A model generated the notes under the pieces. That model had not been told where the DNA came from. It searched no databases and saw nothing but the letters and a program-made list of their open reading frames with translations. From an uncultured Alphaproteobacteria bacterium (lineage in GTDB: Bacteria; Pseudomonadota; Alphaproteobacteria; Rhodobacterales; Rhodobacteraceae): DNA of 64,000 bases. Position 1 is the first letter of the stretch. Each line of letters opens with the position of its first letter. A program made the translations under genes and the position numbers. The stretch is taken from assembly GCA_902574225.1 (NCBI GenBank), contig CACGMO010000003.1, forward strand, positions 1 through 64,000, written 5' to 3'. Below are positions 1 through 64,000 of the stretch, piece after piece.

Positions 1-70
1 AAGTGCCTTCGGGCGACGAGCAGCTTCCTAAAGTAAAAAAAATAAGAAATAATATTAAAATACGAAACAT
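1..70 (-). CDS. Predicted lipoprotein, N-terminal 23 codons only
   Basis: The reading frame runs off the left edge of the window, so only the start is visible. It begins with an ATG at 70-68 and reads a hydrophobic stretch followed by LGSC, a typical lipobox with the lipidated cysteine at about residue 17, so the product should be a lipoprotein. It starts 7 bases after the stop of the upstream ABC ATPase gene on the same strand and is probably co-transcribed with it. Function cannot be judged from 23 residues. The lipobox and the operon-like spacing are seen; the lipoprotein call is inference from the motif. Confidence 0.55.
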   Translation of the reverse strand, partial: MFRILILFLIFFTLGSCSSPEGT

Positions 71-77
71 TGTTAAA

Positions 78-818
78 TCAGTGGTGTAGTATTTGTTTAA
101 GAAATTTTTTGCATCTTGCAGTTTGGGGTTTTTTAAAAAACATTCCGGGGCTGTTCTGCTCAACAATTGATCCACCATCCATGAATATTATTCGATCGGC
201 AACTTTTTTAGCAAAACCCATTTCATGGGTAACAACAACCATAGTCATTCCTTCTCGGGCTAAATCTACTATTACTTCTAAGACCTCTGAAATCATCTCG
301 GGATCCAGAGCAGATGTAGGTTCGTCGAATAGCATAAGTTTTGGCTCCATGCAAAGCGCTCGGGCAATTGCAACTCTCTGTTGCTGGCCTCCCGATAGCT
401 GATTTGGCTTTTTTAACGCTTGTTCTGGTATTTTTACTCTCTCCAAAAGTTTTCTTGCACGAGTCTCTGCATCCTTTTCTGATAATCCTAGTGACTTTAC
501 AGGCCCTAGTTTTAAGTTTTCAATGACTGAGAGGTGAGGGAACAAATTAAATTGTTGAAAAACCATTCCTATATGAAAATCAGAAACAAAACTTTCTTTT
601 GTAGGATTTTGAGAGTTGCCTGATATTGATATTTTCCCCTCATCAAAGTCTTCAAGGCCATTAATGCATCTTATAAGCGTAGATTTACCTGATCCTGAGG
701 GGCCACAAATAACAACTTTTTCACCATGTTTGATATTAAGGTCTATGGTATCGAGGGCTTTAAAGTCTTTAAATGATTTTGTTAGTCCTTGTATTTCGAC
801 TGCAAATGTATTTTCCAA
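78..818 (-). CDS. Polar amino acid ABC transporter ATP-binding protein (GlnQ/HisP family)
   Basis: Cytoplasmic ATPase that would drive an amino-acid importer. Walker [10 protein letters not shown] (residues 39-47), signature LSGGQQQR, Walker [14 protein letters not shown] and the H-loop histidine in VVTHEM are all present, and 246 residues is the normal length. I place the start at a TTG (818-816) because it is preceded by GAGGCGGG at good distance and the family's N-terminus begins there; an ATG at 911 would add 31 residues of unrelated basic sequence. It is divergent from the binding-protein gene at 1001, its likely partner. No permease gene is visible; it may lie beyond the left edge. Confidence 0.93.
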
Positions 819-1000
819 TTTATACCCGCCTCTGTGTGAAATTTTGCGTTTTGCCCTTTTTAGCTTAACCGCATGACAATACTTAAAGCAACTCCTTGTT
901 CTTAGTTGCATATTTCTTGGTTGTACTTATAGTGTTATTGTCAAAAAAAGTTGTTTTTATAAACTAAAAATATTGGTTTTAATACCTAAGGGAGATTTTA

Positions 1001-1774
1001 ATGAAATTTTTAAGAATTATTTTTATTACACTGATGAGCATGGTTCTTGTCGTTGGTGGCGTAAGCGCGGAGTCAGCGCTTAACCAAATATTAAGTAGTG
1101 GCAAACTAAAAGCAGGGACCACAGGTGACTTTAACCCCTTCACGGTTAGGGATCCAGCGACTAATAAATACAAAGGTTATGACATTGACATAATGACCGA
1201 GTTAGCAAATGACCTAGGAGTAGAAATCGAATTTGTCCCAACAGACTGGAAGACAATAGTAAATGGCGTAGTCGCAGGGAAATACCATATAACAGGTTCA
1301 GCGTCTATCAAGCCTTCAAGAATGAAAGCCGCAGGTTTTTCTGAAAGTTACATGGCTGTTAACTTCAAACCTTTTACTACATCTGATAAAGTAGGGCAGT
1401 TTAATGGTTGGGACTCCATCAATAAAGATGGAGTAAAGGTTGCTACCACTCTTGGAACCGCTATGGAGCCCTTAGTTAAGGGTTGGTTTCCAAATGCCAG
1501 CATAAAAAGCGTTGAGGCTCCCGCTAGAGGGTATCAGGAAGTATTAGCGGGGAGAGCGGATGTGTTTGTTACATCTAACTTGGAAGGCTCTACTCTTAAG
1601 GCAAAGTATTCAAATGTTAAAGAAATTAGTATAGATGCACCGCGTTCACCAACTCCACTTGCTATGTTGCTTCCTCAAAATGACCAAGTGTGGATTAATT
1701 TTGTTAACCACTGGATAGAAATAAAGAAGGCAAAAGGCTTTTTTAAGAAAACTGCCGAAAAGTGGGGCCTGTAG
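1001..1774 (+). CDS. Family 3 periplasmic substrate-binding protein, PheC-like
   Basis: A secreted solute-binding protein of 257 residues with a signal peptide (hydrophobic core at about residues 5-20, cleavage near VSAES). The mature part has the family 3 layout of polar amino-acid binding proteins. Short segments (TTGDFNPF, GYDIDIM, LGVEIEFVPTDW) resemble cyclohexadienyl/arogenate dehydratase PheC, a periplasmic enzyme derived from this fold, so either a binding or a dehydratase role is possible. The divergent gene at 78-818 encodes the matching ABC ATPase, which favours transport. A clear ribosome site (AAGGGAG) precedes the ATG. Family call is firm; substrate is unknown. Confidence 0.88.
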   Translation: MKFLRIIFITLMSMVLVVGGVSAESALNQILSSGKLKAGTTGDFNPFTVRDPATNKYKGYDIDIMTELANDLGVEIEFVPTDWKTIVNGVVAGKYHITGSASIKPSRMKAAGFSESYMAVNFKPFTTSDKVGQFNGWDSINKDGVKVATTLGTAMEPLVKGWFPNASIKSVEAPARGYQEVLAGRADVFVTSNLEGSTLKAKYSNVKEISIDAPRSPTPLAMLLPQNDQVWINFVNHWIEIKKAKGFFKKTAEKWGL

Positions 1775-1787
1775 TCTGATTTTTCTG

Positions 1788-1808
1788 AAGGGCGGTACAG
1801 CCGCCCTT
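1788..1808 (+). terminator. GC-rich hairpin after the binding-protein gene
   Basis: Arms AAGGGCGG and CCGCCCTT (8 bp, perfect) enclose a 5-base loop, 13 bases after the stop codon of the binding-protein gene. It lacks a good U tract on either strand, so it may protect or attenuate the transcript rather than terminate it fully. The next gene starts only 22 bases downstream. Confidence 0.5.
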
Positions 1809-1829
1809 CTATAAACGGAGCTTTTTAAA

Positions 1830-2408
1830 ATGTCGTCTTGGATAAAGATGCTTTCTGATGAAATGGCTGACGCTGAACTTAAGCAGGCTTTGGATGAAGC
1901 AAGAACCCCTCACGGAACAGTTGATAATGTTCTAAGGGTCCACTCATTAAGACCTAATACTATGAAAGGCCATATGGCACTTTATAAAAGCTGTTTGCAC
2001 GATGATACAAATACATTGCCAGAATGGTTACAAGAAACTATCAGCTCATATGTATCTATTTTAAATTCATGTGAATATTCTCTTTTAAATCATTGGAAAA
2101 ACGCTGAATTTTTAATTCGTGATAAAGAAAAGAGTAATAAGATTTATTTTTCATTGAAAAATAGAAAACCACAAGATTGTTTCACAGGACTTGAACTTGC
2201 TTTGATGCAGTATGCAGAAAAATTGACCTTAAGACCGAGCGATATTAAAAGAGCTGATGTGGATAATTTAAGAACTGCGGGTTTAGATGATGGGCAGATA
2301 TTAGAAGCTAATCAGATCATTTGTTATTTTAATTATGTGAATAGAAGTATAAATGGGCTAGGGGTTACCAATGAAGGCGACATTATAGGATATTACAAAG
2401 ATGATTAA
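1830..2408 (+). CDS. Carboxymuconolactone decarboxylase/AhpD-like protein
   Basis: A 192-residue protein of the AhpD-like 'peroxidase-related' group. The active-site helix is recognisable around residues 69-88 (E69, then NSCEYSLLNH). In AhpD the motif is C-x2-C-x3-H; here C81 and H88 are kept but the second cysteine is serine 84, so a normal CxxC disulfide cycle is not possible. The gene follows the binding-protein gene after a hairpin, has a CGGAG ribosome site, and overlaps the next gene by 8 bases, so the two products probably act together. Substrate unknown. A role in peroxide reduction is doubtful because of the serine. Confidence 0.8.
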   Translation: MSSWIKMLSDEMADAELKQALDEARTPHGTVDNVLRVHSLRPNTMKGHMALYKSCLHDDTNTLPEWLQETISSYVSILNSCEYSLLNHWKNAEFLIRDKEKSNKIYFSLKNRKPQDCFTGLELALMQYAEKLTLRPSDIKRADVDNLRTAGLDDGQILEANQIICYFNYVNRSINGLGVTNEGDIIGYYKDD

Positions 2409-3039
2409 CGCAATTACAATTATTAAGAAAAAACAAGGACTAACATATGAAAAGTTCCAGAATTACTGGAAAAATGAACATGCCGAAATTGTTACTAGAT
2501 CGCCACTAGTGGGAACCTATGTTCAATCTCACCCAATATATAATGACGAATTGACGTTTGAAGATACTATCGATGGTATTGCGGAAATATGGTTTGAAGA
2601 CACAAATGCAATGCGTTCTTTAGCTGCCACTAAGGAATATAAAGATATTCAGGACGATGAAAACGTCTTTATTGATGGCAGTGCTGTAAAGTTAATCATT
2701 GCCGAGGATATAATAACTGTTGAAGGTGACGTTTCAGACTACAAGCTTATAATTTTTATGAATAAATCTAGTAATGTTGAATTAACAGACTTTAGAAATG
2801 ATTTAGTTGATAAGGCATCTCACTACTCCAAAAAAAATCTAAATAGGATGAAAGTAAGTTTGCCAAAAATAGCAGGCTACAAGGGAGATAAAAGTCCTGC
2901 TTGGGATGCTATTTTAACTTTTTGGTTAGACTTAGAGGTCGATCAACAGTATGTAGACGAAGTATCAAGTGATTTTTCTTCTTTTTCCAAAAATACCATC
3001 GCAAAATTATGTAATTCGGTCGTAGTACAGGAAAAATAA
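2401..3039 (+). CDS. EthD-domain protein, tandem ferredoxin-like barrel
   Basis: The 212-residue product has an EthD/dimeric alpha-beta barrel half at residues 1-105 (opening with a beta strand, then YEKFQNYWKNEHAEIV, the typical W..H..E helix) and a second, more divergent half at about 110-212. EthD proteins are small accessory or ring-opening/degradation proteins of oxidative pathways; no fixed chemistry can be assigned. It overlaps the AhpD-like gene by 8 bases, pointing to translational coupling. It converges with the cyclase gene, with only 9 bases between stops. Confidence 0.75.
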   Translation: MINAITIIKKKQGLTYEKFQNYWKNEHAEIVTRSPLVGTYVQSHPIYNDELTFEDTIDGIAEIWFEDTNAMRSLAATKEYKDIQDDENVFIDGSAVKLIIAEDIITVEGDVSDYKLIIFMNKSSNVELTDFRNDLVDKASHYSKKNLNRMKVSLPKIAGYKGDKSPAWDAILTFWLDLEVDQQYVDEVSSDFSSFSKNTIAKLCNSVVVQEK

Positions 3040-3048
3040 TTGAAAAAG

Positions 3049-4884
3049 CTACTCGGGCAAACCAGCAAGTCGCATACCTTCAATCATTAATTCTTTTATT
3101 TCGTTGTTTAAATCGGGAGCCACACTTTTATAGTCGTCCATTGTTTTTATTTCGGGGCGTTCTTTTTGATATTTTAATAGCCATTCTTTACTTTCCGAAA
3201 CCTTACCTTGATGAGCTAACACAGATGCTTTGAAACCAAAATATCTACTATGATTATTTTCCCTCATCTCTCGATCTAAAGACTGATTGGCTTTTTCCCA
3301 ATCACGATTACCAAGATGACAGAAAAATATCACGGTCTCTCCATAATCTTCTCCTAGCGGGTCAACTTCAGCTGCTCTAGTAAAGGCGTCAATTGCTGCA
3401 TTGAAGTCCTTGCCCTCTTCTAATAAATTCATCCCTTTGGCCATTAAAGATCGAGAATGGTGCGGATTAACCTCTAAAGCTTTGTTTACATATTCTGTAA
3501 ATCTATTCTTATCCTCATCAAAAAACGCCATAAAACCCATATTCATTATTGAGTCGGGATTTTGGGGATCTAGCTGAAATGCTTTTTCAGTAAACTCCCT
3601 AAACTTTTTTTCATTTTCTGATCTTTTATCCTGAACTGATGATTCAAAAATTAGAAAATTATGAGCTTGAGCTAACAAGTTGAATGCAGAGCTGTGATTC
3701 GGGTCTAATGCAGTCGCTTTCTCTCCATGCTCGATCGATTTAGTTATATGAAGTAGTTTTTCTTCAGTTGTTTTTGCTGCATTCATAAGTGCATAAGAGT
3801 TAACAGCTTGCAAGTACTCATCCCAGCTGCTGAGAGCATTCATCTCACGATCACTTAACTTTTTCCTTTCGTTGGTAATAACTGCTGGACTAATTAACGC
3901 TGCGGATTTTTGTGAAACTTCATCTTGAACTTCAAAAACATCATCTAATGATCGATCCCATGTTTGTGACCAAATTTGTGTATCTTCAACAGCATCTGTA
4001 AGCTTTGCCATTATCCTAACTTTATTGCCACCTTTTCTAATACTTCCTTGAACTAAATAACTTACACCCAACTCAGAAGCTATTTTTTGAGTGGGTTCCT
4101 TTGTGTCTTTGTAAGCGAGTACCGAATTAATTGAAATAATTGGGAATGTTTTTAACTTAGATAGATACGAAATAATGTCCTCAGTAATCCCATCAACAAA
4201 GAAATCTTGCTCGGGATCGTTGCTTAAATTTAAAAAAGGAAGTACTGCTACTGATGGCGCTTTACTTGTTTTTGTAATTTTTTCAGCTGCAGCCTCTGCA
4301 AGTTTTTTGTCATTTTTTTCTCGAACTTTAAGATCAGGATCCGCAATATCATAGGCATGAACCTCAGTGTTTTTAACTTTTTGTTCTCCAAGATCATTGA
4401 ATAGCAGTTCTGTTTTTTTATTTACAAAGTCAACTATGCTTTTTGATACACATATCCCATTGGGTTGTGAAAGAGCCTCAAGTCTCGCGGCTACATTTAC
4501 ACCTTCACCGTAAAGATTATCTCCTTCAATTATCACATCACCCATATTCAAACCTATCCGGAAGCTCATTTGGGATTCTTTAGAAACTGACTTATTTCTC
4601 TCTTTAATTAATTTTTGAAATTCATTAGCACAAACCACAGCAGAGACGGCACTCTGAAATTCAGCTAATACAGAATCTCCTGCCGTATTAAAAATTCTTC
4701 CACCATGTTCTTCAAAAAGTTTATCTAAGATTTCCTGACAAGCTCTAAAGCTACGTAAGGTTTCTTCTTCATTTACTTCCATAGATTTGCTGAAACCAAC
4801 AACGTCAGTAACAAAAATAACTGCGATTTTTCTGTCTATGTCTTGCTGAGAAGATTTATTTAATTGAACAACGTTTTCTGCCAT
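3049..4884 (-). CDS. Class III adenylate/guanylate cyclase with TolB-like and TPR regions
   Basis: A 611-residue signalling protein. Residues 18-180 are a class III nucleotide cyclase domain with both metal aspartates (D27 in FVTDVVGFS, D70 in NTAGDS) and the transition-state pair N130/R134 in EGVNVAARLEAL, so it should be catalytically competent, probably making cAMP. Residues 210-335 resemble the TolB N-terminal domain (SVAVLPFLNLSND), and 400-600 holds TPR-like helical repeats. There is no signal peptide or membrane segment, so it is cytoplasmic or peripheral. This architecture is frequent in alphaproteobacteria. The activating signal is unknown. It is a single-gene transcription unit between convergent and co-directional neighbours. 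Confidence 0.9.
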   Translation of the reverse strand: MAENVVQLNKSSQQDIDRKIAVIFVTDVVGFSKSMEVNEEETLRSFRACQEILDKLFEEHGGRIFNTAGDSVLAEFQSAVSAVVCANEFQKLIKERNKSVSKESQMSFRIGLNMGDVIIEGDNLYGEGVNVAARLEALSQPNGICVSKSIVDFVNKKTELLFNDLGEQKVKNTEVHAYDIADPDLKVREKNDKKLAEAAAEKITKTSKAPSVAVLPFLNLSNDPEQDFFVDGITEDIISYLSKLKTFPIISINSVLAYKDTKEPTQKIASELGVSYLVQGSIRKGGNKVRIMAKLTDAVEDTQIWSQTWDRSLDDVFEVQDEVSQKSAALISPAVITNERKKLSDREMNALSSWDEYLQAVNSYALMNAAKTTEEKLLHITKSIEHGEKATALDPNHSSAFNLLAQAHNFLIFESSVQDKRSENEKKFREFTEKAFQLDPQNPDSIMNMGFMAFFDEDKNRFTEYVNKALEVNPHHSRSLMAKGMNLLEEGKDFNAAIDAFTRAAEVDPLGEDYGETVIFFCHLGNRDWEKANQSLDREMRENNHSRYFGFKASVLAHQGKVSESKEWLLKYQKERPEIKTMDDYKSVAPDLNNEIKELMIEGMRLAGLPE

Positions 4885-4978
4885 GTTAAGTCCTTAAAAT
4901 ATACCTTTAATACATTAATCTTTTTTCTCTCAAAGTCACGAACTTAGAATAGATTTTTATAATTAAGTTTTAGAAGTA

Positions 4979-6337
4979 TCAAATCTTTAGGCGTTCCAAA
5001 GAAGATTTTTTTTCACTCTTAATTTTAACAAATCTAAAAAAAAGAAGGATAGAACAAACTAATAAACCTAGTCCAATTCCGTAATAAACTCCTGAGCCGG
5101 CCAATGAAGTCTTTTGAGAAAGAAAATATGCAGCAGGGATACCTATAGTCCAATAAGAAAAAAAAGAAATTATGAAGGGTTTCTTTGTATCTGAGAAGCC
5201 TCTTAAGAGTGCAGCGAAAAGTATTTGTCCACTGTCAGCTAAATGGAAAAAACAACCAACGAAGAGAAAAATTCCTGCATAAAACGCAACTATATCCGCA
5301 TTTAAATCATTACTATTCAAAAATAAAGAAATTATAAAATCACCAAAAAATATTATTAGGAAGGTATTTAGAAGTGCCCACCCAAGGCCAAGAAAATAGA
5401 TAGAAGAAGCTGCTTGGTCCAACTTGCTTAACTCATTAGCTCCTATTGTTTTGGCAATAATGACCGTACCGGCTTGCGAGATTCCGAGGGGTATCATGAA
5501 AAAAAGTGCGAATACCGTTATGGAAATACCGTGGGCTGCTAATTCTACGTCCCCAATCCAACCCATCAAAATAGAGGCAAATGAAAACATTCCACTTTCG
5601 GCCATAATTGTCAAACATATTGGCCAACCAAGTTTGAAAAGATTTTTAAAAATTTCAGCATCGAAAACAAAAAAATCTTTAAAGATTTGCTTTTCTTTTA
5701 AATCAGAACGATAAATGTACAAAAGCCCAGAGAGCATCATGCAAATACTGGTTAAAAGTGAAGAACACGCGACGCCAGTAATCCCTAATTCCGGGAGTCC
5801 AAAGTTGCCAAAGATAAAAAGATAATTAAATATAAAGTTCGTGATTAAGCCCAAGATAGAAATGAAAAGGACAATTTGCTGCTTTTTTACCGATATCAAA
5901 AATGCCTTTATTACATATGTGAGTAGTAAAAAAGGCATCATCCACTGAACTATTTGAATATATTCAGATACTATTTCAACAATGTATTCATCCTGTTCTA
6001 AAAATGTAAGAAAGGCTGAAGTGTTGCTTACTAAAGCCAAACCAAACAGAGAAAAGGCAAAAACTAACCATAGACCCATTCTGAAATTAATTCTAAGTGC
6101 TTCCGTATCGTCCTTGCCAAAAGCTCTTGATACATTTGTAATAACAGCTAGTGAAAAACCAGTAAGAGTTATATAGATAAAGAAAAGGCATGTATGTCCA
6201 AGAGTTAGGGCAGCTAATTCACTTGTCCCATACCAACCAATCATTGCAACGTCGGTTAGCCCTAAGCCTAACTGAGCTATTTGTGCGATGATTAATGGTA
6301 AAGAAAGCTTAAAAGTTGATAGTAGATGTTCTCTCAA
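4979..6337 (-). CDS. MATE family efflux transporter
   Basis: Integral inner-membrane protein of 452 residues with about 12 predicted membrane segments and the MatE fold repeated twice. The N-terminus (LIIAQIAQLGLGLTDVAMIG) and the GLTDVAMIGWYG region are typical of NorM/DinF-like multidrug or metabolite exporters driven by Na+ or H+. The substrate cannot be deduced. It is monocistronic by position: 94 bases separate it from the cyclase gene, and a divergent gap with an imperfect inverted repeat (CAATTG, 6331-6355 region) lies upstream. Confidence 0.9.
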   Translation of the reverse strand: MREHLLSTFKLSLPLIIAQIAQLGLGLTDVAMIGWYGTSELAALTLGHTCLFFIYITLTGFSLAVITNVSRAFGKDDTEALRINFRMGLWLVFAFSLFGLALVSNTSAFLTFLEQDEYIVEIVSEYIQIVQWMMPFLLLTYVIKAFLISVKKQQIVLFISILGLITNFIFNYLFIFGNFGLPELGITGVACSSLLTSICMMLSGLLYIYRSDLKEKQIFKDFFVFDAEIFKNLFKLGWPICLTIMAESGMFSFASILMGWIGDVELAAHGISITVFALFFMIPLGISQAGTVIIAKTIGANELSKLDQAASSIYFLGLGWALLNTFLIIFFGDFIISLFLNSNDLNADIVAFYAGIFLFVGCFFHLADSGQILFAALLRGFSDTKKPFIISFFSYWTIGIPAAYFLSQKTSLAGSGVYYGIGLGLLVCSILLFFRFVKIKSEKKSSLERLKI

Positions 6338-6380
6338 TTGCGTGCCACAATTGTATTATAAAATCGATTAAGAAAATGGC

Positions 6381-6677
6381 CTACTCTGCCGCCTCGACAT
6401 ACCTAAATTCACGAATGGCTGCCCCGTCCAAAGCTCTTAGTGCTTCTTGGTATCCTTGGCTATTATAGCCATTTTCTGCGTGTTCTAAGCTTTCCCACTC
6501 CAAAACAACTGTCCGCGTTTTTTCACCACTTTCTTTTGTCATAACAGGAATTCCTCTAGCAAGAAACTTGCCCCCAGCCCCTTTAATTGCTGGACCTGCC
6601 AAAGCTGCGTATTTTGCCAACTTTTCTTCGTCAGAAATTGATTTATAGATAACTACTTGATAGATTTTTTTTGACAT
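6381..6677 (-). CDS. DUF1330 family protein
   Basis: A 98-residue protein with the DUF1330 ferredoxin-like fold: an N-terminal strand (KIYQVVIYKSI), a central conserved strand RTVVLEWES, and the closing GAAIREFRYVEA. DUF1330 proteins are dimeric alpha-beta barrel proteins of unknown function related to the EthD/YciI groups. A GAGG ribosome site precedes the ATG. It lies 44 bases upstream of the MATE gene on the same strand and is divergent from the GAF gene. Confidence 0.85.
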   Translation of the reverse strand: MSKKIYQVVIYKSISDEEKLAKYAALAGPAIKGAGGKFLARGIPVMTKESGEKTRTVVLEWESLEHAENGYNSQGYQEALRALDGAAIREFRYVEAAE

Positions 6678-6805
6678 TTTATCCTCTTAAAAATTATTTG
6701 TTTAAATTTAAGAACAATATCGAACTTTGTATACTAATACTTTAAGATAAAGTTGAACAAATAGTTTTTTAGTCTACAATCTATACTGTTATAAGGGAGA
6801 GAACG

Positions 6806-7627
6806 ATGTCAGTAGGATTAGCGCCGAGACCCGCAAATGAAGAACAACGAGCAAAGGCAGTTGTGAAGACGGGTTTGATCGAAAGCCCCAATCCAGATCT
6901 ATTTCAGGTATATTGTGATTTGGCAAAAGACATAACAGGTTTTACAGACGCAACTTTCAGCCTGTACGATGGTGAAATGCAGTGTGCGATCGCAATGACT
7001 GGGAGAGAAACTGAAGAGTGGAAACCTGGTAGTAAAAACTTACGTACAGAGCACAATATTTGCTCATTCGTTTTGTTAGACACAGAACCATTGTTAATGC
7101 ATGATATATCTAAAGACCCTGTTTGGAAATCGCATCCAAAGGCTGAATCTTGGGGATACGCTGGATTTCCTGTCGTAAACAAAGACAATTATGCACTAGG
7201 AACACTCTGTATGTTCGATAGAAGTGGGCCAAGATCGTTAAACGAGGGTCAAGTACAGCTCGTGAAAAAAATCAGTAATAGTATTGCTCATCTGTTAGAT
7301 GTAAAGACTGAACAGAAGCAAATGACATCGCAAAACATGTTAGAAGCGATTACAAAGTTCAAAAAGTACAATGATTCCTTAAGCATTGACGATTTTGAAT
7401 GTTTTGTGTCGTTATCAGCTGGACTGAAACAAGCTGATTCTAAAATAGCAGTTCTTGCTGAGGCTGGCCTTTGTGAACTAAATGCCTCAGGAGATATTAA
7501 AATTACAGCTGAAGGTATTGAGTTACAGAGGGAAATGCGGCTTGAGGCAAGACTGATGAAGAAGGTGAAAATAACTGGTGATGATGCGAGCTTAATGATA
7601 GACGAAATGATGAAGGAGTTGAACTAG
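6806..7627 (+). CDS. GAF domain protein
   Basis: A 273-residue cytoplasmic protein. Residues 28-165 form a GAF domain of the group often found in front of GGDEF or histidine-kinase domains (DATFSLYDGEMQCAIA, then HNICSFVLLDTEPLLMHDI, and GTLCMFDRSGPRSL). No output domain follows: the C-terminal 100 residues are helical, charged and unlike any kinase or cyclase I know. It could be a stand-alone sensor or redox protein. GGGAGA precedes the ATG. The next gene starts 4 bases after its stop, so the two are likely co-transcribed. Confidence 0.82.
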   Translation: MSVGLAPRPANEEQRAKAVVKTGLIESPNPDLFQVYCDLAKDITGFTDATFSLYDGEMQCAIAMTGRETEEWKPGSKNLRTEHNICSFVLLDTEPLLMHDISKDPVWKSHPKAESWGYAGFPVVNKDNYALGTLCMFDRSGPRSLNEGQVQLVKKISNSIAHLLDVKTEQKQMTSQNMLEAITKFKKYNDSLSIDDFECFVSLSAGLKQADSKIAVLAEAGLCELNASGDIKITAEGIELQREMRLEARLMKKVKITGDDASLMIDEMMKELN

Positions 7628-7631
7628 AACA

Positions 7632-7952
7632 ATGTATGCAAAAGTATACAATTTAAAATTTCCCGGCCTCAGCGAAGCAAAGGTTGCAGCTACTTTTTGC
7701 TCCGAAAACCTCGGAAAAAAAATAGTGGCTTTCAATATTAGATCATTGAATATTTCAATCGGTCAATGCGGAAGTGTTTCTATATCACTAAAGTTTGAAA
7801 CTGGAGGCGATTTAAAAAAATTTGAAGAGCATTCGACAGGGTTTTTTAGTGAGCTTAAGGATACCTTTGTTTACAAGGAGACCAATTTTTCTGGAATTTT
7901 TGTTTATAATTATGACTCGGAAATTACATCTACCGAGCTTTCAGTTAACTAA
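7632..7952 (+). CDS. Hypothetical 106-residue protein
   Basis: I do not recognise this protein. It is 106 residues, soluble, with an alternating strand/helix pattern that could be a small alpha-beta (ferredoxin-like) fold. Two cysteines (in TFCSENLG and GQCGS) are not arranged as a known metal site. It starts 4 bases after the GAF gene and ends 29 bases before the acyl-CoA ligase gene, so it belongs to the same rightward run. No function is proposed. Confidence 0.6.
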   Translation: MYAKVYNLKFPGLSEAKVAATFCSENLGKKIVAFNIRSLNISIGQCGSVSISLKFETGGDLKKFEEHSTGFFSELKDTFVYKETNFSGIFVYNYDSEITSTELSVN

Positions 7953-7981
7953 ATGCGCTCTTTATAATCTTTGGGTAAACT

Positions 7982-9523
7982 ATGGAAGAGATAAAAAAGC
8001 TTACTCAAGTCCATAAAATTTTAGATTTTCACGTAAAAAAAAACCCAGACAATGTGTCTCTATCTATAGATAGTGTAAGCTATACAAACTCTGAAGTATT
8101 ATCAAAAGTATTATCCCTTGTTGGATTATTAAAAAGAAATAAAGTTACATCTGGCGACCGAATAGCTTTTTTGGCAAAAAATTCTTCTGAATTTATAGAG
8201 CTAATGTACGCTTCATCCATTCTTGAACTTGTTATGGTACCAATAAATTTCAGGCTTGCGTATGAGGAAGTAAAGTTCATTATACAAGACTCTGGATCAA
8301 AAATTCTTATTTTTGGTGATGAATTTAAAGAGCTAGTAGAAAAACTTAATGCCGACAAAACTGACTTACACCTTTCTTTTGGAATAAGTGAACTAAAGAA
8401 TTTATTAAAGTCGAAAAGTCCAGGTGCATTTGATGTATCATTATCTGTAAATAAAGATTCTAAAACCCCACTTTTTCAAATGTATACTTCGGGAACTACA
8501 GGCAATCCCAAGGGCGCTTTGATTTCTCAAAAAGGGATTATGTCTTTAATTACTAATGGAATGAATAACTTAGGGCCATTCGATCCCAACGCTGTTAATC
8601 TTGTTTGTATGCCATTATTTCATATAGCGGGAAGTGCGTGGCTTTTCTTTGGGCTTGCATCAGGATGTAAAAATATTTTATTGGTAGATATAAATCCTGA
8701 GAAGATTTTGGATATTATTGAGAACTATAATGTAGCTACCACCTTGATGGTTCCAGCTGTAATTCAAATGGTAGTTGTGGCTGCTGAAAAAAATAGCAAA
8801 GTACTTAAAAATGTTAAAAACATTGTTTTTGGTGCATCACCAATGGCTATTGATACGTTAAAGCGTGCGCAAAAAATATTTCCAAACTCAAATTTTACTC
8901 ATGTCTATGGAATGACCGAAACAACTGGTATGTTTATGTCCTTGGACCCAAGCGAATTAAAAGCAAACAGAAGGCTAGAATCATGCGGAAAATGTTTCAG
9001 CAACTCAGAGATAAAAATAGTTGATGCCCATAATAATGAAGTTTCTACAAATACTATCGGAGAGATTATATGCCGTACCGATCAAATTATGGATGGCTAT
9101 TTTAATAGAGAACAAGCGAATAACGAGGCAATAAAAGATGGCTGGTTTTACACAGGAGATGCTGGGTATCTCGATGAAGAGGGGTATCTGTTTATCAGAG
9201 ATCGGATAAAAGATCTAATTATAACAGGTGGAGAAAATGTTTATCCTGCAGAAGTTGAAAATGCTTTAATGTTGCAACCTTCCATTATCGATTGTGCTGT
9301 AATTGGGGTTTCAGACCCCAAGTGGGGAGAAGCTGTTATAGCTCTAGTCATCGTTAATAGCGATAATTTTTCAGAGATAGAGGTGAGATCATCTTTGAGG
9401 TCGCAGTTAGCTGGTTTTAAAATACCAAAAACATTTCACGTTGTAGATAGTTTGCCACGAAACGCTGGAGGTAAGATTACAAAACATGTCTTGCGTAAAA
9501 AATATGCATATCTCGGTAAATAA
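7982..9523 (+). CDS. Acyl-CoA synthetase (AMP-forming, ANL superfamily)
   Basis: Cytoplasmic enzyme of 513 residues that activates a carboxylic acid to its CoA thioester through an acyl-AMP. The P-loop YTSGTTGNPKGAL, the VYGMTETTG motif, GWFYTGDAG, the hinge RDRIKDLI and the C-terminal catalytic lysine in GGKITK are intact, so it should be active. The sequence resembles medium/long-chain or aromatic acid ligases; the substrate cannot be read off. The next gene starts directly after its stop codon (TAA then ATG), so the unknown 443-residue protein is probably linked to the same pathway. Confidence 0.92.
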   Translation: MEEIKKLTQVHKILDFHVKKNPDNVSLSIDSVSYTNSEVLSKVLSLVGLLKRNKVTSGDRIAFLAKNSSEFIELMYASSILELVMVPINFRLAYEEVKFIIQDSGSKILIFGDEFKELVEKLNADKTDLHLSFGISELKNLLKSKSPGAFDVSLSVNKDSKTPLFQMYTSGTTGNPKGALISQKGIMSLITNGMNNLGPFDPNAVNLVCMPLFHIAGSAWLFFGLASGCKNILLVDINPEKILDIIENYNVATTLMVPAVIQMVVVAAEKNSKVLKNVKNIVFGASPMAIDTLKRAQKIFPNSNFTHVYGMTETTGMFMSLDPSELKANRRLESCGKCFSNSEIKIVDAHNNEVSTNTIGEIICRTDQIMDGYFNREQANNEAIKDGWFYTGDAGYLDEEGYLFIRDRIKDLIITGGENVYPAEVENALMLQPSIIDCAVIGVSDPKWGEAVIALVIVNSDNFSEIEVRSSLRSQLAGFKIPKTFHVVDSLPRNAGGKITKHVLRKKYAYLGK

Positions 9524-10855
9524 ATGCACATAAATTTAGACTCAAATCAAAAAATAAAAGGATACTATGATAGCCCTTGGCCCGCCGAATGTGGCGGTCC
9601 CAGAAGACAAAAAATACCTAGATCACCTGGATTGAATATTAGCAACGGCGAATATTTATCTCAGAAAACTAGAGCAAATGGTGAATGGAATGTAATGATG
9701 GTTCTTAGAGATCCCGGAGAAGTTTTTTTGATGGGAAACAACCATATTAATTCTACTGAAAAATATGGCTTTTTAGAAAAGATAGATCCTTATTCTTTAG
9801 AATGTATCTCTCGTTCACCTAATTTACCATCTGGAGGCCATACTTGGTGTGGGGGTGTTGTTGTGCATGAAAATGGCTATCTCTATCTCAATAACGGAAA
9901 TTATTGTTATAAGCTGGATCCAGATTGTAAAGTAGTGGCCTCAAAAAAATTACCACAAAATTCTGCATATAACAGTTTCTTGATTATGAAAGATGGAAAC
10001 CTTGTTATGAAAAATATCGAGCATGCATGGGATGCAAAGTCAAAATTTGTTATTTTAGAACCAGAGTTTCTTAATCAGGTTGCAGATGAAGTTGTCATTG
10101 ATGAAAACTCGATGGGTAGAATAGCCATGGATATTGATACACAGGGAACACAATGGATATATGTTCCAGGGCGAGACACTTTCTTTAGATACAAATACGA
10201 AAAGGCAAGCTTGACTTTAGATCAGAGTTGGATGCCAAAATATAGAACACTGAATTATGAGGAGCAGAGTTTTAGTTGGGATAGCTGTATAAGTGACGAC
10301 GGATGTTGGTTTTTAGATAATGGCGATAATAGAGCTAATGTGACTATATTTTCTACAAGACCATTTGGTCAAGACCTTCCAGCTAGAGGGTCTGTTTTTC
10401 AAGGGTTATCATCATCGCCACAAAAATTATTTCGAGTTGATATAAAAAATGATAAAAAATTAGAGGTTGTACAGCCTTTTGATAAACAACGAGGAAGCAT
10501 TTTTAGCCCCCCAGCATTTGATCCCATTCATAAAGTTGCGATAGCGTTTGACACAGGAAATGGCTTGCTAGCGGGTTTGAATTACTCAAAAGATCTGGGT
10601 TTTAAGAAATTATGGGAAAAGCCTACTAGAATTTCTATGCAAATGGTGATGTACAGCGATACGAGGGAGATTGCAGTGAATGACTTTCGTACCGGCTATG
10701 ACAATATTGTCGTTTTCGATACAATTACCGGCGAAGAAAAAGGAAGGGTGCCTACAGAGAGTACGACAGCAAATGGCATGTTTCTTTCTCCTGGTTGGGA
10801 AAGAGACGTTTTTTACTGTTCAATAGGGGCTATTGCTAGAGCCTTTATAGAGTGA
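9524..10855 (+). CDS. Unknown 443-residue protein, probable beta-propeller
   Basis: I do not recognise a named family. The protein is rich in short strand-turn-strand units with aromatic and glycine-rich turns (for example GGHTWCGGVVVHENGYLY, then repeated WDSCISDDGCWFLDNG-like units), a pattern typical of six- or seven-bladed propellers such as SMP-30/PQQ-type enzymes. It has no signal peptide or membrane segment. The ATG follows the stop of the acyl-CoA ligase with no gap, so translation is likely coupled. It may hydrolyse or oxidise a small molecule later or earlier activated by the ligase; this is inference from position only. Confidence 0.62.
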   Translation: MHINLDSNQKIKGYYDSPWPAECGGPRRQKIPRSPGLNISNGEYLSQKTRANGEWNVMMVLRDPGEVFLMGNNHINSTEKYGFLEKIDPYSLECISRSPNLPSGGHTWCGGVVVHENGYLYLNNGNYCYKLDPDCKVVASKKLPQNSAYNSFLIMKDGNLVMKNIEHAWDAKSKFVILEPEFLNQVADEVVIDENSMGRIAMDIDTQGTQWIYVPGRDTFFRYKYEKASLTLDQSWMPKYRTLNYEEQSFSWDSCISDDGCWFLDNGDNRANVTIFSTRPFGQDLPARGSVFQGLSSSPQKLFRVDIKNDKKLEVVQPFDKQRGSIFSPPAFDPIHKVAIAFDTGNGLLAGLNYSKDLGFKKLWEKPTRISMQMVMYSDTREIAVNDFRTGYDNIVVFDTITGEEKGRVPTESTTANGMFLSPGWERDVFYCSIGAIARAFIE

Positions 10856-10893
10856 TAGACTTAAACTCTAATAAGGCAAGAGGGGAGTCCGTT

Positions 10894-11307
10894 ATGGAAC
10901 TTAGTGGAAGATGCTATTGTGGTGATATTCAATATGAAATTAACGGAGAATTGCAAGCTAGTTTCCAATGTCACTGTCGTGAGTGCCAGTATATAACCGG
11001 TGGAAATGCAAATACTGTTATGGTTTTTTCAGAGGATGATTTCCAGTTTACAAAAGGAAAACCCTCGGTCTTCGCCAGAAAAGATTTAGAAACACCAGTT
11101 AAGAGGTTTTTTTGCGATAAGTGTGGAACTGGTTTTGGAAGCATTAGTCCCTCGAGACCAGGCTCATTTATTGTTAAGGTGGGTACTCTTGATACACCTG
11201 AAGTCTTTTCTCCTGATTTCGCAATATTTACTTGTGATATCAAAGACTATCATCACATTCCTGAAGATTTAACTTCCTTTGATAAAAGACCCCCTAAGAA
11301 AAACTAA
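10894..11307 (+). CDS. GFA (CENP-V) family zinc protein
   Basis: A 137-residue protein of the glutathione-dependent formaldehyde-activating family. The zinc-binding cysteines are seen in GRCYCGDIQY, FQCHCRECQY and FFCDKCG. Many members have no proven formaldehyde role; some bind glutathione or act on small electrophiles. I use the ATG at 10894 because AGAGGGGAG lies just before it; a GTG at 10852 that overlaps the previous stop would add 14 residues that lack conservation. It sits in the run containing the acyl-CoA ligase. Confidence 0.86.
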   Translation: MELSGRCYCGDIQYEINGELQASFQCHCRECQYITGGNANTVMVFSEDDFQFTKGKPSVFARKDLETPVKRFFCDKCGTGFGSISPSRPGSFIVKVGTLDTPEVFSPDFAIFTCDIKDYHHIPEDLTSFDKRPPKKN

Positions 11308-11325
11308 ACTATTAATATTACAGGA

Positions 11326-12504
11326 ATGAAAAGTAACTTGGGAGGCTTTGTTCCAGTTCATAGTTTGGGTATAAGTCAGATCGTTGCCTACGGGGCGATG
11401 TTTTATTCTTTTGCGCAAATCAAAGTAGAGTTAGCTGAAAAACTGGGGATGTCCCTCGAGACGACTACCATGATAGTCAGTCTGTCTTTGTTTATAAATG
11501 TACTTATTTCCAGTTATGTTGGTTATTTAATTGATAGATCTGGAGGGTTGCAAGTTCTTTCGACTGGGCTCTTTATTGGATCAATAGGGTTTATCTCGCT
11601 GTATTTTACTGAGGACTTATTAGGATTTTTGTTTTCAATGCTGCTGATAGGAATAAGTTTCAGTTCAGCGACTTACAACGTAGCTTTTAGCACGGCAATT
11701 CAACTAGATGACCAAAACTCACGAAAGAATATTACCATAATTACATTTTATGGCGCTATCGCAAGTTCAGTCTGTTGGTTGTCTATCGGTTTTTTACGCA
11801 ACTATTTTGGGCTGGATTCAATATTTTTGCTTCTGTCATTATCTTTATTTCTAATGGCGGTATATTTTTTTATAAATTTTAACTTTAAAAAGGAAAAGAA
11901 GAAAAATGAGGCTAAAAAACCAATTATAGATCTTGTTCCTTTAAGATTGTCTAAAAAAGAAAAAGTCATAATTACTGTTTTGATGATTTTTGGGTTTACA
12001 GAATATTTAATTTTTTCTACCACTGCGCTGTCATTAATTCAGTTTTTTAACTCAAATTTTAATGATCCTTCAATTGCAATAGTATTAGCGAGTGTATATG
12101 GACCGTTTCAGCTAGTAGGTCGCTTTTTAGAGATGAAGTTTGCCACATTTCTGGATGCTAGACTTACAGGCCTAGTAGCTAGCGCAATTGTACCGTTATC
12201 ATTAATCATAATACTTATACCTAACTTCTATGTATGTATTATCGCTATGGCTCTTTTTGGTATGGGTCATGGCTTGCTGACTGTAACAGGTGGATATGTC
12301 CCAAATTTATTTTTTGAGCCACAAGTTATTGGGAGAGTTAAAGGATACATATGGGCTCCTACTGCCCTGGGGATGGCATGCGCGCCTTTTTTATCGGGAA
12401 TATTTCACGAAAATATGAATAATTTAATTATTTTTTTGTTAGCTTTGTCTGTATGCCCTTTTTTTTCATTGCTCTTTATTTTTAAAATGAAAACAAGGTT
12501 TTAA
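11326..12504 (+). CDS. MFS transporter
   Basis: Inner-membrane protein of 392 residues with about 12 membrane segments in two halves joined by a charged cytoplasmic loop (KKEKKKNEAKK, near residue 190). The N-terminal segment, with GAMFYSFAQIKVEL, resembles the oxalate/formate-antiporter-like and 'YbfB-like' MFS groups, but the substrate is not readable. It starts 18 bases after the GFA gene and the Nudix gene begins 2 bases after its stop, so all three are likely on one transcript. It could import or export the compound handled by the acyl-CoA ligase set. Confidence 0.88.
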   Translation: MKSNLGGFVPVHSLGISQIVAYGAMFYSFAQIKVELAEKLGMSLETTTMIVSLSLFINVLISSYVGYLIDRSGGLQVLSTGLFIGSIGFISLYFTEDLLGFLFSMLLIGISFSSATYNVAFSTAIQLDDQNSRKNITIITFYGAIASSVCWLSIGFLRNYFGLDSIFLLLSLSLFLMAVYFFINFNFKKEKKKNEAKKPIIDLVPLRLSKKEKVIITVLMIFGFTEYLIFSTTALSLIQFFNSNFNDPSIAIVLASVYGPFQLVGRFLEMKFATFLDARLTGLVASAIVPLSLIIILIPNFYVCIIAMALFGMGHGLLTVTGGYVPNLFFEPQVIGRVKGYIWAPTALGMACAPFLSGIFHENMNNLIIFLLALSVCPFFSLLFIFKMKTRF

Positions 12505-12506
12505 AG

Positions 12507-12896
12507 ATGTCTATACATAAAGCGAGCATTAATGTAGTTGCGGCAGTGATTATGAAAAATGATTTATTTCTTATCGCAAACAGAAGTTTTGAAGATAATA
12601 CCCAGGGGATATGGGAGTTTCCAGGGGGAAAAGTCGAAGAAAACGAGACTTTAAATTCTGCTCTGATGAGGGAAATTAAAGAAGAACTTTCTCTGAATAT
12701 CAAAGTTGGTAATATGATAGCAACTATTCACTTGAATAAGACAGATAAAAATATTTATGTCCACTATTATTATGCAATTATATTATCTGGTCAAATCAAT
12801 CTAAATGTTCATTCAGAGTTTAAATGGGTGCCACATACCCAACTGAAAAACTTTACATATATTGATGGTGATAGACATATTTTAAATTATCTCTGA
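12507..12896 (+). CDS. Nudix hydrolase, MutT-like
   Basis: A 129-residue Nudix protein with a complete Nudix box (GGKVEENETLNSALMREI then KEEL). Opening residues INVVAAVIMKNDLFLIANR and the closing helix fit the MutT/8-oxo-dGTP diphosphatase group, which removes oxidised nucleotides from the precursor pool. The length is typical. It begins 2 bases after the MFS gene and is the last gene of the rightward run; the GMC oxidoreductase gene faces it. Confidence 0.9.
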   Translation: MSIHKASINVVAAVIMKNDLFLIANRSFEDNTQGIWEFPGGKVEENETLNSALMREIKEELSLNIKVGNMIATIHLNKTDKNIYVHYYYAIILSGQINLNVHSEFKWVPHTQLKNFTYIDGDRHILNYL

Positions 12897-12962
12897 CCAA
12901 AAAATTTGTAGGGAAGGGTGATTATAGCAATATAACGAAATATATTTATGGTATATGAACAT

Positions 12963-14621
12963 CTAGTTATAAGGAACTAAATTCTCCTTTGGTAATAAAG
13001 GCTTATTCAAAATATGGTCTACTGCTTTTTCGCCTACCATGATGCTCGGGGCGTTGAGGTTTCCATTTGTTATCGAAGGAAAAATTGAAGAATCTGCACA
13101 AAAAAGATTTTCTACACCATTTACTTTGCATTCGGGGGTCACAACCGTTTCTTTATCAGCAGGATCCCCCATTTTGCAGGTACCACAAGGGTGAAATGCT
13201 GACTCAACGCTCGACTTTATGAATTCATCCAACTCTCTATTCGACTTCACTGTTGGCTTTGGTTGAATTTCTTGGCCCGCAAAATCTTTAAAAGCAGGCT
13301 GATCTAGAATATTTCTTGTTATTCTAATTGCATTTCGAAAATCCTTTAGGTCATCAGAGTGACTAAGATAGTTAAACTTTATAGTAGGAGAGTTTTGTGG
13401 ATCTGCATTCTTAATGGCAACAAATCCCCTAGATTTTGACCGCATCGTTCCTACGTGGAACTGAAAGCCATCCCCTCTGTGTGGTGATGATCCATCATAA
13501 TTTATTGCTAGAGGTAAAAAATGATACTGCAGGTTAGGGTATTTTTGTTGTCTATCTGTTTTAAGAAAGCCAAGAGTTTCAAATTGATTTGATGTTCCTA
13601 ACCCTTTTTTGAACATATACCATTGAAAGAAAATTTTAGCTTTTGAAAGTAAGCTAGTATTTCTAAAAAGAGTAACGGGTTGAGTGCATTTCACTTGAAA
13701 ATATAACTCAAGATGATCCTGTAAATTATTTCCAACACCTTTTAAATCCAGAAAAGGTTTTATACCAATGCCCGCAATATGTTTTGAATCTCCTATTCCA
13801 GATCTCTGTAAAATACAGGGATTGCCAATGGAACCAGCGGCTAATATGACACCTCTTTTGCATTGCACAGAAAAAGTTTCAGATTTCTTTTTAAAAATAA
13901 TTCCATTGCATTTATTATTTAAAAACAATAACCTATCAACTAAACATGAAGTCATTATGCAAATGTTTTTTTGTTTTGTTATATTTTTCAAATAGCCTTG
14001 GGCAGTAGACCATCTCTTGCCTTTATATACAGTCATTTCTGCAGCTCCAATGCCTTCTTGCTTATAGCCATTATAATCTTCAGTAAAAGAGTAACCACAT
14101 TGTATAGCTGCATCTGAAAAAACTTTATGCAATACGTTTTTTTGTTCTGCAGTTTTTATACGGATAGGGCCATTTTTTCCTCTCCAAGCTGATTTTCGAC
14201 TTTCACAACACTCCATTTTTTTGAAGTAAGGGAGAACATCTGCAAATGACCAACTTGAGGCCCCTTTGGTGCTCCAATTATCGAAATCTTGAGGATGACC
14301 TCGTACATAAATCATTCCATTGATTGAAGATGATCCACCTAAACCTTTTCCCCTGGGACAGATTAATGATCTTCCATACAAGTTTGGTTCTGGTTCTGCT
14401 CTATAACCCCAGTTATATTTTTTCAAATTCATAGGGTATGATAGAGCCGCGGGCATATCTATAAATACCGATCTGTTTTGTCCCCCGTATTCAATTAATA
14501 GAACTTTCATATTGTTTTCTTGCGCTAGTCTGTATGCTATTGCAGAACCAGAAGAGCCCGCACCTACAACAATATAGTCAAATTCGCCAGCAAAATGCTT
14601 AATATTTTTTTTATCTAAAAT
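12963..14621 (-). CDS. GMC family FAD oxidoreductase, choline dehydrogenase-like
   Basis: FAD enzyme that oxidises an alcohol to an aldehyde (choline dehydrogenase/BetA-like group). The first ATG (14510) would begin inside the FAD-binding fold. In the same frame upstream, without a stop, the sequence encodes FDYIVVGAGSSGSAIAYRLA, the conserved dinucleotide motif, so the gene must start earlier. Between the upstream in-frame stop and this motif there is no ATG, GTG or TTG. The best candidate is ATT at 14621-14619, 9 bases after AAAGGA, giving 552 residues, the normal family length. The catalytic His region HPCGTCKMG and C-terminal NGNLNAPSIM are present. It overlaps the end of the neighbouring gene by 7 bases. 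An assembly indel is the alternative. Confidence 0.85.
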   Translation of the reverse strand: MLDKKNIKHFAGEFDYIVVGAGSSGSAIAYRLAQENNMKVLLIEYGGQNRSVFIDMPAALSYPMNLKKYNWGYRAEPEPNLYGRSLICPRGKGLGGSSSINGMIYVRGHPQDFDNWSTKGASSWSFADVLPYFKKMECCESRKSAWRGKNGPIRIKTAEQKNVLHKVFSDAAIQCGYSFTEDYNGYKQEGIGAAEMTVYKGKRWSTAQGYLKNITKQKNICIMTSCLVDRLLFLNNKCNGIIFKKKSETFSVQCKRGVILAAGSIGNPCILQRSGIGDSKHIAGIGIKPFLDLKGVGNNLQDHLELYFQVKCTQPVTLFRNTSLLSKAKIFFQWYMFKKGLGTSNQFETLGFLKTDRQQKYPNLQYHFLPLAINYDGSSPHRGDGFQFHVGTMRSKSRGFVAIKNADPQNSPTIKFNYLSHSDDLKDFRNAIRITRNILDQPAFKDFAGQEIQPKPTVKSNRELDEFIKSSVESAFHPCGTCKMGDPADKETVVTPECKVNGVENLFCADSSIFPSITNGNLNAPSIMVGEKAVDHILNKPLLPKENLVPYN

Positions 14622-15580
14622 AGTTTTTGATCCTTTAATTCTTTATAAACCACATCGTTCTTAAGTATTTTTTTGTAGTATTCTTCTAACGATTCATTAC
14701 CGTATTCTGGTGTTTTATTAGAGCTATAAGAACCAATTTTTTCATCCCAGAATAACATAGACTCTGTCGCGTAGTAATAAGCAATCTTAAGGAATTCCCT
14801 TAAATCTCGTATTTTTTTTGAGACTATCGATAAGGGGATCAGAGCATAAGTGATCACGAGGAAAAGCTTCGGGGATATATGAGTAATTTTTTTTTCTTTT
14901 TTGCATAGCTCAAATAATAATTCAGCTTGGCGTTTAGGGGAGATGGGTGGACCTGGGCCACCTATTATGTGAATTTTGTTCTCAGAATGACTTCTAGTAA
15001 CAAGTGGGATAATGAATTTGCTTAAATCGCGTGCAGAGATTGGCTTACAAGATGTTAATTCTCCATTACCGAAAATTAAAAAGCTTTTTCCTTTTTTAAC
15101 TCTATCAATCTGTCCAGAGAGACTTTTGAAAAAAGCTGTTGGTCTTATTATTTCATATTCAAGACTTGAATTTTGTAAAAGATCTTCAAAGGCTAATTTC
15201 GCTTTTTGAAATTCTAGCGTAGGCTTCTGAACACATATTGCAGATATAAGAATAAATCTCTTTATACCTACCCTTATAGATAAATCCAAAAAAAATTTAT
15301 TTAGAGAGTATTCAACATTCCATGAATCTGTAATTCCTCCTCTTCTTGAAGCAATACAGGAAATAATAGTAGTTGGTTTTACGCTTAATGTTTCGAGAAA
15401 ACTTTCAACTTCAGAGATATCTACAAAAACAATATTTTTCTTTTTCTCAAGTTTCTTTATGTTTCGTATTGGGCAAATAATCTGAGCCTTTTTTTCTAAC
15501 AAAACTTTCGCAAGAGTTGTGCCTATAAAGCCCGTATACCCTAAAAGTAAAACTTTAGTGTTAACTAAGTCCAAATTCAT
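14615..15580 (-). CDS. Homologue of divinyl (proto)chlorophyllide 8-vinyl reductase (BciA/DVR family)
   Basis: A 321-residue NAD(P)-binding SDR-type protein (Rossmann motif GYTGFIG at residues 14-20). Its C-terminal half has the signature blocks of the 8-vinyl reductase family: GGPGPPISPKRQAELLFEL, then YYATESMLFWDE and TPEYGNESLEEYYKKIL. In phototrophs BciA/DVR reduces the C8 vinyl group of chlorophyllide precursors with NADPH. No other bacteriochlorophyll gene is in this window, so it may be a dispersed BciA of a phototroph or a relative with another substrate. The family call is fairly firm, the reaction is not. It sits between ald and the GMC gene on the minus strand with 17 and -7 base spacing. 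Confidence 0.75.
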   Translation of the reverse strand: MNLDLVNTKVLLLGYTGFIGTTLAKVLLEKKAQIICPIRNIKKLEKKKNIVFVDISEVESFLETLSVKPTTIISCIASRRGGITDSWNVEYSLNKFFLDLSIRVGIKRFILISAICVQKPTLEFQKAKLAFEDLLQNSSLEYEIIRPTAFFKSLSGQIDRVKKGKSFLIFGNGELTSCKPISARDLSKFIIPLVTRSHSENKIHIIGGPGPPISPKRQAELLFELCKKEKKITHISPKLFLVITYALIPLSIVSKKIRDLREFLKIAYYYATESMLFWDEKIGSYSSNKTPEYGNESLEEYYKKILKNDVVYKELKDQKLF

Positions 15581-15597
15581 TTTGAAACCTCAACATT

Positions 15598-16695
15598 TTA
15601 GTTACAGCTTACAGTTTCCAGCAATGCTTCTTTTACCGCGGAATGAGTGATCTGTCCCTTTGAGACATTCAATCCCATCGCTAAATTTTGATCTTGCTCT
15701 AAAGCCTCTAGTCCCAAACTTGCTATTTTTGAAATGTAGTTAGCTGTAACATTATTGAGAGCATAAGATGCTGTCTTAGGCACAGAGCCTGGCATATTTG
15801 CTACGCAATAATGTAAAACACCGTCTTCATAGTAGATCGGATTTTGGTGTGTTGTTGGTTTCGATGTTTCAAAGCATCCACCTTGATCAATAGCAACATC
15901 AACTAAAACAGAATTGTTTTTCATTTTGGATAGAAATGACTTTTCAATTAGTTTTGGAGCGCTTGCACCAGGTATCAATACTGCACCTATCACTAGATCT
16001 GCGTCAACCAGTTGGCTTTTAAGCTCCAGAGGTTCCGAGTAAAGAACCTTAGCTGAGTTACCGAAGATATCATTTAGGTATCTTAATCTTTCAATAGATT
16101 TATCGAAGATTGTTACGTCGGCCCCCACTCCTATTGCCATTTGAGCTGCATTTGTTCCAACCATACCGCCCCCTAAAATTATGACCTTCGCAGGCTTTAC
16201 ACCTGGAACACCAGATATTAAAGAGCCAGGTCCTCCACAGGTCTTTTTTAAGTGATAAGCACCTTCAAAAACAGCTAATCTTCCAGCAATTTCACTCATA
16301 GGTGCTAAAAGGGGTAATGCGCCTTTGTTGTCAGTAATTGTTTCATATGCAACTGCGTGGCATTTTGCATCCATTAAGCCTTTTGCTTGTTTTGGATCTG
16401 CGGCTAAATGAAGGTAAGTGAAAAGAATTTGTTCTTCTTTGAGCATTTTCCATTCAGATTCTTGAGGTTCTTTTACTTTTACGATCATATTGCTGTTTTT
16501 AAAAATTTCTTCAGGTCCATCAACAACTTTTACTCCCACTTTTACATAGTCGTCATCAGTAGCACCAATACCTTCACCGCTATTTTTTTGAACAAGTACA
16601 GTATGATTTTCTTCGATTAATCGTGAAGCAGTTGAGGGTGTAATACCAACCCTATATTCACTTGGTTTAATTTCCTTAGGCACTCCAATTATCAT
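15598..16695 (-). CDS. ald: Alanine dehydrogenase
   Basis: NAD-dependent enzyme interconverting alanine and pyruvate plus ammonium. At 365 residues it matches the family; diagnostic parts are MIIGVPKEIKPSEYRVG at the start, the substrate site around KVKEPQ and FTYLHLAAD, the Rossmann motif GGGMVGTNAA, and VDVAIDQGGC. In taurine users with taurine:pyruvate aminotransferase, Ald regenerates pyruvate; xsc and pta lie 4 kb away, which fits but does not prove that role, and no tpa gene is visible. A strong ribosome site (AAGGGGGG) precedes the ATG. Upstream lies a perfect 18-bp-arm palindrome shared with the divergent peptidase gene. Confidence 0.95.
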   Translation of the reverse strand: MIIGVPKEIKPSEYRVGITPSTASRLIEENHTVLVQKNSGEGIGATDDDYVKVGVKVVDGPEEIFKNSNMIVKVKEPQESEWKMLKEEQILFTYLHLAADPKQAKGLMDAKCHAVAYETITDNKGALPLLAPMSEIAGRLAVFEGAYHLKKTCGGPGSLISGVPGVKPAKVIILGGGMVGTNAAQMAIGVGADVTIFDKSIERLRYLNDIFGNSAKVLYSEPLELKSQLVDADLVIGAVLIPGASAPKLIEKSFLSKMKNNSVLVDVAIDQGGCFETSKPTTHQNPIYYEDGVLHYCVANMPGSVPKTASYALNNVTANYISKIASLGLEALEQDQNLAMGLNVSKGQITHSAVKEALLETVSCN

Positions 16696-16746
16696 TAAAA
16701 CCCCCCTTTAAAAATTATGATTAAGAATATCACAATCCAGAGTGTT

Positions 16747-16785
16747 ACCCAAAGTATTAAAAATATAATTTTTAATACTTTGGGT
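16747..16785. promoter_or_regulatory. Perfect 39-bp palindrome between ald and the M16 peptidase gene
   Basis: Arms ACCCAAAGTATTAAAAAT (16747-16764) and its exact reverse complement (16768-16785) flank a 3-base centre. It lies in the 134-bp gap between two divergent genes, so it is not placed as a terminator for either. It could be an operator for a dimeric regulator, or a cruciform/hairpin in a 5' leader. The symmetry is seen directly; the role is inferred. Confidence 0.6.
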
Positions 16786-16829
16786 GTTATTTAGCTTGTA
16801 TTCGAATTCAAAGGTATTATCTTCCAATC

Positions 16830-19685
16830 ATGTTCGAAATACAAAATACCAAAGAAATCCCATTGCTCAGGGTAAATGCTCACGTATTTAAACATTCAAA
16901 ATTTGGATGCACCCATCTACATTTAGATTGTGACAGTACAGAAAAAGCTTTTTCGGTTGCTTTCAGGACTATTCCTAAAGATCACAGTGGCATAGCGCAT
17001 ATTTTGGAGCATACGGTCTTATGTGGATCAGAGAAATTTCCAGTGAGAGATCCATTTTTTATGATGACGAGACGCTCATTAAGCACTTTTATGAATGCGA
17101 TGACCTATCCTGATATAACTGCTTACCCGTTTGCGACGCTGAACGATAAGGATTATAGGAATCTTCTGTCGGTGTATTTAGACGCTGCTTTTTTTCCAAA
17201 TATAGATGAGCTCGACTTCATGCAGGAAGGCCATAGGTTTGAATTAATTAAAGATGGCGATAAAGAAAAGCTTGCCCTTAAAGGAGTTGTATATAACGAG
17301 ATGAAAGGTGCTATGAGTTCTGTTCCACGGCAATTATGGCATGGGGTTTCGAAGTCACTATATCCCACAACAACTTATGGGTTTAACTCTGGTGGAGATC
17401 CTGATTTCATTCCTGATCTGACTTACGCAGATCTAAAAAACTTTCACAAAAAATATTATCATCCTTCAAATGCTGTGTTTTTTTCTTATGGAAATATTGA
17501 TGCAAATGAACTGCAGCAAGAAATTGAAGACTCAGTTTTAAAAAAGTTTACTCCAAAACTTGATAATCTTAGGGTAAATCCAGAGCCTGCCTTCGAATTA
17601 GAACAGTATAGTTATTCATATTACAACCCGCTTCCTAACGACGAAAACAATCATCATGTAGTGGTCGCCTGGTTGCTAGACTCTACAAAAGATCCTGTTG
17701 ATCATTTAGAGGCTTGTTTGTTAGAAAACATTTTGCTTGATAATTCTTCTTCACCCCTGAGAAAAGCTCTTGAGAGCACTGACTTAGGAAAAGCGCCATC
17801 TCCAATAACCTTTATGGAAACGGAACAGAAACAAATGGCTTTCGTAGCCGGTTTAGAGGGAGTTGAAAAGGGAAAAGAGAAAGCTGTTGAGGAGTTAGTC
17901 TTAAGTGTTTTCAGGGATCTAGTTCTAAATGGTGTTGAGAAAGATTTGATAGAGGCTTCCTTACATCAAATCGAAATATCACAAAGGGAGATATCAGGTG
18001 GTATGCCATATGGTTTGCAACTTTTGCTCGGGACAATGCCTTCAATTTTGCATGACTCCAATCCATTAGAAGTTCTTGACCTTGAAGGATCCCTTTCAAA
18101 ATTGAAGAAAAGATTGGAAGAACCTAAACATTTAGAGAGACTTGTTGAAAAGTTCTTTATTAAAAATAAACACAGGGTCACCTTTCAATTGATTCCAAAC
18201 ACTGATTACGATAAAAATAAGATGGAGAAACTTGAGAAGTTACTATCTGAAAAAAATAGGTCCTTATCAAGTTCTCAGAAAGACAATATCCGTGATCTTA
18301 CAACAAAATTAGAAATAAGGCAGAACTCAAAAGATGATCCTAGTTTGCTTCCATGTGTAACGGTTAATGATATTGAGGAAGAGAGATTTTATACCACTGG
18401 CTGCAAACAAGAAGATGGCGATAAGATCAAATATCTTTACCATGCTGGAACGAATGGGATAGATTACACTACAAAAGTATTCTCCTTAGAGTCAGCAAAT
18501 TTGGATGATCTTAGATATAGTAATTTTTTCTCAGATGTTGTGACAAGTGTAGGCGTAGGAGAGAAAGATTACGAGAAAATTCAGAAAGAACAGTCACTAA
18601 GTACTGGTGGAATAGGATTAAGTTTCAATGTTCTTCCGGATAGTTCAGGTAATAAATTTCTCCTCAGTGCTGGTTTGCATGGTAGTGCCCTTAAAAAGAA
18701 CTTTTCGAAGCTTGAGAATTTAATGAACAATACTATTCATGGCTTTCGACTTGATGAAATAAAGAGATTGGAAGAACTTACACAATTCGAAATTGCTGGA
18801 AAAGAAAAATCAATTACTCAGAGTGGCCACATACTAGCGATGAATGGTGCGTCGGCTCAAATATCAAAGTTTGGTGCTGTTTCAGAATTTGTCGGCGGCG
18901 TGTCGTCTATACATAATCTCAAAAAGCTACGAAACCCAAACGGAAAAATAAAAATGGAAGTGTTGCTCGAGTCATTTTCAAAGTTAAAGAGTTTCATTAA
19001 TCCTGATTCTAAAATAGAGGTAGTTATAAGCGCAAGTAATCAAAATTTTGATAAGGAAACTACAACCAAAACCGGTTTAGAAAACTTAGACGTTCTAAAT
19101 GGTGTAGACTTGCAATCTGAGGAAATTGCGTGGATTACTGGATCGGATGTAAATTTTTGTGCGCAGGCATTCCCAACAGTAGGTTATGATCATCCAGATG
19201 CACCGATACTTACTGTCTTAGGAGCTGTTTTACGAAATGGATTTCTTCACTCTGCAATAAGGGAAAAGGGAGGAGCTTACGGTTCAGGTGCTCAACAGGA
19301 CTCAGCGTCTCGTTCTTTTAGATTTTTTTCTTATCGAGACCCAAATTGCAAAGATACTTTTAACGCATTCAATGAGTCTATTGAATGGTCATTGAAATCT
19401 ATAAACTCAGAAAAGTTGGAAGAAGGAATATTGGGTGTTATTTCTTCGATTGACAAACCTGGTTCACCCGCTGGCGAGGCAAGAGCGGATTTTAATCAAA
19501 ATATAAGAGGAATAGACCAATCCAAAAGAAAAATTTTCAGGAACCGTGTTATTAGTTGTTCAGTTGAAAGGCTTGTAGAAGTTTCGAACAAATATTTGAC
19601 TTGTGAACCTAAGAAATCCGTGATTTCCGGAAAGCATTTTGAAAAAGAGATTAAAGATCTTGGTTTATCTATTCATTATGTTTAG
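16830..19685 (+). CDS. Peptidase M16 (insulinase family), PreP-like M16C
   Basis: A 951-residue zinc peptidase. The inverted zinc motif HxxEH is at residues 57-61 (HILEH), and the distal glutamate ligand is E157 in VVYNEMKG. The four-domain length and the sequence RREKGGAYGSGA-like C-terminal half (REKGGAYGSG, with the arginine/tyrosine pair used for substrate binding) match the PreP/presequence-protease group, which degrades short unstructured peptides in a closed chamber. No signal peptide, so probably cytoplasmic peptide turnover. It is divergent from ald, with the palindrome in between, and convergent with pta (5-base gap). Confidence 0.93.
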   Translation: MFEIQNTKEIPLLRVNAHVFKHSKFGCTHLHLDCDSTEKAFSVAFRTIPKDHSGIAHILEHTVLCGSEKFPVRDPFFMMTRRSLSTFMNAMTYPDITAYPFATLNDKDYRNLLSVYLDAAFFPNIDELDFMQEGHRFELIKDGDKEKLALKGVVYNEMKGAMSSVPRQLWHGVSKSLYPTTTYGFNSGGDPDFIPDLTYADLKNFHKKYYHPSNAVFFSYGNIDANELQQEIEDSVLKKFTPKLDNLRVNPEPAFELEQYSYSYYNPLPNDENNHHVVVAWLLDSTKDPVDHLEACLLENILLDNSSSPLRKALESTDLGKAPSPITFMETEQKQMAFVAGLEGVEKGKEKAVEELVLSVFRDLVLNGVEKDLIEASLHQIEISQREISGGMPYGLQLLLGTMPSILHDSNPLEVLDLEGSLSKLKKRLEEPKHLERLVEKFFIKNKHRVTFQLIPNTDYDKNKMEKLEKLLSEKNRSLSSSQKDNIRDLTTKLEIRQNSKDDPSLLPCVTVNDIEEERFYTTGCKQEDGDKIKYLYHAGTNGIDYTTKVFSLESANLDDLRYSNFFSDVVTSVGVGEKDYEKIQKEQSLSTGGIGLSFNVLPDSSGNKFLLSAGLHGSALKKNFSKLENLMNNTIHGFRLDEIKRLEELTQFEIAGKEKSITQSGHILAMNGASAQISKFGAVSEFVGGVSSIHNLKKLRNPNGKIKMEVLLESFSKLKSFINPDSKIEVVISASNQNFDKETTTKTGLENLDVLNGVDLQSEEIAWITGSDVNFCAQAFPTVGYDHPDAPILTVLGAVLRNGFLHSAIREKGGAYGSGAQQDSASRSFRFFSYRDPNCKDTFNAFNESIEWSLKSINSEKLEEGILGVISSIDKPGSPAGEARADFNQNIRGIDQSKRKIFRNRVISCSVERLVEVSNKYLTCEPKKSVISGKHFEKEIKDLGLSIHYV

Positions 19686-19690
19686 CCATG

Positions 19691-20635
19691 TTAGGGCTTG
19701 TCATCACTCAAAATGCTGGCTAGTGCTATAGACGCAAGCCTTGCTTCCGGTGGATCTGCTCGACTTGTAAGTAGAACAGGTACTTTTGCTCCTAGAACGA
19801 TGCCTGCCGCGCACCCTCCAGCAAAATATACAAGTGACTTGTAAAGCGTATTACCGGATACAATCTCTGGTACTACGATCCCATTCGATTGGCCCGCAAC
19901 AGGGTCATTCCCCAATCCTTTTTTAATTGCAGCATCTCTACTAATTATAAGGTCAAGAGCTAGAGGGCCAGAAAACAATGCGTCTTTAATATTTTCTGTG
20001 GCCCATTCCTTCAAATTATGAGCAATTATAGTTGATTCCATATTTTCCATAACAATCTCACTAGCAGATAAAAATGCAATTTTTGGGGTTTTTATACCCA
20101 GTGTTTTCAAACTTTTAACCATTGTTTCAACCACTGTTTTTAGAGTTTTCTCACTAGGTTTGATGTTTACTGCTGCATCTGAGACCATAATTCCTGTATT
20201 CATATCGTCATTAGTTATATAAAATTGATGAACAATCTTGTGTTTTGTTCTCAGATTATTTTTTTTCGCAATTACAGATCTCATGAAAGTATCTGAATGC
20301 AAATCCCCCTTCATAAGGATATCTGCTTCACCGTTCCCACATAAAAGGGCACTGATATCCCCAGCTTTTTCTTCTTCAGTTTCATTTATTATTCTGAAAC
20401 AAGATATATCCCAGCTTAAACCTCTAGCCTGTTTTTCAATTTGATCTTTAGGGCCTACAAAGATTGGTTCAATCAAATTTAAATCAAAAGCTTGTTTTGC
20501 CCCAGAAATAGCGGACTTGCTATGAGAAAATGCGATTACTACTTTAGCTACTTTTGCCCTGTTTTTTGCCATTTTTAGCAAGCTTTTTGGAGCAAATACT
20601 TTTGATTGATCTAATATGAAAGAGCTTGGGCTCAA
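19691..20635 (-). CDS. pta: Phosphate acetyltransferase (short Pta, taurine type)
   Basis: Transfers the acetyl group from acetyl phosphate to CoA. The 314-residue protein contains only the PTA_PTB catalytic domain, as in the Pta encoded next to xsc in sulfonate-using bacteria, not the long Pta with a DRTGG domain. Conserved parts include the GEADILMKGDLHSD region, ITNDDMNTGIMVSDAAVNI and DPVAGQSNGIVVPEI. It starts with TTG at 20635, 8 bases after AGGA, and lies 17 bases after xsc on the same strand, so the two form an operon: Xsc makes acetyl phosphate and Pta converts it to acetyl-CoA. Phosphate butyryltransferase is a less likely alternative. Confidence 0.9.
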   Translation of the reverse strand: MSPSSFILDQSKVFAPKSLLKMAKNRAKVAKVVIAFSHSKSAISGAKQAFDLNLIEPIFVGPKDQIEKQARGLSWDISCFRIINETEEEKAGDISALLCGNGEADILMKGDLHSDTFMRSVIAKKNNLRTKHKIVHQFYITNDDMNTGIMVSDAAVNIKPSEKTLKTVVETMVKSLKTLGIKTPKIAFLSASEIVMENMESTIIAHNLKEWATENIKDALFSGPLALDLIISRDAAIKKGLGNDPVAGQSNGIVVPEIVSGNTLYKSLVYFAGGCAAGIVLGAKVPVLLTSRADPPEARLASIALASILSDDKP

Positions 20636-20652
20636 TTTTCTAATCCTATTAA

Positions 20653-22428
20653 CTAGCCAACGGCTTTCATATCACCCTTTGATATTCCAGCAACAGGAAC
20701 AGGGGCCTTCATAGCATCCCTTCTAAAAGGTTCTCCAAGTTCTTGATTTAGCATCACTTCAATGAATGTAGTTTTATTGTTTTTCATTTGTTGATTAATG
20801 GCTTCTTTTAAAATAGATGTTAATTCTTCCATAGAGTTAGCAGTTGTTCCAATGAAGCCACAAGCCTCTGCCATTTTTGCGTAAGATACATTGGTGTCTA
20901 ATTCTGTGCCTACAAAATTGTCTTTAAACCAAAGCGTAGTGTTTCTTTTTTCAGCTCCCCATTGATAATTTCTAAAGATAATCATAGTTATAGCTGGCCA
21001 TTCAGACCTACCAATAGAAGTCATTTCATTTACCGAAATTCCGAATGCGCCATCCCCTGCAAATCCAACTACAGGAACACTTGGCACTCCAATTTTTGCT
21101 CCTACAATTGAGGGCAACCCATATCCGCACGGCCCAAATAAGCCGGGGGCTAGATATTTTCTCCCTGTTTCAAAAGTAGGATATGCATTACCTATTGCAC
21201 AATTATTCCCTATGTCTGATGAAATAATAGCATCTTTAGGCAATGCTGATTGAATAGCTCTCCAAGCCATTCGAGGCGACATTTTTTTGGGTTCTCTCTT
21301 TCTTGCTCTCTCATTCCAAGTTGTTCCTGGGTCGTCCTCTTCGTGATCTAAAGAACTTAGCTCTTGAGCCCACTTTGACTTAGTTTGCGAAATATAATCA
21401 GTACGTTCTTTAACTTTATCATCTATCGCTATTTCAGGCATAAAAGTGAGAATTTTCTTAACTACCTTCTTAGCATCACCAACAATACCCAAAGACACTT
21501 TTTTTGTTAATCCTATACGATCACTATTTAAGTCTATTTGGATTATTTTTGCTTTCTTTGGCCAATAGTCGATGCCGTAACCAGGTAAAGTTGAAAAAGG
21601 GTTAAGACGCGTCCCAATGGCCAAAACAACATCAGCTTTCTTTATTATTTCCATAGCAGCCTTCGATCCATTATATCCAAGAGGTCCACAATGAAACGGA
21701 TGTGAGCCTGGATAAGCATCATTATGTTGGTAACCGGTACATACCGGTGCGTGTAACCTTTCTGCTAATTGTATAGTGTCATTTATTGCATCGCTTAATA
21801 CCACACCAGCTCCATTAAGGATTACAGGAAAATTTGCATTTATTAGCAGGTTAGCAGCTGTTTTTATAGTGTCTTCGCCCCCATCAGGTAATTCAAATTC
21901 AATTAACTCCGGAATATCTATATCAACTTCCTTGTTCCAAAAATCCCTAGGAATATTTATTTGGGCAGGAGCAGATGCCTTTTTTGCTCTAGATATAACT
22001 CTATTCAACGTCTCAGCTATTCTTTGAGGATCTCTTACTTCTTCTTGATATGCCACCATGTCTTTGAATAGCGCCATTTGCTCAACTTCTTGAAAACCTC
22101 CTTGACCTATTGTTTTATTAGCAGCCTGAGGGGTTACCAAAAGAAGAGGGGTGTGGTTCCAATAAGCTGTCTTTACCGGAGTAACAAAGTTTGTGATACC
22201 TGGTCCGTTTTGAGCTACCATCATAGACATTTCTCCGGTTGCTCTTGTGTAACCATCAGCCATCATTCCGGCGTTACCTTCATGAGCAGCGTCCCAGAAT
22301 TGAATACCAGCTGAAGGAAATAAATCGGAAATTGGCATCATAGCAGAGCCAATAATTCCAAATGCATGAGCGATTCCATGTTTTTGTAATACTTTTACAA
22401 AAGCTTCTTCAGTGGTCATCTTAGTCAT
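20653..22428 (-). CDS. xsc: Sulfoacetaldehyde acetyltransferase
   Basis: Thiamine diphosphate enzyme cleaving sulfoacetaldehyde with phosphate to acetyl phosphate and sulfite, the desulfonating step of taurine, isethionate and other C2-sulfonate routes. The 591 residues show the three ThDP-enzyme domains; the cofactor motif starts at GFAGDGAFG and ends near FRNYQWG, and the N-terminal block HAFGIIGSAMMPISDLFPSA is characteristic of Xsc. The C-terminus (LGEPFRRDAMKAP) also matches Xsc rather than acetolactate synthase. AAGGAT precedes the ATG. Pta follows 17 bases later. No taurine transporter, aminotransferase or dehydrogenase is in view, so the source of sulfoacetaldehyde is encoded elsewhere. 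Confidence 0.96.
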   Translation of the reverse strand: MTKMTTEEAFVKVLQKHGIAHAFGIIGSAMMPISDLFPSAGIQFWDAAHEGNAGMMADGYTRATGEMSMMVAQNGPGITNFVTPVKTAYWNHTPLLLVTPQAANKTIGQGGFQEVEQMALFKDMVAYQEEVRDPQRIAETLNRVISRAKKASAPAQINIPRDFWNKEVDIDIPELIEFELPDGGEDTIKTAANLLINANFPVILNGAGVVLSDAINDTIQLAERLHAPVCTGYQHNDAYPGSHPFHCGPLGYNGSKAAMEIIKKADVVLAIGTRLNPFSTLPGYGIDYWPKKAKIIQIDLNSDRIGLTKKVSLGIVGDAKKVVKKILTFMPEIAIDDKVKERTDYISQTKSKWAQELSSLDHEEDDPGTTWNERARKREPKKMSPRMAWRAIQSALPKDAIISSDIGNNCAIGNAYPTFETGRKYLAPGLFGPCGYGLPSIVGAKIGVPSVPVVGFAGDGAFGISVNEMTSIGRSEWPAITMIIFRNYQWGAEKRNTTLWFKDNFVGTELDTNVSYAKMAEACGFIGTTANSMEELTSILKEAINQQMKNNKTTFIEVMLNQELGEPFRRDAMKAPVPVAGISKGDMKAVG

Positions 22429-22522
22429 ATCGGTATCCTTTTTTTTAGGAATATAAAATTGATTAAAAAATTTAAATTTAATATTCTAACATGTACTTAA
22501 TTTATAGGAGAATTTAATAAAG

Positions 22523-23311
22523 GTGCAAAGTTTAAAATCAGGATTAGAAAATATTCATTTCGATGACAGGGGTCCAAAGGATGATTTTGCAATTGTTTTT
22601 CTAAATTCTTTAGGAACTGATTTTAGGGTATGGGATAAACTATTATATGTTTTAGGAGACCGTTTTAGAACTGTCAGAATAGATAAAAGAGGTCATGGAT
22701 TGTCAACGAATTTTAAAAACGACATTTCTATTGAGAGCCTTGCAAAAGATGTGAGTAATTTAGTTGATTATCTAAATCTTAAAAATATTTGTCTGGTAGG
22801 GCTATCAATAGGGGGCTTGATTGCCCTCGAATTTATTAAGCAAAGACCGAACATTTGTAATAAGTTAATTTTATGTGATACAGCACCAAAAATTGGTTCA
22901 AAGGAGATGTGGACCGAGCGAATAAAACGTGTCAAAGAAGGAGGAATAGAAGCAATTTCAGATGATATTCTAGCGCGATGGTTTTCTACCTCTTTTTTAA
23001 AATATAGTGCTAATGAATTACAAATGTGGAGATCAATGCTCACAAGGACAACAAAATCTGGTTATATTGGATGTTGTGAAGCTATTTCCCGCTGCGATCT
23101 AACTGAACAGGCAAAAATAATTAACATGCCTACTTTAGTAATAGTAGGTGAGGAAGACGGCTCTACGCCGATTAATCTTGTTCAAAATGCTGCAAGTTTA
23201 ATTAGGGGTAGTATTTTTAAAGTAATAAAAAAGGCTGGACACCTGCCGTGTGTTGAGCAGCCAAATGAAGTGGGATCTATATTTTTGCAGTTTTTAGAGA
23301 ATAATAAGTGA
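22523..23311 (+). CDS. Alpha/beta hydrolase, 3-oxoadipate enol-lactonase-like
   Basis: A 262-residue alpha/beta hydrolase. The nucleophile elbow is VGLSIGGL, the acid is the aspartate of VGEEDGSTP, and the catalytic histidine is in KAGHLPCVEQP, so the triad is complete. The overall pattern (RIDKRGHGLS, CCEAISRCDL) is closest to PcaD-like enol-lactonases, but this family is broad and the substrate is not known. The start is a GTG 12 bases after AGGAG. Its TGA stop overlaps the GTG start of the ammonia-lyase-like gene, so the two are translated together. It is divergent from xsc. Confidence 0.85.
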   Translation: MQSLKSGLENIHFDDRGPKDDFAIVFLNSLGTDFRVWDKLLYVLGDRFRTVRIDKRGHGLSTNFKNDISIESLAKDVSNLVDYLNLKNICLVGLSIGGLIALEFIKQRPNICNKLILCDTAPKIGSKEMWTERIKRVKEGGIEAISDDILARWFSTSFLKYSANELQMWRSMLTRTTKSGYIGCCEAISRCDLTEQAKIINMPTLVIVGEEDGSTPINLVQNAASLIRGSIFKVIKKAGHLPCVEQPNEVGSIFLQFLENNK

Positions 23312-24393
23312 ACTATATATCAAATCCTTTTTTTCCTATTGGTTTAAAGAAGCCCTCCAATATAAAAGATTTGAATGACAGTACAGATATTTTGTTAAAG
23401 CTTTTAGATTTCTGCCCAGAGTACATGCCGACAGACTTCTATGACCAAAAGACATTTGCAGACAATCTAGGTTTAAACTCTGTCCTTATAAAAGATGAAA
23501 GAAAAAGGTTTAACTTAGGTAGCTTTAAAGCAACAGGCGCAACATATGCTATAGCAAAGATGGCTTATTCACGCTTGGGCGCAAAAGTCGAAGTTTCATT
23601 AGAAAATCTAAGAAATACGTTGAGAGGTGTTACTTTTGTGACAGCAAGTGCCGGGAACCATGGTATTTCAATGTCAGTAGGAGCTAATTTATTTGGTGCA
23701 AATGCGATTGTTTTTCTTTCAAAAAACGTACCTAAAGCTTTTGCGGATCGGCTTAAAAACATAGGGGCAGATGTTAAGTTTAAAGGGGATAACTACGAGG
23801 CAAGTATGATTGAGGCCGAAAAATATGCACGTAATAATAATTATGTTTTATTATCTGACTCAACTTGGGAAACTTGCCAGTCGGGCGTTGATGTCATGGA
23901 AGGATACATGATTATAGGTGAAGAGGTTCGCAAACAACTATCATCATATAACTTAAATCAAATAACACATGTTTTTTTGCAGGCAGGAGTTGGTGGATTT
24001 GCGGCTGCCATTGCGTTATCCCTTCGAAAGTTTTTAAGGCAAGATGCCCAGATAATTGTTGTTGAGCCTAGTCAAGCAAAAACGTTGTTTTTGTCTTTAC
24101 AAAATAAAAAACCAAGTGTTGCCGAAGGCCAAGTTTCAATAATGGGGCGTTTAGATTGCAAAGAGCCATCCTGGTCAGCATTTTATTCGCTTTCAAAGAC
24201 AACCAATTATTTCATGCACTTGGAAGATGATTATGTCGAGAAAAAACTTAATTTTATAAATGATTTTGGAATAACAACTAGCCCTTCCGGGGGTGCAGGC
24301 TTTGCCGCCTTGATATATGCCACAGAAAATCAACTTTTCGAGATAAATAAGGACTCGATTGCTCTTGTGTTTTTAACAGAAGGTAAAATTTAA
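23308..24393 (+). CDS. Diaminopropionate ammonia-lyase-like PLP enzyme
   Basis: Fold-type II PLP enzyme of 361 residues. The PLP lysine is K74 in GSFKATGATY, the phosphate/asparagine loop is SAGNHG, and a glycine-rich loop QAGVGGFAA is present. SDSTWE followed by VMEGYMIIGEE is typical of 2,3-diaminopropionate ammonia-lyase, which yields pyruvate and ammonium, although related threo-hydroxyaspartate or threonine dehydratases cannot be excluded. The GTG start overlaps the hydrolase stop by 4 bases. The pair may release ammonium from an amino-acid-like intermediate; no direct evidence links it to the sulfur genes on either side. Confidence 0.78.
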   Translation: MNYISNPFFPIGLKKPSNIKDLNDSTDILLKLLDFCPEYMPTDFYDQKTFADNLGLNSVLIKDERKRFNLGSFKATGATYAIAKMAYSRLGAKVEVSLENLRNTLRGVTFVTASAGNHGISMSVGANLFGANAIVFLSKNVPKAFADRLKNIGADVKFKGDNYEASMIEAEKYARNNNYVLLSDSTWETCQSGVDVMEGYMIIGEEVRKQLSSYNLNQITHVFLQAGVGGFAAAIALSLRKFLRQDAQIIVVEPSQAKTLFLSLQNKKPSVAEGQVSIMGRLDCKEPSWSAFYSLSKTTNYFMHLEDDYVEKKLNFINDFGITTSPSGGAGFAALIYATENQLFEINKDSIALVFLTEGKI

Positions 24394-24399
24394 AGCGGA

Positions 24400-25698
24400 T
24401 TAGTTTAGAAACTTTTCATCGAATGGATAAGAGGTAAGATTTTCAAATCCACTTTCTGTTACAAGTAATTGATCTTCAAGCTTAATTGAAAAATCGCCGT
24501 TTTCACGGCTGATTAATGCCTCTACACATAATGTCATTCCTGGCTGAAGGACATAATCAAATGCACCCTCTTCATAGTCCTCTGGGTATGTTATCAGAGG
24601 AAACTCGTCGCAAAGCCCAACACCGTGAAACCTGCAACTGTATTGTTGTTTTTTATACATATCATCGAGTTGATGTCCTTTAAAGGTTAAATCTTTAAAG
24701 GGGACACCAGGAGCAACAAGTTCAGCATTCTTTTGGATATGTTCCAATGCTATTTGATAATCTTGTTTCATTTCATTTGTTGGCTCTTGGTCTCCTATCC
24801 ACCATGTTCTAGAAATATCAGTGCACATCGAGTAACAACCAACTAGATCAGTATCAAAAGCCACTATTTCATTTTTCTGAAGTATTCTAGAGCCACATTC
24901 CTGGAACCAGGGGTTTGTTTTGGTGCCGGACGAGAGTAAGCGAGTTTCAATCCACTCTCCACCTCTTTTAATGTTTTCTGAATGAAGAATTGACCAGATA
25001 TCATTTTCAGTCATTCCTGGTTTTGTTTCTTTCTCCATAACATGAATTGAGGTTTCGCACGCCGAAATAGAGCATCTCATAGCTTTTATCTCTTCAGCAG
25101 ATTTTATCGATCGCGCATGCTCCATTATTTTTTCTCCATTTTCGATTTTAAAGTCTCTACTTTCTAGACTCTTAAACCCATCGAGCATTATTTTATCTAT
25201 CGCCAATTTCTTTCTGTTTTTTCTTTTTTTTTCGAAGGCTTGACAAACTTGATGAGAAAAGTTGTCAGCGGCAGACTTCACATTATCTCCTTTTGCAAAA
25301 TAAAACATAGATGCACCAGTTCTAACTTCATCGATATACAAATAATTGGATTCTACATAATGCTTGCTTTCTTGGTAATCCCAGAGAATGCAGTGGCCGT
25401 CATCAAAAACTAAGCAGGATCTAAAGGGATTATGTGTATTCCACAAAAGCATATTTGATGTGCCAGTTGCGTACCTGATATTTAATGGGTCAAAAAGCAA
25501 AATGGCATCGATTTTATTCTTCTCTAGCTGCCTTACAACTTGTTCCTTTCTATAAGAATTTATTATAGATACGTCCGGCAATTGTAGGCTTTTATTATTC
25601 CATTCTTTAAGAGCTAGCTCTGTGGGTTCTGAAAAAACACTAATTTTTTCTGGAGCTTTACCAGGATTTATTTTTTTTTGAAAAAAAGGTGCCTGCAT
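24400..25698 (-). CDS. dddP: DMSP lyase DddP
   Basis: Cleaves dimethylsulfoniopropionate to dimethyl sulfide and acrylate in the cytoplasm. It belongs to the M24 (creatinase/prolidase) fold but is the DddP branch: WNTHNPFR, GGEWIETRLLSSG and NPWFQECG are diagnostic. The metal ligands reported for Ruegeria lacuscaerulensis DddP (D295, D297, D307, H371, E406, E421) map here to D282, D284, D294, H358, E393 and E408, a constant offset of 13, and the proposed catalytic aspartate maps to D364. Length 432 fits. A strong AAGGAG site precedes the ATG. It is divergent from the biotinyl-domain and soeABC genes and convergent with the ammonia-lyase-like gene. Confidence 0.96.
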   Translation of the reverse strand: MQAPFFQKKINPGKAPEKISVFSEPTELALKEWNNKSLQLPDVSIINSYRKEQVVRQLEKNKIDAILLFDPLNIRYATGTSNMLLWNTHNPFRSCLVFDDGHCILWDYQESKHYVESNYLYIDEVRTGASMFYFAKGDNVKSAADNFSHQVCQAFEKKRKNRKKLAIDKIMLDGFKSLESRDFKIENGEKIMEHARSIKSAEEIKAMRCSISACETSIHVMEKETKPGMTENDIWSILHSENIKRGGEWIETRLLSSGTKTNPWFQECGSRILQKNEIVAFDTDLVGCYSMCTDISRTWWIGDQEPTNEMKQDYQIALEHIQKNAELVAPGVPFKDLTFKGHQLDDMYKKQQYSCRFHGVGLCDEFPLITYPEDYEEGAFDYVLQPGMTLCVEALISRENGDFSIKLEDQLLVTESGFENLTSYPFDEKFLN

Positions 25699-25758
25699 TT
25701 GACTCTCCTTATAATATTTTTATGTTAATATCTTTTTTAAATCTTTTAAATAATTTTT

Positions 25759-25778
25759 AATTACGTTACGTTGTAATT
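25759..25778. promoter_or_regulatory. Inverted repeat in the dddP/soe divergent region
   Basis: AATTAC and GTAATT arms separated by 8 bases, located in the 100-bp gap between dddP and the divergent biotinyl-domain gene. The size and position suit an operator for a dimeric regulator acting on either side. The arms are short and AT-rich, so chance is possible. Confidence 0.3.
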
Positions 25779-25798
25779 CATTCATTGAGGGGAACACT

Positions 25799-26026
25799 GT
25801 GGGAAGAGTTATTCTTTTGTCAGAAATATCGGGGTCGATTTGGAAAATTAATTGTAAAGTTGGAGATGTTGTTGAATCTGGTCAAGACGTGATAGTTATT
25901 GAATCTATGAAAATGGAAATCCCCGTTGTTTCAACCGCTACTGGCACAGTGGTCTCTATTTTTATCGTTGAAGGCGAAATGGTTGATGAGGACCAAAAAT
26001 TAATAGAATTAAATACTGAAGATTAA
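25799..26026 (+). CDS. Stand-alone biotinyl/lipoyl carrier domain
   Basis: A 75-residue protein consisting of one biotinyl domain with the canonical biotinylation site ESMKMEIP. Such small carriers usually deliver carboxybiotin for acyl-CoA carboxylases, and are annotated as acetyl-CoA carboxylase BCCP-like subunits. No biotin carboxylase or carboxyltransferase gene is nearby; instead it lies 14 bases upstream of the molybdoenzyme gene. GTG start after GAGGGG. It may serve a carboxylase encoded elsewhere. The domain is certain; the partner is unknown. Confidence 0.88.
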   Translation: MGRVILLSEISGSIWKINCKVGDVVESGQDVIVIESMKMEIPVVSTATGTVVSIFIVEGEMVDEDQKLIELNTED

Positions 26027-26040
26027 TTTAAAAGAAAAAT

Positions 26041-28839
26041 ATGGATAAAAAAGTTGACGCCACCGAAAGCCTTGGAAAGGTTTCTAAAACTACTTGTTAT
26101 ATGTGTGCGTGTCGCTGTGGCATTGATGTGCATATAAAAGACAATGAAGTTGTTCATATAGAAGGTAATAGAGATCACCCAGTAAATAAGGGTGTTTTAT
26201 GTGCAAAAGGCGCTTCTGGTATTTTTCAGCATAAAGCAGCCTCTAGACTAAAAAAGCCACTACGTAGGGTTGGTGAGCGTGGAGAGGGAAAGTTTGAAGA
26301 AATATCCTGGGATGAGGCTCTTAAGATTGCGGTTGAGTGGTTATCTCCTATTCGTAAAAATTCCCCAGAAAAACTTGTCTTTTATACTGGTCGAGATCAA
26401 TCTCAGTCATTTACTGGTTGGTGGGCGCAAAAGTTTGGTACCCCCAATTACGCAGCTCATGGTGGCTTTTGTTCTGTAAATATGGCCGCCGCAGGTATTT
26501 ATACTATGGGAGGTTCATTTTGGGAGTTTGGGTCTCCTGATTGGGATAAAACAGAGCTAATGCTTCTTTTCGGTGTGGCAGAAGATCATGACAGTAATCC
26601 CATTAAAAGAGGGTTAGGAAAGCTTAAAAATAGAGGTGCTAAAGTTATCGCAATTAATCCAGTTAGGACTGGCTATAATTCAGTTGCAGATCAATGGGTA
26701 GGCATACGGCCAGGAACCGATGGTCTTTTGGTTCTTTCGATTGTGCATACACTGCTTAAAAAGAAAAAAATTGATTTAGATTATTTGCAAAGTTTTACAA
26801 ATTCCCCATTCCTTGTAAGCATTTCGTCAACTAATGATAGTAAAGGATTGTTTTATAGAGATAAAGATGGCTTTCCTCTTGTAATCGATCATTTTTCTGG
26901 TGAATTAAAGAGGTTTTCAGATAAGGGAGTAAAACCCTCTTTGACTAAGTCTTACTTAAATGACGAAGGTACCTTTAAGACTGTATTTAGTTTGTTAACT
27001 GAAAAATATTTAGATAACTCATATTCTCCAAAATCAGTTGCACCACAGTGCGGATTGAAGGAAGAACAAATACTAAGCTTGGCCGATGATATAGCTACAA
27101 CGGCGTTTAACAAGTCAACATTCATCGAACAAAGTTGGGTAGACTTTAGAGGGGAAAAAAGGTCGGGTTTCACTGGCAGGCCGGTTAGTTTCCATGCTAT
27201 GAGAGGTATTTCAGCGCACTCCAATGGATTTCAAACTTGTCGAGCTATACACTTGCTTCAAATTTTAATTGGTAGCGTTGATGTTCCAGGTGGATTTCGG
27301 TATAAGCCACCATACCCAAAACCGTTTGATGCGCACCCTAGGCCACATTTTAAATTTAGTCCCGATAGTGAATTAGATGGACCTCATCTTGGATATATAG
27401 GTGGACCAGAAGACTTAGCATATACTGAGGATGGTAAGCCAGCAAGAATTGATAAAGGTTTCACATGGGAAAACCCTATGTCTTCACATGGATTAATGCA
27501 TACTGTAATAGCTAACTGCCACAGTGGAGATCCATATAAAATAGATACGTTGTTTCTCTACATGGCGAATATGGCATGGAATTCCTCTATGAATACCGAG
27601 GAAACGATTAGGAAGTTAACAGAACGAGACACTGATTCAGATGAATATAAAATTCCTAGGATAATATATTCCGATAGCTATTACTCGGAGACTGTTGCCT
27701 ATGCTGATCTTATTTTGCCGGATACAACCTATTTAGAAAGATATGATTGCATCTCGTTATTGGATCGGCCAATAGGTGAGCCCGATCAAGTTAGTGATGC
27801 AATACGTTGGCCAGTAGTTCAGCCGGATAGGGATGTAAGAAGCTTTCAAGATGTATTGCTGCAACTTGGTGTAATGCTAAAGCTACCAGGGATGGTAGAC
27901 AACAACATGCAGCAATTATATGAAGATTATGCTGACTACATGCAGAAGCATCAGAGACGTCCGGGTATCGGGCCCTTAGCTGGATTTAGAGGTGAGGCTA
28001 ATACAGATTGTGGCAGAGGGGATGTTAGCTTAAATCAAATAAACAAATATATAAAAAATGGAGGATTTTGGAGTGAGAAAATTCCCGAGGAGGCCCAATA
28101 TTATAAACCATGGAATAAAGCTTATCAAAAGTGGGCTGTTAAAATGGGTTTCTACGATAAAGAAGAGCCTTTTGTCTTTCAAATTTATTTAGAACCACTT
28201 GCGAAGTTGCAAAATCACCATCAATTGCCAGATAATTTGAAACCTCAGAAGCATTTGTATAATAGAATTGAAGAGAAAATGGATCCGTTACCAATTTGGT
28301 GGTCAAATCATGATCCAGAAAAAGTCAAACAATATCCAATACATGCAATTACGCAGAGACCTGCAGCAATGTATCATAGTTGGGGCAGTCAGAATGTTTG
28401 GTTGAGACAAATTCATGGTTCCAATAAGCTATTTGTGTCTGAAGCTATTTGGAAAGAAAAAAATTTCCTAGATGGAGACTGGGCAAGATTAACGTCAGAA
28501 AATTCATCAATAGTTGTTCCCGTTGCTCTTATGAAGAGCCAAAACGAAAATACGGTATGGACATGGAATGCAATTGGTAAAAGAAAAGGATCTTGGGCTT
28601 TAGATAAAAATGTAGAGGAGGCTAATGAGGGTTTTATAATAAATCACCTTATTTCTGATCTCTTGCCCAAGAATGATAGCGGCTACAGATATAGTAATTC
28701 TGATCCTATTACTGGACAAGCCGCATGGTATGATCTATTGGTTAACATTGAAAAAGTCGACAACCCCAGTAAGGTATCTCTCCCGCAGTTTCCAGTATTG
28801 AGCTCTCCTGTAAATGTTGGGGTAGATAAAAAGAAATGA
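26041..28839 (+). CDS. soeA: Molybdopterin oxidoreductase, SoeA-type sulfite dehydrogenase catalytic subunit
   Basis: A 932-residue DMSO-reductase-family enzyme carrying bis-MGD. The N-terminal [4Fe-4S] site is C19, C22, C26 and C54 (C-x2-C-x3-C-x27-C) and there is no Tat signal, so it is cytoplasmic. C-terminal MGD-binding parts (TQRPAAMYHSWGSQN) are present. It is followed by a four-cluster ferredoxin and a DmsC-like anchor, the SoeABC arrangement that oxidises sulfite to sulfate on the cytoplasmic face of the membrane and feeds the quinone pool. In roseobacters soeABC is next to xsc-pta; here xsc-pta is 4 kb away, producing the sulfite. Other DmsA-like reductase roles remain possible, since substrate cannot be proven from sequence. 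Confidence 0.85.
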   Translation: MDKKVDATESLGKVSKTTCYMCACRCGIDVHIKDNEVVHIEGNRDHPVNKGVLCAKGASGIFQHKAASRLKKPLRRVGERGEGKFEEISWDEALKIAVEWLSPIRKNSPEKLVFYTGRDQSQSFTGWWAQKFGTPNYAAHGGFCSVNMAAAGIYTMGGSFWEFGSPDWDKTELMLLFGVAEDHDSNPIKRGLGKLKNRGAKVIAINPVRTGYNSVADQWVGIRPGTDGLLVLSIVHTLLKKKKIDLDYLQSFTNSPFLVSISSTNDSKGLFYRDKDGFPLVIDHFSGELKRFSDKGVKPSLTKSYLNDEGTFKTVFSLLTEKYLDNSYSPKSVAPQCGLKEEQILSLADDIATTAFNKSTFIEQSWVDFRGEKRSGFTGRPVSFHAMRGISAHSNGFQTCRAIHLLQILIGSVDVPGGFRYKPPYPKPFDAHPRPHFKFSPDSELDGPHLGYIGGPEDLAYTEDGKPARIDKGFTWENPMSSHGLMHTVIANCHSGDPYKIDTLFLYMANMAWNSSMNTEETIRKLTERDTDSDEYKIPRIIYSDSYYSETVAYADLILPDTTYLERYDCISLLDRPIGEPDQVSDAIRWPVVQPDRDVRSFQDVLLQLGVMLKLPGMVDNNMQQLYEDYADYMQKHQRRPGIGPLAGFRGEANTDCGRGDVSLNQINKYIKNGGFWSEKIPEEAQYYKPWNKAYQKWAVKMGFYDKEEPFVFQIYLEPLAKLQNHHQLPDNLKPQKHLYNRIEEKMDPLPIWWSNHDPEKVKQYPIHAITQRPAAMYHSWGSQNVWLRQIHGSNKLFVSEAIWKEKNFLDGDWARLTSENSSIVVPVALMKSQNENTVWTWNAIGKRKGSWALDKNVEEANEGFIINHLISDLLPKNDSGYRYSNSDPITGQAAWYDLLVNIEKVDNPSKVSLPQFPVLSSPVNVGVDKKK

Positions 28840-28846
28840 GCAAAAA

Positions 28847-29590
28847 TTGACAAAACTACCTAAATGCGAGGATAAAAAACTAGGGCTTTTAATTGATCTT
28901 GACACTTGCGTCGGATGTCACGGATGTGTAGTGAGTTGTAAGGAGTGGAATTCATCGGGAGGTGAAAAGCAGTTAAGTGATCTCAACTCTCATCAGAAGG
29001 ATCCAGTTGGTACTTTTTTAAATCGAGTTCATTCATATGAGAGAGAAAACAGCTGTACGAATGAAACTGAGACCTTTTATTTTCCAAGATCTTGCCTTCA
29101 TTGTGAAGATGCACCTTGTGTGACTGTTTGCCCGACAGGAGCTAGTTATAAGAGAGAAGAAGATGGGATAGTTCTAGTTAATGAGGATGATTGTATGGGC
29201 TGTGGGCTTTGTGCTTGGGCGTGTCCCTATGGCGCTCGAGAGTTAGATTTAGTAAGCGGTGTGATGAAAAAGTGTACTTTGTGTGTTGATAGAATTTATA
29301 GTGAAGAACTTCCTCCAGAAGACAGAGTACCTGTTTGTGTAAAGAGTTGTCCCACTGGCGCAAGAGCCTTTGGCGATTTCAATGACCCCAATTCAGATGT
29401 TTCAAAAAAGGTTAAAGAGAGAGGTGGAGTTGATCTTATGCCTGAAATGCAAACAAAACCAGTCAATAAATATCTACTTCCCAGAATAAAGTCTAAGAAT
29501 TCTGCCAGTTCTTTTGGGTCAGTTGTTGAGGAGGAAACAGATGCTACGGGGCTACTTGGTTGGGTAGATAGAGCTCTTAGTAAAATCTAA
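28847..29590 (+). CDS. soeB: 4Fe-4S ferredoxin subunit, SoeB-type
   Basis: A 247-residue electron-transfer subunit with four [4Fe-4S] cysteine sets: CVGCHGCVVSC, CLHCEDAPCVTVCPTGA, CMGCGLCAWACPYGA and KKCTLCVDR with CVKSCPTGA. It would pass electrons from the molybdenum subunit to the membrane anchor. The start appears to be TTG at 28847; no clear ribosome site precedes it, but an ATG 11 bases earlier opens a 4-codon frame that ends right at the TTG, so reinitiation is possible. It follows soeA by 7 bases and overlaps soeC by 1 base (TAATG). Confidence 0.88.
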   Translation: MTKLPKCEDKKLGLLIDLDTCVGCHGCVVSCKEWNSSGGEKQLSDLNSHQKDPVGTFLNRVHSYERENSCTNETETFYFPRSCLHCEDAPCVTVCPTGASYKREEDGIVLVNEDDCMGCGLCAWACPYGARELDLVSGVMKKCTLCVDRIYSEELPPEDRVPVCVKSCPTGARAFGDFNDPNSDVSKKVKERGGVDLMPEMQTKPVNKYLLPRIKSKNSASSFGSVVEEETDATGLLGWVDRALSKI

Positions 29591-30462
29591 TGCATCCTGC
29601 TCCATCAATAATACTTTTTACTGTTCTTTCGGGTTTTGGTTTTGGGCTAATTTCAATTGTTGGGCTGCTGCAATTTTTGAATCAGATCAATGAGTTTGAT
29701 ATTATAATTTTTTCTGGGATGGGTCTTTTTTTCTCAATTATTGGCTTGATCTCCTCTTTTTTTCATCTTGCAAACAAAAAAAATGCAATTAAATCTATGT
29801 CCCAATGGCAAACTAGCTGGCTAAGTCGAGAGGCAATTTCCTCGGTTTTATGCCTATCGATTGTTGTAGGAAATATTGGTTGGGTTATTGTTCAAAATAG
29901 GTATATCAACGATGTTGGCATAATGTTATTTCTTCTATCTTTATTCACGGTTTTTACTACTTCCATGATTTATGCGCAGCTAAAAACCGTTCCATCTTGG
30001 AATAATATGTTAACGCCTGCTATTTTTATTTTTGCAGCTTTGGCTGGTGGCTCAATTCTATTAATGGATTATGCTAGCTTAGTTTTGCTTCTAATTTTTG
30101 GGGTTCTTCAGGTCTTGTTTTGGTATACTGCTGACCAAAGCTTTATTTATAAAGAAACAAGTGTTGGTACTGCTTTGGGTTTTAGTAAAAATGAAGATAT
30201 CAGATCTTTTGATTTAGCTCACACTAGTCGAAACTATTTGCTTAACGAAATGGTTTATAAAGTTGCTAGGAAACATGGCGTAAAAATGAGATATATCTCT
30301 TTCTTTTCGGCATTTGTATTGCCAATGTTATTAGTTTTAATGTTTCCTGGTAACTTTAGTGTAAGCGTTCTAGTAATAGCGTCTCACCTTATAGGGATTT
30401 ATTTTTCAAGGTGGTTATTTTTTGCTGAAGCCAAACATTCGGTTGGTTTTTATTACAATTAA
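29590..30462 (+). CDS. soeC: DmsC-like membrane anchor, SoeC-type
   Basis: Integral membrane protein of 290 residues with about eight hydrophobic segments, of the DmsC family that anchors molybdoenzymes and exchanges electrons with quinones. Residues HPAPSIILFTVLSGFGFG at the start and LAHTSRNYLLNEMVYKVAR, seen in DmsC-like anchors, support this. It overlaps soeB by one base. It completes a soeABC operon. The 146 bases that follow, up to the M20 gene, contain no gene; a weak 4-bp stem followed by a 7-T run near 30477-30496 could terminate the operon. Confidence 0.88.
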   Translation: MHPAPSIILFTVLSGFGFGLISIVGLLQFLNQINEFDIIIFSGMGLFFSIIGLISSFFHLANKKNAIKSMSQWQTSWLSREAISSVLCLSIVVGNIGWVIVQNRYINDVGIMLFLLSLFTVFTTSMIYAQLKTVPSWNNMLTPAIFIFAALAGGSILLMDYASLVLLLIFGVLQVLFWYTADQSFIYKETSVGTALGFSKNEDIRSFDLAHTSRNYLLNEMVYKVARKHGVKMRYISFFSAFVLPMLLVLMFPGNFSVSVLVIASHLIGIYFSRWLFFAEAKHSVGFYYN

Positions 30463-30608
30463 ATACTGAAGGAGTGTAAGGTTTACTTTTTTTCTGTTTG
30501 CTTAGATAAAATAACTTCTCATATTAAATAAAAAAGTTACTTAAAATACATAAGGAAGTATATCATATTGACTTGTTTAGGATAGATAGTAAGAGAGTAG
30601 TTTAAGTT

Positions 30609-31988
30609 ATGGAAAATGATCAAAAATATCTCACAAAAAATAGAGATAAATTTAATAAAGATTTATTAGATTTTATTTCTATACCTTCCATCGCCGCTTT
30701 GCCAGAACATTATAAGGACGTTCAAAGGGCTGCGGTCTGGTTAAGAGACCGAATGCTTAAAGCAGGGATAGAGAATGTGGAAATAATGGACACTGGTGGA
30801 CAACCTGCAGTTTATGGTGATTGGTTGCATGCCGGAAGTGATAAACCTACGGTACTTATATATGGTCATTTTGATGTTCAGCCCGTAGATCCGCTTGACT
30901 TGTGGAATATAGATCCTTTTAAACCAATTATTAAAGATAATAAAATATATGGGAGGGGAGCTTCTGATGACAAGGGTTCTATGTTCATACCTATCGTTGT
31001 GTTTGAGTCAATATTTAAGACTTCAGAGACTTTCCCGTTCAATATAAAATTTATTTTTGAAGGGGAAGAAGAGGTGGCCTCTCCAAACATGCCTGAGTTT
31101 GTTTCCAAAAATGTTGACAAACTGAAATGTGACATGATTTTTTCGGCTGACGGTGGACAGTTTTCTGAAGATGAGTGTGAGCTAGCTGTAGCTTATAAAG
31201 GTATTTTAGGTTTTGATATTGAGGTTACAGGTCCAGATACTGATAAGCATTCGGGATTATATGGTGCGGCGATTGCAAACCCTGTAATGGCGTTATCACA
31301 ACTGATTGCTTCAATGAAGAATGAAAGGGGAGAGATCGCCGTTGATGGTTTTTATGATGATGTTATTCCTCTTACCTCTAAAGATAGAGAGGAGATATCT
31401 CGAGTGCCCTTTGATGAGAAAAAATTTGTAGAACAGACAGGTGCCATTTGTTTAGATGGAGAAATTGGTTATACACCATTAGAGCGTGTAAGTGCACGGC
31501 CTACTATTGATCTAAATGGTATTTCAGGTGGTTATCAAGGAGCAGGCACTAAAACGGTTCTACCTTCAAAAGCATTTGCAAAAATTACTTGTCGTTTAGT
31601 GGCAGATCAAAAACCAAAAGAGGTTCTCAAAAAGATTGAAAAACATGTTGAAAAACATCTGCCCTCGGGGGTTACTGGCAAGGTTATCCCGTTACAAGAT
31701 GAAGGCGATCCCTTATTGATTCCCAGTGACCTGAGATCAATGAAATTGGCAAAAAAGGTGCTCAAAAATATTTATGGAAAAGATCCATATATAATCCGAG
31801 TTGGAGGCTCAATCCCAATTCTTTCTGCTTTTTACCGATTTTTAGGTGTCTATACAACAACATTTTCTTTTCAACTAAATGACGAAAACTGGCATGCGCC
31901 TAATGAATTTTTCCGCTTATCAAGTTTTTATAAGGGGCAGGAGGCATATCGGCAGTTGTTTCATAAAATTGGGAGTCTTAGTTTCTAA
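30609..31988 (+). CDS. M20 family dipeptidase/carnosinase-like
   Basis: Zinc peptidase of 459 residues. The metal-binding elements are YGHFDVQP, GRGASDDKG (bridging aspartate) and EGEEEVASP (catalytic and ligand glutamates), with a distal histidine in NDENWHAPNE and a dimerisation/lid domain at about residues 205-320. It is of the M20 dipeptidase (carnosinase-like, DUG1) branch and should cleave dipeptides or acylated amino acids in the cytoplasm. The next gene starts at its stop (TAATG). Confidence 0.92.
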   Translation: MENDQKYLTKNRDKFNKDLLDFISIPSIAALPEHYKDVQRAAVWLRDRMLKAGIENVEIMDTGGQPAVYGDWLHAGSDKPTVLIYGHFDVQPVDPLDLWNIDPFKPIIKDNKIYGRGASDDKGSMFIPIVVFESIFKTSETFPFNIKFIFEGEEEVASPNMPEFVSKNVDKLKCDMIFSADGGQFSEDECELAVAYKGILGFDIEVTGPDTDKHSGLYGAAIANPVMALSQLIASMKNERGEIAVDGFYDDVIPLTSKDREEISRVPFDEKKFVEQTGAICLDGEIGYTPLERVSARPTIDLNGISGGYQGAGTKTVLPSKAFAKITCRLVADQKPKEVLKKIEKHVEKHLPSGVTGKVIPLQDEGDPLLIPSDLRSMKLAKKVLKNIYGKDPYIIRVGGSIPILSAFYRFLGVYTTTFSFQLNDENWHAPNEFFRLSSFYKGQEAYRQLFHKIGSLSF

Positions 31989-32752
31989 TGCTTATGAAGT
32001 TTAAATGTATCTCATACACCATCTTATTCGTAGTTACTGTTTTTGTAAGCATACCTTTGTTTGCTCAAGAAAAAGGAAACATCAGTTTTTCAGAAAATGA
32101 GGTGGCAACAATAAAAAAGTTAGCGTTAGAAGCTTTGCTTGAAAATCCTGAAATACTGCGAGAGGCTTCTAGAATTCTGCAAGCTAGAGAAGAACAAAAA
32201 AAGAGTGATAATGTCTCTGAGCAAATTAGAGAATATAGTTCAGAACTGACTGATACTGAAGATACCGTTGTTATTGGTAACCCTGATGGAGATATAACAA
32301 TTATTGAATTCTTTGATTATAACTGCCCTTATTGCAAAACGGCTGCAAGGGATCTCCAAGAATTAATAAAATCTGATGAAAATATAAAGTTCATACCCCG
32401 TGAGTGGCCCATTTTAAACAATAATAGTGTTATTGCCGCAAGAGCGGCTTTAGCATCAATCGCACAAGGCAAGTATAAAGAATATCATTGGAGGCTTATG
32501 AAAGAGGGCAGCTTAACAGAGGCTAAAATTTTTGAAATAGCAAAAGATTTAAAGATTGATATCTCTAGTTTAAAAAAAGATATGGAAAGTGAATTCGTAA
32601 TAAACCATATAGCAAAGTCAGCTGCACTAGCGAGACGAATAGGTTTTTCCGGCACACCTCTATTTATTATAGAAGGTAAATTTTTCCCTGGCTTTGTGCC
32701 TTTAGAGGAGCTTGAACTAATTATTTCTGATATCAGAGAAAGTAGAATGTAA
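31988..32752 (+). CDS. DsbA-family thioredoxin-like protein, secreted
   Basis: A 254-residue periplasmic protein with a signal peptide (hydrophobic residues 10-25, cleavage after LFAQ) and a thioredoxin-like domain containing the redox motif CPYC (FDYNCPYCKTAARDL) and the cis-proline segment RIGFSGTPLFIIEG. The N-terminal 60 residues are helical and charged, as in the Com1/BdbD-like DsbA group that oxidises or shuffles disulfides in exported proteins. It overlaps the M20 peptidase by one base. Confidence 0.9.
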   Translation: MLMKFKCISYTILFVVTVFVSIPLFAQEKGNISFSENEVATIKKLALEALLENPEILREASRILQAREEQKKSDNVSEQIREYSSELTDTEDTVVIGNPDGDITIIEFFDYNCPYCKTAARDLQELIKSDENIKFIPREWPILNNNSVIAARAALASIAQGKYKEYHWRLMKEGSLTEAKIFEIAKDLKIDISSLKKDMESEFVINHIAKSAALARRIGFSGTPLFIIEGKFFPGFVPLEELELIISDIRESRM

Positions 32753-32783
32753 GCGATTATATTACATACACATTTATAGTCTA

Positions 32784-34205
32784 TCAAATGCCTAACGTTG
32801 AATAGGTGCTAGCTACTCTACTTATCGAAACCATCATAGCAGCAGTGCGCAGGTCAGGAATCTTTGTATCTGAGTTCCAACGATCACTTATCACATCATA
32901 CGTGGTTCGCATGGTATCTTCTAGTCCTGATCTTACTAAATCAAGCTCTGAGTCGCCTTTAACTATCTCTTTTTTAAACTCGTCAGAAAACTTCTCCTTA
33001 GTTATGGACTCAATCCCGCTAATTAAAGAAGATATTTGGTTTTCTTGCGCACGTCTTTGTAGTCTACCAAATCTTATTCTGCTTAAATTTTTGATCCATT
33101 CGAAGTAGCTAACAGTAACTCCTCCAGCATTAGCATATAAATCTGGAATAATGATTTTACTATTTTTATTTAATATCTTATCAGCATTGGACGAAATTGG
33201 TCCGTTTGCTGCTTCGATGATTAGAGGAGCCTTAATTCTTGCAGCATTTTCTTCAGTTATTACCAACTCCATTGCTGCAGGAATCAGGATATCGGCATCA
33301 GCTTCCAGAAGCTCTGGCCCTTTATCAGTAAACCCCAGATAGCCTTTTATTGAGCCATTTTTTATTATATGGTCTCGTAATCTCTGGATATCGATCCCTT
33401 GTTCATTTATTATAGCTCCATCCCGTTCCAAAACATGAGTTATTTTTGCACCGTCCTCCTTGGATAAAAATAGTGCAGCATGATAACCAACATTACCTAG
33501 ACCCTGTACTATTACTCGTTTTCCACTTAACCCTGGTGAGAGCCCTGTTTTTTCTAAATCAATTTTACAGTCAAAGAATGCGTTTAGTGCGTATTTTACG
33601 CCACGCCCAGTAGCTTCAGTTCTGCCAGCAATCCCTCCCTTGCTAACAGGTTTTCCAGTAACGCAGGCCCATGCATTTAAATCCGTGGGGTTCAATCTCC
33701 TATATTCGTCTGCCATCCAGGCCATTTCTCTTTCTCCTGTGCCCACATCAGGTGCTGGTACATTCTGTGATGGATGAATTAAGTCTCTTTTAGCCAGTTC
33801 TTGAGTAAACCGTCGGGTAATTTTTTCTAGTTCTTCTGCACTCCATTCTTTTGGGTCAATGATTAGACCTCCTTTTGATCCCCCGAAAGGTACCTCAACA
33901 AGCGAACACTTATAAGTCATAAGAGCCGCTAGAGCTTCAACTTCTTCTTGATTTACATCTAAATCGTATCTTATGCCTCCTTTAACAGGTTCAAAGTGAT
34001 CGGAGTGTACTGATCTATATCCTTGAAATGTATAAACTTTATTCCTTAATCTAACGCCAAATCTTACCAAATAAGTTGAATTTGCTTGCATAATTTGTTC
34101 TGCAAGATCGTCAGTTAAAGCACTCTCTGATTTATTACTGTTTAAAAATTTTATAGCTTGCTTGAAATTGACTTCAATCGACTCTAAAAATTCTTTTCCT
34201 GCCAT
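32784..34205 (-). CDS. gdhA: Glutamate dehydrogenase (Glu/Leu/Phe/Val family)
   Basis: Hexameric-type enzyme of 473 residues interconverting glutamate with 2-oxoglutarate and ammonium. Substrate-binding PFGGSKGGLIIDP with the catalytic lysine region VKGGIRYD, TGRGVKYALNAF, and the Rossmann motif GLGNVGYHAA are present. The size and sequence suit the NAD-preferring catabolic group, though cofactor use is not certain. GGGGGA ribosome site before ATG. It is a single gene facing the DsbA gene and divergent from the DMT carrier. It could supply or drain glutamate for the GlxBCD reaction. Confidence 0.92.
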   Translation of the reverse strand: MAGKEFLESIEVNFKQAIKFLNSNKSESALTDDLAEQIMQANSTYLVRFGVRLRNKVYTFQGYRSVHSDHFEPVKGGIRYDLDVNQEEVEALAALMTYKCSLVEVPFGGSKGGLIIDPKEWSAEELEKITRRFTQELAKRDLIHPSQNVPAPDVGTGEREMAWMADEYRRLNPTDLNAWACVTGKPVSKGGIAGRTEATGRGVKYALNAFFDCKIDLEKTGLSPGLSGKRVIVQGLGNVGYHAALFLSKEDGAKITHVLERDGAIINEQGIDIQRLRDHIIKNGSIKGYLGFTDKGPELLEADADILIPAAMELVITEENAARIKAPLIIEAANGPISSNADKILNKNSKIIIPDLYANAGGVTVSYFEWIKNLSRIRFGRLQRRAQENQISSLISGIESITKEKFSDEFKKEIVKGDSELDLVRSGLEDTMRTTYDVISDRWNSDTKIPDLRTAAMMVSISRVASTYSTLGI

Positions 34206-34318
34206 TTCAGTTCCCCCTACGGAAAGATTAACATGTTTACTTTATTACTTAAAGCTATTAGAGCTTCTTTGTCTATATGAGAAAAGATTAATGAGAATAT
34301 TGCAAATTTTAGAAGACT

Positions 34319-35191
34319 ATGACAGATAAGAGTTTTGGTATTCTTTTAGCTGTTACCGCAGGAATACTTTGGTCCACTATAGGATTAAGTATCAAGAGCA
34401 TTGAGCAGGCCAATGCGTTTGAAATATTATTTTTCCGTTCAATTTTTATTTCAATTTTTATTGGGTTTTTGCTCCATTTTTTTTTCAGGTTTAACTTTTT
34501 TCTTCTTTTAAGAAACTGGTTGTCTTACTTGTCTGGTGGTACTGCACTATTTTTTGCATATATAGGAGGAATTTACGCTTTATTAACTACATCAGCAGCA
34601 AATGCTCTTCTATTATTTGCTTGTGCCCCAATATTTACAGCTATTTTGTCACCAATATTTCTAAAAGAAATAATATCAATCAAAACATTGCTGTCCATTG
34701 CCATTGCTTTTACGGGCGTCGTTGTTATGATTTGGAGTGATTTTGGTGGCGGTGATTGGAAAGGAAACTTATCCGCTATTTTTTCAGCCATCGGCTTTTC
34801 TTTTTTTACTATCAATCTAAGACTAAACAAACATATGCAAATGTTGCCATCTGTTTTCGCCTCTGGGATCATCGCATCCTCTGTTGCTTTCTTAATTATA
34901 TTGTTTTCAAATTATAGTTTTCAGCTTATCAGCAAAGACTTCTTCATCATTTTCATTTTAGGTGTCTTCCAGGTAGGTGGTGGCCTTGTTTTATATACTT
35001 TAGGCTCAAAATTTGTTCCTGCTACGCAACTAACCATACTAATGCTTGGAGAGGTATTTTTGGGACCGGTTTGGGTATGGATTTTTATTGGGGAAGAGGT
35101 TTTACTCAATACCATTCTAGGAGGATCTTTAATTTGCTTTGCTGTAGTATATAATGCACTGTATTCTAACACCGACAAATTAATAAAATAA
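34319..35191 (+). CDS. EamA/DMT superfamily transporter
   Basis: Ten-segment inner-membrane carrier of 290 residues with two EamA repeats (first half opens GILLAVTAGILWSTIGLSI, second half starts near residue 145). DMT proteins move metabolites such as amino acids or nucleotide sugars; the substrate is unknown. It lies 35 bases before the CaiC-like ligase gene on the same strand and may move that enzyme's substrate or a related one. Confidence 0.88.
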   Translation: MTDKSFGILLAVTAGILWSTIGLSIKSIEQANAFEILFFRSIFISIFIGFLLHFFFRFNFFLLLRNWLSYLSGGTALFFAYIGGIYALLTTSAANALLLFACAPIFTAILSPIFLKEIISIKTLLSIAIAFTGVVVMIWSDFGGGDWKGNLSAIFSAIGFSFFTINLRLNKHMQMLPSVFASGIIASSVAFLIILFSNYSFQLISKDFFIIFILGVFQVGGGLVLYTLGSKFVPATQLTILMLGEVFLGPVWVWIFIGEEVLLNTILGGSLICFAVVYNALYSNTDKLIK

Positions 35192-35226
35192 TAATTTAAA
35201 GCTATTTTGTGGTACGGAGTTTTATT

Positions 35227-36858
35227 ATGAAAGAAAGAGGTGTTTTTGCAGAGAAATCCAACTGGAATATTTTGAAGTTGTTAAAGATCAGAGCGTCTGA
35301 ATATAGGGACAAAGAATTCATTAGATTTGACTCCGGCACTTCTCTTTCGTTTAAATTGCTTGACGAGCAGTCAGACAAATTTGCATATAAACTTTTAGAT
35401 ATCGGACTTAAAGAAGATGAAAATGTCTTTTGTTTTCTAAAAAATAGTCCAGAATTTCTTATTTCTCTATTTGCTGTAATGAAGATTGGAGCTATTTTTG
35501 TTCCGATAAATACAGAATTAAGAGGGCAATTCTTAGAGCACCAGTTTCTTAATTGCCAGCCAAAAATATCTATAGTAGATAATACTTTATTAGAGGTTTT
35601 TAAAGATATAAAGCCACAAAAAAACCAACTGAAGGGTACTATAGTAACTAAGTCTTTTGATAAAAAATCATTGCCAACGGCTCTTCATGCCGAAGAGATT
35701 TTAAACTTTCAATCGTGCTTAGATAATATCATTAATGATAGCGAAATAAGTTTACTGGAAACTGCTTCAATTCATAAAATTTGTGCGATAATGTATACGT
35801 CTGGAACGACTGGTCCGTCTAAAGGTGTCTTGTTGCCGCATGGACACTTCTTTTCCTACGCAATTATAAGTGCTGAGGTTGCTGAGTTTTCTGATAGAGA
35901 CACACAGTATATCTGCATGCCGTTATTCCATATTAACGCACTAAGTATTCAGTGCTTCGCAGCTCTATATGCGGGCATGAGTGTTTATTGCGTTGAAAGA
36001 TTTAGCCCCAATCGATGGTTAAGTGACGTTCAAATCTCAAAAGCAACAACAACACATCTACTTGGTGTCATGCCTGAGTTTGTTTATAGCACGGAGGAGA
36101 GCAAGGAAGATAAAAATCATTCATTAAGATTAGTTAGTGCCGTTCCTATCGGTGAATGGGGAAAAGATTTTGAAAAACGTTTTAATATTAAGTTTTTGCA
36201 AGGTTTCGGGATGACTGAGAGCGGCATGAGTTTTTGGGCTTCACTCAATGAAGAGACTTGTGTTCCAGGGCGTGCTGGTTACCCAGTAAATGAATTATAT
36301 GAAGTCAGAATTGCTGATCCAGAGAATGATGAAACTCTGCCTGTAAATAAAGTTGGAGAATTACTAATTAGGCCTAAACACCCTGGAATTTTTTCAGCGG
36401 GTTACTATAAAATGCCAGAGAAAACTGTCGAGGCTTGGCGAAATTTATGGTTTCATACAGGCGATGCATGCCATTTTGACGAAAAGGGAAGGATGCATTA
36501 TTTTGATAGGATAAAGGACTGCATTAGGCGTAGAGGTGAGAACATTTCTGCTTTTGAGTTGGAACAAGTTATTAATTCATACCCGCAAGTAGATGAAAGT
36601 GCAGCAATAGGGGTAAAAACAGAAAAATCAGGCGGTGAAGATGAAGTCCTCGTTTGTATTGTTAAAAATAAAGAAGACAAAATAGATAACGATAAATTTC
36701 TGCTATTTTGTCAAGAAAAGTTACCTCGGTTTGCTGTTCCAAAGTATATCAGGTTTGTAGATAGTATCAGAAAAACTGGGTCTGGGAAGTTAAGTAAGGT
36801 AGATGTCAGAAAGGAAGGCCTAACAGATGACGTTATAATGCTGACTCCTGATCGTTAA
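35227..36858 (+). CDS. CaiC-like betaine/carnitine CoA ligase (AMP-forming)
   Basis: AMP-forming acyl-CoA synthetase of 543 residues. The P-loop YTSGTTGPSKGVL, GFGMTESG, WFHTGDA and C-terminal lysine motif SGKLSK are intact. Features such as CMPLFHINALSIQCFAALYAG and GENISAFELEQVI are like CaiC, the ligase for carnitine, crotonobetaine or gamma-butyrobetaine. The ATG at 35227 is chosen because CGGAG precedes it by 8 bases; a GTG at 35209 would overlap that site. It stands 500 bases before the betaine-type ABC transporter and 5 kb from carnitine genes, supporting a betaine substrate, but this is inference. Confidence 0.86.
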   Translation: MKERGVFAEKSNWNILKLLKIRASEYRDKEFIRFDSGTSLSFKLLDEQSDKFAYKLLDIGLKEDENVFCFLKNSPEFLISLFAVMKIGAIFVPINTELRGQFLEHQFLNCQPKISIVDNTLLEVFKDIKPQKNQLKGTIVTKSFDKKSLPTALHAEEILNFQSCLDNIINDSEISLLETASIHKICAIMYTSGTTGPSKGVLLPHGHFFSYAIISAEVAEFSDRDTQYICMPLFHINALSIQCFAALYAGMSVYCVERFSPNRWLSDVQISKATTTHLLGVMPEFVYSTEESKEDKNHSLRLVSAVPIGEWGKDFEKRFNIKFLQGFGMTESGMSFWASLNEETCVPGRAGYPVNELYEVRIADPENDETLPVNKVGELLIRPKHPGIFSAGYYKMPEKTVEAWRNLWFHTGDACHFDEKGRMHYFDRIKDCIRRRGENISAFELEQVINSYPQVDESAAIGVKTEKSGGEDEVLVCIVKNKEDKIDNDKFLLFCQEKLPRFAVPKYIRFVDSIRKTGSGKLSKVDVRKEGLTDDVIMLTPDR

Positions 36859-36889
36859 GTGTAAATTAGGCTTTAAAAGACAAAGAAAA

Positions 36890-37147
36890 TCAAAGCAGTG
36901 TTTCTGTCTTAGATTTATTTTCAAGAGCTTTGTATTGGTCTTTTTGTAAAGCGTTTTCACTTAAAATTACGGCTTTTTTTATCGGTGACCCCTCAATGCT
37001 CACGCGAAAATGCTTTATCTCATTTACAAAGATTTCCTTTTCCAAGAAGAGGGCATTGCGTTTTGTTCTTGAATACAGCCTCTGACCTACATTATAAACA
37101 GGCTTTTTACTGTTAAGCTTGGATAATATTAAGTTGAATAATGCCAC
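36890..37147 (-). CDS. Possible small hypothetical protein
   Basis: An 85-residue frame with a good ribosome site (GGAGG, 5 bases before a GTG at 37147); an ATG at 37165 would give 91 residues. The product is basic, with no membrane segment and no recognised domain. It lies opposite to its neighbours in an otherwise empty 546-bp gap between the CaiC-like gene and the betaine transporter operon. It may be a real small protein or chance; confidence is low. Confidence 0.35.
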   Translation of the reverse strand: MALFNLILSKLNSKKPVYNVGQRLYSRTKRNALFLEKEIFVNEIKHFRVSIEGSPIKKAVILSENALQKDQYKALENKSKTETLL

Positions 37148-37165
37148 TACAGCCTCCGAAAACAT

Positions 37166-37404
37166 TTAAGGCCTTTTTTTAGAGAGGGCTAGCGACCGAC
37201 CTCATTGCTTAATATACAACAAACCGGCGTTTTTTCAAGCATTTTTAAAGGACTAGTTCAATAATTGAATGAAAATGGGGTCTCTATTGAAAAGCTCGCT
37301 ACAAAAAAGGTTGTTGCTATTGACAAGGGCTCAATGAAACGGGTAGCCTTACTATAAACAAATCTTGGTCTTTAACGTATGACCTAAAATGGAAGGAAAG
37401 AGAT
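37166..37404. other. Non-coding leader region of the betaine ABC operon
   Basis: No frame of useful length and no tRNA-like fold was seen in these 239 bases. The region should carry the promoter for the binding-protein gene at 37405. A TTGACA at 37320 exists but has no well-spaced -10 partner. GGAAGG at 37391-37396, 8 bases before the ATG, is the ribosome site. Confidence 0.4.
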
Positions 37405-38409
37405 ATGTATAAATTTTTGATGTCAACTGTCGTTGCTGGCACCATGGCTTTAGCCACAAATGTCTATGCGGCATGTGGATCAATTTCTATGGCTGATATG
37501 AACTGGCCATCAGCTACACTAATGGCAAATGTCGATAAAATTATCCTTGAAGAGGGCTATGGCTGTGAAATCGAAATGGTTGCCGGTGCAACTACTACGA
37601 CTTTTGCGTCTATGAATGAGAAGGGTCAACCTGATGTTGCTGCCGAATTATGGATAAACGCCGTAAGGGAACCACTTTTCAAGGCAATGGACGAAGGAAG
37701 ATTGCATTCAGCAAGAGAAATGCCAATCACTGACCTTGGAGAAGGATGGTGGGTTCCAGATTACGTGCTCACAAAGAACCCAGGTCTAAAGACTGTTTTA
37801 GATATTCTTGAAAGACCAGATCTATTCCCGGCAAAAGAGGATCCTTCAAAAGGTGAATTCATTGGATGCCCTGCAGGATGGGGTTGCCAACTTTCAAACA
37901 TAAACCTCTTTAGAGCGTTTAAAATGGAAGATAAAGGCTGGATCTTAATTGACCCAGGTTCACAAGCTGGTCTTGATGCATCAATGGCAAAAGCTGTGCA
38001 AAGAGGAGATAACTGGTTTGGGTACTATTGGGCTCCAACAGCTCCTATCGGAAAATTTAATATGCAGCTTGTTCCGTTTGGAGTTCCATTTGCTGGTGCA
38101 GAGAACTGGGATGGTTGTATTGCAAAAGCAGAACAAGACTGTGCTGATCCTAAGCCATCGGCTTGGACTAAGTCAGAAGTTCACACTATTGTGACTACAA
38201 ACTTCAAAGAGTCTGCTGGCGCAGATGCTATGGGTTATTTTGCAAAACGTATTTTTCCAGGTCCAATAATGAACAAAATGTTGGTATATATGGAAGATAA
38301 CCAGGCTAATGGTCCAGACGCAGCTGTTGAGTTCTTGATCGAATATGAAGATGTATGGACACCTTGGGTGTCTGCAGACGTTGCTAAGAAGGTTAAGGCA
38401 TCTCTTTAA
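37405..38409 (+). CDS. Betaine-type ABC transporter substrate-binding protein (ProX/OpuAC family)
   Basis: Periplasmic binding protein of 334 residues with a signal peptide (cleavage after VYA, about residue 22). The OpuAC fold is shown by MNWPSATLMANVDKII, LWINAVREPL and a set of tryptophans suited to a cation-pi box for a trimethylammonium or dimethylsulfonium group. Probable ligands are glycine betaine, carnitine, gamma-butyrobetaine, DMSP or a pyridinium betaine; the catabolic genes that follow favour a carbon-source role over osmoprotection. An intrinsic terminator after the gene should make it more abundant than the permease and ATPase. Confidence 0.92.
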   Translation: MYKFLMSTVVAGTMALATNVYAACGSISMADMNWPSATLMANVDKIILEEGYGCEIEMVAGATTTTFASMNEKGQPDVAAELWINAVREPLFKAMDEGRLHSAREMPITDLGEGWWVPDYVLTKNPGLKTVLDILERPDLFPAKEDPSKGEFIGCPAGWGCQLSNINLFRAFKMEDKGWILIDPGSQAGLDASMAKAVQRGDNWFGYYWAPTAPIGKFNMQLVPFGVPFAGAENWDGCIAKAEQDCADPKPSAWTKSEVHTIVTTNFKESAGADAMGYFAKRIFPGPIMNKMLVYMEDNQANGPDAAVEFLIEYEDVWTPWVSADVAKKVKASL

Positions 38410-38425
38410 AGATATACTTTTATTT

Positions 38426-38460
38426 AGGTCGTCTTGGGTAACTGAGGCGACCTTTTTTTT
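38426..38460 (+). terminator. Intrinsic terminator between binding-protein and permease genes
   Basis: Stem of 9 bp (AGGTCGTCT with AGGCGACCT, one G-T pair), 10-base loop, followed by eight T residues. It lies 16 bases after the binding-protein stop and 24 bases before the permease start, so it probably allows partial read-through. Confidence 0.85.
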
Positions 38461-38484
38461 AATTTTGTTAAAAAAGGGTCCCTA

Positions 38485-39375
38485 ATGGATTGGTTGGCAG
38501 AGTTTCCAAGCTTAGGCAAACGAGACTTAAGAGATTTGAAAAAAGGTATTGATGGATCTTTTAGAGAATGGTCTAGGTCAAATGGAGATGCTATTGAAGC
38601 ATTCTTTGATCCTCTTTATTTCTTCTTAGTGTGGTTAGAAAAACTCCTAATAGCTACACCATGGCCAATAATACTTATAATTGTTGCGGGACTTGCCTAT
38701 CTTGGATCTAGAAGCTGGAAGCTAGCTTTAGGATCCGTAGTTTCTTTTATGTTAATTGGTTATTTTGGAATGTGGAAAGATATGATGGCAACTATTTCAT
38801 TAATATCTGTCTCTACACTCATTTGTATAGCCGTCGGAATCCCAATTGGAATACTAATGTCACGCTATGATCGTGTGCAAAGTGCAATAACGCCAATCTT
38901 AGATTTAATGCAAACTATTCCAATCTTCGTATATTTGTTGCCGGTGGTAATGCTTTTAGGAATTGGAAGAGTGCCGGGCTTGATAGCTGTTTGTGTATAC
39001 GCGATACCTCCAATAATTCGTTTAACTAATCTAGGCATAAGGTTAGTGGATAAAGAGATCCTTGAGGCTGCAGATGCTTTTGGCTCTAGCTACAGACAAA
39101 AGCTCTTTTCGGTTCAAATCCCCTTGGCATTACCAAATATTTTTGCTGGAGTAAACCAAACTATCATGATGGCGCTTGCAATGGTTGTTATAGCTTCAAT
39201 GATTGGTGTTAAAGGGTTAGGTATGCCGGTTCTGCAAGCTGTTCAAAATCAATATTTAACACTCGGCTTGATGAACGGTTTAGCAATTGTCGCGTTGGCA
39301 ATAATTTTTGATAGGGTATCACAGCGATACGGACAAAGACTTCAGGCTCATCGGTACGGAAAAGAGCATGAGTAA
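38485..39375 (+). CDS. Betaine-type ABC transporter permease (ProW family)
   Basis: Inner-membrane permease of 296 residues with about seven membrane segments and the EAA loop (EILEAADAFGSSYRQKLF) that docks the ATPase. The N-terminal segment has one membrane helix before the core, as in ProW. Its final codons overlap the ATPase start (ATGAGTAA), so the two are translated together. Confidence 0.93.
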   Translation: MDWLAEFPSLGKRDLRDLKKGIDGSFREWSRSNGDAIEAFFDPLYFFLVWLEKLLIATPWPIILIIVAGLAYLGSRSWKLALGSVVSFMLIGYFGMWKDMMATISLISVSTLICIAVGIPIGILMSRYDRVQSAITPILDLMQTIPIFVYLLPVVMLLGIGRVPGLIAVCVYAIPPIIRLTNLGIRLVDKEILEAADAFGSSYRQKLFSVQIPLALPNIFAGVNQTIMMALAMVVIASMIGVKGLGMPVLQAVQNQYLTLGLMNGLAIVALAIIFDRVSQRYGQRLQAHRYGKEHE

Positions 39376-40411
39376 AACGAAGCTTAGAATAGAAAATCTC
39401 TATAAAATCTTTGGTCCAAGAGGTAAATCTTTTATAGATCCTGTAAAAGATGGAATGTCAAAACAGGAGCTATTGGATAATCATAGTCATGTCCTTGGAC
39501 TAAACAATATTAATTTAGATATTCCTGAGCAAAGAATACAAGTGATTATGGGACTATCAGGCTCTGGAAAGTCAACTCTTATAAGACATATCAATCGTTT
39601 GATTGAACCTACAGCAGGCGCAATTACCGTAGATGATGAGGATATTCTGTCCATGTCACAGCTTCAGTTGCGTGAATTCAGGCGAAAGAAGACGTCTATG
39701 GTTTTTCAAAAGTTTGCTCTATTACCGCATAAAACAGTAGCGCAAAACGTTGCGTATGGCCTGACCATCCAAGGAGAGCAAGAGAGTATAGCGAAGGAGA
39801 AAAGCCATAAGTGGATTGAGAGTGTGGGATTATCAGGTTTTGAGGAAAGATATCCTGCTCAACTCTCCGGTGGTATGCAACAGAGAGTTGGTTTGGCTAG
39901 AGCATTGGCAACAGATGCTCCCATATTATTGATGGATGAGGCATTTTCAGCCTTAGACCCTTTAATAAGAACTGACATGCAAAATATTCTTTTAGAACTT
40001 CAAAAAGATTTACATAAGACAATTATCTTTATTACGCACGATTTAGATGAAGCGCTCAGAATTGGAGATAACATTGCAATATTGAGGGATGGAAAGATTA
40101 TTCAAAAAGGTGATCCTCAACAAATAATTATGAATCCAGCTGATGACTATATCTCTGATTTCATTAAAGATATTAACCGTGGGAAAGTAATTGAAGTTAA
40201 ATCCATTATGCAAAAAGGTAGTAGTAAAGGCACTTCTTTAGATAGCTCTTGTTCTCTCGAAGACGCTTTAAAGGTCTTAAATAATGAAAAGAACAATGAG
40301 TGTAGCGTCGTCGATGATAAAGGTAAAAAAATAGGAAAAGTCACATTAGACGCAGCTATAGGTGCACTTTTCAGAGAGAAAGCTTCTAGAAATAAAGAAA
40401 AATATAAATAG
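39368..40411 (+). CDS. Betaine-type ABC transporter ATP-binding protein (ProV family)
   Basis: ATPase of 347 residues: Walker A GLSGSGKST, signature LSGGMQQRVGLARAL, Walker B ILLMDEAFSALDP, then a short C-terminal CBS-like extension (about residues 270-345) that in OpuA/ProV relatives senses ionic strength or nucleotides. I take the ATG at 39368, which overlaps the permease stop by 8 bases; an upstream ATG at 39308 lies inside the permease gene in another frame and adds unrelated residues. Converges with the CoA ligase gene with a 4-base gap. Confidence 0.93.
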   Translation: MSKTKLRIENLYKIFGPRGKSFIDPVKDGMSKQELLDNHSHVLGLNNINLDIPEQRIQVIMGLSGSGKSTLIRHINRLIEPTAGAITVDDEDILSMSQLQLREFRRKKTSMVFQKFALLPHKTVAQNVAYGLTIQGEQESIAKEKSHKWIESVGLSGFEERYPAQLSGGMQQRVGLARALATDAPILLMDEAFSALDPLIRTDMQNILLELQKDLHKTIIFITHDLDEALRIGDNIAILRDGKIIQKGDPQQIIMNPADDYISDFIKDINRGKVIEVKSIMQKGSSKGTSLDSSCSLEDALKVLNNEKNNECSVVDDKGKKIGKVTLDAAIGALFREKASRNKEKYK

Positions 40412-40415
40412 GATC

Positions 40416-42491
40416 TTATATTTTTCGACTTAAAATACAATCAGCTGCTATCATGCTATCTTCGTATATAAAAAATGGATTTATCTCTATTGATGCGCAC
40501 CCATTTTCTTCTTGGTTATGAAAATCTGCTATTTTAAATATTTCATTTATAATCATATTTAATTTTACTTTACTATTATTGCGAAAGCCATTGATTAAAT
40601 TGAAAAATTTCATTTTTTTAATTTCTTGTGAAATATATTTTTCTGATACAGGTAATATAAAAGTTTTTGTATCCCTGTATATTTCAGTTAATGCTCCTCC
40701 CATACCAACAACTAATACATTACCAAATGTTTTGTCACTTCGAATGCTTAAAAACATTTCTGCAATTGGAGCTGGAAGCATTTCTTCAATAAAAAATATA
40801 CCTTTATTAATCGCCTTTAAGCCCAATGATTTTTTAATTTCATGATATTTTGATACGAGCTCCTTTCGACTATTAATGTTTAATTTAACAGCTCCTAACT
40901 CGGTCTTATGTAAAATTTTTGAGCTAGTAAACTTTAAAGCGATTGGGAATTTAATTTTTACTTTTTGTAAATCTTTTATATTTTTTACAAGCTGAGCATT
41001 GGGAACCTTTATTCCTTGTGCTCTGATACTAATTTTTCCTTGGTACTCGTTTGCGTTTAGACATTTATCATTTTTGCGTTGCGCTAGCTTAAATTTTTGT
41101 AACTCTTTTTTATCACTGAAATTATTGTAATCTAGAAGGTGTCTTACTGCGTTTAAACAGTTATATATGCCCTGCATTGGGACACCACCTAACCTCAAAA
41201 TCTTATTGCCAACATTTTCATTTATATTTTCAGGCAGAGTTGAACAGATAATGGGAGTAAGACCAACGAGTTTACTCTCATCTATAAAAGCCTTTGTATC
41301 GTTTAAATAGAGTTGTTCAGTATCGTTTATTTGCGTATGAGGAAAATCCTGTACCAAAATTGCTGTGGAATAGTCGTTTTTCAATGCGTTTTTAAATACT
41401 GGACCTGTCTTTTCTGGAATACCCCATATGGGAGTTGTGTAATCCAAGGGGTTTGATATCGTTGCTATTTTTGGTAACACTTTGTCCAGTGATTTTTTTT
41501 GACTTTTTCTAAAGTTTGGTAACTTTAATTCTAAATCTTCTGCGTTATCTGCAACCATTGCAGCTCCACCACCAGAACAGGTAAGTGCTAAAATTTTATT
41601 TGTTTTTATAGGGCACGAAATACTAAATAATTTAGCTGTTTCAAGTAATTGTATTGGGTCATGCACTTCCGTGATAGCCAATTGCTTAAAAAGTGCTGAA
41701 TACATTTCATTATTTCCGGAAAGAGATCCGGTATGGCTTTTAGCAATCCTTTTACCAATTTGTGATTTACCAGATTTGTAAACAATAATAGGTTTTCCTG
41801 CATTAAATGAAAATTTTGAGGCCTCCACAAATCTAGTTAAATCAGAAATTCCTTCGATGTGTATAGCAATGCAGGACACATTTGTCTTTTTGCTGAAATA
41901 GTGAATTAAGTCTTCAATCTTTGTTACAGCTTGGTTCCCCGCGGATACCATAAAGCTAATTGGAAGTGATCTAGTCGCCATAATAATATCTGATGATAGC
42001 ATTCCACTTTGAGTAATAAGCGCAATTCCCTTTTTGCAATGTTTGCCTTTGTGTGAAAATGGCCAAAGTGCAAGGTTGTCAGAAAAATTAATAAATCCAT
42101 AACAATTAGGCCCAATTAATGGAGTATCACCGCATTCCTTAATAAGTCTATCCTCAAGGTATTTTCCAGTAATACCGATTTCTTTAAACCCTGCCGAATA
42201 ACATACTATTCCCTTGCACTTAATGGCTTTAAGAGCTTTTACAGTTGATATAACCTCTTTAGCGGGCACAGCGATGAACGCAGCATCCGGACTCAACGGA
42301 AGGTCAGAAACCTTTCTTAAACATTTATAATTATCGATTTTCTTTCTGGTTGGGTTAACAACAAATATTTTCCCCTTATAACCTCTTCTTTTTAACTCCC
42401 TTATGGGAACAAATATGTCTCTGCCACCAATAAAAACGACTGATTTTGCTTTAAAAAAACGGTCAATGCTTTTAAAAGAGTTTAAAATCAT
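40416..42491 (-). CDS. Acetate-CoA ligase family protein (ADP-forming type, fused)
   Basis: A 691-residue enzyme of the NDP-forming acyl-CoA synthetase family: CoA-binding Rossmann domain (residues 8-130, with NPTRKKIDNYKC), a succinyl-CoA-ligase-like domain with the phospho-histidine region SHTGSLSG (about 254-261), and a C-terminal ATP-grasp domain (from about 475, with LKFTSSKILHKTELGAV). It activates a carboxylate to a CoA ester with ATP to ADP. As the last gene of a seven-gene minus-strand operon and coupled to the acyl-CoA dehydrogenase (ATGA overlap), it may activate gamma-butyrobetaine or another acid of the pathway. Substrate unknown. Confidence 0.87.
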   Translation of the reverse strand: MILNSFKSIDRFFKAKSVVFIGGRDIFVPIRELKRRGYKGKIFVVNPTRKKIDNYKCLRKVSDLPLSPDAAFIAVPAKEVISTVKALKAIKCKGIVCYSAGFKEIGITGKYLEDRLIKECGDTPLIGPNCYGFINFSDNLALWPFSHKGKHCKKGIALITQSGMLSSDIIMATRSLPISFMVSAGNQAVTKIEDLIHYFSKKTNVSCIAIHIEGISDLTRFVEASKFSFNAGKPIIVYKSGKSQIGKRIAKSHTGSLSGNNEMYSALFKQLAITEVHDPIQLLETAKLFSISCPIKTNKILALTCSGGGAAMVADNAEDLELKLPNFRKSQKKSLDKVLPKIATISNPLDYTTPIWGIPEKTGPVFKNALKNDYSTAILVQDFPHTQINDTEQLYLNDTKAFIDESKLVGLTPIICSTLPENINENVGNKILRLGGVPMQGIYNCLNAVRHLLDYNNFSDKKELQKFKLAQRKNDKCLNANEYQGKISIRAQGIKVPNAQLVKNIKDLQKVKIKFPIALKFTSSKILHKTELGAVKLNINSRKELVSKYHEIKKSLGLKAINKGIFFIEEMLPAPIAEMFLSIRSDKTFGNVLVVGMGGALTEIYRDTKTFILPVSEKYISQEIKKMKFFNLINGFRNNSKVKLNMIINEIFKIADFHNQEENGCASIEINPFFIYEDSMIAADCILSRKI

Positions 42492-43645
42492 GCCCCAAGA
42501 GGTCTAAGCATTGAGCGTGTTACAATATGCCTTTGTATTTCAGAGGTTCCATCCCAAATTCTTTCCAAACGAGAGTCTCTCCAAAGCCTCTCAATAGGCA
42601 TCTCTTCCATTAAGCCCATTCCTCCAAAAATCTGAACAGTATCATCTGCTACCTTATTAAGCATTTCTGAACAGAAAATCTTAACAATAGCCGCATCCTC
42701 ATCCATCATTTGACCAGTAAGAGCCCTGTCTACAGCATCTTTTACTAAAAGGTCTGCGGCTCGTAAGTTCATCTTCATGTCTGCTAGCTTGAAACCTGTA
42801 GCTTGGAAAGTTCCTATTGGCTTGCCAAATTGTTTTCTTTGAGCAGCCCAGTCTAAAGCTAAATCAAGAATTCGTTCTGCCTTGCCACAACAAGTCGCTC
42901 CTACCCAAATACGACCCATGCCAAGCCATTTCCCAGATAATGAAAGTCCATTACCCTCAGTACCTAGTATCTTATCAGCAGAAAGCCTAACGTCGTTAAA
43001 GCTTAACTGGTAATTTTTATATCCCCGGTAGCTGATACACTTTGTACCCTCTTGAATATCAAATCCGGGAATACCAACATCTACTAGGAAGGCTGTAATT
43101 CTTTTTCTTTTTCCGCGAGGTGTCTCATCTTCTCCTGTAGCAGCAAATACAATCGCAAAATCTGGCATACATGGTCCAGAAATAAAATGTTTGGAACCAT
43201 TCAAAATCCAGTCATCTCCTTCTTTCTTGGCGTTAGATTTCATACTCATTATATCGGAGCCCGCGTCAGGTTCTGTTAATGCAAATAATTCTCGTTTATC
43301 ACCTTTTACACAGGGATAAAGGTATTCTTCCATTTGCTTTTCGTTGCAGGCTAGAAGTATTTCGGTAGGACGTGCTATCCATGAATGTAAAGCATGTGAA
43401 GTTTTTCCATACTCCCTTTCAACTATCATCATTGAAGAATAATCTAATCCCCCCCCACCGTATTTTTCTGGAAGATTAGCTGCAAATAATCCTACTTCTT
43501 TTGATTTTTCTTCTATTTGTTTGCCTATTTCATCAGGAACATAACCAAGTTTATCCACACGGTCTTCATGAGGATAAATTTCGTCAGCCATGAATTTTTG
43601 GACAGTATCTAATAGAATTTTTGAGTCGCTTGAAGTATCATACAT
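42488..43645 (-). CDS. Acyl-CoA dehydrogenase, possibly gamma-butyrobetainyl-CoA dehydrogenase
   Basis: FAD enzyme of 385 residues introducing a 2,3 double bond in an acyl-CoA. Motifs LTEPDAGSDI and GRIWVGATCCGKAERILDLALDWAAQRKQFGKPI are typical (first quote shortened in family logic to AQRKQFGKPI). At the position of the usual catalytic glutamate the sequence is IWDGTSEIQ, so aspartate is the likely base. Next to CaiD-like, carnitine dehydrogenase and BKACE genes it could act on gamma-butyrobetainyl-CoA, making crotonobetainyl-CoA (CaiA-like step). It overlaps the CoA-ligase gene by 4 bases. Confidence 0.88.
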   Translation of the reverse strand: MYDTSSDSKILLDTVQKFMADEIYPHEDRVDKLGYVPDEIGKQIEEKSKEVGLFAANLPEKYGGGGLDYSSMMIVEREYGKTSHALHSWIARPTEILLACNEKQMEEYLYPCVKGDKRELFALTEPDAGSDIMSMKSNAKKEGDDWILNGSKHFISGPCMPDFAIVFAATGEDETPRGKRKRITAFLVDVGIPGFDIQEGTKCISYRGYKNYQLSFNDVRLSADKILGTEGNGLSLSGKWLGMGRIWVGATCCGKAERILDLALDWAAQRKQFGKPIGTFQATGFKLADMKMNLRAADLLVKDAVDRALTGQMMDEDAAIVKIFCSEMLNKVADDTVQIFGGMGLMEEMPIERLWRDSRLERIWDGTSEIQRHIVTRSMLRPLGA

Positions 43646-43660
43646 AGTTTATCTCAATAA

Positions 43661-44548
43661 TTAGTTTTTTATTAATGAAAGTTTTTTTCTTGTTTCATCT
43701 GGGGTAAGAACTCTTCCACCCATTAGGGTGATTATTTTTATAACTTTTTCAACCAATTGTCCATTCGTAGCAAGCACGCCTTTTGAAAGATAAAGATTAT
43801 CTTCTAAGCCAACACGAACATTGCCCCCCATAGTAACGGCTGCAGCAGCCATTGGTATTTGCATTCTTGAAATACCAAACCCAGACCAAGTTGCGTTTGA
43901 TGGAAGATGATCCTTCATTGCCTTCATAGTATCAACACTTTGATCAGCGCCCCACGGTATTCCTAAACATATTTGAAACATTGGAGGTTCTTTAATTAAT
44001 CCCTCTTCAATTAGCTGTTTGGCTAATCTAATATGACCTAAGTCAAAAACCTCTAATTCTGGTTTTACTCCCCAAGATTTTGTCAATTCGGCCATTGTTC
44101 TCAGGATAGGTAGAGTGGATATATAAATAGAATGATCATTGACACCAAAATTTAAGGTTCCACAATCTAAGGAGCAAATTTCTGGCTTACATATCTCTAT
44201 GTGCGCGAGCCTCTCATCAGGACCTATCATGTCCGTTCCGGGGCCAGGCATCGAAAAATCATTTTCATCAGGAACCCAATCACCGCCCATTCCTGCAGTA
44301 AGATTTATCACTACATCAGTTTTATCATCTCTTATTCTGTCAACCGCTTCTTTAAATAAGTTTACATCTCGGGATCCTTTACCAGTTTCTGGATCTCGCA
44401 CATGAACATGGGCTGCAGAAGCACCTGCTTTCGCAGCTTCGATAGCAGCATCTGCAACCTCTTTTGGAGTTACTGGAACATGAGGACTTTTATCAACTGT
44501 CTCACCGGCTCCTGTAACCGCACATGTCACTATTACCTCAAAATTCAT
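43661..44548 (-). CDS. BKACE family enzyme (beta-keto acid cleavage), 3-dehydrocarnitine type
   Basis: Zinc TIM-barrel enzyme of 295 residues that cleaves a beta-keto acid with acetyl-CoA to give acetoacetate and a new CoA ester. Zinc ligands H47 and H49 lie in [25 protein letters not shown] and [17 protein letters not shown] are also typical. In carnitine users this family converts 3-dehydrocarnitine to betainyl-CoA, the step before glycine betaine. The upstream neighbour is L-carnitine dehydrogenase (10-base gap), which supports that substrate. Other beta-keto acids are possible. Confidence 0.9.
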
Positions 44549-44558
44549 GCTAACCTCA

Positions 44559-45506
44559 TTATTTATTTGGATGATTGTTTTTTATGGCACTCAAAATCGC
44601 AGCTATTGCGTTATCACGATCTTTAGCCATTTCAAGAAAATGCTTACCTTTTGACATATCTTTACACCCATTAACCATCTTATTACGTAATTCTTGTGTT
44701 AATTCAGGTGCTTTAAGTCTAGTCCATGGTAATTGTAATGCAGGGCCGAATTGGTCTAGATTTGTAGCCATACCTCCTTCACCACAGGCTACGTGAAATG
44801 CCATGCATTGACCTTGGTAAGCCATCCTAGGTGCTGGCCCATTAATTAGTGCTAAATCAATTTGCTCGGGTGTTGCTTCATCATTTGCGACCATGTGTAA
44901 TGCCTCTCGCCATAATGCTTCCTGTAAACGAGTTGCAATAAATCCTGGAATTTCTTTTTTAAGCACAATTGGGACTTTACCGACCGCTTTATAGAAGCTG
45001 ACCGCCTGATCAACACATAGTTTATTCGTGTATTCACTAGCAACAACCTCTACCAGTGGAAGTAAGTAGGGAGGGTTAAAAGGATGTCCTACTATTGCTC
45101 TATCTTTTGTATTGCAGTTCTTTACGATGTCTGAAATTAATAGTCCAGAAGTTGATGAAGCTATAATAACGCTTGGGTTTAAAAATAAATCAATTTGGGA
45201 ATAAAAATCTTGCTTTACATTTAATATCTCTGGAATGCTTTCCTGCACGAAGTCGACCTCGCTTAAGCTCTCTTTTAAGTTGGTAAAGATTTGCATTTTT
45301 TCTAACGATGCTGTTTTATCAATGCCTAATTTTTCTAATGTTTCCCAAGCCGTTTTGATTAATGACTTATAATCATCTATTTCATTCTCTGAGTGGAGAT
45401 AACATTTTACAATTAGGCCTTTGGCTAGAAAGTGAGCGGCCCAACCAGCTCCTATTGGTCCACCTCCAATACTGGCTACTGTTGAGATCTTATTTAAACT
45501 TTCCAA
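44559..45506 (-). CDS. L-carnitine dehydrogenase (3-hydroxyacyl-CoA dehydrogenase fold)
   Basis: NAD enzyme of 315 residues oxidising the 3-hydroxyl of L-carnitine to 3-dehydrocarnitine. The Rossmann motif is [43 protein letters not shown] and [11 protein letters not shown] match carnitine dehydrogenases closely. I place the start at TTG (45506) because AAAGGA lies 7 bases before it and it lies just after the CaiD stop; an ATG at 45569 is inside the CaiD gene. Many rhizobial and xanthomonad versions carry a fused C-terminal thioesterase; this one does not, so a betainyl-CoA thioesterase must come from elsewhere. Confidence 0.89.
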
Positions 45507-45507
45507 G

Positions 45508-46311
45508 CTATTTTCCTTTGAAATTTGGATCTCTTTTTTCAACAAACGCCGCCACACCTTCAGCTGCATCGTCAGATTTAAGCATATTCGAATATGTCGA
45601 CAAATTGCCTGACCGCATTTCTGAAAAAGCCTCTTTTAAAGCTTTACATTCTATCGCTCTTAAAACTTCCTTTACGCTTTGCATTGCTAGTGGAGCTGTC
45701 TGCGACATTTTTTCTGCCCACTCTCTTGCAGAATCTAAAAGTAAGGATTTATCAACCACTTTATTTACCAATCCAAAGCTTTTTGCTTCCTGAGCTGACA
45801 TTCTACGACCAAGAAAAAACATTTCCATTGCAATATTGTATGGAATTCTTCTAGGTAACCTTTGAAGTGCACCTGCATCAGGAACAATACCTAGCGGCAT
45901 CTCAGGCAGACCAAATTCAACGTGTTCTGCTGCTATAATCAAATCACAGGACATTGCAAGCTCAAAACCGCCACCAATTGCGTGACCATTTAGAGCGCAA
46001 ATCACTGGCTTGTTCAAATTCCAATTTTCTGTTAATCCGGCAAAACCACCATCACCGTAGTCCGCCTTTTCCCACCAATTGTCTAGCGCCATCTCTCCAG
46101 AATTAACGGCTTTCAGGTCCCATCCAGCTGAAAATATCTTATCTCCTTCACCAGTAATTATTCCAACTCTAAGGTCTGGATTATCTCGTAATTCCGCAAA
46201 AGCTTTTCCAAGATCTTGACTAAGTTTGAGGTCTATAGCATTTACTTTTGGCTTATTGATTTTGATTTCTAGTACTTTTTCTTTTACTTCTACCTCTAGA
46301 TGACTTGTCAT
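45508..46311 (-). CDS. caiD: Crotonobetainyl-CoA hydratase/carnitinyl-CoA dehydratase (CaiD-like)
   Basis: Crotonase-fold enzyme of 267 residues. The oxyanion-hole segments are FSAGWDLKA and GHAIGGGFELA; KPVICALNGHAIGG and the ending EKRDPNFKGK match E. coli CaiD closely. It would hydrate crotonobetainyl-CoA to L-carnitinyl-CoA (or another enoyl-CoA). It lies 9 bases after the luciferase-like monooxygenase gene and 1 base before the carnitine dehydrogenase start, in one operon. Confidence 0.88.
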   Translation of the reverse strand: MTSHLEVEVKEKVLEIKINKPKVNAIDLKLSQDLGKAFAELRDNPDLRVGIITGEGDKIFSAGWDLKAVNSGEMALDNWWEKADYGDGGFAGLTENWNLNKPVICALNGHAIGGGFELAMSCDLIIAAEHVEFGLPEMPLGIVPDAGALQRLPRRIPYNIAMEMFFLGRRMSAQEAKSFGLVNKVVDKSLLLDSAREWAEKMSQTAPLAMQSVKEVLRAIECKALKEAFSEMRSGNLSTYSNMLKSDDAAEGVAAFVEKRDPNFKGK

Positions 46312-46320
46312 TTTTTATTC

Positions 46321-47358
46321 CTATTGAAAAGCAGGAAGAACTTCTTCACAGAACAACTCTAGTGATCTCTTCTGTGAACCATGATCCAACCCCATCGATG
46401 CGTAATAGATAAAATTATCCACCCCGAGATCTTCATAACGCTTTAATTTTTTAATAACCTCGTCTGGTGTTCCAAACAGTAGATTTTCTTCAAGCATAGT
46501 TGGATTATATTCCTCTCTGTTTTCTAGTTCTTTCAAAGCAATTTCCTTGGGAAAGCCGTCTTTAACGTCACCTAAATTTTTAAACAAATTTTCAAATTGG
46601 CCTAATATACGTTGAATAGCTCTGATATAGACACTCGATTCTTCTTTGTTTTTATAGACAGCAGCGTGCCTCATCATCGCAAAAATAGGTTTAAAGCCAT
46701 CAGAGGCACTTTCTAAAGCATCATCAAGACGTTGTTTATAGAGCTCTGCCTCTGAAAATGGTCTAGTTAGAGGCCAAGACATTATATTGCAATGATTTTT
46801 CACTGCATAGTCATAGGTAATAGGTGCTCTAGCAGCTACCCATACAGGGGGTCCACCTATTTGCACAGGTTTTGGAACAGACGTGGATAATGGAAAAGAC
46901 CAAAATTCACCATTATGCTCATAATCTCCTTCCCATAGCTTTTTGATGACTGGAAGACTCTCCTGCATATATTTCCATGCATCAGATTGCTTGAGTCCTG
47001 GGTGCATTCGATCAAATTCTCGTTGATATGCCCCTGAACCTATACCAAATTCAAGGCGACCCTCAGTAATTAGGTCTGTGAACGCAGCCTCTCCCGCAAG
47101 TTTGATTGGGTGCCAATAGGGGGCTGCTGCTACAGCAGTGCCAAGCCTTACATCGTTTGTATTTTCTGCCCACCATGTGATTATTTGAAAAGGGTTTGGA
47201 GCAATTGTCATTTCCAAGGCATGGTGTTCAGCAGCCCATACAATATTAAAACCACTTTGATCTGCCATTTGCACCATCTCTAGTGTATGATTTTTCACAT
47301 CCTTCATTGACAAAGAGTTGTCTGCTCTTTCTAGATTTATTGCTAAATCAAATTTCAT
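46321..47358 (-). CDS. LLM class flavin-dependent monooxygenase
   Basis: Bacterial luciferase-like TIM-barrel enzyme of 345 residues that uses reduced FMN and oxygen. The fold is indicated by WAAEHHAL, VRLGTAVAAAPYWHPIKLAGEAAFTD-like segment (in two parts: RLGTAVAAAPYWHPIK and LITEGRLEFGIGSGAYQREF). Family members cleave alkanal, sulfonate, uracil (RutA) or N-methylpyridinium rings (TgnA). No flavin reductase gene is in the operon. It lies between an aldehyde dehydrogenase and CaiD and faces a divergent operon with RidA and a hydrolase, as in ring-opening pathways. Substrate not known. Confidence 0.88.
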   Translation of the reverse strand: MKFDLAINLERADNSLSMKDVKNHTLEMVQMADQSGFNIVWAAEHHALEMTIAPNPFQIITWWAENTNDVRLGTAVAAAPYWHPIKLAGEAAFTDLITEGRLEFGIGSGAYQREFDRMHPGLKQSDAWKYMQESLPVIKKLWEGDYEHNGEFWSFPLSTSVPKPVQIGGPPVWVAARAPITYDYAVKNHCNIMSWPLTRPFSEAELYKQRLDDALESASDGFKPIFAMMRHAAVYKNKEESSVYIRAIQRILGQFENLFKNLGDVKDGFPKEIALKELENREEYNPTMLEENLLFGTPDEVIKKLKRYEDLGVDNFIYYASMGLDHGSQKRSLELFCEEVLPAFQ

Positions 47359-47389
47359 CTACTTAATTCCCCTAAAAATGCTTTATACT

Positions 47390-48871
47390 TTATTTCATAA
47401 CAAATGGATTAGCTGCCGGTTCATCTGACATATTCATCCAAACCGTTTTTGGCCGAGTATAGTCATATATCGCTTGAAAACCACTTTCTCGACCATAACC
47501 TGAGTTTTTAAATCCTCCAAATTCTGCAATTGGAGACACAACCCTGTATGTGTTAACCCATACTATTCCTGCATGAACTGCCTTACTAACTCTCAGGCAC
47601 CTAGAATTACTTTTGGAAAAAATGCCCGCTGCTAATCCGTGTTTTGTATCATTAGCAAGAGATATGACCTCTTCTTCTGTTCTAAATTTTATTACGGATA
47701 GTACGGGTCCGAACAATTCAGTATCTACTATTTTTAGCTTCTGACTAGGGCAGTCTACAATTGTAGGCTCAAAAAACAATTCACCAAGACCTTCAGGTGA
47801 CTTGCCACCACACAACAAAGTTGCACCTTCTTCTACAGCAAACGCAAGTTCAGTTTTAATATTTTCAAGCTGGCCTTTTGTACATAAAGGGCCCATTTGG
47901 GTTTCGTCCAATAGTGGGTCTCCAATTTTTATGTTTTTTGCTTGCTTAACGATTAAGCTCAAAAATTTATCTGCTATATTTTCTTGAAGGTATAATCTTG
48001 ACCCAGCAACACAGCTTTGACCTGTTGCACCAAAAATTCCAGCAATAGAACAATTAACCGCATTCTCTATATCCGCATCATCAAATACAATAAAAGGTGA
48101 CTTGCCTCCCAGCTCTAAAGACACTTCTGCAAAATTTTCGGCAGAATTTCTAATAACATGTCGCGCAGAAGTTGGGCCTCCTGTGAACGATATCCTGGCA
48201 ACTTTGGGATGGCTTGTTAACTCTTTTCCACAAGGATCCCCATGACCAGTTATAATATTTACGACCCCAGGAGGTATGCCCGCTTCTTCAACGCATTTAC
48301 CAAAAGCAAGCATAGCTGCAGACGCGTGTTCAGACGCCTTCAAAACGATAGTGTTTCCCGCAGCCAATGCTGGGCCAATCTTTACGGCAACAAGAAACAA
48401 TTGTGAATTCCATGGAACAATTGCTGCTACAACGCCTAATGGCTCTCTGTTTGTAAATACAAATAAATCTGGCTTATCAATTGGTAATGTTTGGCCAGAG
48501 ACTTTATCAGCGCACCCAGCGAAGAAATTAAAAAATTGCGAAATATATTTTGCTTGCCATTTAGTTTCCTTTAACATTTTCCCGGTATCTATGGTTTCAA
48601 TTTTACCTAATTCCTCAGATTTGCTAGCTAGTATATCGGCTAATTTTCTTAGATGCTCTCCTCTTTCTGTTGGAGTCATTTTTGACCATGGTCCATCAGT
48701 AAACGCTTTATGAGCCGCCTCTACTGCGGTGTTAACATCTGTTCTTGATGCTTCCGGTATAGTACACCAGCTTTCTCCCGTTGTGGGGTTTGAGCTTTCG
48801 AACGTCCTATTATCAGAAGATAAAACCCATTCTCCATCAATTAACATTTTAAAATTTTCTAATCTGCCCAT
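47390..48871 (-). CDS. Aldehyde dehydrogenase (betaine-aldehyde/4-trimethylaminobutyraldehyde-like)
   Basis: NAD(P)-dependent ALDH of 493 residues with catalytic cysteine in GQSCVAGSR and the general-base glutamate in SLELGGKSPF. It heads the minus-strand operon, so it acts in the same pathway. It could oxidise 4-trimethylaminobutyraldehyde to gamma-butyrobetaine, or a semialdehyde formed by the monooxygenase. The ATG at 48871 is used, 8 bases after GGTGG; a GTG at 48883 is the alternative. Confidence 0.9.
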   Translation of the reverse strand: MGRLENFKMLIDGEWVLSSDNRTFESSNPTTGESWCTIPEASRTDVNTAVEAAHKAFTDGPWSKMTPTERGEHLRKLADILASKSEELGKIETIDTGKMLKETKWQAKYISQFFNFFAGCADKVSGQTLPIDKPDLFVFTNREPLGVVAAIVPWNSQLFLVAVKIGPALAAGNTIVLKASEHASAAMLAFGKCVEEAGIPPGVVNIITGHGDPCGKELTSHPKVARISFTGGPTSARHVIRNSAENFAEVSLELGGKSPFIVFDDADIENAVNCSIAGIFGATGQSCVAGSRLYLQENIADKFLSLIVKQAKNIKIGDPLLDETQMGPLCTKGQLENIKTELAFAVEEGATLLCGGKSPEGLGELFFEPTIVDCPSQKLKIVDTELFGPVLSVIKFRTEEEVISLANDTKHGLAAGIFSKSNSRCLRVSKAVHAGIVWVNTYRVVSPIAEFGGFKNSGYGRESGFQAIYDYTRPKTVWMNMSDEPAANPFVMK

Positions 48872-48931
48872 TTTTGCTTCCACCTTCTCTTCACACGTCG
48901 TTAAGTTTACAAGAGAAAAATGATCAAAAAC

Positions 48932-48967
48932 AATAACTATTTATTGTATGATAAATAAAAAGTTATT
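48932..48967. promoter_or_regulatory. Imperfect inverted repeat in the shared divergent control region
   Basis: AATAACT and AGTTATT outer arms and ATTTAT/ATAAAT inner arms with a 6-base centre (4 unpaired A residues on one side). It lies midway in the 148-bp region between the two divergent catabolic operons, a natural place for an operator or overlapping promoters. The region is extremely AT-rich, so symmetry by chance is possible. Confidence 0.35.
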
Positions 48968-49019
48968 TTCATAACCGTTATTTTGACAAATAATCTAATA
49001 ATCATTATAGGTGAATGAA

Positions 49020-49406
49020 ATGTCTAAAAAAATTATTGGCGATCCATTATTTATAAATGGACGAAAGTTGTCATTATCTAAGGCTGTTAGAGCTGGTGAC
49101 TTTGTGTATTTAACTGGTCAAGTTCCTATGAAAGATGGTGTGGTCATAACTCAAGGCACCATACAAGAGCAAACAAGAATAGTGCTCGATGAAATTAGAA
49201 ATACATTGATAGAGGCTGGATGTGAATTGCAGGATGTTGTTAAAGCTATGGTTTGGCTGAAAAATAGGGAAGACTTCCCAGGGTTTAATGCAATTTACGG
49301 GGAGTATTTTGACCATGAGCCTCCAGCTAGATCCGCCGTGGTCAGCGATCTTTTGGTTGATGTTTTAGTTGAAGTAGAAGTAGTAGCTTATAAACCTGAG
49401 TTGTGA
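49020..49406 (+). CDS. RidA/YjgF/Rut-type enamine deaminase
   Basis: Trimeric small enzyme of 128 residues. The Arg that binds the substrate carboxylate is present (PPARSAVV), and GDFVYLTGQVP, WLKNREDFPGFNAIYGEYF are typical. RidA proteins hydrolyse enamine/imine intermediates; operonic members (RutC and kin) act on products of ring opening. The ATG at 49020 is chosen, preceded by AGGTGA at 6 bases; a GTG at 49011 would overlap that site. The next gene starts one base after its stop. Confidence 0.91.
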   Translation: MSKKIIGDPLFINGRKLSLSKAVRAGDFVYLTGQVPMKDGVVITQGTIQEQTRIVLDEIRNTLIEAGCELQDVVKAMVWLKNREDFPGFNAIYGEYFDHEPPARSAVVSDLLVDVLVEVEVVAYKPEL

Positions 49407-49407
49407 T

Positions 49408-50201
49408 ATGAAGAGACAATATTTTAACGGCAACTGCTTTAAATATTTTTTTAAGAATCCCAAGTTTAAAACTATTGTTTTTATACATGGTTTAGGACTC
49501 AACCAAGATGTCTGGTCATGGCAGGTTTCATTGTTTAAAAACTATAATGTACTTATATACGATCTTCTTGGTCATGGTGATAGTAAAGATCCTGAAGGTG
49601 AAATTTCTTTAAGTATGTTTGCAGATCAACTTCTACAAATAATCAATCACATTAAATTAGAAAAATTTATACTAGTTGGGTTTTCTCTGGGATCAATGAT
49701 TTCTCGAAAATTTGCATCTTTACACCCAAGCATAGTAGAGGCATTAGTTCTTTTAAATTCACCCAATAGGCTTTTGGATCAGGAAAGGGATGAAATTTTA
49801 GAAAGAGCAAAGTTGTTGAAAGATGAGGGTCCAGAGTCTACGACCGATGCGGCGATAAATAGATGGTTTAGTATTACTTTTCAAAAAAGTAATCCTCATA
49901 TCGTTCAGCTTGTGCGTAACTGGGTAAATAATAATAAAAAGAAATCTATGCAAAAGTTTACCCCATACTTTATTTTGGATCTATTGACCTCAAATCGTTA
50001 CATGAAAGCAAGCCGACACTTATAATAACCTGTGATCAAGATTTTGCTAATGGTCCTGACGCTGCAGAAGAAATTGCAAATAATTTTAAGAATAGCAATG
50101 TCCGTATTTTACAAAGCTTAAGGCATATGGCATTGGTCGAAGACTATAAAAAGGTTTTTGTAGAAATTGATAAATTTTTTGTATCATTGAATTTACATTA
50201 A
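49408..50201 (+). pseudogene. Alpha/beta hydrolase (RutD/PcaD-like) split by a frameshift
   Basis: The open frame 49408-50025 gives 205 residues with HGLGLNQDVW and the nucleophile GFSLGS, but stops before the acid and histidine. In another frame, without a gap, the sequence reads SLHESKPTLIITCDQDF, then LRHMALVED, ending at 50201: exactly the missing C-terminal strand with catalytic Asp and His. So one base is gained or two lost between about 49930 and 49990, where T and A runs occur. The joined protein would be about 264 residues, normal for the family. A real mutation, an assembly error, or a programmed shift are all possible. It lies between RidA and AA_synth genes. Confidence 0.82.
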
Positions 50202-50282
50202 CATTTTTTTGATACTTAATTTCAATGTAGCTTTAATGATCGTAACGTGCTTTATTTATTTGCAAAAGGATAGGAGCTCTAG

Positions 50283-50885
50283 ATGCTTAAAGAACTGAGA
50301 AAGATTGTAACTTTTGATGAAGACATATACAGTGAAGGAGGAAAAGAATCCAATCCTATTCTTCGCATAATTGGTGTTGCTGCAGTATTATCTAATCCTT
50401 GGAGAGGTTTGGGGTTTGTAGAGGACTTGCAACCAGAAATTAAAAGAATTGCTCCTGTGATGGGTAAAGCTTTGACCGACCGGTTGATTTCAATGGTTGG
50501 TAGTGGAGAAAAAATTGAAGCATATGGGAAGGCAGCATTAGCTGGGACCAGTTGCGAAATAGAGCATGCTTCAGCCATTATTCATACTTTGCAATTTGGA
50601 AACTTTTATAGGGAAGCGGTGGGAGCGAAAAGTTACCTAGGTTTCACAAATACGAGGGGTCCAGCAAATACACAAATTCAAATACCATTAATGGATAAGC
50701 ACGACACTGGAAGGCGATCGCATTATTTAACCGTTCAGTTCTCTATATATGATGCGCCTGATGTCGATGAAATAGTCTGTGCTCTTGGAGCTGCTACAAG
50801 CGGTAGACCCCATCATAGAATAGGTGATCGATACTCAGATCTAAAGGCTCTCCGCAAATCTGTTGATAATCCAGCTGGTATATAA
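50283..50885 (+). CDS. AA_synth family protein (PF06684, formerly DUF1185)
   Basis: A 200-residue protein of a family whose structures show a chorismate-mutase-like fold, with no established reaction. Typical segments are RKIVTFDEDIYSEGGK, VLSNPWRGLGFVEDL, YGKAALAG and IEHASAIIHTL. Such genes recur with luciferase-like monooxygenases, RidA, and aldehyde dehydrogenases, which suggests an enzymatic role in catabolism of N-containing compounds. AGGAG precedes the ATG, and 18 bases separate it from the second aldehyde dehydrogenase gene. Confidence 0.88.
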   Translation: MLKELRKIVTFDEDIYSEGGKESNPILRIIGVAAVLSNPWRGLGFVEDLQPEIKRIAPVMGKALTDRLISMVGSGEKIEAYGKAALAGTSCEIEHASAIIHTLQFGNFYREAVGAKSYLGFTNTRGPANTQIQIPLMDKHDTGRRSHYLTVQFSIYDAPDVDEIVCALGAATSGRPHHRIGDRYSDLKALRKSVDNPAGI

Positions 50886-50903
50886 TCGAAGAGGAGAAAA
50901 CAA

Positions 50904-52319
50904 ATGGTACTAGATAAATTCTACATTGATGGCGAATGGGTCCCCCCTTTAAAAGATGAAAAGATTGATATTATTAATCCATCAGATGAATCAGTTATTG
51001 GGACACTAAATGTTGGCTCACAGCTTGATATTGATAATGCAGTAAAGGCTGCAAAAACTGCATTTTCAAGCTATGCGCAGACAAGTGTAGCTGAGCGTTT
51101 AGACCTGTTGAGAGAAATAAGAAACCAGTTTAAAAATCGCTTTGAGGATTTTGTGGAAGCTATTACTAAAGAAATGGGGTCACCTGTAAAGCTCTCTCGT
51201 GGTGCACAAGCAGCTGTAGGGTTAGGTCATTTAAAGACGGCTATAAGGGTACTGGAAGAACATAAATTTGAATACCCGTTTAGTGGATACACTGTAAGGC
51301 ACGAGCCAATTGGAGTGTGTGGGCTTATCACACCGTGGAATTGGCCAATAAACCAAACTATATCGAAGCTTGGACCGTGTCTTGCCTCAGGGTGCACAGC
51401 AATCTTGAAACCAAGTGAATTATCACCACTATCAGCTAATATAATTGCTGAGATAATGGATGCCGCAAAGGTTCCTAAAGGAGTTTTTAATATGGTGCAT
51501 GGCTTGGGTCCGGTTGTAGGAGAGGCTTTATCTAACCATAAGGATGTAGATATGATGTCTTTTACTGGTTCAACTAGGGGAGGAGTCGCTGTTGCTCAGG
51601 CAGCAGCAAAATCGGTTAAGAGAGTAAGTCAGGAACTTGGAGGAAAATCACCTAATATAATTTTCGATGACGAAAAGTTTGAGCAATCGGTCACTGTCGG
51701 CGTGCAAAAAATTATGGAGAATACTGGACAGTCTTGTAATGCCCCAACCCGAATGATAGTACCGAAAAATCGACAAAATGAAGCTTTGGAAATTGCAAAA
51801 AATGTTGCAGAAAAATTGATAACTGGTGACCCTACGAAAGAAGACACAGACATTGGTCCGCTAGTAAGTCAAGCTCAATTCGATAAGGTGCAAAGGTTAA
51901 TTGAATCAGGGATTAAGGCTGGTGCTCAATTAGTAACTGGTGGATTAGGTAAGCCTATAGGGCTTAATGCCGGTTATTTTGTTAAGCCAACTATTTTTGG
52001 AGATGTGAATAACTCCATGGAAATTGCACAAGAAGAAATATTCGGCCCCGTCTTATCTGTAATCCCGTATGAAGACATTGATAATGCGGTTCAGATTGCG
52101 AATGATACAAGCTATGGCCTTTCCGCTTATGTATGTGGTAGTGATTCAGAAAAATTAAGGAGTGTCGCAAGGCAAATAAGGGCAGGTCAAATCCATGTTA
52201 ATTATGGTAGCGGGGGAACTAATGCACCATTTGGTGGCTTTAAGCAATCGGGTAATGGGCGAGAGAAGGCTGAGTGGGGTTTGGAAGAATTCTTAGAGAC
52301 TAAAGCAATAATGGAGTAA
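50904..52319 (+). CDS. Aldehyde dehydrogenase (second copy, GabD/SSADH-like)
   Basis: NAD(P)-dependent ALDH of 471 residues with catalytic cysteine in GQSCNAPTRM and glutamate in QELGGKSPN. It is clearly distinct from the ALDH at 47390 and is of the type that oxidises succinate semialdehyde or other short semialdehydes. In trigonelline catabolism two ALDHs act after ring opening; the presence of two ALDHs here on both sides of the control region fits that scheme. GAGGAG precedes the ATG. Substrate unknown. Confidence 0.9.
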   Translation: MVLDKFYIDGEWVPPLKDEKIDIINPSDESVIGTLNVGSQLDIDNAVKAAKTAFSSYAQTSVAERLDLLREIRNQFKNRFEDFVEAITKEMGSPVKLSRGAQAAVGLGHLKTAIRVLEEHKFEYPFSGYTVRHEPIGVCGLITPWNWPINQTISKLGPCLASGCTAILKPSELSPLSANIIAEIMDAAKVPKGVFNMVHGLGPVVGEALSNHKDVDMMSFTGSTRGGVAVAQAAAKSVKRVSQELGGKSPNIIFDDEKFEQSVTVGVQKIMENTGQSCNAPTRMIVPKNRQNEALEIAKNVAEKLITGDPTKEDTDIGPLVSQAQFDKVQRLIESGIKAGAQLVTGGLGKPIGLNAGYFVKPTIFGDVNNSMEIAQEEIFGPVLSVIPYEDIDNAVQIANDTSYGLSAYVCGSDSEKLRSVARQIRAGQIHVNYGSGGTNAPFGGFKQSGNGREKAEWGLEEFLETKAIME

Positions 52320-52343
52320 CGTATATCAGCGGGGGGATTTGAT

Positions 52344-53348
52344 TTGTCTATTGATGCGGAAACAAGCAAAAATTTTACGGTAGATTGTTTGCAGTATGCG
52401 AATTGGTCTGAGGAAATCTTTCAGCAGATGAGACAAGGTGGGGTTGACTGTGTTCACGTAACCATCGCCTACCATGAAAATTTTCGGGAAACTGTTTTAA
52501 ACCTTGAGAAATGGAACGAATATTTCAATAGTTATTCGGAGTATATTGTGCAAGCAGGTAGCTATAATGAAATATTATCTGCTAAGAAAAATAATAAAAC
52601 AGCGATTATTTTCGGTTTTCAAAACCCCTCTCCAATAGAAGACGATATTTATTTGTTAGAAGTTTGGCAAAAGCTTGGTGTTCGATTTATGCAGCTCTCT
52701 TATAATAATCAATCGCCTCTTGCTACTGGTTGTTATGAAAAGAATGACCCTGGCTTAACAAGAATGGGGAAAGAAGTTATTAAAGAGATGAATAGGCTTG
52801 GGATTGTTGTTGACATGAGCCATTCTTCTGATCGGTCAACTTTAGAGGCAATTGATAATTCATCACGACCTATTGCAATTACCCATGCTAATCCTGCATT
52901 TTGGCATTCTGCTTTGAGAAATAAGTCAGATGAAGTTCTAGACCGAATGTTTAAAAACGGTGGTATGTTGGGATTTTCTCTCTATCCACATCATTTACAT
53001 AATGGGAGTAATTGTACTATCGAAGACTTTTGTAAAATGATTGCAAAAACGGCAGAAAAATTTGGATCAAAAAATATTGGGATAGGAAGTGATCTTTGTC
53101 AGAATCAACCTGATAGTATTGTTGAGTGGATGAGAAATGGAAGATGGACCAAAACAAAAGACTATGGAGAAGGAGATTCTTCTAACCCTGGCTTTCCTAT
53201 TCAGCCTAATTGGTTCAAGTCAAACAAGGATTTTATCAATATTAAGGATGGATTAAAGCATATTGGATTTGATAATGATGAAATTAATTCTATTATGGGA
53301 CTCAATTGGATGAAGTTTTTCGAAAGTTCTTTTAGCAAAGAGATCTAA
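52344..53348 (+). CDS. M19 (renal dipeptidase) family protein lacking N-terminal metal ligands
   Basis: TIM-barrel metallohydrolase-like protein of 334 residues. Renal dipeptidase uses H20, D22, E125, H198 and H219. Here the N-terminal HxD is replaced (TVDCLQYANW) and the glutamate position reads FGFQNP, while the downstream histidines (VDMSHSS, AITHANP) and the aspartate of GIGSDL remain. It may bind a single metal and act on a non-peptide substrate. A TTG start follows GGGGGA. The next gene begins two bases after its stop with TTG. The family call is firm; dipeptidase activity is doubtful. Confidence 0.82.
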   Translation: MSIDAETSKNFTVDCLQYANWSEEIFQQMRQGGVDCVHVTIAYHENFRETVLNLEKWNEYFNSYSEYIVQAGSYNEILSAKKNNKTAIIFGFQNPSPIEDDIYLLEVWQKLGVRFMQLSYNNQSPLATGCYEKNDPGLTRMGKEVIKEMNRLGIVVDMSHSSDRSTLEAIDNSSRPIAITHANPAFWHSALRNKSDEVLDRMFKNGGMLGFSLYPHHLHNGSNCTIEDFCKMIAKTAEKFGSKNIGIGSDLCQNQPDSIVEWMRNGRWTKTKDYGEGDSSNPGFPIQPNWFKSNKDFINIKDGLKHIGFDNDEINSIMGLNWMKFFESSFSKEI

Positions 53349-53349
53349 G

Positions 53350-55047
53350 TTGGCAGTAGAAAAAAAAATACAGCTGTGTGGTCCACAGCCAAATATAAGA
53401 AAACCTTCCGAGGTTATGAAACTTGAAAGAATGGGGTCCTTCCATCCATCAAGGCTATCTTTTGCAAGAATATTGATCCGTAAAATGATACAGCAAAAAA
53501 CCCGTATTAGTTGCTCGCGTTGGGAAATGGATGAAAAAGGATTTGGTAATGCGGTTTATCAGTTGAGCCTTTTTGGTAAAGACTTGGCATTAATTGCATT
53601 TTCTGATCATCTTGAGAGTTCACAAAGGACTGATAGAGTTATTGCATCAAGTTGGGATACTTCTTTTGCGCTGTTTGATGGCGTTCCATCGATTTCAGAC
53701 ATTGAAAGACTTAAAACACAGTTACCTTTTCAAGAGGCGGGTAGGTATAGAAATACTGAGCTAGTTCTGAGTAGGGCTAATAAATCTGTAAGGATGTTTG
53801 AGCTGGTAGCGCAGTCATTAAGTGAAGGTGAGCAACCTCCAAGCGAGCTGATAAATGAAATCGGATATTTAATGCGAACTACGGCAGTGTATGGAAACGG
53901 AAAATTCGGCATTGATGATAGAAAGAATCACTGTGAACATTCTGACTTCTCTGTCCCATTTCAACTTGAAATGCTAACAGTGTACTTGATTAGAGGCTTC
54001 TCACTAGACTTAGTTAATCATGTTGCGAAAGCCCGTAACCCTAAAAAATTTGTTCCCCTTGATAAAAAAATTCAAAGATACCTAGGAATTGGTAATGCAA
54101 CTGGGCTTGGGATGGCTCCATTTTTAGTCAAACATCCTGTCTTATTGAATAATTGGTTTCAAGTTCGTGAAACCGCATTGTCACGGATGATTAATTTAGC
54201 AGAACTTTCTAAGGAAAAGGCTGAAAGATTAATCGAGTTAACATCTAGAGTTAGGGCCTTCCTTAACTCTTGGAATACTGACGATAATAGACAGAAGAAA
54301 AGAATTGATACCTTGGAAGCTGAGTGGGCATTATTAATAAATGAATTTACCTTAGAAAAATTATTAAAAAGCAATGCTTTAAAGAATATTTTTAATGTTT
54401 CAAAAAATTATTCGATAGAATGTCAAGAGTTAGTAGTGTCCTTGTTTATGGAAATTGGTGGGGATTTAATTGACGGGCTTGATCTATGTTTAGAGAGTAC
54501 CAAATTGCCTATGCTCTATCCTAAAATGAGAGTGCATGAGTTAGCTGACTTAATAAAAAAGAACTTCTCTTGGGCTTTAAAAATAGATTTTTCTTTGAAA
54601 GAAAATCAATCAAGGTTTTGGTACGTTTCAGAAGAAAAATTGGAGCCAAGATTAGGGAATCGCTATGAAGAGGAAGGCAAAGATTTAGAAAGGCCTTTAG
54701 ATATTGCTAAGCGGGTGTGTGCTTTACATGCCGATCTTGAAAGTATCGACAATGATATGATAGTAGCTGAGTTTTTAATAAAATATCCTGAACACCGATT
54801 TATTATTCGCAGGATACAAACAAATGCTTGGGCTCCATATTCCGAAATACACGATAATTTAATTGATGAACATTGCAAACCTATAGATATGCTACGTTGT
54901 AAACTATCCTTTTTTGGCGCGTCTAAATTTGATCCGAAATCAGACAGATGGGTTAGAGTAAATTTATTTCAAGGAGCACCTCTAAAACACGAGCTTAATG
55001 ACCAAAAAAATGACGACTGGTGGATGCCTACACTCGAATATTGCTAA
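53350..55047 (+). CDS. Unknown 565-residue conserved protein
   Basis: I do not recognise a characterised family. It is soluble, without signal peptide or membrane segment, rich in helices, with aromatic and charged runs (for example SRWEMDEKGFGNAVYQLSLFG near residue 55 and RNPKKFVPLDKKIQRYLGIG near 235, the latter glycine-rich and possibly a binding loop). Two notable features are a conserved-looking HCEHSDF and the end WWMPTLEYC. It starts with TTG two bases after the M19 gene and overlaps the DUF3726-like gene by one base (TAATG), so it is strictly tied to both. Confidence 0.72.
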   Translation: MAVEKKIQLCGPQPNIRKPSEVMKLERMGSFHPSRLSFARILIRKMIQQKTRISCSRWEMDEKGFGNAVYQLSLFGKDLALIAFSDHLESSQRTDRVIASSWDTSFALFDGVPSISDIERLKTQLPFQEAGRYRNTELVLSRANKSVRMFELVAQSLSEGEQPPSELINEIGYLMRTTAVYGNGKFGIDDRKNHCEHSDFSVPFQLEMLTVYLIRGFSLDLVNHVAKARNPKKFVPLDKKIQRYLGIGNATGLGMAPFLVKHPVLLNNWFQVRETALSRMINLAELSKEKAERLIELTSRVRAFLNSWNTDDNRQKKRIDTLEAEWALLINEFTLEKLLKSNALKNIFNVSKNYSIECQELVVSLFMEIGGDLIDGLDLCLESTKLPMLYPKMRVHELADLIKKNFSWALKIDFSLKENQSRFWYVSEEKLEPRLGNRYEEEGKDLERPLDIAKRVCALHADLESIDNDMIVAEFLIKYPEHRFIIRRIQTNAWAPYSEIHDNLIDEHCKPIDMLRCKLSFFGASKFDPKSDRWVRVNLFQGAPLKHELNDQKNDDWWMPTLEYC

Positions 55048-55661
55048 TGGATCTTTCTTTCTCGGAGCTAAAAGACTTAGTATTTAACGCGAGTATGGGT
55101 AGCAACCTTCCTACCGGGGTGTGTGAAGATTTATCGTTTGGTGTTACCTTTCTAGAGTCACGTTCTTTGCCCGGTGGTAAAGAGCTTTTATATTCCCTAA
55201 AATGTGAACGCCACCCACCTGAATTACCTCAAAAGAACGGCGTAAGTCTTATTTTTAGCAATTCAAGGGCAATTTTTGAAGGTCTTAGCGCAATTGATTT
55301 GCTTGTTTCAGAGGCTTGTAAAAGTGTGATATTAGAAAATATTGACTCTTCGATGCTTTTGGTTGGACTAGCTTCTAACTATTATGGTCTTAGTTTTAGT
55401 TTTTATAAAAATAAAGAAATCTGTGCTGCACTTTTTAATGATCAACTTAATTGGGAAAACGACAACTTAAGACGTAGCAACGATATAGAGATACGCTTAA
55501 ACAATAGTGAGCTGGACAATCCATTATCTAAGTGCTCAAGAATCTTGTTAGATGACAATGTATTCAAAGAACTTTCTAATCTAGCATCTAACATGCTGGT
55601 TCCAGAAAGCGAACTATCTCGAACAACGGGAGCAGGGGCTGGAAATATAGATAATGATTAA
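55047..55661 (+). CDS. DUF3726-like protein
   Basis: A 204-residue protein resembling DUF3726: the opening FSELKDLVFNASMG.NLPTGVCEDLSFG (read in two parts) is like the family's conserved N-terminal ARGAG...GLAEE region. No function is known. It begins at an ATG overlapping the stop of the 565-residue gene by one base (an upstream in-frame start at 55020 lies inside that gene). It is the last gene of the plus-strand operon and converges with the EF-hand gene. Confidence 0.7.
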   Translation: MDLSFSELKDLVFNASMGSNLPTGVCEDLSFGVTFLESRSLPGGKELLYSLKCERHPPELPQKNGVSLIFSNSRAIFEGLSAIDLLVSEACKSVILENIDSSMLLVGLASNYYGLSFSFYKNKEICAALFNDQLNWENDNLRRSNDIEIRLNNSELDNPLSKCSRILLDDNVFKELSNLASNMLVPESELSRTTGAGAGNIDND

Positions 55662-55666
55662 TTGTG

Positions 55667-56527
55667 TTAGTTAAAATTACCTAAGCCTTGTAACAATGGC
55701 GCAAAATTTTGAAGCACACCGGGAAGCGACCTTATATCTTCAATCACTCCATCTTTTGCAGATACGATTGCTGAAAACAAGTCATTTCGATCCTGTGATA
55801 TTTCATCAATTGAAAGACTATTAGATCCATCATAATCAATATTAGCCATTAACGTTTGGGTAATCAGAGGCAAAAAAGGTACAATTGCAATATACACTCC
55901 AAAGGTAGTGGTCTTATCTAAGTCATCATTAGTATTTTGGCCTAAGAGAACTGAAACTAAGCTTAGGGAACGTAGTCCTCTATTTAATTCAGCTCGGTGA
56001 AGTCTCTTGTCTTTGTTCACATCTAAAAATTTAAATAAATCTTGAAGGCATTTGTCTTGTTCAGGGTTTCTGCATGATTGTACTACTGAGCTGTTTAGCA
56101 AGCTAAGTAATTCTCCGTATTTACTCTCTATTAACGGATCATTACTTTCGCATTTATAGTATATTGTGTCCTGCGTTTGCTGGTTTTTTAGAAAACTGTA
56201 ATCAGACCCATCCCAGTTTTCTGGAGGATATCTTTCTATTAGTTGTCCTCTATCTATTTGATAAAAGTAGTTGAAGTTTGGATTGTTATCACTCGTTTGA
56301 AATGCCGTCCAATTTTCTACATTTTTAGGAAACACAAAATTAAATTCAACTTGAGTGTCATCTTCATAAATATAACCATTGCTTCCAACAAATAATGCAT
56401 ATTGCTCTATTGAAAACTTACAAGATTTACCAGACCAATACCCTTGATACTTTAAAGGAATTTGATCAGAAAACGCGTTGCTAGTTACTAAGTAAAAAGA
56501 AAAAATTGCAAGTATAATCGTTCTCAT
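55667..56527 (-). CDS. Secreted EF-hand protein
   Basis: A 286-residue exported protein with a signal peptide (residues 1-20, ending NAFS). The start at 56527 follows AAAGGAG at 6 bases. Two calcium-binding EF loops are seen: DVNKDKRLHRAE (about residues 166-177) and DYDGSNSLSIDE (about 239-250). The N-terminal 120 residues form an uncharacterised beta-rich domain with two cysteines. Role unknown; a calcium-responsive envelope or secreted protein is inferred. It is a single gene, divergent from the ureohydrolase gene. Confidence 0.78.
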   Translation of the reverse strand: MRTIILAIFSFYLVTSNAFSDQIPLKYQGYWSGKSCKFSIEQYALFVGSNGYIYEDDTQVEFNFVFPKNVENWTAFQTSDNNPNFNYFYQIDRGQLIERYPPENWDGSDYSFLKNQQTQDTIYYKCESNDPLIESKYGELLSLLNSSVVQSCRNPEQDKCLQDLFKFLDVNKDKRLHRAELNRGLRSLSLVSVLLGQNTNDDLDKTTTFGVYIAIVPFLPLITQTLMANIDYDGSNSLSIDEISQDRNDLFSAIVSAKDGVIEDIRSLPGVLQNFAPLLQGLGNFN

Positions 56528-56634
56528 ATTACATCTCCTTTCACCCAAAAGGTGGACTAACCTGGCATCTGAGTTTAGTTTATACTATAAATTGGTTAAG
56601 AAATCGAAAGTATTTTTACAGTGAGGAGTTTCAG

Positions 56635-57606
56635 ATGGCACTAGAGCATGATAACTCAATAATGGAAAACTTATACTGGTGGGGTGTGCCTACTCTTTTC
56701 AGATGCCCTCAGGATAAAGTTTTAGGAAGTGACATTTCATTGGTGGGTGTTCCGCATTCTACAGGAAATGGGACAACGGAAAGAGATCAACACCTTGGCC
56801 CTAGGGCTCTAAGAAATATATCATCAATTGGTAGACGAGCACATTTAGATTTTGGTATAAACCCATGGGATATTGCAAAAATTGTTGATGCAGGTGATGT
56901 ACCTTTCCCGAGAGCGAATGATAACGAACATTGTATCGCGCAAATAACTAATTTTTTTAAAACAATAGATAATGCCAACTCTAAACCTATCTCTATTGGA
57001 GGAGACCATTCGATAACGGGAGGGATCATTCAGGCTCTTGGAAAAGGCAAGCTTTCAAATGGAAAACCTGTCAGCTTGCTACATTTAGATGCGCACACTG
57101 ATGTTTTTACGAAGGTCGACCACTTTTTAGGTGCAAAAAAGTCTGCAGCGCATTGGGGTGCATATCTTGTGGATCAGGGAAATGTGGATCCTAAATCATC
57201 GATGCAAATTGGTCTAAGAGGACACCCACGCACATTGGATTGGCTGGAACCTAGTTATGAGTACGGGTACAATGTCGTGACGATGAAAGAATTTAGGAAA
57301 AGGGGTCTTAAGTCCGTAATAGCACAAGCAAAAAAAATACTCGATGGTAGACCTGTATATATTACGTTTGATCTAGACTGCCTTGATCCAACAATAGCAC
57401 CTGGTGTAGCAAATCTGGAAGCCAGTTCTAAGGGCTTTGATATAGACGAAGCTATAAGTTTAGTAAGATTAACTCGGGGGATGAATGTTATTGGTGGAGA
57501 TATAGTTTGTATGATGCCCACAAAAGATAGCCCAAATAGTATAACCGCACACACAGCAATGGCTATAATGTTCGAAATGATTTCAATTATTTCAGAGGGC
57601 ACCTAA
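56635..57606 (+). CDS. Agmatinase/ureohydrolase family protein
   Basis: Manganese ureohydrolase of 323 residues: metal ligands in GGDHSITGG, LHLDAHTD and TFDLDCLDP are all present, so it should release urea from a guanidino compound. Where agmatinases have APGTGTPE, this protein has APGVANLEASSKGF, indicating another guanidino substrate (guanidino acid or guanidine relatives use variants here). The 3' neighbours are a TPR protein and the GlxBCD trio; both may handle nitrogen release. It is preceded by GAGGAG and stands alone upstream (29-108 bases of gap to the divergent EF-hand gene). Confidence 0.88.
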   Translation: MALEHDNSIMENLYWWGVPTLFRCPQDKVLGSDISLVGVPHSTGNGTTERDQHLGPRALRNISSIGRRAHLDFGINPWDIAKIVDAGDVPFPRANDNEHCIAQITNFFKTIDNANSKPISIGGDHSITGGIIQALGKGKLSNGKPVSLLHLDAHTDVFTKVDHFLGAKKSAAHWGAYLVDQGNVDPKSSMQIGLRGHPRTLDWLEPSYEYGYNVVTMKEFRKRGLKSVIAQAKKILDGRPVYITFDLDCLDPTIAPGVANLEASSKGFDIDEAISLVRLTRGMNVIGGDIVCMMPTKDSPNSITAHTAMAIMFEMISIISEGT

Positions 57607-57681
57607 CATAGACAAGAAAACTATATTTGAAATTTAGAAATAATGCTTTAACTCTTTACCAAAACAAATATGAGGTTTGTG

Positions 57682-58200
57682 ATGAAAAAAATTAGGTTTG
57701 CTACTTATTATGGCATGCTAGGTCTTATATTTATTTTCAATATTAACGCTGGTGGAGGAGGTTCATATTCTTCCAGCTCGAGCTCTTCTGGGGCCAGCTC
57801 CGGGGGAAGTAGTTTAACTTCAGGCGATATGATGAAGGCGATGCAGCTGAAGAATAGACTGGGTTCAATCGAAAAATTGCTTTACAGCGACCAGTTTAGT
57901 CAAGCTTTGACACAGGTTAGACTGTTAGATAATGAGTACCCAGATAACGCTGATATAAATAATTATTATGGCTTTATCTACAGGAAAATGGGGCAGTATA
58001 GTAAGAGCGCGCAGTTCTACAAAAAAGCGCTTCAGCTAGATCCACGGCATAAGGGGGCTCTTGAGTATCAAGGAGAGTTATTCATTAAAACCAATAAAAA
58101 AGAGTTGGCAGAAAAAAATCTTATTTTACTCAAAAACATTTGCGGTACTTCTTGTCCTGAATATAAAAAATTAGAAAAAGCGTTTAAAAAAGCATATTAA
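57682..58200 (+). CDS. Exported TPR-repeat protein
   Basis: A 172-residue protein with a signal peptide (residues 1-22, ending near FNINAG), a Ser/Gly-rich linker of about 25 residues, then TPR repeats (about 75-165; DNADINNYYGFIYRKMGQYSKS, quoted within the repeat, and KALQLDPRHKGALEYQGE). TPR domains bind other proteins. The start at 57682 is preceded by GAGG; an ATG at 57670 is possible but lacks a site. No partner is evident from its neighbours, the ureohydrolase and the GlxB genes. Confidence 0.75.
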   Translation: MKKIRFATYYGMLGLIFIFNINAGGGGSYSSSSSSSGASSGGSSLTSGDMMKAMQLKNRLGSIEKLLYSDQFSQALTQVRLLDNEYPDNADINNYYGFIYRKMGQYSKSAQFYKKALQLDPRHKGALEYQGELFIKTNKKELAEKNLILLKNICGTSCPEYKKLEKAFKKAY

Positions 58201-58225
58201 ATTTAAAGGTTACCAGGTAGAGACG

Positions 58226-58258
58226 ATGGATTTATTTAATTCTGAAAGAGCAATCTGA
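58226..58258 (+). promoter_or_regulatory. Ten-codon leader frame abutting the glxB start
   Basis: An ATG at 58226 opens ten codons (MDLFNSERAI) ending at TGA 58256-58258; the next base starts the glxB ATG, so stop and start touch (TGAATG). It could couple or modulate translation. It is too short to be convincing alone. Confidence 0.25.
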
Positions 58259-59155
58259 ATGTGTGGGATAGTCGGTCTATTTGCAAAAAAAGAGAATATA
58301 TCTGCTAATCTAGGGGTACATCTTTCAAAAATGCTTGAAAGTATGAGCGATAGAGGTCCCGATAGTGCAGGTTTAGCGATTTACGGAAAGCCATCGGCTA
58401 GTAAAACTAAGATAACGGTCCAGTCTAGATCACCCAAACACGACTTTCAAAAGCTAAGAAAGTTTTTATCTGCTATAAAAGGAATATCCTACAGTTTTAA
58501 AATTCATTCCACGCATGCGGTCATAAAGCTTGATGTGAAGAAAAAAGATCAGGTTACCAATCTCGTAAAAGATACCTTCCCTAATTTGAGAATATTAAGT
58601 GTTGGCAAAAAAATGGAAATTTATAAAGAGATAGGCAAGCCGGCTGAAGTCGTAAAAAGATTTGAAATAGCTAAAATGAAGGGGTCTCACGGTATTGGCC
58701 ACACCCGTATGGCGACAGAATCCGCAGTTACAACACTTGGTGCACATCCATTCTCTACAGGCGAAGATCAATGTTTGGTACATAATGGGTCGCTATCAAA
58801 TCACAACTCTCTTCGACGAGAATTAATTAGAAAAGAGATGACCTTTGAAACGGAAAATGATTCTGAGGTAGCTGCCAGCTTTATTACTTACAGAATGAAT
58901 AGTGGAAAAACGCTTAAAGAAGCTTTGGAAAGCGCCCTTGTAGAGCTTGATGGTTTTTATACGTTCGTAGTTGGTACGGAAAACGGTTTTGGCGTTTTAA
59001 GAGATCCAATCGCCTGCAAACCCGCTGTTCTGGCAGAAACTCCTGATTATGTAGCTTTTGGGTCTGAGTATCGAGCATTAACCTCTTTACCAAAAATAGA
59101 AAAGGCCAAGGTCTGGGAGCCGGAGCCCGCTACTGTTTATTTTTGGGGACACTAA
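58259..59155 (+). CDS. Class II glutamine amidotransferase (GlxB/MgsA-like)
   Basis: N-terminal nucleophile amidotransferase of 298 residues. It begins MCGIVGLF with Cys2 as the active residue after removal of Met; GIGHTRMATES, HNGSLSNH and NDSEVAA are the other glutamine-site motifs. It releases ammonia from glutamine for the partner proteins downstream. In methylotrophs the homologous trio is N-methylglutamate synthase, which joins methylamine to glutamate; in others GlxBCD is of unclear function. The GXGXG gene starts one base after its stop. Confidence 0.9.
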   Translation: MCGIVGLFAKKENISANLGVHLSKMLESMSDRGPDSAGLAIYGKPSASKTKITVQSRSPKHDFQKLRKFLSAIKGISYSFKIHSTHAVIKLDVKKKDQVTNLVKDTFPNLRILSVGKKMEIYKEIGKPAEVVKRFEIAKMKGSHGIGHTRMATESAVTTLGAHPFSTGEDQCLVHNGSLSNHNSLRRELIRKEMTFETENDSEVAASFITYRMNSGKTLKEALESALVELDGFYTFVVGTENGFGVLRDPIACKPAVLAETPDYVAFGSEYRALTSLPKIEKAKVWEPEPATVYFWGH

Positions 59156-59156
59156 A

Positions 59157-59834
59157 ATGCATATTCTTGATTTCAACAAATTATCCTTGAGAGACATTAA
59201 TAAGACTTTGCAAGGGTCTGATAAAAATGACTTTTTTTCTATAAGAAATCCAAAAGGAAGTCACGCGTTAGCTGTTGGTATTAATAAAAAGATTACTGTG
59301 AAAGTCGTTGGTAGTGTTGGATATTACTGTGCAGGAATGAATAAATTTTCGGATATCAAAGTTGAAGGATCAGCTGGCCCTGGATTAGGCGAAAATATGA
59401 TGTCAGGGAATATTCATGTTACCGGTGATGTAAGCCAGTATGCGGGAGCTTCGGGACATGGGGGAAGTATCCTAGTCGATGGAAATGCTTCTTCAAGATG
59501 TGGTATATCAATGAAGGGGGTAGACATCATCATAAAGGGAAATGTTGGCCACATGTCTGCCTTCATGGCACAGAGGGGCAATTTGGTTATTTTCGGTGAT
59601 GCTGGACATGCTTTAGGGGATAGCATATACGAAGCTAATATATATGTTGCAGGTGAAGTCGCCTCTTTGGGTACAGATTGTATTGAGAAAAAAATGACAA
59701 AAAAGCATCTTAGTAATTTAGAAAATATTTTATCAAATGCTAATGTTTCTGATTATAATCCAGATACCTTTAGGCGTTTTGGCTCTGCTCGTTCACTTTA
59801 TAACTTTAAAGTAGATAATGCTAAAATATATTAG
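59157..59834 (+). CDS. GXGXG-domain protein (GlxC/MgsB-like)
   Basis: A 225-residue single-domain protein equal to the C-terminal GXGXG beta-helix of glutamate synthase. Repeated glycine turns are seen (GSVGYYCAGMNKFSD, GSAGPGLGENMMSG, GNVGHMSAFMAQRGN). It holds the GlxB and GlxD subunits together. GGGGA precedes its ATG, and only 9 bases separate it from glxD. Confidence 0.9.
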   Translation: MHILDFNKLSLRDINKTLQGSDKNDFFSIRNPKGSHALAVGINKKITVKVVGSVGYYCAGMNKFSDIKVEGSAGPGLGENMMSGNIHVTGDVSQYAGASGHGGSILVDGNASSRCGISMKGVDIIIKGNVGHMSAFMAQRGNLVIFGDAGHALGDSIYEANIYVAGEVASLGTDCIEKKMTKKHLSNLENILSNANVSDYNPDTFRRFGSARSLYNFKVDNAKIY

Positions 59835-59843
59835 GAAAATTAC

Positions 59844-61160
59844 GTGAAAAAAAAATCAATAACAGAACCCAGAACATCGTATACTTTCGATGCATATACA
59901 AACTCTGAAATTAGAAGAGCAGCTGAGACTGGTATATATGACATAAGGGGAGGCGGGTCTAAAAGAAATTTACCAAACTTTGATGATTTATTATTTCTTG
60001 GAGCTTCAATTTCAAGGTATCCTTTGGAAGGCTACAGAGAGGCTTGCAATACAAAAGTGATCTTAGGCGACCGATTTAGTTCAAATCCTCTTAATCTCGA
60101 AATTCCAATTACTATAGCAGGAATGAGCTTTGGAGCTTTATCCGCACAAGCAAAAGAGGCTTTAGGAAGAGGTGCTAGTTTGGTTGGAACGTCAACAACA
60201 ACAGGTGATGGGGGAATGACGAAAGAGGAAAGAGGTCATTCAAAACAGTTAGTCTATCAACTTCTTCCTTCTAGATATGGAATGAACCCTGATGACCTTA
60301 GAAAGGCAGATGCAATCGAAATCGTTGTCGGTCAGGGTGCAAAGCCAGGTGGTGGAGGAATGTTACTTGGTCAAAAGATAAATGATCGAGTTGCAGAAAT
60401 GCGAACGCTGCCAAAAGGAATTGATCAAAGATCCCCATGTAGGCATCCTGATTGGACAGGGCCAGACGATATGGAGATCAAGATACTTGAGTTGAGAGAA
60501 ATTACTGGGTGGAAGGTTCCTATTTTTGTAAAAGTTGCTGGTTCCAGACCATATTATGATGTAGCTCTAGCTGCCAAATCTGGAGCCGATGTCGTAGTTG
60601 TCGACGGAATGCAAGGAGGTACAGCAGCGACTCAAGAGGTATTTATCGAAAATGTAGGTATACCCACGCTAGCGTGTGTAAGGCCAGCTGTTAGAGCATT
60701 GCAGGAATTAGGCTTGCATAGAAAGGTACAGCTCATTGTTTCAGGAGGAATAAGGAATGGTGCTGATGTAGCAAAGGCATTGGCTTTAGGTGCTGATGCA
60801 GTATCGATTGGATCTGCCGCATTGATTGCACTTGGAGACAATGATCCCAGGTATCAGAAAGATTATGAAAAATTAGGTACAACAGCTGGCTCGTTTGATG
60901 ATTGGCATGAAGGTCTTGATCCTGCAGGAATAACTACTCAAGATAAAAAACTGGCTAAGCGTTTAGACCCTAAGCTAGGGGGGAGGCGGTTGGCAAATTA
61001 CCTTAATGTAATGACTATGGAAGCACAAACCATTGCAAGAGCTTGTGGCAAAAATGATCTTAGAAACTTAGAACCAGAAGATTTGTGCGCTTTAACAGTG
61101 GAGTCGGCTGCAATGGCTGGAGTGCCATTAGCTGGAACCAACTGGATCCCTGGCACTTAA
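59844..61160 (+). CDS. Glutamate synthase large-subunit-like FMN protein (GlxD/MgsC-like)
   Basis: A 438-residue FMN barrel protein like the central domain of GltB. It has the FMN phosphate-binding region QLIVSGGIRNGADVAKALALGADAVSIG (read in two parts), FVKVAGSRPYYDVALAAKSGAD and AQGGT-like DGMQGGTAA. It would use the amide or amine delivered by GlxB to make glutamate or a methylated glutamate with a reduced flavin. GTG start. With GlxB and GlxC it forms a complete trio. It converges with the DNA ligase gene with no gap. Confidence 0.9.
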   Translation: MKKKSITEPRTSYTFDAYTNSEIRRAAETGIYDIRGGGSKRNLPNFDDLLFLGASISRYPLEGYREACNTKVILGDRFSSNPLNLEIPITIAGMSFGALSAQAKEALGRGASLVGTSTTTGDGGMTKEERGHSKQLVYQLLPSRYGMNPDDLRKADAIEIVVGQGAKPGGGGMLLGQKINDRVAEMRTLPKGIDQRSPCRHPDWTGPDDMEIKILELREITGWKVPIFVKVAGSRPYYDVALAAKSGADVVVVDGMQGGTAATQEVFIENVGIPTLACVRPAVRALQELGLHRKVQLIVSGGIRNGADVAKALALGADAVSIGSAALIALGDNDPRYQKDYEKLGTTAGSFDDWHEGLDPAGITTQDKKLAKRLDPKLGGRRLANYLNVMTMEAQTIARACGKNDLRNLEPEDLCALTVESAAMAGVPLAGTNWIPGT

Positions 61161-62729
61161 TTATTCTAAAAAATTTTTTCTAATTTGGTCCAAAGTTTCT
61201 ACTTCATTAGTTGGCTTGTCCCATCTAATTCTTTTGAACCTAGGAAACCGCAAAGCAATTCCCGACTTATGTCTGTTACTCAAAGACATTTCATCAAATG
61301 CAATCTCTACGACCAATGTTTTTTCAACCTCTCTAACAGGTCCAAACCGGTTTATAGTTTTTGATCTTACAAATTTATCTAATCTATTTAACTCTTCATC
61401 GGTAAATCCGGAATATGCCTTGCCTATAGGAACAAGTTCCTTTTCTTTGTTAAAGACGCCAAAAGTATAGTCTGAGTAAAAAGAACTCCGCTTTCCATGT
61501 CCTCTTTGTGCATACATAATTATCGCATCTACATTCTTTGGGTTTCTTTTCCATTTAAACCATTTGCCGCGTGGTCTCCCGGCAATATAAGGACTGGAAA
61601 CTGATTTGATCATTACACCTTCATGTATTTGCTTGTCGGAAATATCTCTTATTTTGTCTAAAAATCTCCAGTCTTTAAACTCAATTGTTTCCGATAAAGA
61701 CATTGGAGATCTATTTTTACTAAAATATGAATTCAGAACTTTTTTCCTTTCAATAAGCGTTTTATCTCTTAAATCTTCACCGTTGAAAAACAAAACATCA
61801 TATATCTTTATAAAACACGGATTTTTTTGTATAAACTTTTCTGAGGGAGCTTTTTTGTTTAGCCTTTGCTGAAGATCGTTAAATGTTTTTGGTTCATTAT
61901 TAATTCCAGCGAGTAATTCTCCATCTAGTACAAAATTACCTTGTATTGTCTTAATGATTTCCGGAAAAGACTTAGAAACTTCATCGCCTGTCCTTGAATA
62001 AAGGCGACATCCTTCACTATGACTTACAATTTGAACTCTAATTCCGTCCCATTTATATTCAGCAACGAAATCTTTTGGATTTGCTGTTGCCAAATCTTTT
62101 TCCATCACAAGCGGATGAGCAAGCATCATTGGATGAAAAATGTCATAGATCGAAATTTTTGGTTTACCACCCGTATTCTCGAGCCACGAAAACATATTAG
62201 TGTAAGGAAGATGCAAACCATGCCATATCTTTTCAATTTCTTCAAGATCAACGTTGCCATAATTTGCTAGCGCCTGCTTTACAAGCCTGCTTGATACCCC
62301 AATGCGCAAGCCTCCCGTAAAAAGTTTAATAAATGCCCATCTTTGATCAGCCGTACTAATATTTAGAATATTAATTATATGGTTCTTAAGCTCATCATTT
62401 TTAGCCTTTTTTAGGTTTTCGAATAAGGAAGAAAGTCTCGGCATATTGCCACCTTTTTCTTGGTCCCATAACAAGGATATAGTTTCAGCTAAATCACCTA
62501 CATAGTCGTAAGATAAGTCAAATAAGTGTTCGTCTTGCTTTTCTTTGATTAAATCCTTAAAGAATGAAGCCTTTATGTTTTTAAAGCTAAGTGAGCTGGT
62601 TAGTGCTGCCAAAGCATACCCTCGGTCAGGGTCAGGTGTTGAGCTAAAATACTGTTCTAATAGTGACAGTTTTCTGTTCCTCGAGCTCGTCAAAATAAGA
62701 TCTGATAGTAAATTCGAAAAAGCCTTCAT
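61161..62729 (-). CDS. ATP-dependent DNA ligase (ligase-associated repair cluster)
   Basis: A 522-residue ATP-dependent DNA ligase: an N-terminal helical domain (1-200), the adenylation domain with the active lysine in EYKWDGIRVQI, motif III LDGELL, motif IV MIKSVSSPYI and motif V FKWKRNPKNVDAI, then an OB-fold. It belongs to the group encoded with an MBL exonuclease and an Lhr-type helicase, a bacterial DNA-repair set. It begins in the stop of the exonuclease gene (TAATG overlap). Confidence 0.93.
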   Translation of the reverse strand: MKAFSNLLSDLILTSSRNRKLSLLEQYFSSTPDPDRGYALAALTSSLSFKNIKASFFKDLIKEKQDEHLFDLSYDYVGDLAETISLLWDQEKGGNMPRLSSLFENLKKAKNDELKNHIINILNISTADQRWAFIKLFTGGLRIGVSSRLVKQALANYGNVDLEEIEKIWHGLHLPYTNMFSWLENTGGKPKISIYDIFHPMMLAHPLVMEKDLATANPKDFVAEYKWDGIRVQIVSHSEGCRLYSRTGDEVSKSFPEIIKTIQGNFVLDGELLAGINNEPKTFNDLQQRLNKKAPSEKFIQKNPCFIKIYDVLFFNGEDLRDKTLIERKKVLNSYFSKNRSPMSLSETIEFKDWRFLDKIRDISDKQIHEGVMIKSVSSPYIAGRPRGKWFKWKRNPKNVDAIIMYAQRGHGKRSSFYSDYTFGVFNKEKELVPIGKAYSGFTDEELNRLDKFVRSKTINRFGPVREVEKTLVVEIAFDEMSLSNRHKSGIALRFPRFKRIRWDKPTNEVETLDQIRKNFLE

Positions 62730-63718
62730 TATAGTTCGCTTGTTTCATCTCTATGTTGAAGAGAAAGCGGCTCAGCTTGAATGCCGTTTTTTTCGCACCA
62801 GTATTTCAGAGCATCTTCTCTTCCATGTGTTATCCAAACTTTTTCTGCACCAGTCTGTTTAATAGTATTAGTAAGCTCATTCCAATCGGAATGGTCAGAT
62901 ATAACAAGAGGAATTTCAATTTGGCTTTGCTTAGCCCGCTGCTTGACTTGCATCCAGCCTGAAGCATAACATCTAGTAATATTTTCAAACCTTCGAGACC
63001 ATCTATCCTTGAGTGCCGAGGGGGGTGCTACTATGATTTTCCCTTTAAAGTCTTTTTTGTTGTCTAAAGTAGCCTTTCTTAGAGTGCCAAGCCTAATTCC
63101 CTTGCTTTGATAAAAGTCACACAATTTATCCATTGACCCATGAACAAAAATATCATCTGAAAAACCTGCCTCGCGAAGAAGCCAGATAATCCTCTGTGCT
63201 TTTCCAAGTGAATAAGCTCCAATTAAGAATGTATTTTCTTTATTTTTGGAAATATTGTCCAGCAATCGCACTATTTCCATTTCTGGTTTATTAAATTTAA
63301 ATATTGGCAGCCCGAAGGTAGCCTCGGTAATAAGCAAATCACATGGAACCACCTCAAAGGGATCTAAATGTCGATCTAATATTGTTTTATAGTCCCCAGT
63401 GACCACAATTCTATGCTTTGGTGTCTCTAGCAAAACTTGTGCGCTTCCCAATATATGTGCTGCAGGGTAAAGCGTGACGCTTATCTTTCCTATTTTCACC
63501 GAATGCCCATATTTAATTGTTTGAAAACTGCTTGCACAGTTCTCGCCATATCTAATTTTCATAATTTCAGAGGTTTCAGGAGTGCAGAGTACATGTTTGT
63601 GACCTGCTCTTGCGTGATCGGCGTGCCCATGGGTTATTATTGCCCTTTCTACAGGAAAAAAAGGGTCTATATATGTATCGATGTCTCTAATATAAAGTTT
63701 GTTATCAATAGATATCAT
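62729..63718 (-). CDS. Ligase-associated MBL/beta-CASP exonuclease
   Basis: A 329-residue metallo-beta-lactamase fold nuclease. The metal motif THGHADHARAGH, AAHILGSAQVLLE and the distal histidines (DHSDWNEL, THGRED) are present, and the beta-CASP part lies near residues 170-290. Its relatives (mRNA 3'-end-processing-like, YSH1/SNM1 group) are 'DNA ligase-associated exonucleases'. One-base overlap with the ligase gene; divergent from the helicase gene, whose start is only 18 bases away. Confidence 0.92.
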   Translation of the reverse strand: MISIDNKLYIRDIDTYIDPFFPVERAIITHGHADHARAGHKHVLCTPETSEIMKIRYGENCASSFQTIKYGHSVKIGKISVTLYPAAHILGSAQVLLETPKHRIVVTGDYKTILDRHLDPFEVVPCDLLITEATFGLPIFKFNKPEMEIVRLLDNISKNKENTFLIGAYSLGKAQRIIWLLREAGFSDDIFVHGSMDKLCDFYQSKGIRLGTLRKATLDNKKDFKGKIIVAPPSALKDRWSRRFENITRCYASGWMQVKQRAKQSQIEIPLVISDHSDWNELTNTIKQTGAEKVWITHGREDALKYWCEKNGIQAEPLSLQHRDETSEL

Positions 63719-63735
63719 ATTTAGAAAGATTAGTT

Positions 63736-64000
63736 ATTGCTTTAAGTTTTAAACATAATCCAATTGACATTTGGCTCAAGAAAAAAGGTTGGTCTTTATA
63801 TGACCATCAAATTGAAACCTTAAGCTTGATTAAGAAGGGGTTTGATGTCATTTTACACGCCCCAACGGGCGGTGGTAAAACAATTGGTGGTTTTATGCCA
63901 TCGATCGATGATTTTGTAAATAATAATTACAAAAGCCAGGAATTCCATACTTTATATATATCACCCTTAAAAGCCTTAACAACGGATGTTCAACGAAATT
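63736..64000 (+). CDS. Ligase-associated DEXH-box helicase (Lhr-like), N-terminal part
   Basis: The window ends in this gene. The 88 codons read SFKHNPIDIWLKKKGWSLY, then HQIETLSLIKKGFDVIL, the Walker A motif APTGGGKT, and YISPLKALTTDVQRN (motif Ia), the N-terminal part of Lhr-type helicases that work with the neighbouring ligase and exonuclease. No ATG, GTG or TTG is available between the preceding in-frame stop (63706 region) and the domain; an ATT at 63736 gives the expected short N-terminus with a purine-rich AGAAAG 7 bases before it. An unusual start or an upstream indel are the alternatives. Confidence 0.82.
   Translation, partial: MALSFKHNPIDIWLKKKGWSLYDHQIETLSLIKKGFDVILHAPTGGGKTIGGFMPSIDDFVNNNYKSQEFHTLYISPLKALTTDVQRN

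Follow-up and report, generated by a model that had tools for sequence, protein, structure and literature searches.

A conserved ten-gene set in marine bacteria combines a luciferase-like monooxygenase with carnitine-like CoA-ester enzymes

The flux of methylated nitrogen compounds from phytoplankton is large and has been poorly traced. In Acinetobacter baylyi ADP1, Perchat et al. (2018) reportedly described a trigonelline (tgn) gene set with a luciferase-like (LLM) monooxygenase, an aldehyde dehydrogenase, an alpha/beta hydrolase, a PF06684 protein, and a flavin reductase. The published homarine operon is said to comprise five genes and a regulator. Homarine drawdown by R. pomeroyi is reported to give a mean lifetime of at most 2 h (PMC12817926). 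Known degradation of gamma-butyrobetaine and L-carnitine involves a CaiD-type hydratase, a carnitine dehydrogenase, BKACE, and a CdhR-type regulator. CDH, BKACE, and a butyrobetaine dioxygenase are reported from an Arctic SAR11 island, which resembles the present locus in combining carnitine-type enzymes with a betaine transporter in marine Alphaproteobacteria and differs in having the dioxygenase; LLM, CaiD, RidA, and PF06684 are not named for the island in the accessible text (PMC12421898). No published description of the combined system presented here was found in the literature searched, and it is apparently undescribed.

Layout of the locus

The DNA analyzed comprises positions 1–64,000 (forward strand) of contig CACGMO010000003.1 in assembly GCA_902574225.1, an 88% complete genome of an uncultured Alphaproteobacteria bacterium (Rhodobacterales; Rhodobacteraceae). 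The whole 64,000-nt stretch is referred to as the window. Two divergent operons of seven genes each, ALDH1 through the CoA ligase on the minus strand and RidA through the DUF3726-like gene on the plus strand, lie next to three transporter genes:

37405..38409, plus: ProX-like betaine-binding protein, first of the three transporter genes (35% to an L032 gene annotated as glycine betaine ABC transporter substrate-binding protein)
38485..39375, plus: ProW-like permease (same neighborhoods as ProX-like homologs)
39308..40411, plus: ProV-like ATPase (same neighborhoods as ProX-like homologs)
40416..42491, minus: ADP-forming acyl-CoA ligase (ATP-grasp and CoA-binding; PF13549, PF13607)
42488..43645, minus: acyl-CoA dehydrogenase with Asp at the expected catalytic Glu (IWDGTSEIQ; PF00441/PF02770/PF02771)
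43661..44548, minus: BKACE (PF05853)
44559..45569, minus: carnitine-dehydrogenase-like 3-hydroxyacid dehydrogenase, in a group of its own (PF02737, PF00725)
45508..46311, minus: CaiD-like enoyl-CoA hydratase (NF002936 at 312.8 bits, under the cut-off of 500)
46321..47358, minus: LLM flavin monooxygenase (PF00296; tree of 75 homologs)
47390..48883, minus: aldehyde dehydrogenase ALDH1 (PF00171)
48872..49019, no strand: divergent control region, 148 bp between the operons
49011..49406, plus: RidA-family protein of the imine/enamine deaminase type (PF01042)
49408..50025, plus: alpha/beta hydrolase, 205 aa, frame-cut in this assembly (PF00561)
50283..50885, plus: PF06684 (AA_synth, TgnF-like) protein (218 bits)
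50904..52319, plus: aldehyde dehydrogenase ALDH2, a genus-specific addition to the layout (29–33% to seven other ALDHs compared)
52344..53348, plus: M19 dipeptidase-like amidohydrolase, separate cassette (PF01244; nearest solved structure 2i5g)
53350..55047, plus: 565-aa protein, separate cassette (family without a Pfam/NCBIfam match)
55020..55661, plus: DUF3726-like partner of the 565-aa protein (PF12525 at 25.5 bits)

All fourteen open reading frames listed in an earlier note on this DNA were recovered at these coordinates, and their Pfam/NCBIfam families match the names given there. The note's description of almost no gaps holds between neighboring genes (−62 to 31 bp), apart from the divergent region and 257 bp after the hydrolase. 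The divergent region has the claimed 148 bp (48872–49019) with both genes starting at ATG, and 127 bp by longest-ORF starts. Positions 48700–49200 contain six promoter-like matches, compared to 2.2 on average (sd 1.5) in shuffled sequence, and zero terminators. The hydrolase is shortened by a frame change, with its out-of-frame remainder in the 257-bp gap (DNA read by eye); the gene is intact and codes for 264 aa in four relatives (L194, L195, L196, and L200). Homologs of the ProX-like protein adjoin the system at 72–94% identity in L139, L141, L151, L157, L160, L184, and L190, and at 34% in L172.

Conservation across genomes

Neighborhoods were compared in 80 loci, the best 80 of at least 568 found with the carnitine-dehydrogenase-like protein. 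Of these, 56 are well flanked (an upstream flank of 6.5 kb or more and a downstream flank of 3 kb or more around that gene). The loci are the best matches and were all seeded with one gene, so the counts do not describe a random sample. A second set, the order sample, consisted of 196 genomes of the same order, the window genome included.

Ten of the fourteen genes, namely the minus-strand operon plus RidA, the hydrolase, and PF06684, form one conserved system. The earlier note had proposed a single system of all fourteen. The neighborhood search it suggested bears this out for the ten, as RidA, the hydrolase, and PF06684 do co-occur with the minus-strand operon in other genomes; ALDH2, M19, the 565-aa gene, and DUF3726 fall outside, accompanying the system in only 3 of the 56 well-flanked loci and 4 of the best 80. 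Those four loci belong to the window's genus, judged by 96–99% LLM identity. The ten-gene set recurs, variously ordered, in Ruegeria, Sulfitobacter, Planktomarina, SAR116, and Aminobacter, and annotated plasmids of Aminobacter and Parasedimentitalea, which represent two Alphaproteobacterial orders, carry it in full.

Of the 56 well-flanked loci among the best 80, 35 have the LLM gene next to the CaiD and dehydrogenase genes. These 35 contain ALDH1 (33), BKACE (32), the hydrolase (31), the ligase (30), the acyl-CoA dehydrogenase (30), RidA (28), and PF06684 (28). In all 31 loci with both genes, the hydrolase is encoded on the strand opposite to ALDH1; the two share a strand in L141 and L144, where the upstream flank is too short for the count. 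Gene order varies while the set is kept: the LLM adjoins PF06684 in L187 and L188, and ALDH1 is split off in L177 and L183 (the LLM side of L183 lies outside the stretch). Counted over all 56, the CaiD-like gene is present in 49, the CoA ligase in 42, RidA in 30, an AraC/GATase-type regulator in 30 (mostly between dehydrogenase and BKACE; none in the window), a PotA-type ATPase in 16, and ProV at 40% or higher in 9. A family III CoA-transferase fused to a flavin reductase was identified in 22 of the best 80 loci and also in L038, L041, and L079, linking the oxidative and CoA halves. The cluster of the window's genus has neither a CoA-transferase nor a flavin reductase, and the one PF01613 gene at another place in the genome did not match the flavin reductase of this group by BLAST. 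Seven same-genus loci were fetched from genomes; six (L045–L050) have both operons, although in two of them the contig stops short of the CoA ligase, and the seventh (L134) begins within the LLM gene.

In the order sample, the carnitine-dehydrogenase-like protein occurs at 57% identity or more in 5 of 196 genomes, all among the 13 that have an LLM at 58% or more (hypergeometric 6e-7, kinship ignored). In two of the five the set is scattered: the LLM of G074 is ~750 kb from the dehydrogenase, and the genes of G106 are at several places. The halves also come apart: a close LLM is absent in 21 of the 56 well-flanked loci. Twelve of the 21 have the CaiD-dehydrogenase pair (nine of them also BKACE and the ligase), two (L201 and L206) keep RidA, the hydrolase, and an ALDH with a distant LLM (26–27%), and seven are actinobacterial and have hardly more than a BKACE-dehydrogenase pair. 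The LLM half is found without CoA genes within the fetched stretch in L051–L057, which are nested in the LLM tree, and in L039 and L044.

Relation to trigonelline, uracil, and carnitine enzymes

The locus shares with tgn an LLM, an aldehyde dehydrogenase, an alpha/beta hydrolase (frame-broken in the window), and PF06684, with a flavin reductase in relatives. Unlike tgn, its LLM falls in a separate group, RidA is present, a complete CoA half is attached, and the cluster has no flavin reductase. Sets from S. meliloti pSymA and A. venetianus look trigonelline-like, and the LLM (38–39% identity), ALDH1 (50–54%), and PF06684 protein (56–63%) of the system are related to theirs; the corresponding values for Aminobacter pSR3 are 72% for ALDH1 and 73% for PF06684. 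In the tree of 75 LLM homologs, the putative tgn enzymes form a separate group of eight on a long branch (length 2, support 100/100), and G027 has both types at different places. By sequence, the LLM is related to, yet distinct from, trigonelline-type enzymes. RidA carries the stretch P-A-R-S-A-V, whose Arg we take to be catalytic. The earlier note had listed AA_synth as lacking an assigned reaction, which overlooks its homolog TgnF of the trigonelline set, reported to stimulate TgnE (PMC7913881). The note's comparison to the Rut uracil pathway is weak. LLM, RidA-like, and alpha/beta hydrolase proteins are shared as kinds, but RutC and RutD models score far under their cut-offs, no RutB-type amidohydrolase turned up in a Pfam scan of 20 window proteins, and the best 25 of 31 NCBIfam matches of the LLM do not include RutA.

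The CoA half resembles butyrobetaine and L-carnitine degradation in its CaiD-type hydratase, its kind of carnitine dehydrogenase, BKACE, and, in relatives, the AraC/GATase-type regulator; the window itself has no regulator of the CdhR type. It differs in that the dehydrogenase and BKACE form their own groups within the order, the dehydrogenase has no thioesterase (4HBT) domain by Pfam, Asp replaces Glu in the acyl-CoA dehydrogenase, and the genes are linked to the LLM and flavin reductase. In the order sample, the dehydrogenase has matches of 57–59% in four other genomes and 36–39% thereafter, and BKACE has matches of 73–76% in four other genomes and 56% as the next best. The dehydrogenase scores 284 bits with NF005471, under the cut-off of 414. 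Asp was found in 65 of 66 acyl-CoA dehydrogenase homologs (at least 53% identity; the 66th is not readable at this site), compared to Glu in the butyrobetaine-type homolog of G074, the sole standard one compared, with six more distant homologs unreadable. This position is presumably the catalytic base. Elsewhere in the window genome (L125) is a standard-looking carnitine set with BKACE and a dehydrogenase-thioesterase fusion (4HBT), and G074 has a whole standard set at another place, complete with a CaiD, a ligase, and a dehydrogenase of its own. Given the separate group within Proteobacteria, the Asp for Glu, and the standard-looking set elsewhere in the genome, carnitine is probably not the substrate of the carnitine-like enzymes. 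The boundary with carnitine enzymes is blurrier than the order sample shows, because actinobacterial dehydrogenases are 54–56% identical to the group (Aminobacter member), above the proteobacterial carnitine ones, and because in the BKACE tree the standard BKACEs of L125 and L130 (together at 100) join eight actinobacterial sequences (82), while the main group of 69 stands separately.

Possible substrates and the plus-strand tail

Gene content, conservation, enzyme groups, the transferase-flavin reductase fusion, and the Glu-to-Asp change are observed; we infer the substrate, the order of steps, and every reaction. We tentatively propose, at somewhat less than even probability, one catabolic system of two halves, in which an N-methylated heteroaromatic is opened oxidatively and then degraded by a CoA-ester route. 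In half 1, a two-component LLM would attack the heteroaromatic, probably of pyridinium type, to yield an N-formyl amino aldehyde. Its flavin reductase would be that of the cluster in relatives and would have to be supplied in trans in the window's genus. ALDH1 would convert the aldehyde to a gamma-amino (but)enoate, and the hydrolase, RidA, and PF06684 protein may handle formamide and enamine groups. In half 2, this acid would be treated as a crotonobetaine analog: activated by the CoA ligase (in relatives, the family III transferase may also move CoA), acted on by the specialized acyl-CoA dehydrogenase homolog, hydrated by the CaiD-like enzyme, and oxidized as a 3-hydroxy acid by the carnitine-dehydrogenase-like enzyme. 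BKACE and acetyl-CoA would then yield acetoacetate and an N-methylated glycyl-CoA; an acetoacetate-CoA ligase adjoining the Aminobacter set fits this step. A more specific version, unlikely to hold in full, starts from a marine N-methylpyridinium-type alkaloid. Ring opening would give 4-(N-methylformamido)butenoate, read as crotonobetaine, and the Asp-base acyl-CoA dehydrogenase may shift the double bond and not oxidize; hydration, oxidation, and BKACE cleavage would give acetoacetate and an N-methylglycyl-CoA. In many relatives, the flavin reductase driving ring opening would thus be joined in one protein to the CoA-transferase that starts the second half.

The aromatic substrate is suggested by the 38–39% identity of the LLM to putative trigonelline monooxygenases, whose own assignment comes from gene content. 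The earlier note's reading of a nitrogen-containing betaine or N-methylpyridinium compound stands as a kind, given the trigonelline-type relation, transporters, and N-methylglutamate synthase genes, and is not proven. Betaine- or polyamine-type transporters are present in part of the loci. N-methylglutamate-synthase-like genes lie near the set in the window, L038, L051, and L053, and in 3 of the best 80 loci (L157, L176, L178); GmaS was not found in the 88% complete genome (best match 38%). The marine bacteria carrying the set, with the names Planktomarina, SAR116, Ruegeria, and Sulfitobacter, include some cultured strains. If the proposal is correct, the genes would mark a sink for a methylated nitrogen compound, and the carnitine enzymes would prove to have a second use through paralogs.

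Nitrilotriacetate monooxygenase removes an N-substituent oxidatively. A reversed order is conceivable and rather unlikely: the CoA half would shorten a non-aromatic onio-butyrate, an analog of butyrobetaine (dimethylamino-, guanidino-, or other omega-substituted), to a substituted acetate, from which the LLM and flavin reductase would strip the N-substituent in the manner of that monooxygenase, leaving an aldehyde for ALDH1. The 12 well-flanked loci with half 2 and no LLM, three of them with a PotA- or ProV-type gene, are consistent with this order, as are the PotA-type transporters. So are a guanidinopropionase-like ureohydrolase near the set in the window and 3 of the best 80 loci and near LLM genes in L044, L051, and L053, nearby genes in L154, L168, and L175 that match sarcosine oxidase alpha at 26–30% (DMGDH- or GcvT-like), and a class-III aminotransferase adjoining the LLM-less set of G074. 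However, the LLM is accompanied by PF06684, the hydrolase, RidA, and this type of ALDH1 as in trigonelline-type sets, and seven LLM loci of the same tree lack the CoA half in the fetched stretch.

Plain gamma-butyrobetaine/carnitine breakdown beside an unrelated oxidative operon is quite improbable. The separate dehydrogenase and BKACE groups and the standard-looking set elsewhere in the genome argue against this part of the earlier note, as do the Asp replacement, the transferase-flavin reductase fusion, and the many loci where the LLM adjoins CaiD, even though the ligase, acyl-CoA dehydrogenase, CaiD, carnitine-dehydrogenase-like enzyme, and BKACE fit that pathway, the standard version in G074 has the same gene kinds, and the actinobacterial dehydrogenases are close to the group. 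An ordinary tgn pathway with extra genes would explain the ALDH, LLM, hydrolase, and PF06684 and their relation to putative tgn sets; the separate group of tgn LLMs and the two LLM types of G027 make it very improbable.

Apart from the ten-gene system, the 565-aa and DUF3726 genes make up a common cassette of their own, which often includes M19. The 565-aa protein matched nothing in Pfam or NCBIfam at E 0.001, nor in the PDB at E 1 (16-sequence profile), and its family occurs in 116 of the 196 genomes. In 19 neighborhoods examined outside the genus, the 565-aa gene adjoins a DUF3726-type gene in 18 and the present system in only one (L041, picked for that). In Mesorhizobium, the 565-aa and DUF3726 genes are fused. 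ALDH2 has its best plasmid homologs at 56%. Together with ALDH2, M19/565-aa/DUF3726 is possibly an added cassette for a related compound. That these four genes are a grafted homarine-type operon is somewhat unlikely. The recurrent LysR-ALDH-M19-565-DUF3726-Ldh cassette equals the homarine operon in gene count. Also in favor, a homarine pathway using N-methylglutamate dehydrogenase is cited in a 2026 paper (PMC13390433), a betaine-type transporter is in or near the cassette in five of six annotated plasmid records, and sarcosine oxidase adjoins it in two. Against it, Ldh and LysR genes are present in only 6 and 7 of the 19 neighborhoods, with no PF02615 (Ldh) match in this genome, and several 565-aa/DUF3726 pairs adjoin tamAB-type or sugar genes.

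Gene content and co-occurrence

The window belongs to contig 3 in an assembly of 2.09 Mb with a completeness of 88%. ORF and family checks confirmed the fourteen ORFs that the earlier note placed at 40416–55661, together with their family names, and the control region between the divergent operons measures 148 bp provided that both flanking genes start with ATG. The alpha/beta hydrolase gene (49408–50282) is disrupted by a frame change that the note had overlooked; unbroken copies were found within the window's genus.

Order-wide searches were run with five query proteins (565-residue protein, luciferase-like monooxygenase [LLM], PF06684, BKACE, and dehydrogenase). The plasmid hits suggest that the order sampled is Rhodobacterales. 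Forty stretches, then ten further, were fetched and their neighboring genes were mapped, with assignment by codon scoring and by tblastn. A scan of the genome_contigs collection with an alignment built from seven of the group's dehydrogenases gave at least 568 relatives, of which the best 80 were kept and genes were counted at identity thresholds chosen gene by gene. Fetched loci carry L numbers and genomes of the 196-genome order sample carry G numbers. The nearest named relatives among the best 80 are single-cell genomes of uncultured Alphaproteobacteria (L194–L196, L200).

The usual layout among these best 80 places PF06684, a flavin reductase (with or without a CoA-transferase part), the hydrolase, and RidA on one strand and ALDH1, LLM, CaiD, dehydrogenase, BKACE, transporter, acyl-CoA dehydrogenase, and ADP-forming ligase on the opposite strand, with a regulator between dehydrogenase and BKACE on the reverse strand to them. 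The same genes occur in alternative orders at L141, L144, L177, L183, L187, L188, and L191, and this variation favors function over inherited order. Enough flanking sequence (at least 6.5 kb upstream and 3 kb downstream of the dehydrogenase gene) was available at 56 of the best 80 loci. Counts at these 56 were 49 for CaiD, 47 for BKACE, 42 for the ligase, 41 for the acyl-CoA dehydrogenase, 36 for ALDH1, 35 for LLM, 33 for the hydrolase, 30 each for RidA and the regulator, 28 for PF06684, 26 for the CoA-transferase/flavin reductase, 16 for a PotA-type transporter, 9 for ProV, 3 for the ureohydrolase, and 1 for mgsC. The 35 LLM-bearing loci contain CaiD in every case, ALDH1 in 33, BKACE in 32, hydrolase in 31, ligase and acyl-CoA dehydrogenase in 30 each, RidA and PF06684 in 28 each, and the CoA-transferase/flavin reductase in 24. 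ALDH1 and hydrolase lie on opposite strands in all 31 LLM loci that have both. The full set is also found on two annotated plasmids, Aminobacter pSR3, which additionally carries an acetoacetate-CoA ligase, and Parasedimentitalea pW43B.

For ten of the fourteen genes, these counts support the proposal in the earlier note that both operons form one catabolic system; they do not support it for the last four plus-strand genes (ALDH2, M19, 565-residue, and DUF3726), each of which was found at 3 of the 56 loci. The two halves are separable, since a close LLM is absent from 21 of the 56 loci (the CaiD-dehydrogenase pair is present at 12 of these and a distant LLM at 2, and the other 7 are actinobacterial) and the CoA half, from ligase to BKACE, was not found within the fetched stretch at nine LLM loci (L039, L044, L051–L057). 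Two Gammaproteobacterial-type loci of the best 80, L201 and L206, retain RidA, hydrolase, and ALDH with a distant LLM (26%–27%).

The single enzymes are ordinary; the whole assembly is unusual. In it, an oxidative module of trigonelline type is linked with a paralogous module of carnitine type, and this combination is conserved and apparently undescribed. Among the matches listed in a literature search, no paper describing the gene set was found, as judged from titles and abstract openings. Related literature includes PMC2954203, PMC12421898, PMC12482172, PMC12817926, and PMC9038784; a 2026 homarine paper is cited in PMC13390433.

The 565-residue, DUF3726, and M19 cassette

The 565-residue family occurs in 116 of the 196 order genomes and in 168 plasmid records. 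Among 19 hand-picked neighborhoods, drawn from six plasmid records and twelve order genomes plus L041, 18 contain a DUF3726-type gene, 12 M19, 9 an ALDH (two at 32%–33%), 7 LysR, and 6 Ldh. The 565-residue, DUF3726, and M19 genes form a cassette of their own. Sister loci carry other genes at the site that it occupies in the window's genus. Two sister loci among the best 80, L204 and L205, have a CoA-transferase/flavin reductase gene and no M19, 565-residue, or DUF3726 genes past PF06684. A complete cassette also adjoins a PF06684 gene of this system in G106 (L041). On a Mesorhizobium plasmid (L037, 13956–16400), the 565-residue and DUF3726 proteins are fused into one of 814 residues, so the two probably act together. 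A profile of the 565-residue family had no match in the PDB at E 1.

Pairs of 565-residue and DUF3726 genes adjoin TamB/Omp85-type genes at L068 and L070–L073, with YcjX-type genes in four of the five and no M19 found there. It is not easy to see why a catabolic cassette would have such neighbors. A link between the cassette and sulfonate genes was considered for the following features.

19691–22428 and 26041–30462, TPP enzyme and molybdopterin/Fe-S/DmsC-like genes

These look like what we take to be an Xsc/Pta and SoeABC sulfonate set. Homologs (42%–76%) flank the 565-residue gene in L066 and L069; the link was set aside because it looks like shared osmolyte islands.

Relation to trigonelline and carnitine breakdown

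The earlier note likened the oxidative genes to trigonelline sets, which holds for composition. PF06684, hydrolase, flavin reductase, LLM, and ALDH occur together on two plasmids, pSymA of S. meliloti and one of A. venetianus, in what look from their genes like trigonelline sets, and TgnF belongs to PF06684 according to PMC7913881. The LLM itself is related but distinct: those of the putative trigonelline sets make up a separate group of 8 and share 38%–39% identity with the window's LLM, and plain trigonelline breakdown was set aside. The Rut pathway was likewise considered and set aside. The seven loci L051–L057 are nested within the window's LLM group; all have ALDH1 and LLM, and most also have PF06684 and hydrolase. 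L051 and L053–L056 carry a TPP enzyme, and N-methylglutamate-synthase-like and glutamine-synthetase-like genes occur at L051 and L053. A Rieske ring-hydroxylating oxygenase lies between ALDH1 and LLM in G130 (L042, 7650–8819). A molybdenum hydroxylase upstream of CaiD at L140 and L167 of the best 80, recognized by eye and possibly a CO dehydrogenase, was considered as a stand-in for LLM and discarded.

CaiD, dehydrogenase, and BKACE are of the same kinds as in carnitine breakdown, as the earlier note had read them, but dehydrogenase and BKACE fall into groups of their own and the set probably has another use. In the order sample, BKACE identity is 73%–76% in four other genomes and at most 56% in the rest, and dehydrogenase identity is 57%–59% in the same four and 36%–39% in the rest. 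On its contig 51, the same genome carries a second BKACE together with a GcvT-type gene and a protein in which dehydrogenase and thioesterase are fused, and G074 has, at two separate places, one set of the standard butyrobetaine type and one of the window's group. In the BKACE tree, two standard BKACEs pair (support 100) and join eight actinobacterial ones (82), separate from a main group of 69; three proteobacterial sequences also lie outside it (L199, L201, L206). The acyl-CoA dehydrogenase motif IW-D-GTSEIQ has Asp in 65 of 66 homologs at 53% identity or more, the 66th being unreadable, and Glu in the one standard homolog compared, six more distant ones being unreadable. We take this position to be the catalytic base. 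Given the distinct groups, the standard-type genes elsewhere, and Asp for Glu, plain carnitine breakdown was set aside, and on these sequence grounds the system is probably not for carnitine. The border is blurred by actinobacterial dehydrogenases with 54%–56% identity to the group's Aminobacter member among the matches listed.

Proposed working and substrate

A family III CoA-transferase and a flavin reductase form one protein in Parasedimentitalea (annotated as CoA transferase) and L038. Of the 84 loci examined, 25 carry the fusion (22 among the best 80 of at least 568, plus L038, L041, and L079), which ties the enzyme feeding the monooxygenase to CoA transfer; 4 of the 84 have a flavin reductase without the transferase part (L078, L138, L143, L206). 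The gene is not in the cluster of the window's genus. A single PF01613 gene was found in the rest of the genome, and BLAST gave no match between it and the group's flavin reductase.

Gene content, linkage, sequence groups, the fusion, and the residue change are the observed part of our proposal. LLM would oxidatively open an N-methylated ring, ALDH1 would oxidize the product, and hydrolase and RidA would take off formyl and enamine groups. A crotonobetaine-like CoA route would come last and yield acetoacetate and an N-methylated glycyl-CoA. The order may also be the reverse, with CoA shortening before oxidative N-dealkylation. Betaine- or polyamine-type transporters at part of the loci, and N-methylglutamate synthase neighbors at a few, point to a methylated nitrogen compound as candidate substrate. 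Two features of the window are relevant here.

58259–61160, GATase, GXGXG, and glutamate-synthase-like genes, consecutive (family matches)
56635–57606, agmatinase/3-guanidinopropionase-like ureohydrolase

The first presumably resembles N-methylglutamate synthase mgsABC; a search of this incomplete genome did not find its glutamine-synthetase-like GmaS partner, which relatives carry (best match 38%). Homologs of the ureohydrolase (70%–76%) lie beside LLM clusters at L044, L051, L053, L151, L157, and L184.
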